NCBI GenBank assembly: GCA_018389105.1
Contig: JACATO010000589.1
Span: forward strand, 1,166,001 to 1,230,000
Length of the DNA stretch: 64,000 bases
DNA from: Nautilus pompilius
Taxonomy: Eukaryota > Mollusca > Cephalopoda > Nautilida > Nautilidae
Direction of reading: 5' to 3'
Shown: in pieces, positions 1 to 64,000 of the stretch
How the letters are laid out: each line of letters starts with the position of its first letter
How positions within the stretch are numbered: the first letter of the stretch is position 1
Translations under genes and position numbers: made by a program
The notes under the pieces: model-generated
What the model was told of the DNA's origin: nothing
The model's database searches: none
The model's input: the letters and a program-made list of their open reading frames with translations, nothing else

Positions 1-119
1 TATAATGTGCCAAGTAGTGGCCATTTATTAATGCATACGAGACTAGGCCAAAGGTCAACAGGCGACCGGCGACAGAAGACAGGATGAATATTGTTTGTTA
101 GCTAAAACTGATTTTTTCT

Positions 120-320
120 TTCAGCTCATCAGGATATACAGAGAGTAAACTCTGTTATGAGAATTTAGCCTGGAAAAATCGCACCTCTCCTGCCAATTAG
201 GGAAGGAGTTGGATGGCCTGCTATTCTCTTAGTTTTACATATATAAAAAACAGGTGTAGGATAAGCATCACTTATAAACAGCTGTGACGGCCGAACGTGG
301 AACCGATCCAGCTACACTTC
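120..320 (+). repeat. SINE-like dispersed repeat, copy 1
   Basis: This roughly 200-bp segment ends with the core GACGGCCGAACGTGGAACCG. It matches the reverse complement of 10,040-10,245 along its length: 'CCTGGAAAAATC', 'CACCTCTCCTGCC' and 'ACTTATAAACAGCTGTG' occur in the same order in both. A weaker third copy lies at 57,640-57,785. Three spaced copies in both orientations show a dispersed repeat. I see no convincing pol III boxes, so calling it a SINE is an inference from size and dispersal. Confidence 0.6.
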
Positions 321-329
321 AAATATACG

Positions 330-3060
330 CAATTTTACCACAGTTACTCTTATTATAGGTCAATAAAGGTTTTAGGTAACAGGGTAAAGAAGAAAGATCG
401 AGGTGCGCGCTCTGGTTTGGACCAGACCTGCTATCTCTCCCTCCTTAGGGGTAAAGGTTTCTGTTGAATCAGTACTGCCGTATCGCAGGCTCCCAAGCTG
501 GGGGTGGGGGAGCGATCATCAGAATGGTCCTCGGCCTCGAGCTGGGGATCGTAATACCGCCGGAGGCCGGCCCCGTCCGAAACCGCGCGCACGTTTCGAT
601 AACCCTAACCCCTCCGAAAGGAGAAAACAGGCGTCCACTCAACTCCAGCACCACAACCACAAACAATAAAATCCGTGGGACTGGAGAATTGGTGCCAATT
701 GAATTCTCATTTGAAAATTATGAGAAGAAAAAATGATCGAATGGGATTCGGACAGTAAAGAAACATTATAATGATAAAAATAATTATGACTTCCCCCATC
801 CAAATCTTGGAAAGCTAAATCTGTTTAGTACGGTTTTAAAGCAGCGGTCTTCAGTATCAACTGTCGGCGGACCTGTTACCAAATTACTGTAGAAAACAAA
901 ACAGAAAAAACCAAAGGGCTGTCGAAATGCGAACACCGAATTACTTCCCATGTTTTGCGTAAGATTCCTGCAGCTTTTAATAACGAAATACCGTGGAGTT
1001 AGGGTAGGGTTAATGCTATGTGCTCTAATGGTTTTCATTAAATTCATTTCTGCAGATGAAGACGTATCAGATATAGAATATTACAATAAGAAAGAAAATG
1101 TATTGTTCTTATGCTGTCACGTCCATAAAAGAGGAGCAGAAAAAAACAGTTTGGTTCTTTCTTTAACTGGTTTACGGGAGAGAATTAACCCTTGTGCAAC
1201 CAGACAGATTTCAGAAAAGAAATCGGGCTTCAAAAGATTTGGTTCTTATGGTTCCCTTTGGTATGTGAGCAAGCACACTTAGTGCGGGGCTGCATGTCTC
1301 GGGGTCCGAAGAAAAAGAATAAAAATAAAGGACTGTAGAATTAATACAAAAACACCCCCCCCATTTTTATTCGTCGGTCGGACTGGCAATGACCGGCAGT
1401 TCGAAAGTGTGGCGCAGAATGAACGCCTTTAAAACCTGGAGGATGAATCGCCGCTCGGATATTCGCGTCACGTGGTTCCGCCATGGAGATTTCAGAGTTT
1501 GATTGTCTTCTTTCTTCCCTTTGTTGTCCTCATGCTGTGTTGATGCCGGCAGAAAGGCCCGACGCTTTACTGTCTCAACAAACCCGCAGCCTTCAAAGAG
1601 GACGGGAACGCAAACAGACTGTTTGCGAAGCTCGAAAACTAAGCCCAGGCCAAGGTCTGTATAATCAGCAGAGACGCGGTGGCTCACGGACCCACTGGGG
1701 TGAGTAATCAGAGGCGTCAGTCGTCCGGCCTGGAGAATGGCCGGGGAGTTCCTGGAGGCGCTCTGCAAGACGCGGACTCGTTGATGCCTCTAAACCCAAG
1801 ACGTCACTCGGTTAAATTCGTACGGCCACTGCACTAAAAGGAACGTCCTTGCGAATTAGTGTATTTACTGAACGCTTATCGATGGCGATGTTACTGTAAC
1901 ACATCTGAACTTCTGTCATCGAGTTTAATCATCGCCTACTCCATAGTAAAAAAAAATGTCCTTTTGAAACCCTTTTCAAATGAGATTATCCCGATCTTTC
2001 GTTACTTGCACTATCATCAGATATCGCTTGTACTTCCATGTAAACAGTACCGCAAAGTATCAACTTTTACATTTAACAGCACCCGTTAACCTCGTACCTA
2101 ATAAAAGAACCGCGGTTGTATCTGGTTAGATAGGAAATCTATTAAACAGGGCTAACTGTTTAAAAAGTTGAAACAACTTGAAAATGTAATTATATATTTT
2201 TCTTAAACTTGCCTTTTAATTCTAAGACGTTTACGTAACCTTACTGTGAACCTGTTTCAAGAGGCTGCATTTGTACTGAATTTATCAGTAAATTTGCTTG
2301 CTAAACTTATTATTCGTTGCTAGTAAGGAAAGTTAAAAACAGTCTTGTGTACATACATAAGACCAGACGATTTTAGCTCATGCGTTTCCTACATCCTTAC
2401 TAAAACTATTTAAAGAACCTACATTTTGATGATCTTTAAATACTGTCAAAATCAGAGTGTTTCACCCAGAAAGACTGTTTTTTGGTGAGCGGTGATATTA
2501 GTTTAGAGAAGATTGTACTCGTGGGCTGGGCCGCTTCTTAAGCAGAGATCTGTTGCTGTCAAATAATCTCTTGACTTATTTCCAGACCAACGCTTTAGCC
2601 TCAACTGTTCCACTCAGACAACAGAACGGCGGGATCCTTCAAAACATGGTTTCGCTAATTTGTTCGTTCTGCTAACATGGTGCTGGGCGATTCCCTAACT
2701 AACCTTTCAGTTTCTATAAGTAACACGTCACCGATAACTTTCTGCTCTTAACTAGAAACGTCAAAGTTTCTTTGAAATGAAAATTAAAGGGTATGAGCCT
2801 TAAATTGCACATGCCACCCACAGAAGTATCACTAGTTGTTGTGATCGGTTTCATGAAAGAAATGAAAGGTATTCCTTTTTAGCTTGAATTTAGTTATTAG
2901 GAATTACTTTAAAATGTTAAAAGCAGGGTTTGGTGGGAAAACACCGCACAAACTCTTCACATTCGGTATTTAACGACACCAGCAACTGTCTGCCCTTATG
3001 TCAACATTAAAGATGTAAAACTCTTCCGAAGAATGAGTTTTTAACAATCGTTTCCTATTA
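330..3060. other. Unassigned DNA with two GC-rich patches
   Basis: No gene is supported here. GC-rich patches at about 400-640 and 1,370-1,790 are open in several frames on both strands at once (for example 133 codons on the minus strand at 1,367-1,768). I attribute this to composition, because no domain or motif is recognisable. The rest is AT-rich with short broken frames. Confidence 0.4.
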
Positions 3061-3065
3061 TTTTT

Positions 3066-3215
3066 AGGGCAGCGTGGCATTTAGGTGGTTAGCGTACTAG
3101 ACGGCCCTGGTCGAGTTGGAAACTGTTGAGACCGCCTAGATTTTTCGTACCATGCTGCCTCTCCGACTTCCTCCACAATTCAGAATTGAGGGCCAGCGCT
3201 TTGCGACGCGATAAA
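3066..3215 (+). repeat. tRNA-derived SINE fragment (candidate)
   Basis: The segment starts with an A-box-like stretch (GCGTGGCATTTAGGTGGTTA, then GCGTACTAGACGG). About 35 bp on it has a degenerate B-box-like GGTCGAGTTGG. The wording 'GTGGTTAGCG' is typical of tRNA-head SINEs. The boxes are mutated and the end is undefined, so this is a tentative call from motif resemblance only. Confidence 0.4.
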
Positions 3216-3219
3216 TATC

Positions 3220-5600
3220 AGGACCTGCCACGCCTACTAGTTTCCTTCCTGGGAGTAGCCATTACGATACGATGACGCGACGTTTCAGACACACAGGTAT
3301 ACATACTTTTGTGTCTGTTTTTTTTTTTATTTAAATTTTTTAAATCTCTTTTAATAATAATAAAAATAATAAGTAAAAGAGCAATTCCTGAAAAAAAAAA
3401 TCTCGAGACAAAACAGTAACCTCGAAGATAAATAGCGGATCTTCTTTTTTCTTTCGTTATGGATTCATATCCCAAAATTCTGGAATCCCTATTGTTTGAA
3501 GACCCACGCGATAATATCCCTTTTCGCGGAGTGTTATCGCAGAAACTCTTGGGGTTGGTGTCCATACTTTTAAAAGATACTTCTAGCGATTTGACGCGTA
3601 AATTTCTTGGAAAAGCCGTCAGCGTCTTGAAAAGTAGAGCTTTAATTTTGCAGGGAAAAGTTCTCGATAACTTGACATCCTCAAAGCTCATTGTCAGCTC
3701 GTAGCAGCGCCATCTGGAGTTTAAAGGAGCTGTGTGCAGTCGTTTGTTTCCCGAACCTTCCTACTACAAATTAAATGATGTTAGGTTAAACATATCAGAC
3801 ATATATATATATATATACAACACATCATTCCACTTGTGACAAAAAGTACTAACTCAGTTACAGATACTGCAGTGAGTTCTGTAGAAAAACATCGATATAT
3901 CAGAAAGTATTGCGAAAATTCCAGTCAATCGCAATTTAAAAAAAAAAAATTTAAAAATAAACCAACAACAACAAAAAAACAAAGAATGCACATACAAGTT
4001 ACGTATATTCCTAAAACAGTGTTTCTGAGGCTTGTCTGCATCACTCTTTCGCATTTGTAGTACCGGCGGCGCACCTTTCATTCTGCTTTAGTGTATGAAA
4101 GACGCACGAACGAAGAAACATCATCGGCCGAGCGTTCAGTATCTTTCCCGGCCCACATAGACTGACGGTCGATCTCGCATTCTCACGTTCAGCTAGACAA
4201 CTTATAACAACGGGTGGTTTGTAAGCTGTCCATCTGGGCGTCTGGACCGCTCTGGGAACCGGATGGCGGTTAGCAACCATTGCAGAATTACCGTTAGGTC
4301 TACAGGCCCCCACTTGCCTGCCTCGCTCGGATTCTGAACAAAAGCAACACCAAATCTCTTCTCTTTGCTTTTTAAAATTTTTTTTATTTTTCTTCTTAGA
4401 ATCGAAGGCTAAAGATCAGCCACCCGCATCACTCATCCAGCCACATTTGTCAAAGTTTAGCATATTTTTAAAAAATATCTGCTCAAAACCTGATTCTAAA
4501 CATTTAGACATTTTAGTTACCAGCTGTGGCTTTGGGCCAGGATCAGGTGCTTTTTCAACTGCCTAACGACAAGAGACCTCCCTACTGAAATACATTTTCT
4601 TGGACGTTGGATTTTTTTAAAGATCTCGTTTCTCTATCAACCGCATAAACTGTCTGACGTCACAAGACCAGGTACCCGGCGGAAGATGTGAACTTAAAAA
4701 AAAATATCAATCGAAAAAGTACTGAGAGTCGCGGATTAATTCAGGTCTATTTTTCCATGGGTTTTGACAAAACCTTCAAAGTTCAGTTAAGCCGCTTGTT
4801 ATCTGCGCAAGGATCTTTTACATGTTCACATGGCGCAGCTTTTAACCAGAGCGATCTCTCCGATCCCATGTAAACAAATACGTTTGTGGATTGTAATTGT
4901 GCATGAATGTCAAAAGTTGTTCGGGCAGATCGTAAAATATTCGTTAGCTTACTAATCGTTCTGTATATATGGCAAACGCAGTAAATGAAGAGCAAAAGAC
5001 GGGAAGGAATAGAAGAGAAAGGTAAAACAGGTAATATAAGTAAAAAATGAAATAGTGTTACTTAAATAAAATCTTATCTGTTTTTCGAGTATGAATGCTT
5101 ATTTAAAATTAGATGACATCTTAAGTAGTCAGTAGGACGTACTTTACACCAGCATTTTAATTAGTCGCACATTTTTTTCTTGTGGTTTACATTTTTTTTC
5201 ATTTATTTATTATTTTACTTTACTTCCTTTATCGTCTCCTCCAAGTTCCTGTTATTTCTAAGAAGGCGACTGCCGCCAATAACAGCTGATAATTGGCCTG
5301 TAGAAGACGCGAAACAGATAGGAGCTGGTCTAGCAACTTCAAAGTAAAGAACCTGCCTTCCAGCACATAGACCTTCGATTTGTCTTCTCTGAGATAAACA
5401 GTACAACACCTCCGTCTGCTTCTGTCTGTGCACGAGGAACATTAAAGGAAGAAGCCATAAATTTCTCTAGAGCCAGGGACTTCCACAGAAAGGCAATCGT
5501 AGACCCAACAGCAATTCCTGTTAGTGAAGCTTACAGAAAACTCATTGATTGGCGTGTGACATTTCATCTTCTTTTGTAAGAGAATAACCCATCTGAGTCC
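3220..5600. other. Unassigned AT-rich DNA with a short (TA)n
   Basis: No gene is supported. A (TA)n run lies at 3,801-3,817 and a GC-richer patch at 4,050-4,330 shows no recognisable protein. Frames open on both strands (for example 3,218-3,691 minus and 3,459-3,704 plus) lack motifs and mirror one another. Confidence 0.35.
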
Positions 5601-5602
5601 TA

Positions 5603-5627
5603 ACCACCACCACCACCACCACCACCA
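5603..5627 (+). repeat. (ACC)n microsatellite
   Basis: About eight tandem ACC/CAC trinucleotides in otherwise unassigned sequence. Confidence 0.9.
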
Positions 5628-5860
5628 ACAAAGAAATAAAGGAACCGGTAGTTTAAACTTTAAAATGTTGAAAACAGCGCTACTTTGTTGGTGTTGCTAG
5701 GCAGGCCAATGCTTAACTTTAAAAAAAAATACTAAAATCATTTGATGCCGAAAACGATTATCTATCCAGATCAACGACAGGAATTAATAAAACTTAAGAC
5801 ACAATAAAACTTAAGGTAGCAAACAAACAGAGCAATATAACAAGCAATCAGTCAACAAAA

Positions 5861-6075
5861 CAATCAAAGAAGCAGTAAAGAAAGGATTCAATAAACAATC
5901 AAAGGAAGCAATAAAGAAAGGAATCAATAAACAATCAAAGGAAGCAATAAAGAAAGGATTCAATAAACAATCAAAGGAAGCAATAAAGAAAGAAATCAAT
6001 AAACAATCGAAGGGAGCAATAAAGAAAGGAATCAATAAACAATCAAAGGAAGCAACGAAGCAAGGAATCAGTCAA
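5861..6075 (+). repeat. 36-bp minisatellite, about six units
   Basis: The unit is close to CAATCAAAGGAAGCAATAAA followed by GAAAGGAATCAATAAA (36 bp). It is repeated about six times with few substitutions, and the flanks degenerate into CAATCA/AAGCAA motifs. Because 36 bp is twelve codons, the minus strand stays open as a 12-residue repeat (about 5,811-6,035). This is a by-product of unit length; there is no start context, splice signal or neighbouring coding sequence. Confidence 0.9.
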
Positions 6076-6109
6076 GAAAAAAACGAAGCAAAGAAATAAC
6101 GAAATAAAC

Positions 6110-7480
6110 AAGCAGATCATCAATAAAATAGTAAATCAAGCAGTTAAGCAAACAAGAGAGAAAATCAAAGATGAGCAACCATGTTTCAAGTTATCAGTAA
6201 AAATCGCTTTTTGCGTACAAATCTTACCATAAAGCTCTACAATATAAAAAGTGCCGTATTTTTTATAGTAAATATACTGTGTGGAATCCTCTTTATAAAC
6301 TCTTTATAAACATCAGAAAAAGGAGTTATGATTTATTAGAAAATATAATGCTGTTTTATAAATATGTTAACTGCAATGTCTTCATGCACTATTTTACTAA
6401 ATGAAAGGAAGAGGTCCACAAACGGTTTCTATAGATTGCAGTTATGTAGGTCCAGGTTGAACGAAGACTGTAAAGGTACATGTAAGGGATAAATCTTTAT
6501 TGAGCATGAAGTGAGATGCTGCTGACATGTTCACGAGGTATCTTCTACCATTTGATGTCATGCAGAAACAAAAATTGTTGAGATTTCTACGGATCGTTTA
6601 CAATATTTGGTCTGGAACTATAAAAAAGAGAGAGACGTTCAATTAAAACGAGAGAAAATCCTCGCGTGAGGTGAATGTATATTATTAGTAAATGCAGCCT
6701 CTCCTGGAACTTTACTTCCTTATCAGTGTGTAAAACCGTTTCTGCGGCAGTCACAGGGAAAGGAATGACGTCATGAAAACGTAGTGAAAGAGACTGACGT
6801 AGTCGGGAAAACGCCAGGCTCGATATAGCGGATCCCAAAAGCCGGAAACATTTGACACCACCAAAGGTGTAAAATTTCCTCATCCGGTGCGTAATTGCGC
6901 TTCCGGTTGTTTTTTTTTTAACGTTTCTTAACTCCATATTCTGTGGACCATAAAATTTCATAGCCTGTTTAACATCCTTTCAGGTTGAACACTAATCAAT
7001 CTACTGAAGGACTCTACCTCGCACCAGAAGCTTCCTTTTCTATGCGAACCTATAAATGGATAAAGGACAAGGATTCTTTCCCCTGTACCGGGTTTGGTTT
7101 GGAGAAGAGATATTTTCCTCAACAGAAACATCCTCAATAATACTTTTTTAGTTTTTTTCTTTTTTAGATGTGAGAAAAAAAGGAAGCGTCGTGCCGGGAG
7201 TAAAACCCACACGTGGCCGCCAGCTGAGGAAAAAAAAACTCGTGCTTCAGAAATGCGCCAAGCCGAAACGCACCAGGCTCGGGAACTTTCGGATTACCGC
7301 GCCGCACGACTTCGCTCCTGCCCATCATAGAATTCAGAATTCCCGCCCAACATTGAGAATTTTTGCGCCTAATTTTACTAGCTAAACCATAATAATAAAA
7401 AAAAATGGTGCGGTGCTTCAAAGGTGTTCGAAATGTAGCTAGATATTGCTTTCACAAGCTAAATCTTACACATTTTTGGA
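6110..7480. other. Unassigned DNA
   Basis: Nothing can be assigned. Moderately GC-rich stretches at 6,700-6,900 and 7,190-7,330 give overlapping open frames on both strands without domains. The next recognisable feature is the LINE relic beginning near 7,490. Confidence 0.35.
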
Positions 7481-7489
7481 GATTTACCT

Positions 7490-9330
7490 GACGCGGTGCT
7501 ACTGCTACCCTGTCTTAAAGCCTTATGACTACTCCAAACAATCTGCTGTGCAGTAAAGACCAGAAAGTTTGAAAGGTGATCGATTTTTATTGGGGGAGGT
7601 AAAGCTGAATATGTGCTGTACAGATTAAGTCTGAGCTGAAAATTCTTTACGCCTTGGACCAGGTTCTACGGTGCTCCCTCCCTGCTGTGAACAGCAGAAA
7701 ATAGCAGTGGTATCTTGCCTTTCACAAAAGAGGAATTTGGGGGAATATTTCAATTTTTATTTGAATTTATTTTCTCAAAAGTTATCATGTTTTCGTATTT
7801 TAAGCAGAAAACTCAAGTCCACTCTATATAAAGCTTTAGAGCGATTGATTATTAGCAAAATATTTTGAACTTTACCGTGTCTAGTTTGTGTGGCAACTCT
7901 GATTATTTTGAGAAATTCACAGTGAATCGGCCTGGAAATGAGCATGTATGTTCTGTGTTTATAATCTCGTCCATGATTTTAAATAACCGATTCGCAACTT
8001 CCTTGGAGATTAGTTTGTAATCATAGTTTTAGAGGCTAACAGGTCTCCGATTATGTAGGCAGTCCCGATCAACATTCTTATAGGTGATCTAGCGCTGCGA
8101 TGGTTCAGTGAGAGAGCTTCTTGTTCGACTGTTCCATTGTGCTATTCGTTATGTCGTTAGCTCGCTAGCTAGAAAATAGCGGAACCTTCTATAGAACTCT
8201 AGCGTAAGACCTTCGCCTTTTGGGGATTTGGTTATTTAATGCTCCGAAAGACATTTTTTAAATTTCTTTATCGGTTATATGTTCTTTTCAGAACTCGGTG
8301 TCTATGGGATGGGTCTAGTTGATTTCCAAAACTCGCCAAAAGTGTTTCCTATGTATGGGGACAAGTCCCTACGCTACTGAACAAATTCAGATAGTACTGA
8401 GCTTCTGTTCTAATGTTATTTTCTATGTTAATGACCATGCAACCGTTTCTAGTTTTATGCTAATCATGAGTTCACTTACTGATCTGGCCTTTTTTAGTCT
8501 GTAGAAAGTTTTGTTCCATTCTTTCCTGTTAATGGCCCGAATTCTATCTAACTGGGGGAAACCTAGTCTAAGATCACGCTTAAAGCCAAAGCTCTTAACT
8601 TTCCGAAAAGCACTCTACAGTATTCAATGCTTGTCTGTTTCAGCTTTTGTTTACCTATATCCCACCAAGCTAATACATTTTAAAAAATAAATTTTTTGCG
8701 TTCTCCCACCAGTCTACCCTGACTCAGTCAGTACCGTATTGTTTAAGTTCCAACCACCCATGCTTGTTATCTCTACCTTATCATTAAAGCTAGCTTTAAC
8801 TGCCAAGTGATCGCTCCATGAGATATCCTCGAAGAGCACATCTTAAAGAACGGTACTGGGTTTATTGTGGGTTAATTGCTGATGTACAGTCTGTCTGCCC
8901 TAGTTTTTACACTATTCCTATTTTTAAGTAATGCATGCATGATCTGATCTCAGGTATTTAGTTCTAAAGACATCTGTTAGGCTGAGCTGGCAGCGCAAGG
9001 TTTGGAAGTGTGCCGATCCGCAAAGATGCTTCTCACCTATCTAACTCGTGGTCTAGGGTGCAGTAAAAATATCTATCACTTAAATATCATCTGCAAGGTA
9101 CGCTCTTATTTCCTCTTCTAAGATGGTTTGGAGATGCGAAAATCTAGACCATACGCACTGTTTTTTGTTTCGCTAGCTTCATGCTGGATAATATTTGTTG
9201 TCCTTTTCTCTACAACTGCAGTAGTGTAGAAGATTTTAGTCTAAATTCGAGAGGAATAACATGGCTGCTCCTCTTGACGCCCAGTGTTTGTCTAGGCTAA
9301 AGAGAATTTTTTTTCCTTTCTATGGGAGAA
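7490..9330 (-). mobile_element. Decayed second copy of the Tx1/L1-like LINE (ORF2 fragments)
   Basis: Blocks align in order with the better LINE copy at 11,057-14,230. 7,500-7,670 matches 11,096-11,275 (shared GCCTTA.GACTAC.CCAA, AAGACCAG.AAGTT.GAAAG). 7,800-7,860 matches about 12,600-12,660 (AAGCAGAAAA.TC.AGTC.ACTCTAT). 7,968-8,050 matches 12,780-12,850. 8,480-8,550 matches about 13,300-13,370. 8,690-8,830 matches 13,590-13,740. 9,240-9,290 matches about 14,180-14,220. Roughly 940 bp of the reference copy is missing between the first two blocks, so this copy is internally deleted as well as riddled with stops. Same orientation as the other copy. No protein is encoded. Confidence 0.75.
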
Positions 9331-9339
9331 TTTATTGCA

Positions 9340-10040
9340 CAACTTCCGAGTGGCTTTAAAAATATACTTCCCGAACAGCGTAAGGAAACATCAAAATATT
9401 AATAATATTTGATCTCTCATCAGCATCGAGAGAGAACAAACCCAATTCTTCTAAGGTGTCGTAAAGCCCGACTTGACGTACGACACCCTTAACAGCTGAC
9501 TTTCTCACGCACCCATAAACCACCGAATTCTATCGGCGTTCAGACTGTTTCGGCCAAAGGGTCGCAGTAGTTCAGCTACCCCCCTCCAACAAGCACAAAA
9601 AATATTGGAAAAATAACGAGGAAGGACAAACTGCTCGGGTCACTTCCGGTAACACCCTGACGTGTCAGGATGCTTTCAAACCAGTCTGTCATCTGGCAAC
9701 CATTAATAATTTCCAATAGCCCATTCAGTTTCCTGTAGTAACAAAGTCACTTATATCCATAAATTGCTTTGCTATCAAGAAATTAAAACCTCTTGGAAAA
9801 TCGAAAGTCCATTATGGGAAAGAGCCCCAGGATTTTCCGTATTTACGGACTATGACCCCCCCAACTGTAATCGAAAGCCATTCTGAACTCGCCCTCCAGC
9901 AGGGAATCTACAGTACAGGTTGCCGATCCACAGAAAGCCTCAGTTCCAAGGCACAGACGCTTTGATCTTTTGGGGATGGATGGGAAGGTGTGGTGCGATT
10001 ATTAAGGGTGTGTGTGTAAGGTTGCGGTTGTGTGTTGGGA
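9340..10040. other. Unassigned DNA between LINE relic and SINE-like repeat
   Basis: Nothing recognisable. A short GT-rich tract lies near 10,006-10,036. Confidence 0.35.
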
Positions 10041-10245
10041 GCTGGGTCGGTTCCACGTTCGGCCGCCACAGCTGTTTATAAGTGAGGTCTTATTTTGAAC
10101 TGCGTTTGTGATAGTGTATCTATCGTTAAGAGAGCAACGGGCTACCTAAACTCCTTCGTAAATACGGCAGGAGAGGTAGGATTTTTCCAGGCTGAACTCT
10201 CGGAAAAGTTTTCTCTATATGTCCTTAACGTTCTAAGAGGGTAAT
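10040..10245 (-). repeat. SINE-like dispersed repeat, copy 2
   Basis: This is the reverse complement of the repeat at 120-320. On the minus strand it reads CCTGGAAAAATC, CCTCTCCTGCC, ACTTATAAACAGCTGTG, then GGCGGCCGAACGTGGAACCG, in the same order and similar spacing as copy 1. It lies next to the 3' side of the LINE. Confidence 0.65.
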
Positions 10246-10249
10246 TGTG

Positions 10250-11050
10250 GCCACTGTTTATTTTTATTAAGTCCAACTGAAGTGAGGGAGGGGATGGATC
10301 TGAATTTGAATTTTAATAAAATGGATTGAGTCATGTTTTGTCTCCGTTTACTTGGTCGATGGTACTGTTCTTCCCACGTTGGGAAGCCAGAAGCTTCCCA
10401 ATAAGTTGTGCTGATGGGAAGTATCCCGACCATTGTGGTGGTGTTCATTACAATGGTCGGCGCCCCATTCCACATCAGAGGTGTTGTTTCTTCTGGCTTC
10501 GGTGGGATGGATCTGTAAAACTCAAGTATAAAGATTAACGAAGGCAAAAGCATGGTTAGTCCATTTGGTGGGGCTAGTTTCTGAAGAGGGAGTAAGTTAT
10601 AAATAAAGAGAGGCTTTTTGCTAGAGATGTAGAGAAAAAAATTATTGAATGTTATTCTGATGGAAAGTTATTGGAAATGTGCAAATAAGGAGGAAAGAAA
10701 AGCTGTAGGGAGAAAGTTAAAATCTTCTTGCTGAAAACAAAGTGTTGAAAAAAACAAACAAACCACAAGGTGTAGGGTTGAGTGGGGTTGACTCAAGGGG
10801 TTGGCCTAGAGTGACGGTTGAAGTAGCAGTTGATGTTGACAGGTTGTTGATGATTGACGGCTGAAGTTGAAAGGTTGCTGAAGATGTAGAGATGATCAGT
10901 TGAGGTGCCAGTTGTTGATTTATCCGAGGTGCATCTGTAGCTTGTTGTGAGGGGTGATGTGTCCGAGGACGTTGTTGATCAACCAGATGGATGAATATAT
11001 CGCTCTGTCAGTGCTGCTGGAGTTCATGACTCCATAACTTTTGCGTTACC
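10250..11050 (-). other. LINE 3' flank or untranslated region, unassigned
   Basis: This lies just downstream of the LINE ORF2 end on the minus strand. A 106-codon minus-strand frame (10,233-10,553) has no recognisable domain. 10,800-10,970 is an irregular TTGATG/GTTGA-rich stretch. No poly(A) tail marks the LINE 3' end, so whether this is LINE 3' UTR or host DNA is unresolved. Confidence 0.35.
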
Positions 11051-11056
11051 AATACG

Positions 11057-14000
11057 TTACATATTTTTGAAATAGTTTTTGGTCGAGGTGAGCTGACCGC
11101 TCTCTGAAGCCTTACGACTACCCCAAGCTATCCGTTGTGTGGTGAAGACCAGGAAGTTCGAAAGGCAGTCCTTTTTACTTTTTGATGGGAATCCAAAGAT
11201 GCGCCAGTACAAATTAAGTTTGTCCTGGGGACTTTTAATTTTGAAGATCAAATCTCGGACTAGGCACCACAGTTCTATATTCACGGGACATTAAAATATA
11301 CAGTGGATTGCCGTTTCGTCCTCGCGACAGGCGAGGCATTTTGGTGATCTAACAATTTTCCATTTATGCCTATTTTCCCTCGTAGGGAGTACATTTCTTA
11401 AAATTTTCCAGTGAGAGTCAGAGGAGTATCCATCCAAGAGGTGATTTATGGAGCTTTTCCAGATTCTATCCCATGGAAGTGGTCCTGAATTTATCGTACT
11501 TTCCCACTTCCCCCTGTAGTCCGGTTCCTGGATATGTCGTGACGCCAGGAAGTAGATGTCACGTTGGGATAGTTTGTCTAGATCAACTGTGTTAGTGCCT
11601 AAGCTTGTTTCGTTGTTTGTCCCTATGTTAATGTTTGACTTGATCCAATTGGTTAGCGATGTCGCGTGGTAGTCGGTTAATAGTTTTCTCTTGGCTCCAT
11701 ATAGTTTTAGTTTGTTAGTTAGAACATGCAGACCATTTGTAATGTTAAATGCCTTAGCTAAGCGATCGATGAATAAATTTTGCCATCTTGGTCTATTATC
11801 TATCGTCCTTATGATATCCATGATATTTTAAATTTGTTGAGTGCCCATTTTGCTCTCTAGGTTTAGGAGATTTAAACCTTCTTGACTTCGAGGGAGTCTT
11901 GTTATTTGTTTGTTTGCCAGGTGTTTGCGCCTCTGCCAGAGAAACCGATCGAGATCGGCGTCAATGGAGGAGCGCGCCCAACCTGGCAGCTCTATAATTT
12001 TGGATTTGTAGTATATTTTTGGGGTAGTGTAAGTGTTAATTAGGTGGGTTTTGATGAAGAAGGAGAGGTTAGAAGCGGATCAGCCTATTAGTTTGGCTTT
12101 TATTTTGTTAATTGTGGGGATCCAGTTTTCTTTTTGGGTGTTAGTACTGTCATTAGTGAAGAAAAGGATGCCTAAGAGTTTGATATTTTCCTCCACCCAC
12201 TCGATGTAAATTGATGTAAAAGCGCTTCGGCGCCCCAAAGCCATGCTGCTTTGGTTTTCTTGCGGTTGATCCTTGACCCTGAGGCCTTTTCGTAGACCTT
12301 AAGGGCTTTGAAAGCTGATCCCACCCTGGCTGCATCCTGCAGCAGAAGGGCGGTATAGTCTGCATATTGCTGGATCTTGATGTCTTTAATTCCTTTGATG
12401 GATGGAGTGTGTCGGATAAGGGCAGCCAGCGGTTCCGCTGTGATCACGTACAGCATTACACTTAGGGGACACCCCTGCCTGATCCCTCTTGATTGGTGGA
12501 AGGACGAAGATGCGAAGCCGTTTCGTAAAGTTGGGTGCGGATTTGGTTGTAGGTTAGTTTAATGAAGTTAATGAAGTACTCCCCGAAGCCAAGGGTTTTA
12601 AATGTCTCAAGCAGAAAATTCCAGTCTACTCTATCAAAGACTTTTTGTTGGTCGACGGCTAGCATGCTTCCTATGGAATTTTCTGTGTCTAACCTACTTG
12701 TTATTTCTCTGAACAGTTGGAGCGTACTGACGATGCTTCTGCCTGGAACTGAACAGGTCTGATCTGCACTAATAACTTTATCCATAACTTTGGCTAGCCT
12801 ATTTGCTAAAGCCTTAGCTATGATTTTATAGTCGCTATTTAGGAGACTGATGGGCCTCCAGTTGTCCAAGCACTCTCTGTCGCCCCCCCCTTCGGCAGCA
12901 GGACGACAGTAGCAGTGCGTTGGCTTTCTGAGACCACCCTCTTACTGTATGGGCTATTCGCAGTCATTGTCAGGTCCTTAGCCAGGAGATATTTAAATCT
13001 CTTAAAGAAATCCAGCGTAAGGCTATCATTTCCTGGGGATTTGTCTTTATTTGAAGCCCTAATTGCTTGTTTTATTTCTTGAATGGTTAGGGTCCTTCGC
13101 AAAGTTCGGCCTCTTGGGAGTCTAGTTTATTTTCTAGACACGTCAGGATGCTGTCCTGAGCTGACGGACAAGTGTCTTCTCTTGTGTATAACTCTTTATA
13201 TTACCGAGTCTCTTCCTTAATTATATCACCTATATCGGTTAAGACGCGACCATCGTTATTTATTAATTTATTTATAGATTTTCTCTCTGCCTAAGCTCTT
13301 TATAAACCACAGAAAGACCTTCTACAACCTTCGCCGTTCATGGCAGGTACTCGGGCCCTAATTCTAGCGCCTGGCTAACTGGGTTTTGATGGCTTCAGTT
13401 TTATCGATTCTATCTAATCCTATTGCCGCTCTGTTCAGTTCTTCTTTCATTCTATTTTCTAAATATTCCTTACACGCGCTACGCGCCTGACAATAATTTA
13501 TACTAAAATTCCTTAACTTAGCCTTACCTAATTCCCACCACTCCAGATGGTCAACAAACTCGCCCAGACGAAGCGACCAGTCTTCCCAGAAACTCTGTAC
13601 GTTCTCAACATATTCTGACTCCGTCAGAATAGTGTTATTGAGTTTCCAGAGCGCAGGTCGTCTGGTGTTCTCCCGAACTAGAAAGCTGGCCTTAACCTGA
13701 AAGTGGTCAGTCCACGCGATAACGTCGTGCGACAGGTCTTGGAGTTGTCTAGCTACATTTTTAGAGGTGTACACTCTGTCTAAGCTAGTCGCTACATTAT
13801 ATTTCTTACTGTAATGAGTGTACGATTTAACGCTTGGGTGTTTATATCTAAACGCATCGACCAAGCCGAACTGTGAACACATGGTTTGCAGCTGCAACTT
13901 TCCGATCAGATGCGTCCTACTTTAATGTCCGAATCCTGCCTATCGAGTTCATGGGAAGGGACGCAGTTAAAATCACCTATTATATAAATATCTTCTGCAG

Positions 14001-14426
14001 GTAGAATCTAAGTTCCTGCTCTAGTCTATCATTGAAGTTCTGAAGGAACGCTGCACGCTCCTTCCCGACGGTAGGAACGTACACCGATACTATCATTACT
14101 TTTTGTTGGAACTGGTTTTTGTAACTAGCTACAACAATTCTTCCTTGATTATCACTGTAAAAGTGTTCTACTTTAATGTTTAAACTATGGTGAAATAAAA
14201 TGGCTACACCTTTTTACCTCCCTACTGGATCTAGGCTTGTATGTATTAGTCCTGTCCAGTAAGTAAAGTACTTATTTATTTCCTGATTAGTTTGTAAGTG
14301 AAGTTCTTGCATGCAGATTATCGTGTTTTGTGCGGAATGTTCTAGATGATCTAGGAAATCATTCCAATGTTTGTTGAATTTTATTCCTCTCAAATTCAGG
14401 GATGAAAATTCCAAGCGCCTAGCCAT
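11057..14426 (-). pseudogene. LINE ORF2 (endonuclease / reverse transcriptase), disrupted
   Basis: Remnant ORF2 of a Tx1/L1-like non-LTR retrotransposon, which would nick target DNA and reverse-transcribe its own RNA. In order on the minus strand: an AP-type endonuclease start (about 14,426-14,000) with 'CMQELHL', carrying the catalytic Glu, and 'VYVPT'; 'TDHFQV' near 13,690; a long linker (13,897-13,364); and a reverse transcriptase (13,102-12,170) with 'NWRPISLLN', 'VPGRSI', 'VFDRVDW', 'RQGCPLS' and 'QYADYTALLL'. After this come a zinc-knuckle-like 'CLACREDETAIHC' near 11,330 and a C-terminal end at about 11,057. The catalytic YADD box reads YADY, and stops and frameshifts separate the blocks, one near a C-run at about 12,888. 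Inactive. The clade is inferred from domain order and ORF1 type. Confidence 0.9.
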
Positions 14427-14507
14427 AATCGCTAAATCTAGCTCATCGTCCGTTGGACGTTACCCAGTTGAAGCCGAAAGGTCAGTGCAAAAGGAAATGA
14501 TACCTAT

Positions 14508-15620
14508 TCAGGTGATCAATTCCATGCCTTCAACCCCCTGAGTCGTCGGTGCGGACTGTGAAGGGGTTGTGGTTGGCGAAACAGAAAGTGTGGAGTGTGT
14601 CTCGAGGGATTTCGATCTCTTCACTGGTTGTTTCCTCTCGGATCTCTTCTCTTTTTTTGGAGGAGAATTCCCGGTAGACCGCTGTCTTCCCCTTTTTCCT
14701 TTTGGAGTTTTCGGTTTGATGTCAGCTCCTTCCGTAGGTAGTTCATCATCTGTTGGTGGCTCAGTAGTCAGGTCTACAGTGACTATTTCAGATAGCTGTG
14801 CTGACACCTGGGTGGTCTTGTACGTGGTTGCTTCTTTGATTGAGGGACAACTAACAACAGTATGTCCCCTCATTTGGCAGGTTGGGAAGTATGGTGGATG
14901 GCTAGGTTGATCTTTATACACAATTGTCACTGTGTAGGTCCGGCCATCCACCGTTTCTGTTATTCGCCTTGATATGGATTCCCTCAAGATCATCTTCCCG
15001 CTGCGATGACCAGACCAGAAGGGCATGCCCGGAAGACAGTCATACTCGAAGGGAACGATTACTTTCCCATATTTCTTAAGGATTTTAGCCGGAATGTCTT
15101 CATCGGCGGCGAGGGGAAGTCCGCGGACTTTCACCCACGCCACCGGGTTTGCTCCTCATAATGGGTATGAGATGCCTTTGATCTCCAAGTTTCTAGACGA
15201 AAGGAGGTCACATCTTTATTTGTCCTACAGACTATTTCAATTGGCTTGCTGAAGCCTCCCAGGATGGCCTTACTTTGTCGATCAAGCCAGCGTCAATTAT
15301 GGCTTGTCCAGCTTCTATGCTACTTGTTCCAGCGCCTGCATGCAGGAACAAGGAGCATTTTCGGTCAAAGGATTTTTTGTTTGTGTGGAGGGTTTGATGT
15401 CCAGATCTTCAAGGAATTTCTTGAAGGATAATGGATCATCATTGGGTTCCACATCCTCGAAGGCATTCAAACCCTCAATTACATCAAAGATGCTCTGACT
15501 TGCTGCCTGAGCATAGGTGGTGACATCTGTAGAAGTAGAAGCCTGAGGCTCCATGACGATTGAGCAGCCTCGTTCCAAGCAACGAACACAACAAGGGTTA
15601 GCAAAAATAAAAAAGACCAA
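14508..15620 (-). pseudogene. LINE ORF1 (nucleic-acid-binding protein), disrupted
   Basis: ORF1 lies directly upstream of ORF2 on the same strand. The N-terminal piece (15,620-15,315) is acidic and Ser/Thr-rich. The main piece (15,143-14,508, 211 codons) starts with 'VKVRGLPLAADEDI', has the 'GKVIVPFEY' and 'GRTYTVTIVY' strands of an RRM-like segment, then a damaged CCHC zinc knuckle ('CQMRGHTVVSC', first Cys lost) and a basic Lys/Arg/Ser-rich tail. This matches the ORF1 layout of Tx1-type LINEs, which coats the element RNA. Stops and a frameshift separate the pieces, so it is not functional. The adjoining ORF2 supports the assignment. Confidence 0.8.
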
Positions 15621-15629
15621 AGGAATTCA

Positions 15630-17500
15630 GGGGTTTAGTAAGAAAGACACAAGAACTAAGCAAAGAAAATGACAGCAATAACCAAGTCTGCAAAGAAAAA
15701 CGCGAAAATTCCAAAAATAGAGCAGAAACAAAAGAAACAATCAAAAACACTTACCTGAAGAAATTCTTTAAAAAAATGGCTCCACTACTTTCAGAATCCG
15801 ATTTTATGAAGGGTCGCAACGCGATCTTTCAGAGAAGGCCGAGAAGAGAACCAGAATTAACGTCATCTAATTACCATGATTCCAACATCCTTCTTCACCC
15901 CCCCCAGTAAATTTAATTAGCGTTACCTGACTTCTTCGCCGCTGTGTCATTGTTCCTGACCGGTAATGAATCAGAACTAAAGTCTGAAAAACGGACAACA
16001 TTTTATGCGGGATTGGTTAGCTTCCTACTGATGTTTCTGACTGATAGTTTGACATCTGATCGGTATGATGGCCTAGAATCATCATGACTTGAGGCACCAT
16101 TTTTTTATGTGTTGTCCAGTTAGCCTCCCCTCGAATATTTTAAGGTATTTATCGTTTTATGGTTTCATAGCTATTTTTTTTCCATACCAGCAGAAATACC
16201 ACGAGTTATCAAAACCCCGTTACCTATTATAGTTTGTAAGGGTTGTATTACTCACATTTCAAAATTTAAGAAATCGCTCTTTGAAATAGCTGAAAACTAC
16301 AGAATCCTCACGACACGGCATTCAAACATGCACTATCCATACCTGAGATTAATTAAGCAAACAACAGTTACTAAAACAGACAATAAAATTGTAAGTGATG
16401 AAGTGTGCCAGAATGTTATCGGTTTTCCTGCGATATAGCGAGGTTACCATGGCACCTATCCAAAACGAAAATTTACGAGCCCACAGGCATTCAAACTTTG
16501 ACTCGAAGTGCCAGAATCCGTACATCCTAGAAGACCCCTGGATATGGAAATTTCTTACCTGTCAGTCTAGAATTATTGTGTAAGTGACAAAAATTTGTTG
16601 AGCAGGTGGAGCAAGCTTATTTCTCCATGTATTTTTAGCTACAAGTATAGAACGTCTCAGCACGGCACGGATTCTTCGGAATTTGTGTCAGATTATTAGC
16701 AGAATAAAAGTTACATCAGTTGACAACTAGAAGCTGGTTATTTACCTTATTCAGTTAACTACTGCCACACTAGTTAGGAACTGGGCATGCTTGATTGTTG
16801 CCCCCCGATATGTTTATGCAAATTGGAAAGCTTTAAATAACCAAGAAGGAATATTTTCGTTAGTTCATGCTCTCTGCATCAGTAATAATTCTTCTATGGT
16901 GGAGTGAATGTATCGTCGCCTAATTTCTTCAAGCTAGCCGTAATAGTAGATCGTTGCTGGTGGGAAAGTCACGCGGATATAATTACAAGATACGAGTTAC
17001 CCCCCGTAGAGCGAAAAGACAAAACTTCTTTTAAAAAATTCTATAAGAACCAATAACAAGAGAGATATTAAGTTTTTGTGGCAACATCCCTAGTTTCTTT
17101 ACCCCCTCCTAATATTACCTTAGGTAATGGATTTTTGCCAGATGTTGTGCATACGTGCGGAAGCGTTATCTTGGAATCCTAATGAAGAGCAAATGCTACC
17201 AAAATCAGACTATTCTTTGTCTGGTGCACGCTACATTATTAAAGATGGGTGGAATACAGTTCAAAAACAGACGAAGGAATCTCTTATCTAGACACTCAGC
17301 CCACACGTGCTGTGATGGCTATACCCGTCGTTTCGAGCCACGGGCCATGTTATCTTCATTGTATTCCTCATTTTGATAATTATACTCTGACGGTGCAAAA
17401 CGAGAACCCTGTATGCACGTGCCAAACACTGTACAAGACGCCACATCGGCAATAATGAAAGGGAGAGACAAAAGAAAGAGTAAAACAAGCAAAAATAAAA
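15630..17500. other. Unassigned DNA upstream of the LINE
   Basis: A-rich sequence at 15,600-15,770 borders the LINE and may be its 5' UTR. Beyond it only short open frames are present, without motifs. Nothing assignable. Confidence 0.35.
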
Positions 17501-20500
17501 GCCTAAGTTATGGAAGTAGAATTAATTAATTTCCAGCAGAAAATTCCTCTTACAGAGTTTTATCATTTCGAAAAATTCGTCTTTTGGACAAAGTAATTTT
17601 TCTACGCGGCCACATTTGGGTTTTTTGTCCCCCCCCAACCGGGGTAAAACGACCTTCCAAACCACCAATGACAATGGCACAGAGAGAACCCGTTGTAAGT
17701 TCCTCTTGCAGGCGACTTCTAAGCTCAGTGATAGCAGGGAAGCGGCAGCCGTTCGTCTCGGTAACTGGCACCGAACGCGGCAGGAAGCCAGGCGGCGCGG
17801 CCAGGCCGCAAAGCACCAAAACATCTGGCACCTTTCCCGCAGCGGATTAGATATCACAGGGTTTCTTCCCAGCCTTTGTTCGTCCGAAAGCTGATTGCAA
17901 ACCGGTAGTGCAATATATATATATATATATACATCATTCCAATAGGCTTTTGTCATAGTCTGTGAGCGGCTTTTCCCCGTTTGGTTGCCTAGCATCCAGC
18001 GCTCGGGCAGGTTTGCACTGTGTCACGTGACACCAGCAGTAGACATTACGAGGCTGACCGGACAACAATGGCCATAATAATACGTAGGAGTAGTCGTGGT
18101 AAACATCGCGAGAAATTATGTCGCTCCAGTCAAACAACCAATAAATTATTTATACGTTTCTAAAAGATGTCTGATGCGAATATTAGATCTTTTTATATAG
18201 CGAACGAAAACTGTACAGTTTGAGAGATTCCTCATATTTGATGAATGGCGCAAGGTCTAATGTCTTAGAAGGTGTGTTAATTTTCTTTTGTTTAAAGGAA
18301 GAAAAAAAGCAAGGAAACAATATATTTTCGTCAATATATCGCATATAAAAATAAAAGTATAAATGTTTACCTAATTATCGTACATAATGAAAATCACTTA
18401 TACTGTTTTATTTTTTCTACTTGGCACAAATCCTTATTTTCTTTTCAGTTAATTATTCACACAAATGCAATTTCCACTGTTTCTTTTAAAAATATGTTAG
18501 ACCAAGCTGCTAAGCATCTGAGATTATTTAAGTATTTAAAAGCATACATTTCTTCGTAATTTCTTTTTGTAAAAGAATAAACAATAAGATTTATTTAACA
18601 AGCTACAAAACAGATCAAAGGTCAGTACGATAATATATAATTGTTTACTGGTTGTCTCCCTTACATCATTACGTGTTTATTCAAAGTTGAAAAAGGACAA
18701 AAACGTTTGGTTTTCCCAAAGGATTCCTGACCAGCTGCTGCTGTTCTCAGGCCGAGACAATCTGCTTGCTTCATTTAAAATTTACTGTGTGTTTCCTTTA
18801 GTTTTGGTCCCAGTGAAGCATGCACTTCCGAAGACAGTTGGTTGTAGAACAAAATAACTGACAGCACAACGGTAGTTGCTTCCCCTGTCGTTTCTGGGAC
18901 TAGAAAACAAACAAAGCCCCATTCCCACTCGACAGGAAATAAATCGTCTCGCCTCATCGTATCCGCGTGACAGGCGCGCGAGCGATCGACAGTCTGCAAG
19001 AACGGCGCGAGGCGCTGTGACGGTGATTATCTTTGGTCATGCGAGACCGGCGACTGATTCAAGAAAATTGTGATGTTCGAAACCCTCCCTCCACTCCCCG
19101 GCTCTTTCTGACCGGTCCACATTAGAATCTTTGCAATTCTGGTCTAGAATAATCTCGCTTAATCCGGCAGCCAGAATGAATCGCTCGAACACATAATCCG
19201 GCGGTTGAAGACCAATGGTCGGAGTCCATCCCTGGAAACGGCGCGGTTCGGGAACAACTTCCCGACGCCTTTTCGTGTTTCTTTGCAGCTCCTTCCTCTC
19301 GGCCAGTTGGGGTGGGTTTCCTTCCACATCTAAAAATGGTGGAAAGTTTTCTCGCGGAAGTCGGAAGTGCTCGGCCCCGTCCCTGGCACAGGGTGGCAAC
19401 GATTTCCGGTAGACATCAGCGGGACTCGCCAGGTTTGTCTACCCTTGGACGTCGCTGTGCTGGCAAGCAACATGTCGTCCACTTCGTTCTCAATCTCTAA
19501 CTCCGTTTTAATGTTTAGGAATTTCAAAGCTGCTTATTACTCGACTGTACAAATATTTCTTTATAAATTGTGCTTCGTAATTTTCTATGTATTTGTGAAT
19601 GGGAAAAATGAATTAATGGATCAGTTAGTCGCCCTATATTGCACCGTTAAATAATAATAAAAAAACCCACCGTGATATATTGTTTGCTTTTAGTAGTAGA
19701 GCTTTAGAATACAATAGTTGTTGCTAACAGATGCTGATAAATAAAACTGTTGTCGAAGGTGAACATTCTCGAAATTACGTAGAACAATTATCAGTAAAGT
19801 AAAACTAAGCGTCATCGCAAGAATATGGCTCATGAAACTGCTCTTCCTGCAAGAACCACGTGATTGATTCTAAGTCCAGCTAACAAAAGACATTTTCGAT
19901 TTCCGAGTTGCTTCGACTGTTTTCACGTGACGTTGCCTTGAAGCGACCGTTTGATTCCCCCCCCCCAACACAGCATTTTGGTTAGAACTGGGGTTAGGAT
20001 TAAGATTTCTGAAATTACTTTCGTTTTTGAATAACTTTTTTTTTTTATTGCAAATGCTGGACTATAATCTCGTTGAACAGAATGTTTAGATTCATTCATC
20101 CGCAATCGAAGTTAATTAAAAATATTAAATTTAGTTTTAATTCTAACATATAAAACCTGTTGTAAAATTAAAATTGTCAAAACAGGGGAAGAAAAAGGAA
20201 AATTTTAATTTTAATTTTTAAGAAAATGTTTCAGAAAGTTCTGTTGTGTTTATTTCGGCAAAACAATTTTAAAAAAGTTTCCTTTACAAGAGAGACAGAT
20301 TTTCGCTTGTTAAACTAGAAACCCCCCCAAACTTTTACTGTTCTCCAGCCTCATGAAACTAAAACAAAAAGAGATAAATCTTTAGTTTGCACTATTCATT
20401 ATTTTTTAAAAAAATTTTAATTAAATTTTTTACAAACTATAGTCTGCAAACAAAGATACAAGCGACGAGTCGTGCTTTTCGCAGAGAGAACAGCGTGCAG

Positions 20501-21600
20501 ACTGACGAAAGAATCCCAGAAATTACATCGCACGCACAGGATGGGATGTGACAGTCATCTTCTCCGGAACTAAACGGTTCTGAAAACGCGTGAAATTCGC
20601 TACATACCTGCACACGGCCCCGTTACCATCTTTGTTAATAAACTAGCTACGAATGTGGTTTGGGGGGGTGTGTGAGTTTAGGGATCTCTAAGGATCATTC
20701 AGCACAAAATGAGAACATATTAAGCACACTGCCGTTGCTTTTCAGTACAATATTTTATCGCAGTTATTTCTAGATCCCCAACAAGACACCACGAGGTTGG
20801 CGAGTTCACGGAGATACCTCATTCAAGCCGCTCGATACTTACAATTCTTCGTGAGGATCGCTAACTCGACGTCCGTGCCGAGAGAAACCGTTTTTTTGTT
20901 TTTTCCACCACCATCACCATTTATCTAAAATGACTTCTATACAGCAACGAACCACGAACTATCGACACAGACAGTTTACAACAGGCTTCAAGCCTGTGGT
21001 GTGCGTCCAGATTACGCAGCAACGTGTGTAATGAGCGACGGGGCATCGCAACTGGTGGATGAAGAGTTAGAGCCATGTCCTTTAATCCGACGAGTCTAGA
21101 GTCTGTGTTGACACCAAAGATGGACGGGGGAGAGTCTTGGCACAAACTTATGAACAATTTGCTAACCGTGCTACTAACCAACACGCTCAATTTGGTTGGC
21201 ATGCAAGTTGACCTCATAACCGCCCTTGCCGTCGTTAAGAGTGGTTTCACAACTGGTGCCGGATGCCAAGTTGAGATCAATACGGCCTCGGTCTTCCCCT
21301 TGGTCAAAGAGCGAGTATCCAGTTTCACCAATGCAATTATGTGGCTCGCAAACCACCGGAGTTGAATCGGATCGAAGGTTTCCGTGACTTTCACCCGAAT
21401 CGTGATTGTACTCACCAAGGTCCACCCACACTTTGGCACTAGTCAAAGAATGGCGCAACATCTGATAACCACAACAGGATCTGGTCGGTGACTTGAATAC
21501 GTTTCTGTTCCAGCCTAGTGAGGATCACACATACATGTTATTAAAGCTGTATATCGAAACGCAGGTTTATCTGCAGTTATCCACACTGACCTTGTTGCGA
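17500..21600. other. Unassigned DNA with GC-rich islands
   Basis: GC-rich islands lie at about 17,600-17,880, 18,880-19,480 and 20,900-21,480, separated by AT-rich DNA; a (TA)n lies at 17,914-17,931. The 20,921-21,439 minus frame (172 codons) coincides with open frames in another minus frame and on the plus strand. None shows a domain, signal peptide or convincing intron boundaries. They could be first exons, CpG-rich regulatory DNA or unknown repeats; the sequence does not decide. Confidence 0.35.
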
Positions 21601-21621
21601 TTTTGCACGTTCATTTTAGAC

Positions 21622-22342
21622 CAGTGGGTCGCGACCTATTAGGGGGTCGCGAAGTGTTTTCTGGGGGGGGCAATGCAGAACCCTGGAAGTTTCAATTTTT
21701 GTCGTATGACTGAGTCAGGAAACTGTTCAAGAGTATGTATCTGTTTTGTGTATATGTACCGTATTTGCCGGCTTATAAGACGCACTTTTTTCCAGAAAAA
21801 GTATACAAAAATTACCCTGCGTCCAATACACCGGTATCACCGGTGGGAGGCCGAGTGCCGAAGGTGTAAGGCTCGTCTCCCACGGCAGGCACTGCCGATT
21901 GCTTCAGAGGTCTCCGCGGCAACACACCTGCATCACCGGCTGCCCGCAGCTTCCTGTCGCTCTGCCACCCTCGTAGAAACACGGACAATACACGCTGGCG
22001 ACAAAGGCCAGAACTAGAACTGTTACCACAGTAGGACTGACGCAATCGAACCGCGCTCCCATTGGGGCCTGAAGCTAAAAGACTCGGACCACGACGCCTG
22101 GGGCAGAGCACGCTACAAGGACTGGACTGTGACTTCGGGCGCCGGACGCACACTAGCCAGCTCGATTTTAGGCAAACTTGGGCACCAAACTGTCAATATA
22201 TTCAAATAAAACTTATTTATGTGATTTTTTTTGCTAAATTTATTCTTGATTTTTTTTTTCAATTATGGAAGTGTAGCAGGGGTCGTAGGTCTTTTGAGTA
22301 TTAGAAAAAAGTCCACGAATCCAAAAAGGTTGGGAACCACTG
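21622..22342 (+). mobile_element. Non-autonomous hAT-like element with an internal second repeat
   Basis: The left end reads CAGTGGGTCGCGACC and, a few bases on, GGGGGTCGCGAA. The right end reads AAGGTTGGGAACCACTG. Together these are the CAGTGGTTCCCAACC / GGTCGCGA type of terminus seen in many hAT elements. The left end lacks the 'TTCCCAACC' part. Flanks TTTTAGAC and ATTTAGAT agree at six of eight positions, compatible with an eroded 8-bp target duplication. Inside, from about 21,758, starts another repeat ('ACCGTATTTGCCGGCTTATA', then AGACGCAC), followed by a GC-rich segment to about 22,160. No transposase is encoded. Confidence 0.6.
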
Positions 22343-22576
22343 ATTTAGATAGTCATTTTTTATCGCCAAACAATTTAACTGAACTTCCACTGGCATAAGT
22401 TTTTGCAGAGAGAGATTGCTTCAGTATTCAAGTCTTTTAAAACCAGAATTTGAACTCGTATGAAAAACGTGTCGTACAACCATTATAGGCTCAGCAAAGC
22501 TTCTTACATTTATGTATGAGGTACAGTATGGAAATAATTATGAAAACAGAGTGAAAAGAGTATAAAATGCAAATAG

Positions 22577-22604
22577 CACGTGATAGAATCCCATATCACG
22601 TGCA
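22577..22604. repeat. Short perfect inverted repeat
   Basis: GCACGTGATA and TATCACGTGC form a 10-bp perfect stem around an 8-bp loop. Each arm carries the E-box-like CACGTG. The role is unknown; it could be part of a transposon end or a protein-binding pair. Confidence 0.6.
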
Positions 22605-22749
22605 AAATACAAAGGTTTATACAGTCGTGTACTGTTATATAGTACGCCGTGATTTGTTGTCATGCGAACAATCACAAAATTCCACACCTGCAGGACTACA
22701 AAAGTACAGGAAGTTATATTATTGTAGTGTCGTAAACGTGTAGTAAATA

Positions 22750-23800
22750 CTATGGCTGACAGAAAAGAAATATTACATGAAGAGCGTATATATACAAGTC
22801 TAAGCTAGTGCAGAAAACTCCATGCGGCAGATTGCAGCTTGACTTCGTGTTTCAGAAGGATCTGTATGCAAAACACCGAGAAGGATACGCGAGACTGGTA
22901 CTGATGACAATAGACAAGGTCGAGGGAAGAAAACCCGAACTTCCCGATAGCGATGCTAAGTATGTCAGGAGGTGTTCTTTTGGTGACATGAGACGAGCCG
23001 GATCTTGCAAAGGACCTTGCTGCAGGTGCGAGTGTTAACGTCTCTTCAAAAACGATAAGACATACAGTAGCGCGAGGAGGCCTCACTGGCAATGTGACGG
23101 CCCACAAACCTGCACTAAGGAGACAACTAGACGGAAAGGTTGCTGAAACAGGCAGCGGGAATGAAACATTGGGATGGATAAAGCTGGAAGAGAGAGCGCT
23201 CTTTATAGAGGTAAGTCCACGCTTGAGCCATCTGGCAACAATCAGTGGCCGTTCGTTCGAAAGCAGACCGGGAAGTGATATAACAGTCAACGCCCTACAG
23301 CCACAGCCACAGTGAAGTGGATCAGCGCAAGTCTGGCGCTGCACGCCCATCAAGAGTGTCGGAGACCTGCATAAAATCCGCCGGCACCCTGACCGCCGAC
23401 AGTCGCAGGCAGATATTCGTCCTTCGGTGCCCATTCTTTTCGGAAGATATCTCATCTGGCAGGGATTTAATTTTTCACCATGAAAACGATTTCAAGAATA
23501 CAGGAAATGCGGTGAAAAGGCTGTGAGGGGTGTGAAGGGGCTGATAAAGAAGGCACTCACAGTGATGCATTGGGGCGCACGGTCCTGATATGAAAGCGTC
23601 GTTAAGGTCAGTATGGAGCATATGGCTACTGAACAAAACCAGGCGGCAATCAAACGCCATTGATGAATTGCGGAAAGTGCTAATGGATACTTGGAACAAC
23701 ATTCCACAGTCTTATACTGAGAGGCGTGATGCTCTCTATAAAGCAAACGTTTCACACCAAATACTAGTGGACTGTACACGTTTTTCATTCTGTTTCTGTA
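22750..23800 (+). pseudogene. Tc1/mariner-like transposase relic
   Basis: Fragments in several plus frames read like a decayed Tc1-type DDE transposase. Around 23,030-23,120 a stretch near 'KTIRHTVARGGLTGNVTAHK' resembles the second DNA-binding helix region ('TVRR.L...GL.....RKP'). At 23,640-23,720 'AIDELRKVLMDTWNNIPQSY' matches the conserved end of Tc1 transposases ('EL...L...WNNIPQ'). The middle is full of stops and frame changes, and the catalytic residues cannot be read with confidence. The long minus-strand frame here (22,805-23,455) is a shadow. No terminal inverted repeats were identified. Confidence 0.6.
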
Positions 23801-23860
23801 TATTTTCCGTAATAAATCAATGTGTACATACTGTATACGATTCTCAGTTACAATTACTCA

Positions 23861-23878
23861 GTGTGTGTGTGTGTGTGT
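23861..23878 (+). repeat. (GT)n microsatellite
   Basis: Nine GT units just downstream of the Tc1-like relic. Confidence 0.9.
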
Positions 23879-24019
23879 TTCCACAATTATTTCTGAATCT
23901 GTATATTAACCCTTTTACTAAGGCTTTGAAAACTGTTCCTTGCAATTCCGGGAAAAGAAATTTTAACAAAAAGTTAACTAAAAAAAAAAAATGGGGGGGG
24001 GGTGATGTCACCCCCAGTA

Positions 24020-24290
24020 TTTAAGATAAGAAAATTAACTGAAAATCACATTTGAGACCGAGAGGCGACCGTTAATTCGGATGCCGAGAGCTGCGGGCTC
24101 CGCTCGATCCACGGTCTTTGGCGTGATTTCTTCTGCCGTAATTCGGGCGCGATGCGGTGTTTCTCGCCACTCGGGAAAGCGAGCAGCCTCGCCCATCTAC
24201 CACGAGGTGAGCCTCAAACTGCAGTCGTCCTGCGCGTACGGAAGAAGAGATAACTTGTGAATATAAACCCGGAGAGAAACGACCATTTGG
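24020..24290 (+). other. GC-rich island with a possible first coding exon
   Basis: A sharply bounded GC-rich island lies in AT-rich DNA. From ATG at 24,080 the plus strand is open for 42 codons ('MPRAAGSARSTVFGVISSAV...') up to a good splice donor, CACGAG|GTGAGC, near 24,206. A CpG-rich first exon is possible, but I find no downstream partner exon, so this remains a candidate. Confidence 0.25.
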
Positions 24291-24377
24291 AAGGATTGAG
24301 GCCCCTATCCTTCTGTTTTACATGGTTTTTCTTCTAACTGCTCCGGTTCCAAATTTTTTTCTGCTAAAATTGAGTCT

Positions 24378-24381
<4 letters not shown>

Positions 24382-24434
<53 letters not shown>

Positions 24435-24484
24435 CTTCATCTCTCTCTCCTCGATCGAGAGAGGAGAGAGAGAGAGAGAGAGAG
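24382..24484. repeat. (CT)n-(GA)n near-palindromic microsatellite
   Basis: About 70 bp of CT repeats run into TCGATCGA and then about 30 bp of GA repeats. The arms are nearly complementary around the central palindrome, so the locus could extrude a hairpin. Confidence 0.9.
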
Positions 24485-24489
24485 GAATT

Positions 24490-26390
24490 CACCTATTTAA
24501 GCATATATCTGATACCTACACGTGACGGGTGTTTTTTTGCTAATGTATTTGCAAAAGGTCGAAGATTTCCAGTCTCGCTTCCATGAAGATTCTGATTCTT
24601 TGTCGAAACACTAAAGTTATTCGTTGTAGTAAAACCCTGAACCAATTCTACAGAGAGAAAGCTGCAGAAGGTAAAGACGGTAGACTTGCGCAGACTACTA
24701 GGAAACTAAGCACGAAAAAGTCAGAGACTAACTGACCATTAACCCTAAACATAGACAGATGGAGTAGACGAGGTTGGTGTCAGCTGTTCGTTTTCTGGAG
24801 TTTGAAATGCAAATATTTACCTGTCAGAGGTCACATCTTTTAGTTAAAAAGGCGCATCAATTCCTTGGTTTAATTAGAAAAAAAAGAAAGCAAAAATGTA
24901 TTAGTATTTTGAAAACAACAAAATTACAACATTATTAATCATTAAATTAAGTAAATACCTTGTTACCTTTAACTTTAACACATTCGTTAACACCAATGGA
25001 GTAACGCGCCGTGATGTGTTTCTCAGGGCATTTAAATGGCGTCCTGATGGATGTACTAATGTAAAACCGAAACAAGAAAGTTCCAGAGCCCCTTAATGTT
25101 TTAAACAAAAGAGCTATTCAATATCCAGCATTTTTGTTTTCTAAACCTTCAATATCATAGCCAACGGCTTGAAAATGTAAAAGAAAAAAATAAATAATTA
25201 GGCTTCATTAAACAAAGCTTGCTTTAATACTTAATCAATAAGTTTCTGAAAACCCGAGGTGTTATACATGACTAACACTTCATACAGATGCTTTTGCTCT
25301 TAGCCTTTCAGAATTCTCATTAACTGACTTCGTTTCTTTCAACAATGATCTAGAATGTTCGTTTTTCGTTGCAAATTTGTCTAGGGTAGACCTTTTGTCT
25401 TTACTGATGCTTCGTTACACTCTTTTATTATATTTCTTTAGGTCCTGATTTTCTCCGTTATTATTAAGTGCTGTTAAAATATTATATTCTCTTTAATCAT
25501 TATTCTATGCTAATTAGATTCTAGCGCTAAGATAGTCGAGAATTTATTAAAATTTATAGCTTCGAAGGTGTAAAGACAGCGATGCAAAAAAAAATAATCT
25601 CAATATCAAATTCGTGGAGAATTTGCACGGAAGCGAAAGATTGAAAAGGTGCATCCCAACGTGGGCTGTTGCCAATTAGCTCGAACCTGATATGGTATCG
25701 ATGGTTATGCTTCAGCGTCAACCTCCACTGGCGTTAGGAGTGCGTGGAGAATAAACGTAGTTAAATTAAGAACGAATAGAAATGGTGCAGTGACAAACGA
25801 CAGAGTATCGTGCAGGCTTTAAGGAAAGTAACTAGTGTTAGAAGTTAGGCGGCGAGACGAGATCTCGCCATTCTTTTGTTTAGGTCGTCAGGTGAAGTAA
25901 CAGGCCAGTGATGGCCGACCGACCGCGCAGCACCATGTGCAATTCGCTGACATTGTTATGTTGGTCGTCGTTCAACTGTCAGCTGCGCATTAGAGAGGTT
26001 TCCATGCTGTAGATAAATGCAAACACAATACTCATATATACAGCAGCGTGCAATGAAATGAGATACACGCGGTAGCTACAATCACTGTTCGGCTTGGTTA
26101 GGGTTAATTTAACAATTTTATTACGAGACATCCAAAGAAATCTAGATTTACTTCTCATAGGAAGAAGAGGTTCCGAGCCCAGCAAACAAATGTACTGTAC
26201 TCGTCCAACTGAAAAATAAAACAAACTTGCGATTCTTCTTCCTTTCCGGATACAAGTATTCGTAAAGCGCCATCGTATTCTTTTCGTTCTTTAACAGGGT
26301 TTGTTAAAACAGACGCCGTTTCCAAAGATGTCGGAGAATGCATCTGTTTTGTTAGTTGCTCTGGTGTCAGCTGACTATAAATCACAGGTA
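24490..26390. other. Unassigned AT-rich DNA
   Basis: No gene is supported. Only short frames without motifs are present. Confidence 0.35.
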
Positions 26391-26393
26391 TTT

Positions 26394-26695
26394 GTGTGTC
26401 TGTGTGTGTGTGTGTCTGTGTGTGTGTGTGTGTCACTGTGTGTGTGTTGAGTGTCTGTTTGTGTGTCTGTGTGTGTGTGTGTGTCACTGTGTGTGTGTCT
26501 CTGTGTGTGTGTGTGTTTGAGTGTGTGTGTGTGTGTCTGTGTGTGTGTGTTGTCTGTGTGTGTGTCTCTGTGTGTGTCACTGTGTGTGTGTTGAGAATGT
26601 GTGTGTGTTTGAGTGTCTGTGTGTGTGTCACTGTGTGTGTGTCTCTCTGTGTGGTGTGTGTTTGAGTGTGTGTGTGTGTCTGTGTGTGTGTGTAG
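26394..26695 (+). repeat. Long interrupted (GT)n array
   Basis: About 300 bp of GTGTGT interrupted by regularly reused variants (GTCTGT, GTCACTGT, GTGTTGAGTGTCT, GTGTTTGAGTGT). The interruptions recur in blocks, so higher-order duplication of the array is likely. The 'Cys-Val' and 'Thr-His' open frames here are artefacts of the repeat. Confidence 0.95.
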
Positions 26696-26699
26696 CAGT

Positions 26700-27770
26700 T
26701 AATAAAAATGAGATGATACAAAATGTAAAAATTCCACTTTTGGTTTTGCCAGAAAATTAATTACCTGGTAAGAAACAGAAGCCAACCTTTAAACGACAGC
26801 ACTACATGTGATTCTTGCAGAGTTTGGCGAGTGGGAAATATATAAAGACCTAGAAAAGCAGCCATCCTTAGAACCATTAAATCCAAAGAGTAGATTTGTT
26901 TTCAGTGCCAGTTCTTATGGCGACAGACACAAGGTCGGCTGCCATGTAGCTCACGTGTAACCCCCTACCCACTGCTGGACACGAGAATGTGAACTTCACA
27001 TCTACTTCCCTTCCGAGTTAACGTTGATTAGGGCGGCTCTCACCCGAGGAGGTCGCTATCGGCGTTGGCACGCGGGTTTCCATGGCGACCACCTCTACTG
27101 TTTGCACTGCCAAGCCAAACAGAGCAGAAGATTACATCGAGTGACAATAACACGAAAAAAACAAAACAAAAACAAACTGGAACCTGAGCGGATAGATCCA
27201 ACGACGATCTAAAATATTTTGCAAATCGACGATCGGACGCAGAATTAAACCACAGTTGATTCCACTATTATCACTGACTCCGCCCCTAGAAGAAAAACAA
27301 CAACACTCGGCAGGTTTCGGCTTTACCAAGAAAAGCTGGTTCCGTGTGATTACTTGCGAGCAGGTGGACCCTGTCTCACTTCACCCGTCTAGAAAAATCG
27401 GTACTGATAGCAAGAAGTACCACTTAGTCTGGGACATGTACTCTTTACTTGCCGCTATACTTTTCGTAATATTGAAATCCTTCCAGAACTCGGACGGTGT
27501 ATTTCTCGTCTACTGATCCACCAGAGAGAAGCTCAGTACTAAATCCAGGCAGTGAAACGCCATTTACAAATAACACGTTAATTAATTTAAGTTGCATATT
27601 ACTGCGTTAAAAGTGGCCATGTGCGCTTCGTATATCCGCAGCCTGTCAGCCATGCAGTCTAAAACGACATGCCAAGGTTGGCATCAAGGTGTGAAGGAAG
27701 CTGCTGAGGAATTCGCGTAAAAATGGGAGGAATGGAGTGCAACTTTCTAAAAGACTTTTAATGCATAAAT
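26700..27770. other. Unassigned DNA with a GC-richer patch
   Basis: A GC-richer patch at 27,010-27,120 and open frames up to 89 codons show no recognisable domain. Nothing assignable. Confidence 0.35.
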
Positions 27771-27772
27771 GT

Positions 27773-27787
27773 TTATTATTATTATTA

Positions 27788-27875
<88 letters not shown>

Positions 27876-27888
27876 TATTATTATTATG
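27773..27888 (+). repeat. (TTA)n microsatellite
   Basis: About 115 bp of TTA/ATT trinucleotides with two single-base slips. Confidence 0.95.
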
Positions 27889-27889
27889 T

Positions 27890-30800
27890 TGAAATTAAAA
27901 ATCCGAATAATTATTTGCGATTTTAATTAAATTGCATTATACTTCTGATCATTTTAATATATGTATGCATCTTATTCTCGTCTTGGCTATAGACATTTTT
28001 GTTTCACTAGGAATAAACCTTGTTATCCTAAACACTTCGAACTATTTAATTTTATATTTTGAATTGATTATATAATAATGATTTATTAAGCCCGATATTA
28101 TTTCCAAGGAACTTAAAAACTTGTTCAAAGATTTGAAAGTAATAAATAAAAACGACATCCCAGTTTTGAATATACACGCTACTGCGAAATTCAACGATAA
28201 ATGTCACTCTAAATCAAATGTTTTAAAACTTGTTCAATACTGAAATATCCTGTTTATTACTATTAGAGCTTCAATCAGATTTTAAGCCACGTGAATGCAA
28301 AAAATTATAATTCAAATTTGAAAAAAATCTACTTTTTCTCTTTATAGTTAAAACAAATACTCCTATCAAGTCCGTTTGTCTACATATCGCTGTGTCCAGC
28401 AGACACTCGTTGAACACAATTGTTTCCTGATGGGTGGCTTTGTGCGGCAGAAGCTCCATGAAGACCACCAAAATACCTATACTCCAATGACTGGTCACTA
28501 ATTGAGCGAGCGGCTGTAACAAAGGAATATTGTTCAGTTTGGCTGACAACCTAATAAGACTGTGATTTGGGAGTGAATTTGTCTTCAATAAAATATCTCT
28601 CACGATATACTTGTAGAGCATGGGACAGTAGTCTGTTGTTGGCCATAAGACTAACACGTAAGTTCATTCCGAGAGAGTGTATTCGCTACCTGCACATGTT
28701 TATGGAGCCAGACATAGCGAAGAAATCATTATACTGTATATACTATTTTACTTATGAAATAATTTATGATTTTTTCAAAAAAGGGTATAAGATAAACTAA
28801 CCCAGACAGAAAGCATAAATCCAAAAAGTTGGTGTTGCCTCAGCTTTATGTTCTACTTCAGTTAGTAGCGGTTACCTACCTACGATAATATCACCAAAAT
28901 CAAGAATGGAAGAATGTTTTCATCAGTATCCAAAGCATCTTTAATTATAATTTTCCGCAAAGATCAAAACGGAAAACGAATTTTTGAACTTGTTTTGGTA
29001 GATATACATGGTTGGAGTATAATAAAACTCGTAATCTTACTTTCTGTCAGCCATGTAGACAACTATCAAAGCATTCAGTGCAAACTGACAGCAAATCAAA
29101 AGCAGTCATATAAAACGGAGTCAGCAAATGGTAATAAAATATCAAAAAGTTTTCAGAACGTAAAACATGTAAAAACATCGTGATTCTGTTTATTGATTCC
29201 GATCTTTGATCATGAACGAAAATATTTTGGAGCGAATTCACTTGCAAGCGTTTTAAGAGAAAAACTGGTTTTTGTAAAGATGCTCATGAAAATACTTGTC
29301 AGTCTGCAGTGCTTAGCTTGATAAGATCTTGTAATACGTAGTGCTGTCGAAACTTTTGAAAATCTTCAGCAGCTGCTCATGATTTCAGTAGAAAGATAAT
29401 CCTGATCTCCAATGGTAAATGGAAAAAGACTAATTTGATTTCGCCAGAGATGCAAAATAAGATATTTGAGCTGATGAGTCATGAGATTCTGAAATAAAGT
29501 ACTGGAAACTATACAAGAACAGTCAGGGAAAACTTTTGTTATTTATGAAGCAGTGAGCTTTCAGGAAAATCTGCAACAATTATATTTTTTCATATTCTTG
29601 AAAATAACCTTAAAAGTTTTAGAAAAGATTGACAGGATCAGCAAACTTATCCCGTCTTAAAGAACATTATATGGCGAGGGTGTGAAATTTCTGGAGCACA
29701 CAAGTAAAGAACTTGTTCGTCTGGGAAATCAATTTGGATTTATTTTGGATAACGTAGTTTCATATTCTGAAAAACTCTATGTAGATGCCCCAAAGCTGTC
29801 CGGCAACAACCAAATGTTTGCCGTTTCCAGGAGTCAGAACCCTACAAATTTTTAAACCCAAAAGATTATTATTGAGATCCTTTTTTGAAATTGCTGATAC
29901 AGCTACCAATTCAGCAGGATCACCTATAACAACAATAAACAATAGCTATTTTGATATCGATTGAATTACTTTTTTTTTCTTCATACCGAGGTTAAGTACC
30001 AAAATCTGATTTAATATTTATTTTTGAATTTTTTGGCAATGATTTTGGTGAGTTAAAACTGAACTGTCAACCATTAGTTTGGAAACATCTTCCAGCCCCT
30101 TTTGTATTTCTATAGTTAGGTGATAATTCCACAAAAAACTATTTTTGAAAGTTGCTAGATATTTGTCATTTGAATTGGAGACTTTTAAATGGAAGTCAAA
30201 CTGTTTAAAATTAGCTCTCTTGATGTTTGAACGCTTTCCGCGCACCTGAGTGATATACATGAAAAACAAGACAAATGAAAAAAACAGCTAATTAATTTAT
30301 AACGACTCTGATCTGATGGCTCCAACTTGTCAAATTTAAAAGAATAAAAACAACTTCACACCACATCAGAATCCCATTTTATTCTTGTGATAAGCAACAC
30401 AGCTGACTGAGCTGACAGTGATGCAGTGCGTTAGACACAACCATCATAAGAAGTGCGAGGAGTGGGTGATGATCGTGAGTCGGTTGGACTCCTAATCTAT
30501 TCCATCTTTGATGGATAGACCCAGTGGACTTCATCCTCAGTCAGCCCAGTCCGTTCATAGGTAAGGCCACTTTGACTCCATTTTGAAAGCTGTACAATGT
30601 TACAAGTTGGATTTTGGTGAATGTTTATTCTCTCTCTGTGTGTTATCTGCTTGACATACAAGAGAGAAGAAAGCAATATCTCTGCAACGATTTTCCTTGA
30701 AGTAGTGTAAAATAATTGATATGCTAGCGTAGCACAATGATGCAAGATGAGCTCCACATACCATTCTTGTGCCGACTGTATACAGCCAGTAAAGCATCCT

Positions 30801-32300
30801 CGAAGAAGTGCCAGGACATTCTTCACACGCTTGCCTTCGGCTGCGGTCATTTATTGTATGCGCGATTTTTCACGCGATTAAACTCTTTAGCGGTTTTGGG
30901 CAACTTCTCTTCTTTAAAAGCTCTCGGCTCTTTCGATGCAGCTGGGAAGCGAGAAGTCGCTTAAACCACGAGCGCTATCTGCATTCAACTAAAGGGCCAC
31001 TGGCTGCTCTTTCGCCGGTCCGGCCGCGTGACTTCGCTTGACGCCAGATGATCCAGCAGCGGGCTACCTTCAAAGATGTCGGATTACGATTTCGTACCAT
31101 CGTGTCGGCCGCAGCAGAAACGCAGAAGCATTTAAAATGGCAACGCAATGAATTAATTTTAAACCATGGCTAGTTTTCAATAGGATGAATAATTATTTTC
31201 TTAGTTTTTCTTTGAGGACTATTTTCAGACTTTGGACAATAATCTCTCATTTTCTCCTTTTATCCATACTCACCTGTTGTAGATTTGTAGTATTAATAGT
31301 TGTGATTTTTAAACAATAGCTAATGTTACAACTTTAATGAATAATAAGAACAGCTTATTACAAGTTCTGAAGACCCAAAAATGGTGGCGGTTCCACGGCG
31401 TGACGTAAGACCGATGTCAACAGTCAGGTAGGTAATCAGCACATACACGTCCGCGAGGGAACTGCGCACTGTTTTATGTTTAAATATCACCCACCTTTCT
31501 CTGCGATTGGTGAAAAATTTTCGTGCATTTTAAAGTTTCCTAAATCCTTGAAAACGGTAAAACTACAAGCAGATAAAAATAACATTTCTAAAAGACTATT
31601 ACGTTTTTTTTTTTTTAAAAAAAGACTCGTTCTTAGAGGAACTGGGGAAGGAGTAAGCTGCGGAGAAGAGAAAACCCGTGTCCGATCTGAGGAAAGGACA
31701 GCCGTGTAATATTCTAAGAAAATTCCCGTTCTCCCTAATGAGCAGCAGAGATGTAGTACGAAAGTAAATTTCCAGCGGAGAATAATACTTTCTACTATCA
31801 GCGTAGGATGCTTCACGACCGGCGTCGGGTCTCTAATTAGCAGCCGTATTATTTACAAAGCCGTGAAGTCGGGGTAATACGAAGGGAAAGCACCGGCTCC
31901 GCGCCATTGCCCGGATTCCTTGGTTATTTCCAGTATTGAGTAATTCCAAGGGAATAATTCTACAACGATGTTTTTTTTTTTTTAAATCCATCTCTCTCTT
32001 CGGATGAAGTCATTAAAAAGAAAGAACATATCCAGGTATTATCGCCATGGTTTTATAATAAAATCAAATATTTTGTTAATAACCTTTTTGAGTCAAACTT
32101 ATGATCTTAGAAGTGGTTTTTTGCTCCAATAATAAAAGTTTCGTATTTACTAACTTAGTAACTTAGTAAAGATAAATAAAACTGATTTTATCATGTTATT
32201 TACCACAAGTTAGTAATAAAGACATTACTTTACACGCCATTTACTGGTAAAGATGCAATTTAAATACCATTTACTGACATTTATTGATAAATGTGACCTT
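27890..32300. other. Unassigned AT-rich DNA downstream of the membrane-protein gene
   Basis: 28,900-29,950 gives scattered protein-like fragments on the plus strand (for example near 29,690 'SKELVRLGNQFGFILDN'), but stops are frequent and I cannot name a family. It may be an old transposon. 30,780-31,080 is GC-richer without an identifiable product. A GC-rich patch lies at 31,800-31,920. No gene is supported. Confidence 0.35.
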
Positions 32301-32309
32301 TAAATGCTT

Positions 32310-32315
32310 TTTATT
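32310..32315 (-). promoter_or_regulatory. Candidate poly(A) signal of the membrane-protein gene
   Basis: AATAAA on the minus strand (inside ATCAATAAAAAGC), about 130 bp downstream of the TAG stop at 32,443-32,445. A reasonable position for the mRNA 3' end. Inferred from motif and spacing only. Confidence 0.45.
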
Positions 32316-32442
32316 GATAAAAAGGATATTACACGTGATGTTTTTCATGAGTGTACAGTTGATGCAATATTTCTAATGAGAGGTGAAATACAAACATTTC
32401 TGTTAAAATATGCTCGCGTATGTGTTACAGACAAAAAAGAAA

Positions 32443-32623
32443 CTATTTTTTCTTCTTAACCCTGGACCATTTCTCGTGGGAGTTCCCATAACTTTCGGCT
32501 TCGCTAAAGGTTGGATTTTCAAAAGAAACAGGGGATGTTGGTTCACTGGCAAAATGTTCTCTGTTGAATTTGCCATCTTCTAGTTGGCTGGGGTCGTTGA
32601 TAAGGTCCTGCGCTTGACGGTGT
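32443..32623 (-). CDS. Last coding exon: cytoplasmic tail and stop
   Basis: The acceptor TTTATACAG precedes an open stretch that starts in phase 2, matching the donor of the transmembrane exon, and ends at TAG. The 59-residue tail begins basic ('HRQAQ'), has an acidic middle, and contains 'SFENPTFSEAESYGNS'. NPTF is an NPxF-type motif of the kind that binds PTB or clathrin-adaptor domains in some receptors. It ends in Lys-Lys-Lys-Lys. Not reported by simple ORF calling because no Met starts it. What the tail binds is inference. Confidence 0.8.
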
Positions 32624-35600
32624 CTGTATAAAGAGAAAAATAAATACCGTTACTCGAACACTACGAATAGTCATTGCGAACGCCAAGAGTTAGAAGTATC
32701 ACAGTTCAACCGCTCTTCACGTATCTATGAGCCGCCGAGGCTGTCCCCGAAGAAGAGAAAGTGTACCCGTCATGATCAGAGACAGAATTTTTTTTTAACA
32801 GTACATTAAGAAATATATATATACATACATACTATTAAAGCAGATTTTGTGGTTGCCATAGGCAGCTGCTACTTCCTTAGTCAATCGGCACAGGCAGCAA
32901 AATTGATGTTGGTGAGAAGCCCCGCCGCTTACACGATAAGCCTGGGGAAATTCTAATCATTACCACCAGTAAAGAAGCAGTTTTGAAGGGTTTCGAACCA
33001 CGTGTTCTCTGAAGTTCATACTCGTTGACTTTGTGGGCTTTCGTGAAACTGTGACTTCGAAGGCGCTGCCGTGATCTTTGCGAATGAGTAGGATAAAATC
33101 TACATAGGCCAGTCGTGTCAGCCCCTGCGAGCGAGGTTTCCCATGGTTGCGACAATATTTCTACGTTAAATGCTTCGGCTAGGTTTGTCCTTACCTCTAC
33201 CACGTCATCCGATAAAATCCTTATAAAGCCTTGTTTACTTTTCCAAAAAGGAACTGTGCCAATATTATTAAACCCTAGTTTGTTAATAAGAATGAATGCC
33301 TGTTTTGAAAATTGTTTTGTAGCGGAAATTTATTTGGATCCTGTGGATGATATTTTAGAGGTGTTATAATAAGAATGTTTTTAAAAAGGAGATATTTATA
33401 TAGTTAATTTTGTTAAAAAAAAATAATGTTTTTCCTTTTTGGCATCATTGGGGGTGGAGGGAAATCTATGGCCTCGTCTTTAATTGTGTGTCAATCAGTA
33501 TACTTCTCTTTTACTAAACAGATGACAAAAGACTGAAAATGTCAAAGCAAATTTAAATACAGAACGTCCAATAAATGTATTTTTTGATAACCGCCGGCAA
33601 ACAAATTTAGGAAATTATTTACTTTGCTACTCTTTGAAAAAGACTGATTATTTTGTAATCAAACACAGTGAGAAAGAAAAACGGTAAATAAAAGAGACAT
33701 TCCTTACCTCATATTTCTTATGCTAATCCCGGTAATAAACAAAATCAGAAGAAGCGCAAATGATCCAAATACGATACCAATTGTGATTTTCAACAATTTC
33801 TGTAAAACGGAAAACATAGAGAACGATTTTAGAAGTGGTTATAGACGTGTGCTACAAGCAACATTTATCGGTTGTCTTTCTGCTGTAATATTTAACTTCC
33901 GATACAACGAAATCTGAGAAAACTTTCCCATGACGACATGAAAATGTCGGGCAGAACAACATGCGCACCTTTTTATCCGCACGATGAAGCTTCTGTTAAA
34001 GAATATCTTAAATGCTTCTTAAATCAGTCATTTATATATTTAAAGAGTATATTTTAAAACGTGATCTGTGTTGTTACATTTTGTATATCTGCATACGGAG
34101 CTGTAATCTTTTACGGAAGATACGTAACTGATAATAATAATAATAATTGATGAGATGACAATTCTCTATGCCTTTTTGTGAGTTTAAAAGACTGCTACAA
34201 CTATTCATCCTCGTAGCTAGAACTGCTCCATTCTCTCCACAATGAAAACAATCTTTCCATGCAGTTTAGAAACTAATTTTGCTGCAGCATGTAGTGAGTG
34301 GCCAGCTGTTCTTTGAGTTCACTCATCATGCTGGTTGATGTGATGATGGCATTACCCCCCGATTGGTGTTAACGGAAAGTCTGTTACTATTGTTTAGATA
34401 GCCCTTGAGTGTAGAAACTAGACCAGTTAAAGAACAACAGTGGTCTTTTTTCGCGTCAGCACGCAGTGAAAAGAACCAGCTTCATGTCGACAGACTGAAC
34501 ATCACATAATGACTTAGAGATCCCTTACTGTGGCAGTCTAATACCGCTGGATTAACCAAAGCCATTAATTAGGAATTGGCTTCAAAAGTCTGCTCCAGTA
34601 GCACTGACCATGTTGAATGTTTATCCTCTCTATCATTACCTCGTTTATATTTTCTTGTTAGCTACCCTACTGAGTCCACGTTTTATACTTTCACTAAAGG
34701 TCAATGGAAACATATTGTTAATACAACATTACGGGGCGTAGCCAATATCTGCGGGAATATCGCTTTGCAGTAAAACATCGATCCGTTCGGCTCAAACTTT
34801 TCTGAGTTTAATCATTATTTTTAAATTTCAAGACTTGATTTATTTATACGGCTGAATTTAGTTGTACATTTAATTTATTTCTCTGTGCCAATGCTGACGA
34901 AGTCTAGGATATACGAGTGATCTTGGACCAAAGTACTGCTCATTTATCAGACGCTGTTTACTGGCATACAGCCAGAAAAATAACAGGATTTTCTCGTGGC
35001 TATGTCCGAAAAAAGCTATTAGGGTTACTGAGAACATCCACAACCTATTAAAAGACATTAACGTGAAAACAAATCTAATCGCTTGACTCAGTGCGCTTGG
35101 CTTTGTACTGACATAGAAATACAAACAAGACCCCAAGAAACCACATTCGTCATCTAATAGAAGCTGATTCCATAAACACTGTAATTGTATCAAGGTGAAC
35201 TCTCACTAGGGCCTCTGTTGACATCTGTATCACTTTCAGGCATCTTGAATAAATCAGTCACAAAAATCTTTGAAATCAATTGAATCTCAGGATAGGAGGT
35301 TTTCCCCTTTTAATCATATTCAATAAGTAAATATAAAAAGCATTATTGGTTACAGCCATTGTTCAAAAGTTATTAATCTCTCTCTCTCTCTCTCTCTGTA
35401 TATATAGTTCAAAAGTTTTTTTGCGATGACTAGTAGTCAAAATAATTCCGCTTGTTAAAGGAAGATTTTGTTGTCTAGTTTAGCCTATAGGCGCGTCATA
35501 TGACTGAAGTATTCAGTAGAAGGTAAGTTAGTATCGAATGTGCTCTTATTATTGTAAATCACTTAACTGAAGCTCTGTTGATTAATTTTTTTTAAAAAAA

Positions 35601-38272
35601 CGAGAGATTTTAAAACACTACAGGTAACTAAATGAAAGATAGTAAATATTTTAAAATAAAAGATTTTAAAGTCAGCTCAGACACAACAGTGGAGAAGCAC
35701 ACAAATAGCTTTAAAATACTCGCTGTTTCCATTTGCTCATATCTATTATTTCCAGAATATATTTTAAATGCACATACATCTATTTTTAAGCGATGAATTA
35801 ATAATTAGTTTTAACTCTCTGTATACCACCCCTGGATGCATTTGCACTAAAGTATTTTTCTAGTCTATATTACTCAGCACAGGCCGAACCGCAGGGGCTG
35901 TGACACGCAGTGCCTTCATTGTTAATATAACTTCTTGTAACGACAGATTCGTGTCGCTCCAATCCAAAGCATTTTGCATTGCGAGTGCGTTGACTAAATA
36001 TTCTGCCACTTCAATCCGAATACCAACTGGTGCTTCTGGGTAATACAAGGGAGGTAAAAACTGATGTGATTCTGACGTCAGTCAGTAAGGTGTGTCTTTT
36101 TTCAAAAAAAAAAACAAACTTTTATATATTTCCGTAGGAATTATAACTAGAGTAAATTCAAGACTCTAGAACGGATAAATTTATATTATACTCTTTAAAT
36201 ATAATAGGGAATAATTATGGAATCCTTGAATCAGTGTTTCCTCAATGGTACCATTTAAGTGGCACTACCTGGCTTCCACCATGGGTAGTTAGTTAGTTAG
36301 CAGCGTATGTCTGTAATCCGCGGTCGCAAGTCAGCTCTCCCGGTTTCCTCTTTCTTCTTCCAAATCTCGAATTAGGCATTCATATTTCCATTTTGACCAC
36401 CATATAATCCAACCAGTTGGAAGAGCAGTTTGATTTCCGGTTGGAGGCATGATGATAAATCGCCGCTAATCAGTTGTGGTAGAAGTTTCAGAAATTGGGT
36501 TTTTGGAAAGTTCAGAAAGAAAAAAACAACAACAAGAAAGTCTTGTTTACTGGGTTTTCGGCTGGCTGCTGTGTAAAGCCCGGTAGATCGATATCGTACT
36601 TTGGTGCTAGAAAATCATCTTCTCTACAGCGTGGCAGTACTTTACCTATTTTTTCTTTTTTTATAAAAAAAAGAAAAGTATCTTTCTTAAAATTGACAGC
36701 GAGGTACGTTTACGTCATTTCCCCTGTTTTCTTTGTAGTCCACATCTGCCTTCCGGCTTGAAGATAGTAACGAAAGAAAGAAAATTATGACCAAAGTAAT
36801 GAAAGCTGTTAACCTTTCCACTAGACAATAAATAAAGAAATCGCCAAAAACACTTTCTTCAGTCGGAAAAGGCTGAATGAAGTTCTCAAACAATGTTATG
36901 TTTTTTTATAAGTTTAAAGTTTTACTATTCAATTCATTATTTATCGTGACTACCTTCTTTAAATACTTATCTAACCCTTTCTTTAATAAAAAATATTGAG
37001 CACGTGTAAAAATAATGCTGAAATTTACCCTTTAATATCTTCCAAAAATTTCACGTATCATAAATTTTATGAATGTCAAAAATTACAAACTACTAAAGGA
37101 TAAAAAGTAACTTTTCATACAAGAAATACTTTTGCAGAAATTTATGACGATGACTTTGCTATTATTTCCAATAATCTTCCAAACATGATCGCCTAAAGAA
37201 GTCATAATTTATTTGATAAAACGATGAAGAAAAATTTTAATTTCTTTGGTCTGCTCAATCGGATTTATAAGAGCAGACATCATTTCACGTACGGTTGTTG
37301 CAGTTTTACTTTGGTGAGTTGTCTTTTATGCTAAATGGGCAAATTCATAGAAATTCTTAACATTTTTAGTATAAAGTAAATCAAACGGAGCAGGTACAAA
37401 ACATAATTAAATAGCTCTTCAGAAAATGAAAAATACCTTTTCCAAACTGTTTGAAATTTAATAAACTAATTATGCACAGTTTTGTACCCTTTGTGGTTTA
37501 CATAAACTTGTTTATTGCAGGTTTTCCGACTTTGAAAGCGATTAGATCTCATGAAGGCGAATTTTAAAAAAGAATTAAGAATCTGACTGCAAATAAAATG
37601 GCCAAGAACTTGACGTTTTATGTGAATCTTACGACTGTAGACTGACATCTGTTTAGGAGCGTAATTATGGTGCATTTGAAATAATAACATTCGACTTGAT
37701 TATTATTAGTTTCGTCTCTTCCTCTGAAGGATAGTTAAGTTCTGCTCCAGTCTGAATAAATGAATCAGAACACACTAAACTCCAGCTGGTTTCTTTCCAC
37801 ATGAAGGCTGTGATTATCAACAATGTCTTTCTGTGGAGCTGGACTTTTTTGCGATGTTGACATTCGAGAGAGGATGGGCGCCATTGCTGTCCAGACTTGT
37901 ACGCAACCCAAATGAGAATGTTATTTATTAATTTTTTTTTAAAAGAAATATTATTTGCGCATTTACATTAGTGGCTAATTTATCTATCGCATCACACACT
38001 AAAAAAAGGACTCTGGTTCGCCCCCTAAATGCAGCTATACCCTGACTAATGTGATGTTTGCGTTTTGTCTTTGATTTACCTCTTCCGATTTCCTTTTGCT
38101 GAAAACTCTGTTAGCCACAGCAGCGCGCGCCTATTGCAGTTTACTGCTTCGGTAATCGGTAACCGAATCTCCAACAAACGACTGCATTACGGGTGCTTAG
38201 TGCAGAAGCCACATAGTTATGAAAACAAAGCTTTATCGGCTTTGTTATGTTAAAAATACATTCTTATATTGA

Positions 38273-38318
<46 letters not shown>

Positions 38319-41300
38319 TGATACTGGACCTAAAGAGAGACGATGCAATGTGGAAAGCAACAAAACAAAAATCGTTGCGTTGATCCACGCTCAAAAACTC
38401 TCCGGCTTCTTACTTAAAAACCTTAATGTACTGATCTCGTATCCACCACTGTCGAAAGAAAGGAATTATTCTGACACTCCGTTTTCAGGAGCTACTGAGG
38501 GTCAGTAACATCGGAATGCAACAACTTTGTCATTACAAAGTCGGTTTCACGCACTTGTTATTTAAGGGCCAGATCTGACAGTAAGGGAAACGATGAAACA
38601 CTAAAATAAGGACTTATTATGATGTGAACGTATCATACCAATTCACGAAAAACTCGGTATAGTTTCTTATCTGCTGGCCAAATATTGCATAAAGTTTTTA
38701 ATTTTTTCAAATTACTGATAAAATCTGTTATAAAATCAAAAAATAAGTGTAATTTTAAAAGACAAAAAACCCCACATTTATAAAATATGCAGCTGTTTTT
38801 GGCTAAACCTAAAGATAGAACTCTCTCATATCTGTAAGACGAGGAGACCTGTGACAAATAAAAAGTGTAAAAGGATTTCATCAGTAGTTTAAACACTATT
38901 TGCTTTAAAACCAGAGACACAGCCTATTGTTTTCAAAAAAACCATAGAGAATTATTCTGGGTTCTATATGAAACAGTCCATCCCTTTCGGGTAGTATACA
39001 ATTGTTAGGTTACTTCGATCATTTACAATCACCTTAATAATAGGAGGCAACGTTTCAGAGAAAAATTTCTCTGTTCCCCTCTACAGTGTTTAGTAATGAC
39101 AAGGAACATTTGGATTACAATGATGTTTGCTTTGTAGTAAGCATTCCTATATTTAGATTTTACAAGCGGCTTCAGCCTGTCCTGTCTACGACGCTGTTAT
39201 TGCCAAGATTTTGATGTATTTTGGTGCAGTCCGAAGCGTTAGCCAATATCCTTACCAAAACCTAACAACTAACAGGTCGAGAGGTAAACAGAAGCTCGCT
39301 CGGGTCAAATGAACAATCCAGAAAATTTCCCCAAAATCCGGGAACGCCTGCTGAAAACAAACATCGCTGCACTCCAGGAATAATCTTTCTCAGAACTCCG
39401 CTGAAGGTAACAAAAGCTGTTTTATTAGACAGTTCTGTTAATTCTTATTAGGTTCTACGAATTTTCAGAATTAACCTTGTGGTTTCTGAAAAAAACACAC
39501 CACCATTGGTTACTTTCCGTTCTTGTCTGCACATCTGCACCGCATCACCTACAAAACGCGACCATATTTGGCTGGCCGACGTCATTACACAACAATTGAA
39601 CTTACGTCATTCGTGATACCGTCATCTGATGAAGCTTTTCCCAAGTAGATCTTGATTTTTGGCTCTAATTTCTTGAAGGTTTCTGTGATGGTCTCCATTG
39701 TTACCGGCACGAGGTCTTTGTCAGGGAGAGTCCTGTTTTCAATTCTGGCTATCACAGTGTAGATCACACGGGTAAGCTGTTCTCTACACGAGTTACACAG
39801 GTGTATTATGAAAAAAAAAAATTTAAAAAGTTTTATAAATTTAAAGGCAATTTCCTGGTTTCTAAACATAGCAGTCAATGATATTTAAACATTAGCGATT
39901 TAAAATTTATTACGAAAATTTTACATTATCAGTTATTTGAAATTTTAAATCACCGTTCGTACACACTTCGACATAAGTCGTGCAGAACCGAATGTCCGAC
40001 AAACGTAATAATCAGAAAAAGTAATGGGATTATTATATGGTCATCCACGATTATTGGTTTAGCGGAACTTGGGTGGTTGTCGAGATAAGTATAACGACAG
40101 GGTCATGGATGTTCCCAAGAAACGTTCTGTCATTTAGAATTTCACGTACCCTACCGTAAAAAAAAATAAAGCTTGCAGTCGTGGAATGTGCACCCTTACA
40201 CCGTGACAGACAATAATCCAATCAACGTTTCCCTGATTGTCAGTTGTTCTCTGTTTCACGAAGACTTGATGCGAAACAATATTCTCCTCTTTTCATGATC
40301 TTAAATCCTACCAAAATGTTGATTGTCGCAATTATGTTTACTTCACGTATGTAAATCTGGCGACCTTAAACATTTGAATGGCAAAACTGGCGGGCGAGTT
40401 AACCAAGGTCGCTGACTTTTCCGGACAGGGTTCTGATGCTGACTCTATTGCTGGCTCTGTGGAGGTTTCTCCGGCTAGTGGCTTAGCGCGTGTACAAGCC
40501 TCGATATGCAGCTGCAATGCCATGTTTTATTTTAAAGCAACCCACAAGCATATGCTCAATCAAAATGTGGCAAACACACAGAAAGCCCATGTATGCGCAA
40601 GAGCACAATAAAAGCCGTGGGTCATGCAACATTTTAATTTTTATTTACTATGAAGAAAAACGCGAGGATTTCTTTTATCTCGAAATGTGTAAAGAAACAC
40701 AATTATATTCGGTAGTCTTAGCTAATTTTAGTTTAATGTATTTGATTTGCAAACAAGGACAACGACGACATCTCCATGCATTGAAAACCGCGGTTACTTG
40801 TCACAGGCGTAAGTTGCTACAGCACCAATAACTCCAAAGTTAACATCTGACTCATGAAACTCGCTCCGGTTATCTTTCCTACAAAAAATACACATCCAAA
40901 TGCCATCTACTGTTGTTGTTTTTTCAGTAAGAAAGAGTTCCAAAATGTTAAATGACGAAATAGACACTATTTTTTAAAACTAAACATCTTCGTATATTTA
41001 AAATAAATAAAGATTTTTGAAAACTTTAATATTAGTGCGGGGAATTGGAAGTATGTAGTTCGAGAAAGAAATCTCTGAAGAAAACGTTTCGAAAGCCCAA
41101 CGCTCGGCGTTCAGCTTAAACAGAACTCAACCACTAAAGATGCCCGCCAGGTTACTGCAGCTGCAGTAACACTTACAATTAAATAAAATAGTTTTTTCCT
41201 AAGTTCAGCTTCATTGGAGACAGCTTTATAGCATTGCAACGTGAGAAGGCTTACTTAATGACCAGCGGAGAGAATCTTATTCATATCACCACCACTTAAA

Positions 41301-44300
41301 ATAAAAGCTTTCCAATTTTACTTTTGAATACATTCTGAAAAACAGCCTTGGAAACAGCTGGGCTGACTCACTCATTTGATCCTTTGTAGTCGCTTTTTAA
41401 AGATCTAACGTGAACTGTTATGTTTCCACCAAAATCTGAGAAAAGAGAGAGAGAAAGAGAGGCGTGTAAGATTTTTCCTTTCCCAGAAACTATACTCTAA
41501 TAACGGAACTTGGTTTGTTTTAATTCCTATTTATACTTTTAAACAATTCAGAAAACCTAAGTCTCTCGAGGTAATAATGTATTTTTTCTGATTTTAATTG
41601 TTTGAAATATTGCCGTTTATCGACAAATAGAACAAAAGCTTTTAAAGCAAATCGAACATTGACGATAATAAAGAAATCAAAATGATTGACTGGAAACTAT
41701 AATTCCCAAATTGGTAAATAAAAAAACAAAACAAATAATATGAATGGAGACACTAAAAGTGCTGTAACGCATCCAGTGAAAGTTATTATTTAATAAAGTC
41801 TATGTAAAGTATCTGGCCGTAACGGACTTGGAAATTGGTAAGATATTAACGTATGGCATCTGATTTTAATGAGATTATTCCTAATTGTTCATTACTGTAA
41901 CTCATGCTAGAACATATACAGTCAATGTGCAAGACTAATTATGCACCAAGTAACACTGGAAAATAACGAAATCTATTTTTTAAATGGCGTAAATATGAAA
42001 GCCTTAATACAAGGGAACTGATAAGAAATCTTGATAGGTAGGAAGCGTTATTGGATCTACCTCAGAGCCTTGGAGCTAAGGAGACATCTCGTCGAGCTTA
42101 TAGCCGCGGGGATGCGATGGGAAGCTGCTGGGTTTAGTCGAGAATTCCCGAAGTTACCACACTCTTACTGCTTCCACGGAGAAACCCATTTTAGCTCGTA
42201 GAGGGATGGAAGATAATAATGATACTGCCGCAGATATACAGGTGTCATCAGGCACATTTTTGTATTTCTAGCAAGTTTGCAGGAAAAGGAAACGCAAATA
42301 AATTTATCAGTCTTTGCTGTTAGAAAATCTTTATAATAAAAAGGTGCTGCAAATGTCTAGAATAAGTGAACATGCTGATTCTTTTGGCAGCTCCACAGTT
42401 AAGCTATCTTCGGCCATCATGTCGGCGAACCAACGAACACCTTAAATATTTCAATTAGTTTTCTAATTTTTATAAAGACAGCTTTGGACGTTTTATGTCA
42501 CGCTAAATGTTAATTTTAAAATTACCTTATTAACGTTTTCTCAGACTATCACGCGTATTTGCTTTTGTTGCATAGTTTATATGTGAGCCTGTATTTTGAA
42601 AAAAAATAAGGAATTTAAATGGAGACTACATACATACCGGAACAACAAGACCATATGTCACTTAAGCCACTGATGATGCAGGTAAGTTAAAAATCTATAT
42701 TACTATGTTTATAACGCGCAATGGACATAGTAGTTTTAATTATAATATTAAACTTATTAGTTTTAAAATTTTAAAGTAAATATTGTAAAAGACTCAGATG
42801 CTATTAAAAAGAAAATAAATATAGCAAAACTTGTAATTTTTAGAAATTAGAAAGGTAGAAGAACTCACATTTGTAAATCCTTGGAGCTTGGTGTCTAGAT
42901 TAATTTGTCTGTAAGGCGTGTAAAGTAGTAACACCGCGATGAAAAAAGTGTGGGAATATTTGATTAATTTTATTAAAAAGCTCCGGTAATCATAAAAAGA
43001 ATGCAACGTGACAGGCAGCTAACAGTATGGCTTCCACCGTACCGAAGAAAGTAGCGTCTCTGGAAGTTCTCTCCACGTTATGAGAGGAGATATCGACTGC
43101 AGTAATCAGTCAGTCTTCTAAAAGTCATATACCTGTAATCTGGGCCGACGTCAAAGAAAGAAGTAATGATCTTGATGGCGCATCCTTTCCGAACATTTTT
43201 TAAAACTTTAATTTACTTTTGAGATTGGCTTAGTTGATAGGAACATTTGGCCGTAGTATAGTCTTTTCCTGTTACTTGTCTAAGAAAAGAAAAACGAGGA
43301 GGAAAATGTAATTGCCCGACCATTTATAAGTGGAAATTGGCTTACTCAAAGAAAGCCTAGTGTTGTTAATATTCTATTAAATGAAAACGCCGGAAAAATA
43401 TATAATCATTTTCTTTGAGGGGAAACAAAACACAAAAAAAGTTTACCTCATTCTTTTCTAATTGTAATAAAATGGTCACACGTTTTTGTTTACCTTGTTT
43501 GATCATTCACTTTTGTATCAAAATCTAATACACATCTGCAGTAATGTAATGACTGTTTTGCTCCTTTCTCGAAAAACTCAAGTTCATTGGTGTTTATAAA
43601 TGTAGTGACTGCTTCTTTTTCCAATAACAGTGATAACCATTTTACTCTCTACAAAAAAACAGATGTTTTCTTGTCTGTTAGGGACACGAAACGAAACGTA
43701 CGCGGAGTACATCGAAAATATACTTTTATTCTTCCACTCACCCGGATTTTCCTTTTGCCACGCTTCCTTCAGCACTTGTTCTATCCGTTTAATCATTTCC
43801 CCCTCTACTGGGCCGATGATGTAGATGCTGCGTTCCTTCAGAGCCTTGCAGTTGCATAGCGAGAGATGGATCCCCTTTAAGGCCTCCCAGTACTGCAGAC
43901 GTGTCGGTTCGACCAGGGCCGTCAGACTGGACTCCACCTCGCCAACAGACACTGTGAACCTCACCTGAGTCACTATGCCCCTATAAAGCCGTAAAGAGTC
44001 TGCCACCTTAGTTGCTATCGATTGCATTTTGATACGAAAGAAAATATATATTATAAACCTGTCCCATTCTCTTGAATTTTCCACACTCTCTCTCTTTTTA
44101 CGTCACCATAGGGCAGTATTTTTAACGTTTTATCCCTTGAGCAATATTCGTATCTGTTACTAACACATTAGACTCCTTTTATTAAGATATCTATTCTCCC
44201 TCTTATTTGCTCTTTTTATTCTCTCTAAATGCATCTGAGAACTTAATAGAACAGAAATTAACTGAGAAACAATTAGAAAGCTAAGGTGAAATAACTTCTA

Positions 44301-47300
44301 TCACTAAGGCATTTTTTATGTTGACCAATGGTCGTTTCTCTATTATGTGAGGAGGTACGACTGAAATTCTTTAAAGTTTTCACATTTTTATTATATGAAT
44401 AGCGGTTTTAAAACAACACTGAATCGTTTTCAGTTTTCTGTAATTCATATAGTGCACTGCTTATTAAAACGGTTCACCTGGTGAGGGGAATGAATATGAT
44501 CAAAAATGATGAAGAGTCTGTGCAAAGTGGATATTTGAACTTTGAACCGAGCATCACTTTTACGCCTCAAATAACAATCAGTTGGCAGCCATCGTTGCCG
44601 TTAGGACTCTACAGGGAATCATTCTTACTAGGAATAACCAAATACCAGCAGTCGATTCCAATGACTACCAGCTTAGTCTGAAATCGTCTATTTTTCAATA
44701 GATGCATTCTGTGCTATTGTACGGTTCTCGGAAGAACGATTACATTCTTTCATCAAGTTTTACCACTCTACGCTTCCTTCGTGATGGCAGCGCCGACCAT
44801 TCAGGCAAAATGAAAAGGGAAGACGAAGACAGAAAAATCACCTTGGCTCCCTGTAGAAGTGTCCATCCCATACGTACATTTGAATACTGATCAGGTTTTC
44901 TGGTATTTCTAAAATGAGAGAACGAAGCCTAATTTAAATTAATGGTATGTAAAAAAAAAAATATTTAACACCGAAAGAAAAAAACTGACGAAAGTGTGTG
45001 AAAAATGTCAAAAACTACAAGAGGAAATAAAGGCTTTTAATTGTTTCTTCTTTTTTTTAAAGCAAACTATGTAATTTCAAATAATCTAAATTATATCTAA
45101 ATGTGTACCGGGGAACAAGCTGCACATGATACAAAACAGGCAGAATAATTATAATACACATTTTTAAAATTAGTGTACTAACAAAACAAACCGACAAAAT
45201 TAGCAATAACAGGAAAGTCAAATCAAAACAATAGGAGAACCCTATCACATCGGCTTTTAAAATTGTGCAATCAAATCAAGATGTGTTATAGACTGGAATG
45301 GTAAACTATCGTTTGTCTTGAAAATATATATTACAGCATTTACAATAAGTACAGATATGGAAGTGAGCTGGCCTTTCCTACTGCGGGACAAAACGGAGGG
45401 TTTTCCATAACATGAGGGAAAACATTACCATGCTTTAATACACTACATAATGATATAGATATATAAATGTGTACGATGTCTATGCTAAAAGAAGACTAAG
45501 GGTTATTTCTTGGCACAAACACGAAAAAGTGTAGATTCATTACTGGATAACAATTATGTCATACAATAAACATGTGCCAACACTAATCTCTAGAAAAGAG
45601 ATTGTTTTTTTAAAAAAAAATTATTAAATTAAAAATTTTACTCTTATTCTTGGCGCAACGATATATATATATGTTCCTCGTTCTCTGCAATTCATATTAT
45701 CATAAGCCATTAAAGGTATCTACGTAGCAAATTAAAAAAAGAATTATGATATCTCTGTATATGAGGAAACGTATTTTTTGTAGTCGTTTGAATCAATGAT
45801 TCGCACTTTTCGCTGTGGAGGACGTAGCTAGGCAGGCGGAGAAAGACTTGGACAAGACTTAAGTTTACGTTTTATTTGAATGTCCGTTATTCGCTCAAAG
45901 AATCCAAGTAGATTTTCAACTGCACTGCAATCACTCTAAGAGGCAGTCAATCAGACGGCTTTCTGCATGAGATCATAAATAGCGGTTTTAATCCAAGCAC
46001 AAATAGCAAACGGTCGGTGAATACTGCGTTAAGAAATCACCAAAGATAGTAAGGAAATTCAGTAGTAAGCCAGGCAAGATATATTCAGAAATTATGCATT
46101 GGTAACTGCTTTTTTATTGCAAAGTTCTTCACAACACTGAGAGAAGGAATGGCAGAAAATTTTACGTTTGCAATTAAAGAAATACACCAAAACCATCGTG
46201 TTTTATAGCTTTTCGTGCCAAAAAGTCGTCGTCTTTTATTAACACCGCGTGAAGCGTAAAAATATCGACGTTTACAGATGGACAAACGAAAAGCGCTTCG
46301 AACTCTTCTTTCAAAGAGCAGCGAGCCTAAAACATGCCAGTTATTTGGAATGTTTCGCAAAGTAAAGAGGCATGAGTGATTGTTTAGTAAAAATGTTAAA
46401 AATATAAAATCTTGATGGAAATACTTTGAACAAAAGGTAAAATGGGTGCTTTAAAAGGAACTATCATCACACAGTATGCACTGTTTTAAAATGTTTATTG
46501 CCATATTAATACCGACCACGTAAAGATACAATTTTGTATTTTTTTTATGGTAGTCAATAAAGATGGTGAAAGGAGGATATTTTTCCCACTGCCGATATTC
46601 TGTTAGTATTAAAGAACATATCCAGGAGAAGAATGATATTGAATGAAAAATAAGTAAAACTGGAAAAAAGAAATCAAAATCTTGGTTTTAAACATGTGTG
46701 GTGCTCTGGATTAATAATTCGATGGCGACACTGAGACGGTTTACTACGATCTGACAATCCAGGTGTTCCCGCGGGATTCCATATCAGAATCATACTAGGA
46801 CTTTACGGCACCTAAAGAAGATGCTAATGTTTTGATTCCTCTTTCTGAGTTTAATCAGACAAGAGATGTTGCATGCATTCGGTTCGAATGAAAAATATAG
46901 GCATCGAATCTGTATTCCTTTTTGGTAAAGTGTAGGAACTGTCTCTAGAAATTTGTACGGTTCCAGAAAAAATTGGAACGTAATTCGAAAAATGTCTATT
47001 GTCATTGTCTTTGCGGCCCATACCATGACACTTCTGCTTCCATACTTGACCGTGAAACGACGACATTGAGGACCTGAAGGTCTTCGATAGGGTTTCTCCA
47101 AACTAAAAATCAACTTTTAGAAGTAAATTCCTGAAATCTGGAATCGAATAAGAGTACATGCCGACACCAGTACTCAAAAATCTTGATAAACATCTCCTCT
47201 TACCAAACATTTGGAAGTGTTTCAGTTTTGCTAGACAGAAGGGTATTCTTACAGGTTAAACACACTCTGTATCCAAGTCCGTAAAGATAATGTTTGGCCG

Positions 47301-50300
47301 TTCTTTGCCTCATTCCTACAGCAAGATAATTTCGACTTTGAGTAATAGCACATTCTGTTTGTGTAGTGTTGCCTTTGAGCGCCTTCCAGGTCGCTTTTCT
47401 GCACAAGTGAAATACACCCCAAATGGACGACGCCATTAGAATGGCAAGCCATAGATCTACGAGAAATATGACAGATTTGGCAATCGCTGTTAACACTGGC
47501 CACATTATGCATATTTTATAAGGTTAGGATTCTTCAACAAACGGTAAAATATGGCGAGATTCGTCTATTTTTGGCATGAAATGAGTAAGCACTGTCTGCT
47601 CATTTAAAAGTCTAATGTATGTTTACTGTCACTTTAAATAGGCGAATATTTGGTTAAATACACACATTTAGGAAGTGGTCAGTCAGATTAATGTGGCGGA
47701 GCAGCACCGCATACATAAAATATTGGTGAAACAAGAAACAACACGAAGAATTATTTGAACTTTAAAAGAATATGTTCAATCACGAACTATTACTGCGTAA
47801 ATTCAATAAAACCCCACGATATGGTTGGAGAAATAGTTGGTCGGTTGATGGCCGTCAGTTTCTTTTAGTTACAACGCGGAAAAGACACGAGTGTTGATAA
47901 ATCTATCAACTAAGCTGATGATAGCATGACAATAGGATCACATTTGACCAAACAGTTATGAATCCAATGTACTTTCCTCATTATTTCTCTAAACCAAGTC
48001 GAACAATATATGAGCCAGCAGTGGGCTGCGAAAATACATCACCATTTTGGTTCAACAAAAGCACTATCTTTATGTTTGTAAAATATTATGACATGAAGCA
48101 GGCCTCACAATATCACAAAAGACACGATCGTTGTAACATTGTCTTGAGAAGGATATCCTCGCTATGATGGTTCCGACACTGAATGTTTAACAAATGCAAC
48201 TGCAGCATCAACAGAAAACCTTTGTTTTGTTAAATGTAGGCGCGTATACAGCTATCAAGTCACCTGACTGAGAAAGGAGTCTAACAAGAAATGAACACGG
48301 TTCTACTGAGTACGATGTAAATAGAAATGTCTATCGGCTTATAGTTGTTGCTATTGAAAATGTTGCATTATCGGCCGCGATGGTCAGGGTTAAATAATCA
48401 GATTGCATGGAGAAGATTCTGAGCTATTGTATGCTTTTTATTTGTGATATTTCTCATTGTTTTGTGCCTCGTTTTAATCTACTCCATAACTGTTTCATCA
48501 CTCTAGATAGGGTCTTTCAGGAGGTGCACCGCCAGATGGACGCCGAATTGTTGTTGATGGCCATTGAAATATCTCGACAAACGCCAACGATCTTTGACAA
48601 ACTCAAGCAAGTTGATGGGGTTGTTTTTCTCGTTAGTGGTTCCACATTGTCCGATAATTTCTCCACGATAATTGCGTTTTCTTTGGAAAGCGAATTTATA
48701 CGCCAGCATCCATGTAGGTGCAAAAGTATACAAATGGCGGCAAATGCAGAGACTGCAATGGAACATGCAGATAAGATCATTTACACGCGTGCATGTACTG
48801 CTACCTAATATAATCTTACCTGATGTACTTTCTACAGGTGGAATGCGAAGAATGCGAAGGAAGAGACAACTTATCTTGCAGTTTTTTTACGTCACTTACA
48901 TCTGTGTTAACATTTTTCTACTGGAATAATTTTTTTTTTTACAAAAATCTTTAAATCTGATGGTTTTCTCCTGCTTTTACATTTTGTTCGGCTTATGTTT
49001 TTGTACTTATAACGTTTCTGATTATTCTCAAACAGACACTTAATGCTACTTTAATCACTGAATTCGATACTTCCATTTACTGCCATGTGACAACATGGTC
49101 GCCAGCTTACATGAAGCACGCGTTTTCTCTGTCAGTGCCAAGAGATGCAGCATGGACTGGACATAATGCATTAGCAGGCGGAAAGCTTTTTACACAAATC
49201 CCCAAACCCCTTGAGGGAAGAGAAGAGTATATCAGTAAAATTTTAAAATTAATTTGCGATTATCTTTACAAAGATCCGATGATGATAATTTATTCTAATT
49301 GTTTATTTTTATAATCAGTTGCTTTTTTAAAAATAATTTATTATTATTAACCTTAGATTTTATAGATATAGAAAACCTAAAACAATTGCACGTGTTTGTA
49401 TGCCCAGAACACACTTTTAAAAAAATCAATTATCAAGCCTCGTCCTAAACATCTAATACCAAAGCTTGATAAGAATAACATAGTCTATTCTAAATCTTTA
49501 AACATTAAATTATCTCGGTGCATCTTTACACAACTCTAAAATCGTAATTCCATATATTTCCATAACAGTATACACAATATTTGAACGAACTGCAAATCTG
49601 TATATTAGGTCCATGATACTCACATTTACAACGTTTTTTAATGATAGCACCCAAATCCTTTCTAAAACCACATTTTCAATTTAATATGTCCCATTAATTA
49701 CTATAATGAACAACCCACTTTTAATGTCCTTAATGTAATGAAAACAAGAGTGAACTAGAAATATAGTTCCGCGGAACATCGTTTGAGAATTGCTGACCTG
49801 AAAATTAAACTATTGTAGCTACACAATGATAGTCAATTTTAAAGATTTTATTTATTGCAAAAGTGTACCACAGATATATTTGCTTATCTTTTCGTGTTAG
49901 TCTTTATTCGTATCTTTATAAAAATATCTACGAAAGTTTAGTGTTACTCATTTTAATTTAATGTTTTAACGTAAATGATCTAACAAGGATTTAGAAAACA
50001 AGGATATTAAACGCATAGACATGAAATATTTTGATGATTATCTAACGCTAAAATATCAGATTTTATTACTTTCAATTGATTAATGTTCCAGCAGATTCAG
50101 TTAGTGTAAAGTTAACCATCGAGTCAAACAGATTTCTGCCCCTACATTACCCTGCCATCTTTGAGAGATCATAAGTAAAGCCAATACATGGGCACAGATG
50201 GTAAATCCTAAATATGGCGGATTGTTGATTTTTCTACCTTTGCATTTTGCATAAGTTGTAGAAAGATTTTTTTTTTTTTAAATTTTTATTTCAACCACTT

Positions 50301-51408
50301 TCCTATCCAACTATAGCATTTTAAATAAACGAACTAAATTATTTGAGATATTTCCTATGTGGCCGCAGTGCAGGTTCGATAAGCATTTTTAGCAGGTATA
50401 GCGACCTCCAGCTCTTCTGTAATAATTACGCATCTAAACTGAGCAAAAAAACCCCAAAAAACCCAGATTTTATAGGAGGAAACCAAACTTACTCAAATTT
50501 GCAGCCACCCAGGCATTTTTTAGAGCGATTAAAACACTTTTTTCTTGCTTCCGGCGGTCCACAGAATTTAACAGATTCACTGTGTACAGCATTCTTCCAG
50601 CCTCTACTGATACACGGCTCGTGTTGGAGTTTATATACCGCCGAATCTCTTCCGGGTCAGCCACTGTCACGTCCGTTCGGTCGTCTCGCTCTGCTACGTA
50701 CCAAACCTCGGTGTAAATTCCCCTTGAGAAAATATCAGATCCATATAGCATTCAAACCACTTACTACTGCTTATATAAAATTTCTGTTCAACGAAATCTT
50801 GTTTTAAAAAGAAAAAAAACAAAAAACTCTTAGTTCTTCTAAAATTATTTCTTGGACTCTATAAGAAAAAGGGGGAATAGTTGGTTATTTTTTGTCTACT
50901 TTGAATCGTAATGAATCCATAAAAATTAAGTTTCTTAAGTTTTGTAAAAATTTTTTTATCTTGAAAAAGCTTTCCACAACATCCTTTGTCGGACTCTTCA
51001 AAATTCTGATGCTATATAAAATGCACAGCAGAAATAGGCGAAAATCTGAAAGTAGGCTTAGGATGAAATAATCCTTCCGGGAGATAACGAATTTAATTAA
51101 CATTCTTGTATATATATTTTTTCTAAGGCTGAAATTTCAGCGAAAGACATTACTTAAGTTTTAAAAAAAGTTAAACAACATTTCTCCGCGCTGACAGCCT
51201 CAAGCAATGTTACTTTATATATGGTTTATATCTGGAACAAAAAAGAGTATTTTCGATGGCGGGTTGATGCAAAACTGATTTTAGGATTAGCTTGAACTTT
51301 CTCTAAAAGCACACTGTCGTAGAATGGATACGGTGCCAGTACGTAGAGAAATCGAGCAATTCTATAAACTTGCCAGCTTCTCTGTGGCGAAAAAACCACA
51401 CAGAGAGG

Positions 51409-51467
<59 letters not shown>

Positions 51468-51562
51468 GAGAGAGAGAGAGAGAGGAGGATAGAGAGAGAG
51501 AGAGATTGGCATGGCGTCAGTGCAGAAGGAGATAACGTAAATGTAGAAAGAGAGATGACGTC

Positions 51563-51597
<35 letters not shown>

Positions 51598-54500
51598 GTA
51601 GAAATCATCCAAATAAAACATGCGTTTACATATGTAATAAACTGGTTTAAAGAATCACAGGTGCGATTGTATCCATAGACGAGTGTAAGATCTAATGTCC
51701 GTTATACGTGAATTAATACAAGACTAGTACATAATTTTACCCTTATTACTCATCTGTCTCAAGTAAGTGACAGTTTTATTGGATAGTCAGACAATTTGCT
51801 ACTAATTTGTTACAAAATCTGAGCGAAATTGTATGAATTGCAGAAGACAATATTTGTTTAGAAAATTGTAAAAATAAACTTACGTGGATTTGGTACAAAA
51901 TTCTTCACGATCATATATTTCAATTGGAATTCTCTCTAAGAAAGAGGAAATTGCAAAATATTTTGGTAAAATAGAATATTTTATCTATAAAATTGTATCA
52001 GTAAGACACTTTAGGCTACCTAATAGTTGCATTAAGCTGAATACCAACCAACGTTTGTTACATTCTTTAAGTAAATTTATCTTTAGCAGAAAAGTTTATT
52101 ATATTATAACAGAAATATTTAGTTGTGATACGTTGTTTTGTAAAGCGTTGCTATGCACAAACATATATTATCTACGTTTATTTTAATAATATAAATTACC
52201 AAAAAAGTTTTTTCATTTGTTTGGTTATGGTCCTAAATTAATAAAACAATTGAGACTTTTTTGCCGATAATGATCCTCTACAGCTTTCATTTGTCGTCAT
52301 ATATAGACTATATTGTTGCAATTTGCTTTACAGTGCCCCAGTGAGCGCTAAACACAATCTTACAAAAATACAAGTTACCATGCCCGGGATGTTTCAGTTA
52401 TTACAAATGTCGTGCTGTCAAACAGAATTTGAAAATATCCATTCATTCCGCTACAGCGTAAAATCAATAGAGAAAATAATTTCTCTTTTCAAAGACTCTG
52501 CCTGCATTACCTGTGCTTAGAGCACCTTCTGGACGTAGTCTCATCAAGCTCTCAAGTAACAGACCAGTGACTTTTATGCCATTACGATTTGTTAGGAGAA
52601 AGATTAAAGCTCGGTGCCACTAAGATGATATTACACACGAGTACTGAAAAGTACGGCGACACTTTTAACAATTTTCTACGACCGACGAGAGAGTTAGCAT
52701 CTCACCTAACCCACTCTAACTCTGGTGGAGCCTAGAGCATAATACTAATGAAACCTTTCGGCCATGGCTGCACACAGAGAATTAACATAAGTAAATAGGC
52801 AACTTATATGACTCAGAAAGGCTATTCCCGTCTACTGAGAACACTTTGCAAGGTATATGGGAGAGGACAGACCAGAGGCGGCGTCAGTTTACAAGACCGT
52901 CATGACAAAAATCAGGAGGTTCACAGGAACTGACGAGACTTGAAGGGCAGCAAGTATAGCAACAACCACCAGTTTTGCAGCACTCTGGAATTTTAAAATT
53001 CCCATTGAAAAACTCGAAATAAATCCACCGAATCTGCATCATCATGATGCTACGTTAATGTATTGAGATACACACCGGCTTGTAGCTTCCTACACGCTGG
53101 ATGGTAAAATTGCCAAACTCGAAAACTTTTACAAGTTGGAATTTTGGTGGATGCCGTCTGAAAATAAACGAAGTACTAGAAATTCCTGTCTAGTGCTAAA
53201 GAAAGGGGTCGAAGAAGAATCGTTTACATGCGTTCTGGTCGCCCTTGTGCTAGAAGATGATCGTGGAGACTGATCCTCTAATTATTCTTTAAATTCGATA
53301 TAACACGTGCAAGTCATCACGTATTATTTATACAGCATGCGGTACAGCGGATGACCGACGAGAACCAAGTTACTTCTCAGCCCACACAATGCTAGTCGTC
53401 GACTGCAGTAAGCAAAACAGAAACTACGACATTTACCTTCTGCTTTTCAGAAAACTACCATTTCCCCCCGGTGTTCAGCTTTTTGCAGTTCTCAAACAGT
53501 GGTTGGCAATGTTCAGCACATGTATTTTACTGAAACATCAGAATCCCCGACAAAATATGTCGGTGGTCAGTCTGATTTCTACTTTGGATGTAACTCTGCT
53601 GAGCACATGTGCTTTCTCTTTGATCATTTCCTCCAAGAAAGCGTACAGTAAACTCACAAACCTCAAGACTCTTTGATACAGATTCTAAGCCAGGAAACAG
53701 CTGCAATACAGCAGACCAGGATTGCTGATCTCTCCAAAGGCAAAGAAAAGCACCACAAAGCACTAACCAAACTAATATTTAGCTATGCTATGACTAGATC
53801 AAAGACAAACAGGTGTTCATTAAAATTTGGGCACCTCTTTACTTATATAAAATCTCTGCATATATTAAATGGCCAAACTATACTGACTATATTGTGCTAA
53901 CTGAACTGATGGTTAGACCATAACAATTAAACAATTATTTAAAGCTGTAGTGTCGACTACTTTGAAAATTGTACACTTTGAAAATAAGAAAATTAAAGTA
54001 CAAACTACACCTTTTGAGAAGAACGATAATTCTAATAACAATTTTATTATCATCATTTACTAGTAAGAAGATAGGTTGTGATTTTCTAAGGATGTGTTAT
54101 TTTATTATACATTGCTCATGAATGGATATTTCGCCGTTAATTAAAATTAGTATAGTAATTTAACATGTCGCAGTTTCTATACACCAGCCAACAGTTAAAA
54201 CAGCTTAGTTAAAATAATTAGATGCGGTTTCATTTTGTCAAGCACTTAGATATATTTTTTTCATATTTACAGTTTTGTTTGCAATCTCGATTTTATCTCA
54301 CAAAGTGATTTTTGTAATCTGCAATAAATAATTTTAGAATGATTTCTCTTTTAAGTTTTATTTAAATAATTAGACAAAATAATATGGCATGGTGCCATTT
54401 TAACTACATTATTTAAATTTTATAAAATTAATTTTGTTTGTAATGTTTATAAATATTTTACCAATGTTAGAATGATTCCAAGCGTACGAAAGGCTGTCTT

Positions 54501-57500
54501 CTATTGCCACCATGTCACGAAAGCGCACAATTCCTTTGATATTCAAGCGCCTGAGCTTAAATGCCATGCAATTGCAGACGTTGACCCCTTCGTTCTCAAG
54601 ATCCTGTTGTGATGGACCAGAAATAATCTGTGGGTCTATTAGGGTTCCGTCCACCAAAACAAAATACAGAGCTTTGGAAATTTCAAACCTATAATTAAAA
54701 AAAAATAAAGAAATAAAACAGAAATAAACGTATGTACCCTGAATATTCCAGGTAGATAATTCTATTTCCATAATTTATAATGTGATATTCATAAAATTGT
54801 GAAAATTATATTATACACTGGTGTCCACAAATGAAGCAGAAAATGGTAAATACAAATATATTTACGTGAGAGTTTAATCTGCAATCTATCAACATAAGCT
54901 GTTTCTCATGCAGCACAATTTTAATAAAAATATTCAAGTGATTTCTAGTAAAAACAGATGTTACCTTCGATATAGAAAAAAATTACTGGCTTGACTTTAT
55001 ATTACTTGTAAGTTACAATTGGATGACGGTATTTTAGCAGATTCTCTAAGGGGGGTAACTATTGATAAAATAGATGCCAATCCAGCTGGTAGAATAGCTA
55101 AATGGAAAACTGAAGCATCGTTTTTTTGTTATGTAGACAATCAGAAGTGCGTGAGGTTTTGCTCGAAGACTCGTCAAAAGTTGCGTACTGGCCTAGAGAG
55201 AACGTAGAACACAGAACCAGCTCGCGAATATCAAGGAAGTGATCACTAGGTGTCGCTGGTTAGGAAACTCGGGCTGAAAGGTTATTGGCGTACGTACCTG
55301 CATGTTTCAGGAAGGTAATTATAACTCTGAAGAAGTATTCTTCACGCTCCAAAAATGTATTTGTTTGTTGCATAACTTTTAAGAGTCAGTGTATTTCATA
55401 AGGTTACACTTTTATCTTATGCGGAAAAAAGATTTTTCCCAAGCTCTACCAAAGAGAGGCAGCATGCCGAGAGACTTTTCCAAAAGACGGGTCTCCGCCC
55501 AAAGCAATGTGCATTCGTCAACCATAGCTCTCCTTGTGTCTCTTCACAAATCTACAGGTAGAACTACAGATATCTGGACCTGATCAATCCCTTAGCACGA
55601 CGCAGCATGAAACAAGCAAATTTCTACGTCTTCTATAAAAAAAAAACGTCGATACGTAACAGCGAGTAGGAAATCAATACTTGTAGAAAAGGAGATGTAA
55701 AGAGTTTATCCAATTACTATCATCAAAAGTTAGAGCTCGGACCACATAAGATGTAGGAGCCCTTACAATGAAGTACATCTTAATTGCACTGTCAGGCACG
55801 TCAGCAATTTCTCATTATGTTTGTTGTCGCAAAGTTTAGACTAACCTTTCTTTCTTGGTCAAGCTACTATTTAATCTGTCAATTGCTGATGCCAGGATCC
55901 CTGCTCACTGGTTTAAAGGCAGCGTCAAGATATGTGTTGTAGTCGGTTTATGGGTGAACCCATTGATATTTTAAGCACATTTCACGCCAGTTATTCCTTC
56001 CCTTCGCGCACCGGCACAGACTGCACCTCGCGTTTAGCAAGACAACTCCCGCCTCCCAAATCAAAGACGACAGGATGTCATGTGGAAAAAACGGTATTGC
56101 CGTGCTATCCTGATCACCCGGATCCTTAAGTCATTTGAACATGTTTAGTTTGACTTAGGTTGACCAGTCTGCAGGTTCAGCGGCGCTGCAAGAGAAGTTT
56201 AACACCACTTCTGCAGCCAGGATACAATGCATATGCCAGTCCGAAAGCTGCAGAGATAACCAATGTAAGGCCCCGAGTTGTTGAAACTCTGCTGTTCTAT
56301 GTGATGCGACACCATTCAGACAGGCGAACACGAAACGAGAAATCTAGACATTAACGTTCAGTAAATGGTCAGAATTAAATTATACCCATTTTCACACTCA
56401 TGCAGCTAGTGTTTACAACCAGGGTGCGCCACTTTATTGTGCGTGAATATATAGCAACCACCCCCACCCGAGAAGATGGTTATCTTCCTTACTGATAAAG
56501 TGATACATGATATCAGTTAAGAAGCGATCCGATTTTTCATTATTAGTGGAGCCCATTCTCATTCACATTTTTGCTTATCGGGTTCCTTACGTTTCATGGT
56601 ATTACTCCAGGAAAGACGATCCAACTCAAAGAGCTGGGGTATTTTTAGCATAAATAAGACAAAATAGAAAAAGAAAAAAAAAACAAAAAACAAAGAATGG
56701 TCAGCTTTCTTAAAACAAGACCAATAAAACAATCTTGTAGTTTTCATAAAAAAAGAGAAAATGTAAGATCAAACATGAATTAACCTACATCAATAGTTTT
56801 ACTATAAATGTGTATTGCTTCAACGGTTTTGATCATTTGTAAACTGTATCAATTTCTATTTAATTTTTATGTTTATTATTTTTGAAGTAATTAAATTCTC
56901 TCGTTTTACTTTCCTTGGGCGTCGTCGATTGTATTAATTAATTCCTAGTTCCTTCTTTATGAAGAGATCACTTCTGCGTTGCAAGCTTCTTTATTGAAGT
57001 CAATTCAATAAACACGGAAACAATAAAATATTCAAAAGCCGAAAAGAAAATGTATTGGTTTAGCATAAATATTTAGCAGAGCCAATCTTTAAAAGATTTT
57101 CACGAATATATTTGTACATATTTTAACAATAAAATATGTAAATGGGAAAATACGTTACTCAGAATCAAATAACAAAAGAAAAGGATTGGATATGAGAGGA
57201 AACTGGCCATTATTTATGAAAACTGGCAAAACAATGAATTATAATTAAAAACAAAAAATTTAAATCTTAGAAATAATAGGAGATAATATTTCACCATTGA
57301 AATTACTGAAGATAATTTAAAGGTTAAATATGTAAGTAAATAGTATTGTAAACTTTCAAATACTTTTTGATTGTAGGGCTTTACAAAGTTTGAAAATTAA
57401 ACTAACAGTGTTTATGAATAGGAGGTTTTGTGTTTACCAAACAGGTATGATTGTTCAGTGACTTACATATTCTGGAGTGCGTGATAGGTCTAGTGGTTAC

Positions 57501-58949
57501 ACTCTTGAGATTGAGAACCGTTTCAGGTAAACAAAACCATTCTGGACGTAATGTAGAGAACAATAGGTGTTTTACCACTCGTTCCTCCTTGTAAAGCAAC
57601 CACATAGGGCTCTCTCCCATAATTCACGTCCGAATACTGTTTTCCTTTTCAGCTCTGGAATGATTTGGGTGGACGGCTACCTCATATATCACACCCGCTC
57701 CCACAGCAGAAGGATAATTCTCACTTGAAAACAACTACGACGGCCGAATGTGGGATCGCTTTACTTGCACCACAAATAAATCCTAAAATGAGCCCACAAA
57801 AATTAGTGCTGTGTTAGCCATTAAAATCTCTTCACAACACGCGCACCTGACTTCGGTCTAAACCGAAAGATCAGCTTGCTCCCTTAAAAGAAAATCAATA
57901 GCCAGAGTTCGCTTCCCGTGGAAATGGCTCGGTTTTATGAACCATCTTAGAATAGCTTCTTCTCGATACTCTTCCCTAGCCAGCTGAACTGGTTTCGTTC
58001 CAGCAATGCTGTTTTCCGACAGCTCTAAAGGTGAAGATCTTTAATAGGGACTTCCATATCCAAATCATGTGTTCCGGGCCCCACGTGACGCGGGGCGGGC
58101 AACCACGGAATTACGCTCGGCGTACATCGCCAAATACAACTTGTCTCTCTCTTTTTTTTTATTTTGACATAAATAATAATGGTAGATTTGAATAAAAGTA
58201 ATTTATATGCTTAAATGTTTTCACAAAAACGCATGCTAGAGAGATTTAATCTCAAGAACTGGCGACCGACCTTCAGCTAGAATGACAGTCGGAAAGATCC
58301 GATATGATGTGAAATTGCTAACACTACTTAAACAAAGCTGCCACTCTGCACTAACTGACGAAAATCACATGGGGAGACAATCCAGTTCGTATCGTTGGTG
58401 GCAGTCGGTTCCGGGAGCAACCACTGGAGCTCCGATAATTTGGCATCGACTTAATGCTAGATAATTTTTTGTCACTAGAAATCAGTCTGTTTAATTTTCA
58501 TTGAGTCTTCTCTTTGACGTTGAAATCAGTCTCTTGGATACACATATTCGGGTAGCATTGATCACATCTAGTTTAAACTCTGTTATTATAGTCTAGTCAG
58601 TCAATTATATTAATGGTTAACGTTTCACTCACAAACCAATAATAAGTAAAAAAAAAATATTCACTTAAAGTTGTAAAACCAAAAGTATATTAACGAATAA
58701 AATATAATTTTTGCTAAATGTTCCAGCAAGGAAGCAAATCTGTCCACTAACCGTTTAGACACTTTATTTTTTTAAAAAATCTATACCTTTAAGATTATTT
58801 TACGTACGATTTACTTTAATTTCTCGCCGTTATGAGAATAAATAAAGCACAAAGACAGCCGTGTTCTTACCCATCAGCAGAGATGTATCTTTGAGTTTTC
58901 GCAAAGACTATTTGGACCGAACAGTTAGCAAGGCACGTCGTGTTCTGTC
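32443..58949 (-). CDS. Multi-exon type I membrane protein with four tandem modules (5' incomplete)
   Basis: Ten exons join in one reading frame of about 478 codons: 58,871-58,949; 54,462-54,688; 51,884-51,935; 50,493-50,722; 49,111-49,156; 43,742-43,980; 40,342-40,456; 39,606-39,783; 33,708-33,799; 32,443-32,623. Intron phases run 1,2,1,2,1,2,1,2,0,2 and every junction is compatible. Each pair of the first eight exons makes one module of roughly 90-100 residues. The ninth encodes a transmembrane helix and the tenth a 59-residue tail. So the product is probably a plasma-membrane protein with a repeated extracellular part. The family is not recognised. The Cys-Asn-Cys plus hydrophobic strand pattern recalls NTR modules and the strand pattern recalls SEA-type modules. 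The signal peptide and start codon were not found; more modules may lie upstream. Confidence 0.75.
33708..33799 (-). CDS. Transmembrane exon
   Basis: A strong acceptor (CTATGTTTTCCGTTTTACAG) and donor (ATGAG|GTAAGG) bound 92 nt in phase 0 to 2. The translation begins 'KLLK', then has about 20 uncharged residues ('ITIGIVFGSFALLLILFITG'), then 'ISIRNMR'. Positive residues follow the helix, as expected for its cytoplasmic side, so type I topology is likely. The join to the tail exon (AG|A gives Arg) is in frame. Confidence 0.85.
35377..35397 (+). repeat. (TC)n microsatellite
   Basis: About ten CT units in the intron upstream of the transmembrane exon. Confidence 0.9.
35874..36035 (-). CDS. Candidate extra exon, phase 1-1, not in the main chain
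   Basis: A good acceptor (CCTCCCTTGTATTACCCAG) and a moderate donor (CTGA|GTAATA) bound 53 open codons beginning 'APVGIRIEVAEYLVNALAMQ'. It has an amphipathic, protein-like composition. It sits in the intron between module D and the transmembrane exon. It would fit after the alternative module-D donor at 39,620 (phase 1), but its own end (phase 1) does not fit the phase-0 transmembrane exon, so another exon would be needed. It may be an alternative exon, a decayed module or chance. Confidence 0.4.
36050..39600. other. Intron sequence with (CA)n
   Basis: Part of the intron between module D and the transmembrane exon. AT-rich; a (CA)n lies at 38,273-38,314. Only motif-free short frames are present. 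Confidence 0.5.
38273..38314 (+). repeat. (CA)n microsatellite
   Basis: About 20 CA units within an intron of the membrane-protein gene. Confidence 0.95.
39606..39783 (-). CDS. Module D, second exon
   Basis: Phase 2 to 0: acceptor CTCGTGTAG|A and strong donor AATGAC|GTAAGT. The 59 residues start 'EQLTRVIYTVIARIENRTLP' and include 'KKLEPKIKIYLGK'. This lines up with 'KLRRLNIKG' of module A and 'LKERSIYIIG' of module C, and resembles the 'K.K..K.YL.LG' strand of netrin-type NTR domains. The Cys-Asn-Cys of A and C is replaced by Thr-Glu-Thr-Phe. A second donor at 39,620 (GACG|GTATCA) would end in phase 1 instead. The chosen donor fits the transmembrane exon directly. Confidence 0.75.
40342..40456 (-). 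CDS. Module D, first exon (start uncertain)
   Basis: Phase 1 to 2 with acceptor AACCTCCACAG|AG and donor TACGTGAA|GTAAAC. It contains 'EPCPEKSATLVNSPASFAIQ' followed by 'MFKVARFTYV', matching the layout of module A's first exon (Cys-rich start, then 'VQIVFAKTQRYI'). The join AA|A gives Lys and continues in frame. An upstream acceptor at 40,512 (CATTGCAG|CTG) would add 18 codons but begins in phase 0, which would then need another exon after module C. Start confidence is therefore lower than for the end. Confidence 0.6.
43742..43980 (-). CDS. Module C, second exon
   Basis: Phase 2 to 1; acceptor CGGCTTTATAG|G, donor AATCCGG|GTGAGT. The 79 residues start 'GIVTQVRFTVSVGEVESS', reach 'IHLSLCNCKALKERSIYIIG' and end 'VLKEAWQKENP'. 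The start aligns with module B ('GIYTEVWYVAE'), and the CNC and AW signatures align with module A. GC-rich relative to the flanking introns, as expected for coding sequence. One of the clearest exons of the gene. Confidence 0.85.
44090..46700. other. Intron sequence, AT-rich, unassigned
   Basis: Lies between the two exons of module C. No other feature is recognised. A minus frame at 46,085-46,360 is arginine-rich without a domain and may belong with the neighbouring Tc1 relic. Confidence 0.4.
46780..47510 (-). pseudogene. Tc1/mariner-like transposase relic in an intron
   Basis: Minus-strand fragments in different frames: 47,400-47,200 reads 'RQRTAKHYLYGLGYRVCLTC' followed by 'KNTLLSSKTETL', resembling the 'RTV..LL...GY......KPLLS.KN...RL' region. 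47,110-47,010 reads 'KPYRRPSGPQCRRFTVKYGS' then 'RSVMVWAA', matching the 'TVK.GG.SVMVWG' strand of Tc1 transposases. Stops and frame changes throughout; inactive. It lies within the intron between the two exons of module C. No inverted repeats recognised. Confidence 0.65.
48530..48752 (-). other. Alternative exon-like stretch (phase 1-2)
   Basis: An acceptor (GCATGTTCCATTGCAG) and a GTGCAC donor bound 73 open codons containing 'SKENAIIVEKLSDNVEPLTR'. Its phases equal those of the exon at 49,111-49,156, so it could replace that exon but not join with it. The plus strand is also open through the same bases (48,407-48,808) and has its own acceptor- and donor-like sites. I prefer the 49,111 exon because of its similarity to module B. 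Confidence 0.25.
49111..49156 (-). CDS. Module C, first exon (46 nt)
   Basis: Phase 1 to 2; acceptor GCATTATGTCCAG|TC, donor TTCAT|GTAAGC. It encodes 'HAASLGTDRENACF', and the join AT|G gives Met before 'GIVTQVRF'. The equivalent exon of module B encodes 'DREEFC' at the same distance from its 'GIYTEV'; the shared 'DRE..C' pattern and identical phases are why I chose this micro-exon. It is too short for ORF-based detection. Confidence 0.65.
49320..50490. other. Intron sequence, AT-rich
   Basis: Nothing assignable between modules B and C. Confidence 0.5.
50493..50722 (-). CDS. Module B, second exon
   Basis: Phase 2 to 1; acceptor GATATTTTCTCAAG|G, donor AATTTGA|GTAAGT. The 76 residues start 'GIYTEVWYVAERDDRTDV', pass 'EEIRRYINSNTSRVSVEA' and end 'IALKNAWVAANL'. 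The end aligns with 'VLKEAWQKENP' (C) and 'SLSYAWNHSNI' (A). The Cys-Asn-Cys position reads Glu-Ala-Gly, so the CXC pair is lost in this module. Strong GC contrast with flanking introns. Confidence 0.85.
51403..51595 (+). repeat. (GA)n microsatellite, two blocks
   Basis: GAGAGA tracts at 51,403-51,506 and 51,566-51,595, interrupted by AGGAGAGG and a unique spacer, within the intron between the two exons of module B. Confidence 0.95.
51884..51935 (-). CDS. Module B, first exon (52 nt)
   Basis: A strong polypyrimidine acceptor (CAATTTCCTCTTTCTTAG) and a strong donor (CCAC|GTAAGT) bound 52 nt in phase 1 to 2. It encodes 'RIPIEIYDREEFCTKS', and the joins give Glu upstream and Thr before 'GIYTEVWYV'. 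Both phases fit the neighbouring exons exactly. This is a micro-exon found only by following phases between modules A and B. Confidence 0.75.
52190..54450. other. Intron sequence between modules A and B
   Basis: A minus-strand stretch at 53,500-53,700 reads protein-like in fragments ('VSLLYAFLEEMIKEKAHVLS') but is interrupted by stops and unmatched by splice phase. It may be an old transposon remnant. The remainder is AT-rich and empty. Confidence 0.4.
54462..54688 (-). CDS. Module A, second exon
   Basis: Phase 2 to 1; acceptor TTTTAATTATAG|G, donor AACATTG|GTAAAA. The 75 residues start 'FEISKALYFVLVDGTLIDPQ', include 'EGVNVCNCMAFKLRRLNIKG' and end 'EDSLSYAWNHSNI'. The order (Val-rich strand, CXC, basic strand ending in Gly, then 'D.SL...W') follows that of the C-terminal NTR domain of netrins, which is the basis of the tentative NTR comparison. 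The join GG|G keeps the frame with the preceding exon. Confidence 0.85.
54700..57470. other. Intron sequence, unassigned
   Basis: Lies between the two exons of module A. AT-rich, with a GC-richer patch at 55,960-56,300 that has no recognisable product. Confidence 0.45.
57478..57545 (+). repeat. tRNA-like SINE head (candidate)
   Basis: GCGTGATAGGTCTAGTGGTT resembles an A-box-containing tRNA-SINE head; about 30 bp on, GAGAACCGTTTCAGG is a poor B-box. The wording is like many animal SINEs, but the body was not recognised. Confidence 0.35.
57640..57785 (+). repeat. SINE-like dispersed repeat, copy 3 (diverged)
   Basis: Contains AGGATAATTCTCACTTGAAA and GACGGCCGAATGTGGGATCG, in the order seen in copy 1 (120-320). 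More diverged than copies 1 and 2. It lies in the intron between the two exons of module A. Confidence 0.5.
58871..58949 (-). CDS. Module A, first exon (first exon found)
   Basis: Phase 1 to 2; acceptor TTTCTGCTCTATTTTAG|GA, donor GATGG|GTAAGA. It encodes 'QNTTCLANCSVQIVFAKTQR' then 'YISAD', with two Cys before a hydrophobic strand and a possible N-glycosylation site (Asn-Thr-Thr). Joined to the next exon it reads 'ADGFEISKALYF' with no gap. Because it starts in phase 1 it needs an upstream exon, which I did not find in the window. Confidence 0.8.
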
Positions 58950-58959
58950 CTAAAATAGA

Positions 58960-60540
58960 GCAGAAAGCAAAGAAAAACGTCTGAGTCTGCATCACTGTAA
59001 TCTCGAGGACTTTTGTTGACCTATAACAAATTTGTACTTGATTATTAAAAGACAGTAGTAAAATAGACGTCTACACTGAATTCAATTCTTCCGCGCGCGC
59101 GATATGGTATCACGAGGTAGTACGCTTCCAAACACTGTGACCGTAAAGCGTACGAGTTTTTAACGGCTGAAGCATGTTGAAGAATTATCCCGCATGTTTC
59201 GGTGACTTTCAAAGGCGTTTTCAGTATTTATGATGTGACGGTGAATCTTACGACGTTAGGCGTAGAGTCGCCGGTTCTAAATTGGTGGCAACCAAGTCAT
59301 GCAGTAAACCGATAACGATTCCGGTTAATCCAGTAGACTCAGTCCAAGACCGGACAGTCTAATCTTTAAGAATTCTATAATGTGGGGGGCACAGAACAGA
59401 ATTCTATGAGCTACTGAAAGCTTCGATCTGCACGGGCAGCCATAAACTACGAGCCGGCTTCGTCGGCGCTATCCCGGACTCTGGCAAATAGCAGAAGAAC
59501 AAAAAATTTTCCATCAGCCTGAACCTCGTGAGCTCCCCCCCAGAAGAGTGGACTTACAGGAATTTTCCTTTAAATAAGAAAATAAAAAGAGCTCCATAAT
59601 CACCATTTCTGTTAAAAGTTCGTTACTTGAACACTTGCAACTCATTAGATGGAGATCCACAAATCCTGCCCAAAACACACAGTATTTCATTTCATGTTAC
59701 GTCAACATAAACTTTGCTTGCGCTGCAGTTTCTACGGTCTGGTGTCAGAAGCCTTCAAAACAGTCAGCACATTATTCGCTATTTCGTTTTTTTTAAACTT
59801 ATCAGTATTTTAATACATACGGGAAACTATTGGAGAAACAAAAGCTCAGGATTAACTAAATTGTGTGCTAGCTTGAATCCGTCAAGTGAATAGCAGTCTA
59901 AAATTATTTTTTAAAATGCACTATTTTCTCAAAAGAGAGCCCAACATTAGCGAGGGAAAGGTTTGGAGTAATAAATAAATAAATAAATAAATAAATAAAT
60001 ATTAACTGGTTGCTATGGTGACAGAACAGACGTAACTCGGACGCCCTGAATGATTTACGGCGAGAAGAAGTTCGTCGGAACAGAACATCTTTTAAGTAAA
60101 GTTAGGTTCCCTCTGCCAAATGTAATTAGCTCCCTGACACTTCTCCGAGCGGTGGCTTCTTTGTCCCCCACAAAAAATAAAGCGGACAAGACAAATCTTC
60201 ACAAAAGATTCCCGCGTTTAGCTCAGGTAAACACAAATCGCTAAATCCAGTATTCAACTCGAAAAATAAGTTTGATCATTTCACATGTTATTATTATTTT
60301 TTTACACCGAAAGACTTCATTCGCGGACAATTTTTAAAAAAATAAAGATTAATAGATAAAAAAGTCTAATAATTTTTGAAGAGGTCATTTAATTGGCTTT
60401 TATTGTTAACCGCAACAAATGAAGGTCAGGAGCCAAGCTACGGGCATAAACCTCCTCGATTAACATTAGGCTCTTTCCCCGCTCCTTGTGGTCGACAGTC
60501 AGACACCAGAACAAAGCGGCTCGGTCGGAGAGATCGGTTT
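58960..60540. other. Unassigned DNA upstream of the first exon found
   Basis: Contains an (AAAT)n microsatellite at 59,969-60,001 and a GC-richer patch near 59,430-59,500. No exon ending in phase 1 was recognised. Confidence 0.4.
59969..60001 (+). repeat. (AAAT)n microsatellite
   Basis: About eight AAAT units. Confidence 0.9.
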
Positions 60541-61031
60541 TGGTTAATGGCAATGGTTCTCCAACTTTCCGATACCGCGAACCCCTAAAATGATAAATGA
60601 ATTTTTGCGGCCCCTTCCCATGAATAAGACTAATGATTTCATCAGGGTTTGGGTTCGCCAAGAAACAGACATTCAGACGGGTGTATTGATTTAAAATAAT
60701 ATTTTTTTAAAACTAAATCAGTAACATTTCATGAACATACGGGCAAATTGCATCGTTCAATATTTTTGTTTGTTGTTGTAATAACAACAGAAAACAAACT
60801 GAAATCAGATTTATTTACAAAGGCTTATTAAGTTTATTAACCCCTATTAAGCTGTTTTCTACCGTAGGACCGGAATATTTTTTCAACAAATCTCTCAGTC
60901 CGGAATTCTGGGTTAGTCCGGAAAATTGGCATGTCTGAATATACCACAAACATTCTAATGGAAAGGATGAGCTCGCTTACTTTTGCATAATTCATAAAAT
61001 ATGGGTGTTATTTTCGAGACAGCCACTCTTA

Positions 61032-62306
61032 CAGTGGTGTGCAAAAGTCTTGCATAAAAGTAATTTTTCCTGTAAATTAGTTCGCATTTTGTCGAAAGCA
61101 GTTGTTATCAAAACTTGTTCATTAAAGTATTTCTATATTACTGTTGTGCATCTATTCCAATAATATCAAGCATATTGTTTCATTGTAAGAAAAGTTATAA
61201 TTTTTAGAAAATCATTTGCATCAAATCAATGTGTGCAAAAGTGTTGCATAAAATCTAGGCAGCTATCTAATCAATTCAGATTCAATTCCAGTTATGCAGA
61301 AAGTGATCAGATCTATCAATAATGAGTAGAATATCCGGAATTCTTGATAACCTGTTCACAATGACGAGGCAAGCTGGCTACCAAACGCTGACAATTGTCA
61401 CTACTTAACTCCGACCAGGCTTCCTCGATTTTCCGTTTCGAATCGGTTTTATTTTTCGGATTTTTGGCACTAACGCTGACGATGGGGTTGAGATACGGGC
61501 TTTGAGCCAGCCAGTCGAGGAGGGGGATTCACAACTCTGCCATCAAGGCCTTGACACTCCTAGCTGTGTGGATGTGGGCGTTGTCCTGCTGATAGATGAT
61601 CGTCAGGGGCATGTGGTCACACATATACGTTCCAATAATGTTCGAGACAATCTTAGCATAGTCATAAGCATTCGTTCGACCCTCCACGTGATGCAACGGA
61701 CCGACACCGGACGATTGAAAACAGCCCCAAACCATGGCCGAATCTCCCCCTGCCTGCAGAGTCAGTCGAGTGCAACTAGAATGGTATTTCTCAGACACCG
61801 ATCACGGAACGTACACCCGACCCACCGAGTGGACCCTCACGAATTTGCTTTCGTCGGAAAACAACATTTCCAACGTTTCATGTTGCGAGATAATCGTCGA
61901 CTGATTTCAACCGATACGATCCGCAATGACCAACTCACTTTCACCATCTTCTCTCATGCGAACCATTGTGGCCCGCTGTTCGGGGGTCAAATATCGGACT
62001 CCCGGCATCACTATATTGAACAAAAATGAATCAGAATAGTGGAAAATGACAGTTTTTCATATTTATATTCTACTATCCTAGGTAGTTTATGCAACACTGT
62101 TGCACACAGATTTCATGTAAATTATTTTATTAATATTTAACTTTTGACTGTGCGATTACAAAATAGATCTTAGTGTTATAAATAGTTTAAAGACACCGAT
62201 ACCTTTCAATTAGAACAGAAAACATACAATAGTTACTAATTTCTACAAAATAAGAACCCATTTTCTAAGCCTAGTAATTTTTATGCAAGACTTTTGCATA
62301 CCACTG
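61032..62306 (-). mobile_element. Tc1/mariner-like element, 1,275 bp, nested in the hAT element
   Basis: Perfectly placed terminal inverted repeats: left CAGTGGTGTGCAAAAGTCTT..., right end reverse-complement CAGTGGTATGCAAAAGTCTT..., 28 bp with one mismatch, flanked by TA on both sides (61,030-61,031 and 62,307-62,308). It interrupts the hAT transposase near its C terminus, so it inserted later. The length is shorter than usual for a Tc1 with a complete transposase because part of the gene is missing. Confidence 0.92.
61290..62010 (-). pseudogene. Tc1-like transposase, internally deleted
   Basis: Minus strand: the start 'MPGVRYLTPEQRATMVRM...' is the first helix-turn-helix segment. It jumps within about 30 codons to 'MLFSDESKF', so most of the DNA-binding region and the lead into the catalytic core are deleted. 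Then come 'GGDSAMVWGCFQSSGVGPLH', 'QQDNAHIHTARSV' (second catalytic Asp region), 'WLAQSPYLNPIVS' (the usual 'SPDLNPIE', third acidic residue damaged) and the C-terminal 'EEAWSELSSDNCQRLVASLP'. Stops and frame changes add to the deletion. It would have excised and inserted the element at TA; now inactive. Confidence 0.85.
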
Positions 62307-64000
62307 TATTTCTCGTTCCACATTTATTTTCGATCAGTATTCGATTTTTATTGCAGAAACTGTAGAAAACTCTGACTCGCACAAATAAGATGTTGCAAAC
62401 GGAATCAGTATTCTCATAGCCTTCTCGTTTAATTCTTTGTACTCATTTGGCATACTGAACCAGAATTCAAAGTGAGAGACATTGTCGGGAATTTTATTCT
62501 CAAAGAAGTGTCAACAGAGATCTCAATTAATTGCTGCTCCTCGGTAGTAGTGAATATACCAGCTATCAATTTAGCATCGAATAGGTTCCTTATCCAGTCT
62601 TATGTTTCTATCTACACATCTGGGAAATAATTCTGAAAGTGAAATTTTGGAGAAGAAAGTGACTTAAAATACAAATTTTCAAATCTTCACTAATTTGTGT
62701 GTTACTGCTCTCAATAAATTGTTTTAAACTAGGAAACATGTCTAAATTTGCATTTTCCATTTTACCCTGCCACAGTTCAACTTTCCAAATAAACGATTTT
62801 AATTTGTCATTGAGTTGAAGAATAATGTTATCACCACATTGCAGTGAGGTATTAAGAATGTTCAGCTTATGAAATACGTCATTTAAATATGCTAGTTGCA
62901 TATTTAAATCACAGTCAATAAACATGTGTGCACTACTACGCCTTTCATCAGTTCATTTCTCATTTTGAAAACAGGTGTCAAATCGTTTCCAAAGACAGTC
63001 ATCTTGACTCACAGTAGAACAGTAAAGAAGTGTGTTCATCACCCATCTCTTCTCAAAACCTTGCAAACATCCTCGCCTTTAGAGGTCTGGTTTTTAAATA
63101 GTTCATAACATTTATAGCTGTTTGTAGAACCTTCTCCAATGCTGGGCTCAAATCTTTCGAAGCAAGAGCTTGCTTACGAACCATACAGTGTGTCCAAGCA
63201 GCACTAGGAGATTTTCGGCGTATTAAAACCTGAAGTCCTCTGACAGTCGGACATAGAGGATGTTCCGTCAGTGCATATCTTCACGCAGTTTGACCACTCT
63301 AAGAGATTCGTCCTGATAATTTTTTTACAGAAAAATAAATCCTCATCTATTTTGTCCTAATCAACGAATCTGACGTACGTTATTAAATAAACATGGCCTA
63401 ATCTATCTGAATGGCAAATGTTTTTTTCTTCTTAATTAGTTGCTCATTTAAATCCTCTGCTCTATCTGAGATTCGGCGAGACACAGTGTCATTAGACAAA
63501 GGGATACTTAAATGCTGTTCGGCACTAGACTCCCCCACCATATCAGTAGCTACTGGAAGAATTACATTTTCTCCAGTTGTGTGGGGATTTTTTCACTGAG
63601 AGATTCCGTATGCAGCTTCATAAGAAACTGAAAGTAATTTAGAACGGACAATTATATATTTAACTAGACTCACGTTTTGTTGCTTCATTTCATTTATTCT
63701 TCTAATGAAAAGGTCTTGAGGTTTGTTATCTAAGTCTGCATGACGTGTTTCCAGGTGTCGTTTTAGTTTTCTTGCTCCATGCTCTCAGCATACGGCATTT
63801 TGACAAATAACGCACTGAGGCCGTTCTTCTTCAGTAACAGAAGCACCAGTGAAACGAAAAGATATATAACTGTCATCATACTTTCTTGACTTAGACTTTC
63901 TCTCATCAGCACTACCGGTAGATCGGTCACCTTTAGCTTTTCTCTTAGTACCCAACAAAAACATTTCCATTTTGAAAGGCTAAAAATTAAAAATAATAGA

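Follow-up and report, generated by a model that had tools for sequence, protein, structure and literature searches.

Last exons of a putative type I membrane protein gene with repeated ectodomain units in Nautilus pompilius

The predicted exon chain

The window, that is, the whole stretch of 64,000 nucleotides of Nautilus pompilius DNA that was analysed, very probably contains the final exons of an animal gene whose product, a protein of the cell surface, combines small repeated domains with an anchor in the membrane and a short tail that carries an uptake signal. Joined together, ten pieces of the minus strand between positions 58949 and 32443 give 1409 nt with one open frame of 468 codons and a stop, and the nine GT-AG junctions between them are all phase-compatible, the phases running 1-2, 2-1, 1-2, 2-1, 1-2, 2-1, 1-2, 2-0, 0-2 and 2-stop. 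No stop lies inside the ten exons, but these were picked for being open. The original prediction had described ten GT-AG exons of compatible phases in a single frame of about 478 codons; all of this is recovered except the length, which is 468, and so are the donors at 54462, 50493 and 43742, the start at 58949 and the stop at 32443. Only some exon ends had been named there, and the remaining ones were set here from an enumeration of phase-legal minus-strand exons with a generic splice matrix and a coding score. All ten pieces would be spliced into one transcript.

As a ten-exon gene, however, the chain is incomplete: its first exon opens at a phase-1 acceptor and it has neither a start codon nor a signal-peptide exon, so that it represents the 3′ part of a gene. 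Among the best 40 candidates in 59-64 kb no upstream exon was convincing, nor was a fourth exon ending in Ala-Trp or any further module among the candidates listed there. An Ala-Trp ahead of a weak donor at 63187 was rejected since its open stretch is short, and the minus-strand ORF at 60389-60706 (105 codons, stop-ended, GC-richer than its surroundings by eye) was also rejected, having no clear donor or phase and no Pfam match.

The chain begins with a short exon (58871..58949, minus strand, phase 1 to 2) encoding QNTTCLANCSVQIVFAKTQRYISAD, a putative strand beta2 of a first domain, which was the top 1-to-2 candidate upstream of the first long exon (acceptor 4.1, donor 3.5). That long exon, A (54462..54688, minus strand, phase 2 to 1), is open over 75 whole codons, ends in LSYAWNHSNI, and has a GC excess over its flanks (p 0.004) and a donor that is weak in the generic matrix (-1.3). 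Next come a short exon at 51884..51935 (minus strand, phase 1 to 2; RIPIEIYDREEFCTKS), weakly supported with a GC excess p of 0.39 and a coding score of -0.8, and the open long exon B (50493..50722, minus strand, phase 2 to 1), which ends in LKNAWVAANL and combines a GC excess (p 0.005) with an acceptor that is weak in the generic matrix (0.3). The third short exon (44842..44908, minus strand, phase 1 to 2; IPENLISIQMYVWDGHFYREP; GC excess p 0.18) forms the sequence REPR-G at its junction with long exon C (43742..43980, minus strand, phase 2 to 1), whose end is LKEAWQKENP and which has a coding score of 30.6, a donor of 7.5 and a GC excess p of 0.0005. The fourth (41372..41435, minus strand, phase 1 to 2; FGGNITVHVRSLKSDYKGSN) has an acceptor of 6.6, a donor of 1.2, a coding score of -0.6 and no GC excess, and it leads to exon D (39606..39783, minus strand, phase 2 to 0), which runs from EQLTRVIYTVIARIENRTLPDKDL to GITND without an Ala-Trp helix (coding score 15.5, acceptor -0.5, donor 3.2, GC excess p 0.10).

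Directly after exon D in the predicted chain comes the transmembrane exon (33708..33799, minus strand, phase 0 to 2; KLLKITIGIVFGSFALLLILFITGISIRNM), with an acceptor of 4.6, a donor of 7.2, a negative coding score (-3.8) and a 19-residue hydropathy maximum of 2.6 at chain residue 385. The last exon (32443..32623, minus strand; GC excess p 0.04) is open to the stop and encodes a tail with FENPTF and a C-terminal KKKK, which presumably could fit a dilysine ER-retrieval signal; an AATAAA read at 32310..32315 (minus strand) is a possible polyadenylation signal. The transmembrane exon, tail and stop of the original prediction are thus all present. In the six frames of the window (120,839 residues), FENPTF is the sole match to [FY]xNPx[FY], and as a motif it reads as a signal of the endocytosis type.

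Elsewhere in the window, the minus strand carries remains of a LINE-type retrotransposon with broken frames at 11291-15155 (RVT_1, E 9.2e-17 and 3.4e-10; zf-RVT, E 1.2e-5, slightly short of its cut-off), where Pfam matches neither of the ORFs 13364-13921 and 14508-15155, as well as pieces at 61529-62010 that look by eye like a Tc1/mariner transposase and reach only E 0.092 for Pfam DDE_3. A tandem array at 5858-6091 (36-base unit, 6.5 copies, 89% matches) lies inside a 94-codon open frame. Neither Rfam nor a tRNA scan found anything in the window.

Repeated units and chance controls

Compared as exon pairs, A and C are clearly related, with a local score of 65 where shuffles average 23.5 (z 10.2). 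In a phmmer search of the ORFs of the window their long exons find each other with an E of about 0.002, and both have Cys-Asn-Cys at the aligned place (chain residues 64-66 and 260-262). There is no significant similarity for A-B (z 0.8), B-C (z 0.5) or any pair with D (z -0.3 to 0.4), and B as query against these ORFs recovered neither A nor C at E<=10. Exon B is grouped with A and C by its phase, similar length and Ala-Trp position, and D with the modules by its start phase and place alone. Judged by sequence, then, paralogy is firm for modules A and C only, and of the three paralogous exons proposed originally just this pair stands. The Ala-Trp end described with them is present 3-5 residues before the donor in A, B and C, and the Gly junction is found in A (a split GGG codon) and in B and C, where Gly is the first complete codon, but not in D. 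The claim of four repeated modules has to be revised: only A and C are related in sequence, and D has no Ala-Trp helix.

On the minus strand between 32.4 and 59 kb, exactly three donors close long open exons of phase 2 to 1 and 200-260 nt, with thresholds (donor at least -1.5, acceptor at least 0) that were fixed after the exons had been seen; with these post hoc thresholds, all three have Ala-Trp 3-5 residues ahead of the donor. In 200 dinucleotide shuffles the mean number of such exons was 0.23, three were reached once, and Ala-Trp appeared in none; the plus strand, with the same thresholds, gave two, neither with Ala-Trp. The scores of the short exons were matched in 5 (58871..58949), 14 (51884..51935), 4 (44842..44908) and 13 (41372..41435) of 100 shuffles each, and in three of the four intervals the best plus-strand score was much lower. 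All four have a common phase pair, and each opens with what looks like a strand, after which comes Tyr or Phe, a pattern spotted after the fact. The GC excess is significant for the ten exons jointly (Fisher p = 4.8e-6) and individually for A, B, C and the last exon, the other six having p values from 0.06 to 0.57; for the four short exons jointly it is not significant (Fisher p 0.15). Over the chain, G at the first codon position is more frequent in frame (0.31) than in the other frames (0.17, 0.24); in exon C alone, however, another frame is higher (0.42 vs 0.34), so the frame signal is not uniform. Support is therefore uneven: it is good for the long exons and the last exon and fair for D, and each of the four short exons stands moderately above chance and is likely, although unproven, to be real.

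Family searches and structure models

No credible relative of the chain was found in Pfam, NCBIfam (no match), PDB sequences or protein databases (nothing at E<=10), in keeping with the original prediction, in which the family was not recognised. The large protein collection was drawn from public genomes and metagenomes with an uncertain animal share, and thus this absence says little about animals. Several matches were rejected: Ead_Ea22 (0.041) and DXP_synthase_N (0.17) for single exons, Protocadherin (0.22) over the transmembrane stretch of the chain, and Protocadherin (0.059) and Paramyxo_ncap (0.12) for re-cut pieces, all below the curated Pfam cut-offs, as well as six PDB matches for the chain at E 0.62 to 1 (cysteine desulfurase, troponin C), taken as chance. 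The exon C frame matched no PDB sequence, and bacterial genome contigs scanned with exon C gave no relative among 75 pattern matches. For the 468-residue chain and five re-cut pieces, the SEA family profile did not appear at E<=10, and GS[VIA][VIA], the pattern for the GSVVV-type autoproteolysis motif that only a canonical subset of SEA domains has, does not occur in the 468 residues.

The half-module structure models are poor (pLDDT 58.4 and 57.7) and partly disagree. Of the 746 Foldseek matches of the exon C model at E<=10, none reached E<=0.001; among the matches listed are weak resemblances to ferredoxin-like and permuted ferredoxin-like sandwiches, and neither the best 50 of the 746 nor 50 rows of a second look name a SEA domain. 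The exon A model has no ferredoxin-like match among those listed and does not show the two strands required by a SEA register.

Discussion

The chain is best read as a membrane protein of type I whose ectodomain consists of repeated modules. Of the receptor-like or adhesion-like type I protein suggested originally, the type I arrangement is retained, but adhesion finds no direct support and the tail signal points to endocytosis. Our whole reading, to which we would give a probability of about 0.45, is that these exons form the 3′ part of an animal gene and that its product is a type I protein in which some four SEA-like domains precede a single transmembrane helix and a tail some 60 residues long, with endocytosis as the working model. 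The repeat may be remotely related to the SEA domains found in mucins and in Notch; membership is unproven, the models being poor and partly discordant and the SEA profile unmatched.

We infer the SEA-like fold and the register of exons and domains as follows. The ectodomain would be a short rod of about four SEA-like domains (ferredoxin-like alpha/beta sandwiches), the last of them abutting the membrane; a single transmembrane helix and the tail would follow. Each exon pair would encode beta2 and then beta3-alpha-beta4-beta1′-alpha1′, in such a way that the Ala-Trp helix opens the next domain and the beta2/beta3 loop, the cleavage site of SEA domains, is interrupted by the inner phase-2 intron. 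Exon A would thus encode the second half of domain 1 and the start of domain 2, and exon D the second half of the membrane-proximal domain. The alternating 1-2/2-1 pairs and a last unit without the Ala-Trp helix would be expected if the exon pairs were offset with respect to SEA-like domains, and tandem domains with borders inside the long exons may explain the units better than four copies of an exon pair.

Such a rod could hold or present an extracellular ligand, and the FENPTF tail would recruit PTB-type clathrin adaptors, so that the protein would be internalised. According to excerpts of the literature, SEA domains undergo autoproteolysis or furin cleavage in the loop that joins strands 2 and 3 (PMC6954182), and SEA-like domains with structured neighbours can serve as proteolytic switches (PMC6586460). 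In domain 3, a furin-like cut might occur at REPR/G in the beta2/beta3 loop, the halves staying together until pulled apart; REPR-G is a minimal RxxR, of which the chain has three, and may be due to chance.

The comparison set consists of SEA and SEA-like domains by the membrane (MUC1, MUC16, Notch, dystroglycan) or in other ectodomains (GPR126). Like these, the chain would have its last unit on the membrane, a position that is common, not obligatory, for SEA domains, and an inner intron in a loop between two strands, and the alpha/beta order of the exon C model would be compatible with a ferredoxin-like sandwich; unlike them, it has no profile match or GSVVV motif, and no mucin-type region in the part seen. 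We know of no SEA domain with an Ala-Trp helix end or a CNC strand. Amnionless, of the CUBAM receptor, crosses the membrane once in the description given by excerpts of PMC8710305 and PMC6283879; a SEA domain stands ahead of its transmembrane segment, and its tail has signals of the FXNPXF type, which promote its internalisation (PMC8710305). The predicted single pass, the putative SEA-like unit before the membrane and the tail signal are shared, and this precedent, together with FENPTF, makes us favour a SEA-like rod on a surface receptor that undergoes endocytosis. Amnionless differs, however, in having two FXNPXF motifs, beta-helix domains and a Cys-rich region, where the chain has one [FY]xNPx[FY], repeated units and 7 cysteines in 468 residues. 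Its family, which we take to have a Pfam-A profile, did not appear for the chain at E<=10. The tandem units recall the several SEA domains described for the C-terminal region of MUC16 in parts of PMC1552070 and PMC3431878, but a MUC16 repeat has five exons (in an excerpt of PMC3431878) and the repeat of the chain two, the repeats of the chain are far more diverged, and no Ser/Thr-rich stretch is seen in it. In mucins of the MUC16 type a Pro/Thr/Ser-rich region stands ahead of the SEA array, and the chain covers only the 3′ part of its gene.

The protein could also be a real type I protein whose unit is the exon pair, an independent beta-beta-alpha-beta-beta-alpha module unrelated to SEA, with phase-1 borders and a shortened last copy, an explanation that is unlikely but carries real weight. 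Phase-1 borders are the usual ones of shuffled extracellular modules and would fit, A and C are alike when compared precisely as exon pairs, the SEA profile is unmatched, and the A model is without the strands needed for the SEA register; however, D would have to be a truncated module, and the exon C model does weakly resemble ferredoxin-like sandwiches, plain or permuted. There is a rather small chance, overlapping with the SEA-like reading, that the chain is correct only in part, with true long exons, membrane exon and tail but with at least one short exon picked by chance in place of true ones that were missed. The shuffle matches (4 to 14 of 100 each), the lack of a joint GC excess (p 0.15) and negative coding scores in two of the four short exons would point that way, and against it are the phase pair common to all four, with their strand-like start and Tyr or Phe (a post hoc pattern), and the much lower plus-strand scores in three of the four intervals.

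It seems improbable that the protein belongs to a named family of membrane proteins, such as the KIAA1549-like proteins or the MUC16-like mucins, as a divergent member beyond the reach of the profiles used: a resemblance may speak for KIAA1549, and MUC16 has several SEA domains (seen in parts of PMC1552070 and PMC3431878), but no such profile appeared for the chain at E<=10. This includes the KIAA1549 family profile, presumably PF12877 of Pfam-A, and no literature was found that treats KIAA1549 together with a SEA domain. Lastly, the weak A donor, the weak B and D acceptors and the transposon pieces elsewhere in the window would suit a decayed copy (a pseudogene or a transposon-derived sequence) or chance open frames, which we regard as very improbable given the ten exons free of stops (though picked open), the absence of long Ala-Trp exons from all 200 shuffles, the codon-phase signal over the chain (first-position G 0.31 vs 0.17 and 0.24) and the lack of any match to a transposon family.

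To return to the SEA-like rod, its most specific form is a conjecture that we hold to be doubtful: a lineage-specific family of endocytic receptors with a rod of diverged, non-autoproteolytic SEA-like domains, the inner intron lying exactly in the cleavage loop and the halves forming separate exons. Among the papers found on the subject, judged by titles and the starts of abstracts, none describes a tandem SEA protein in molluscs or invertebrates. If the gene is real, the SEA-like group would gain an unnamed membrane protein that has both a tandem array and an uptake signal and that shows how a diverged surface protein of an animal can escape profile libraries, and the register of exons and domains, with its intron at the cleavage loop, would offer a simple gene-structure test for finding more.
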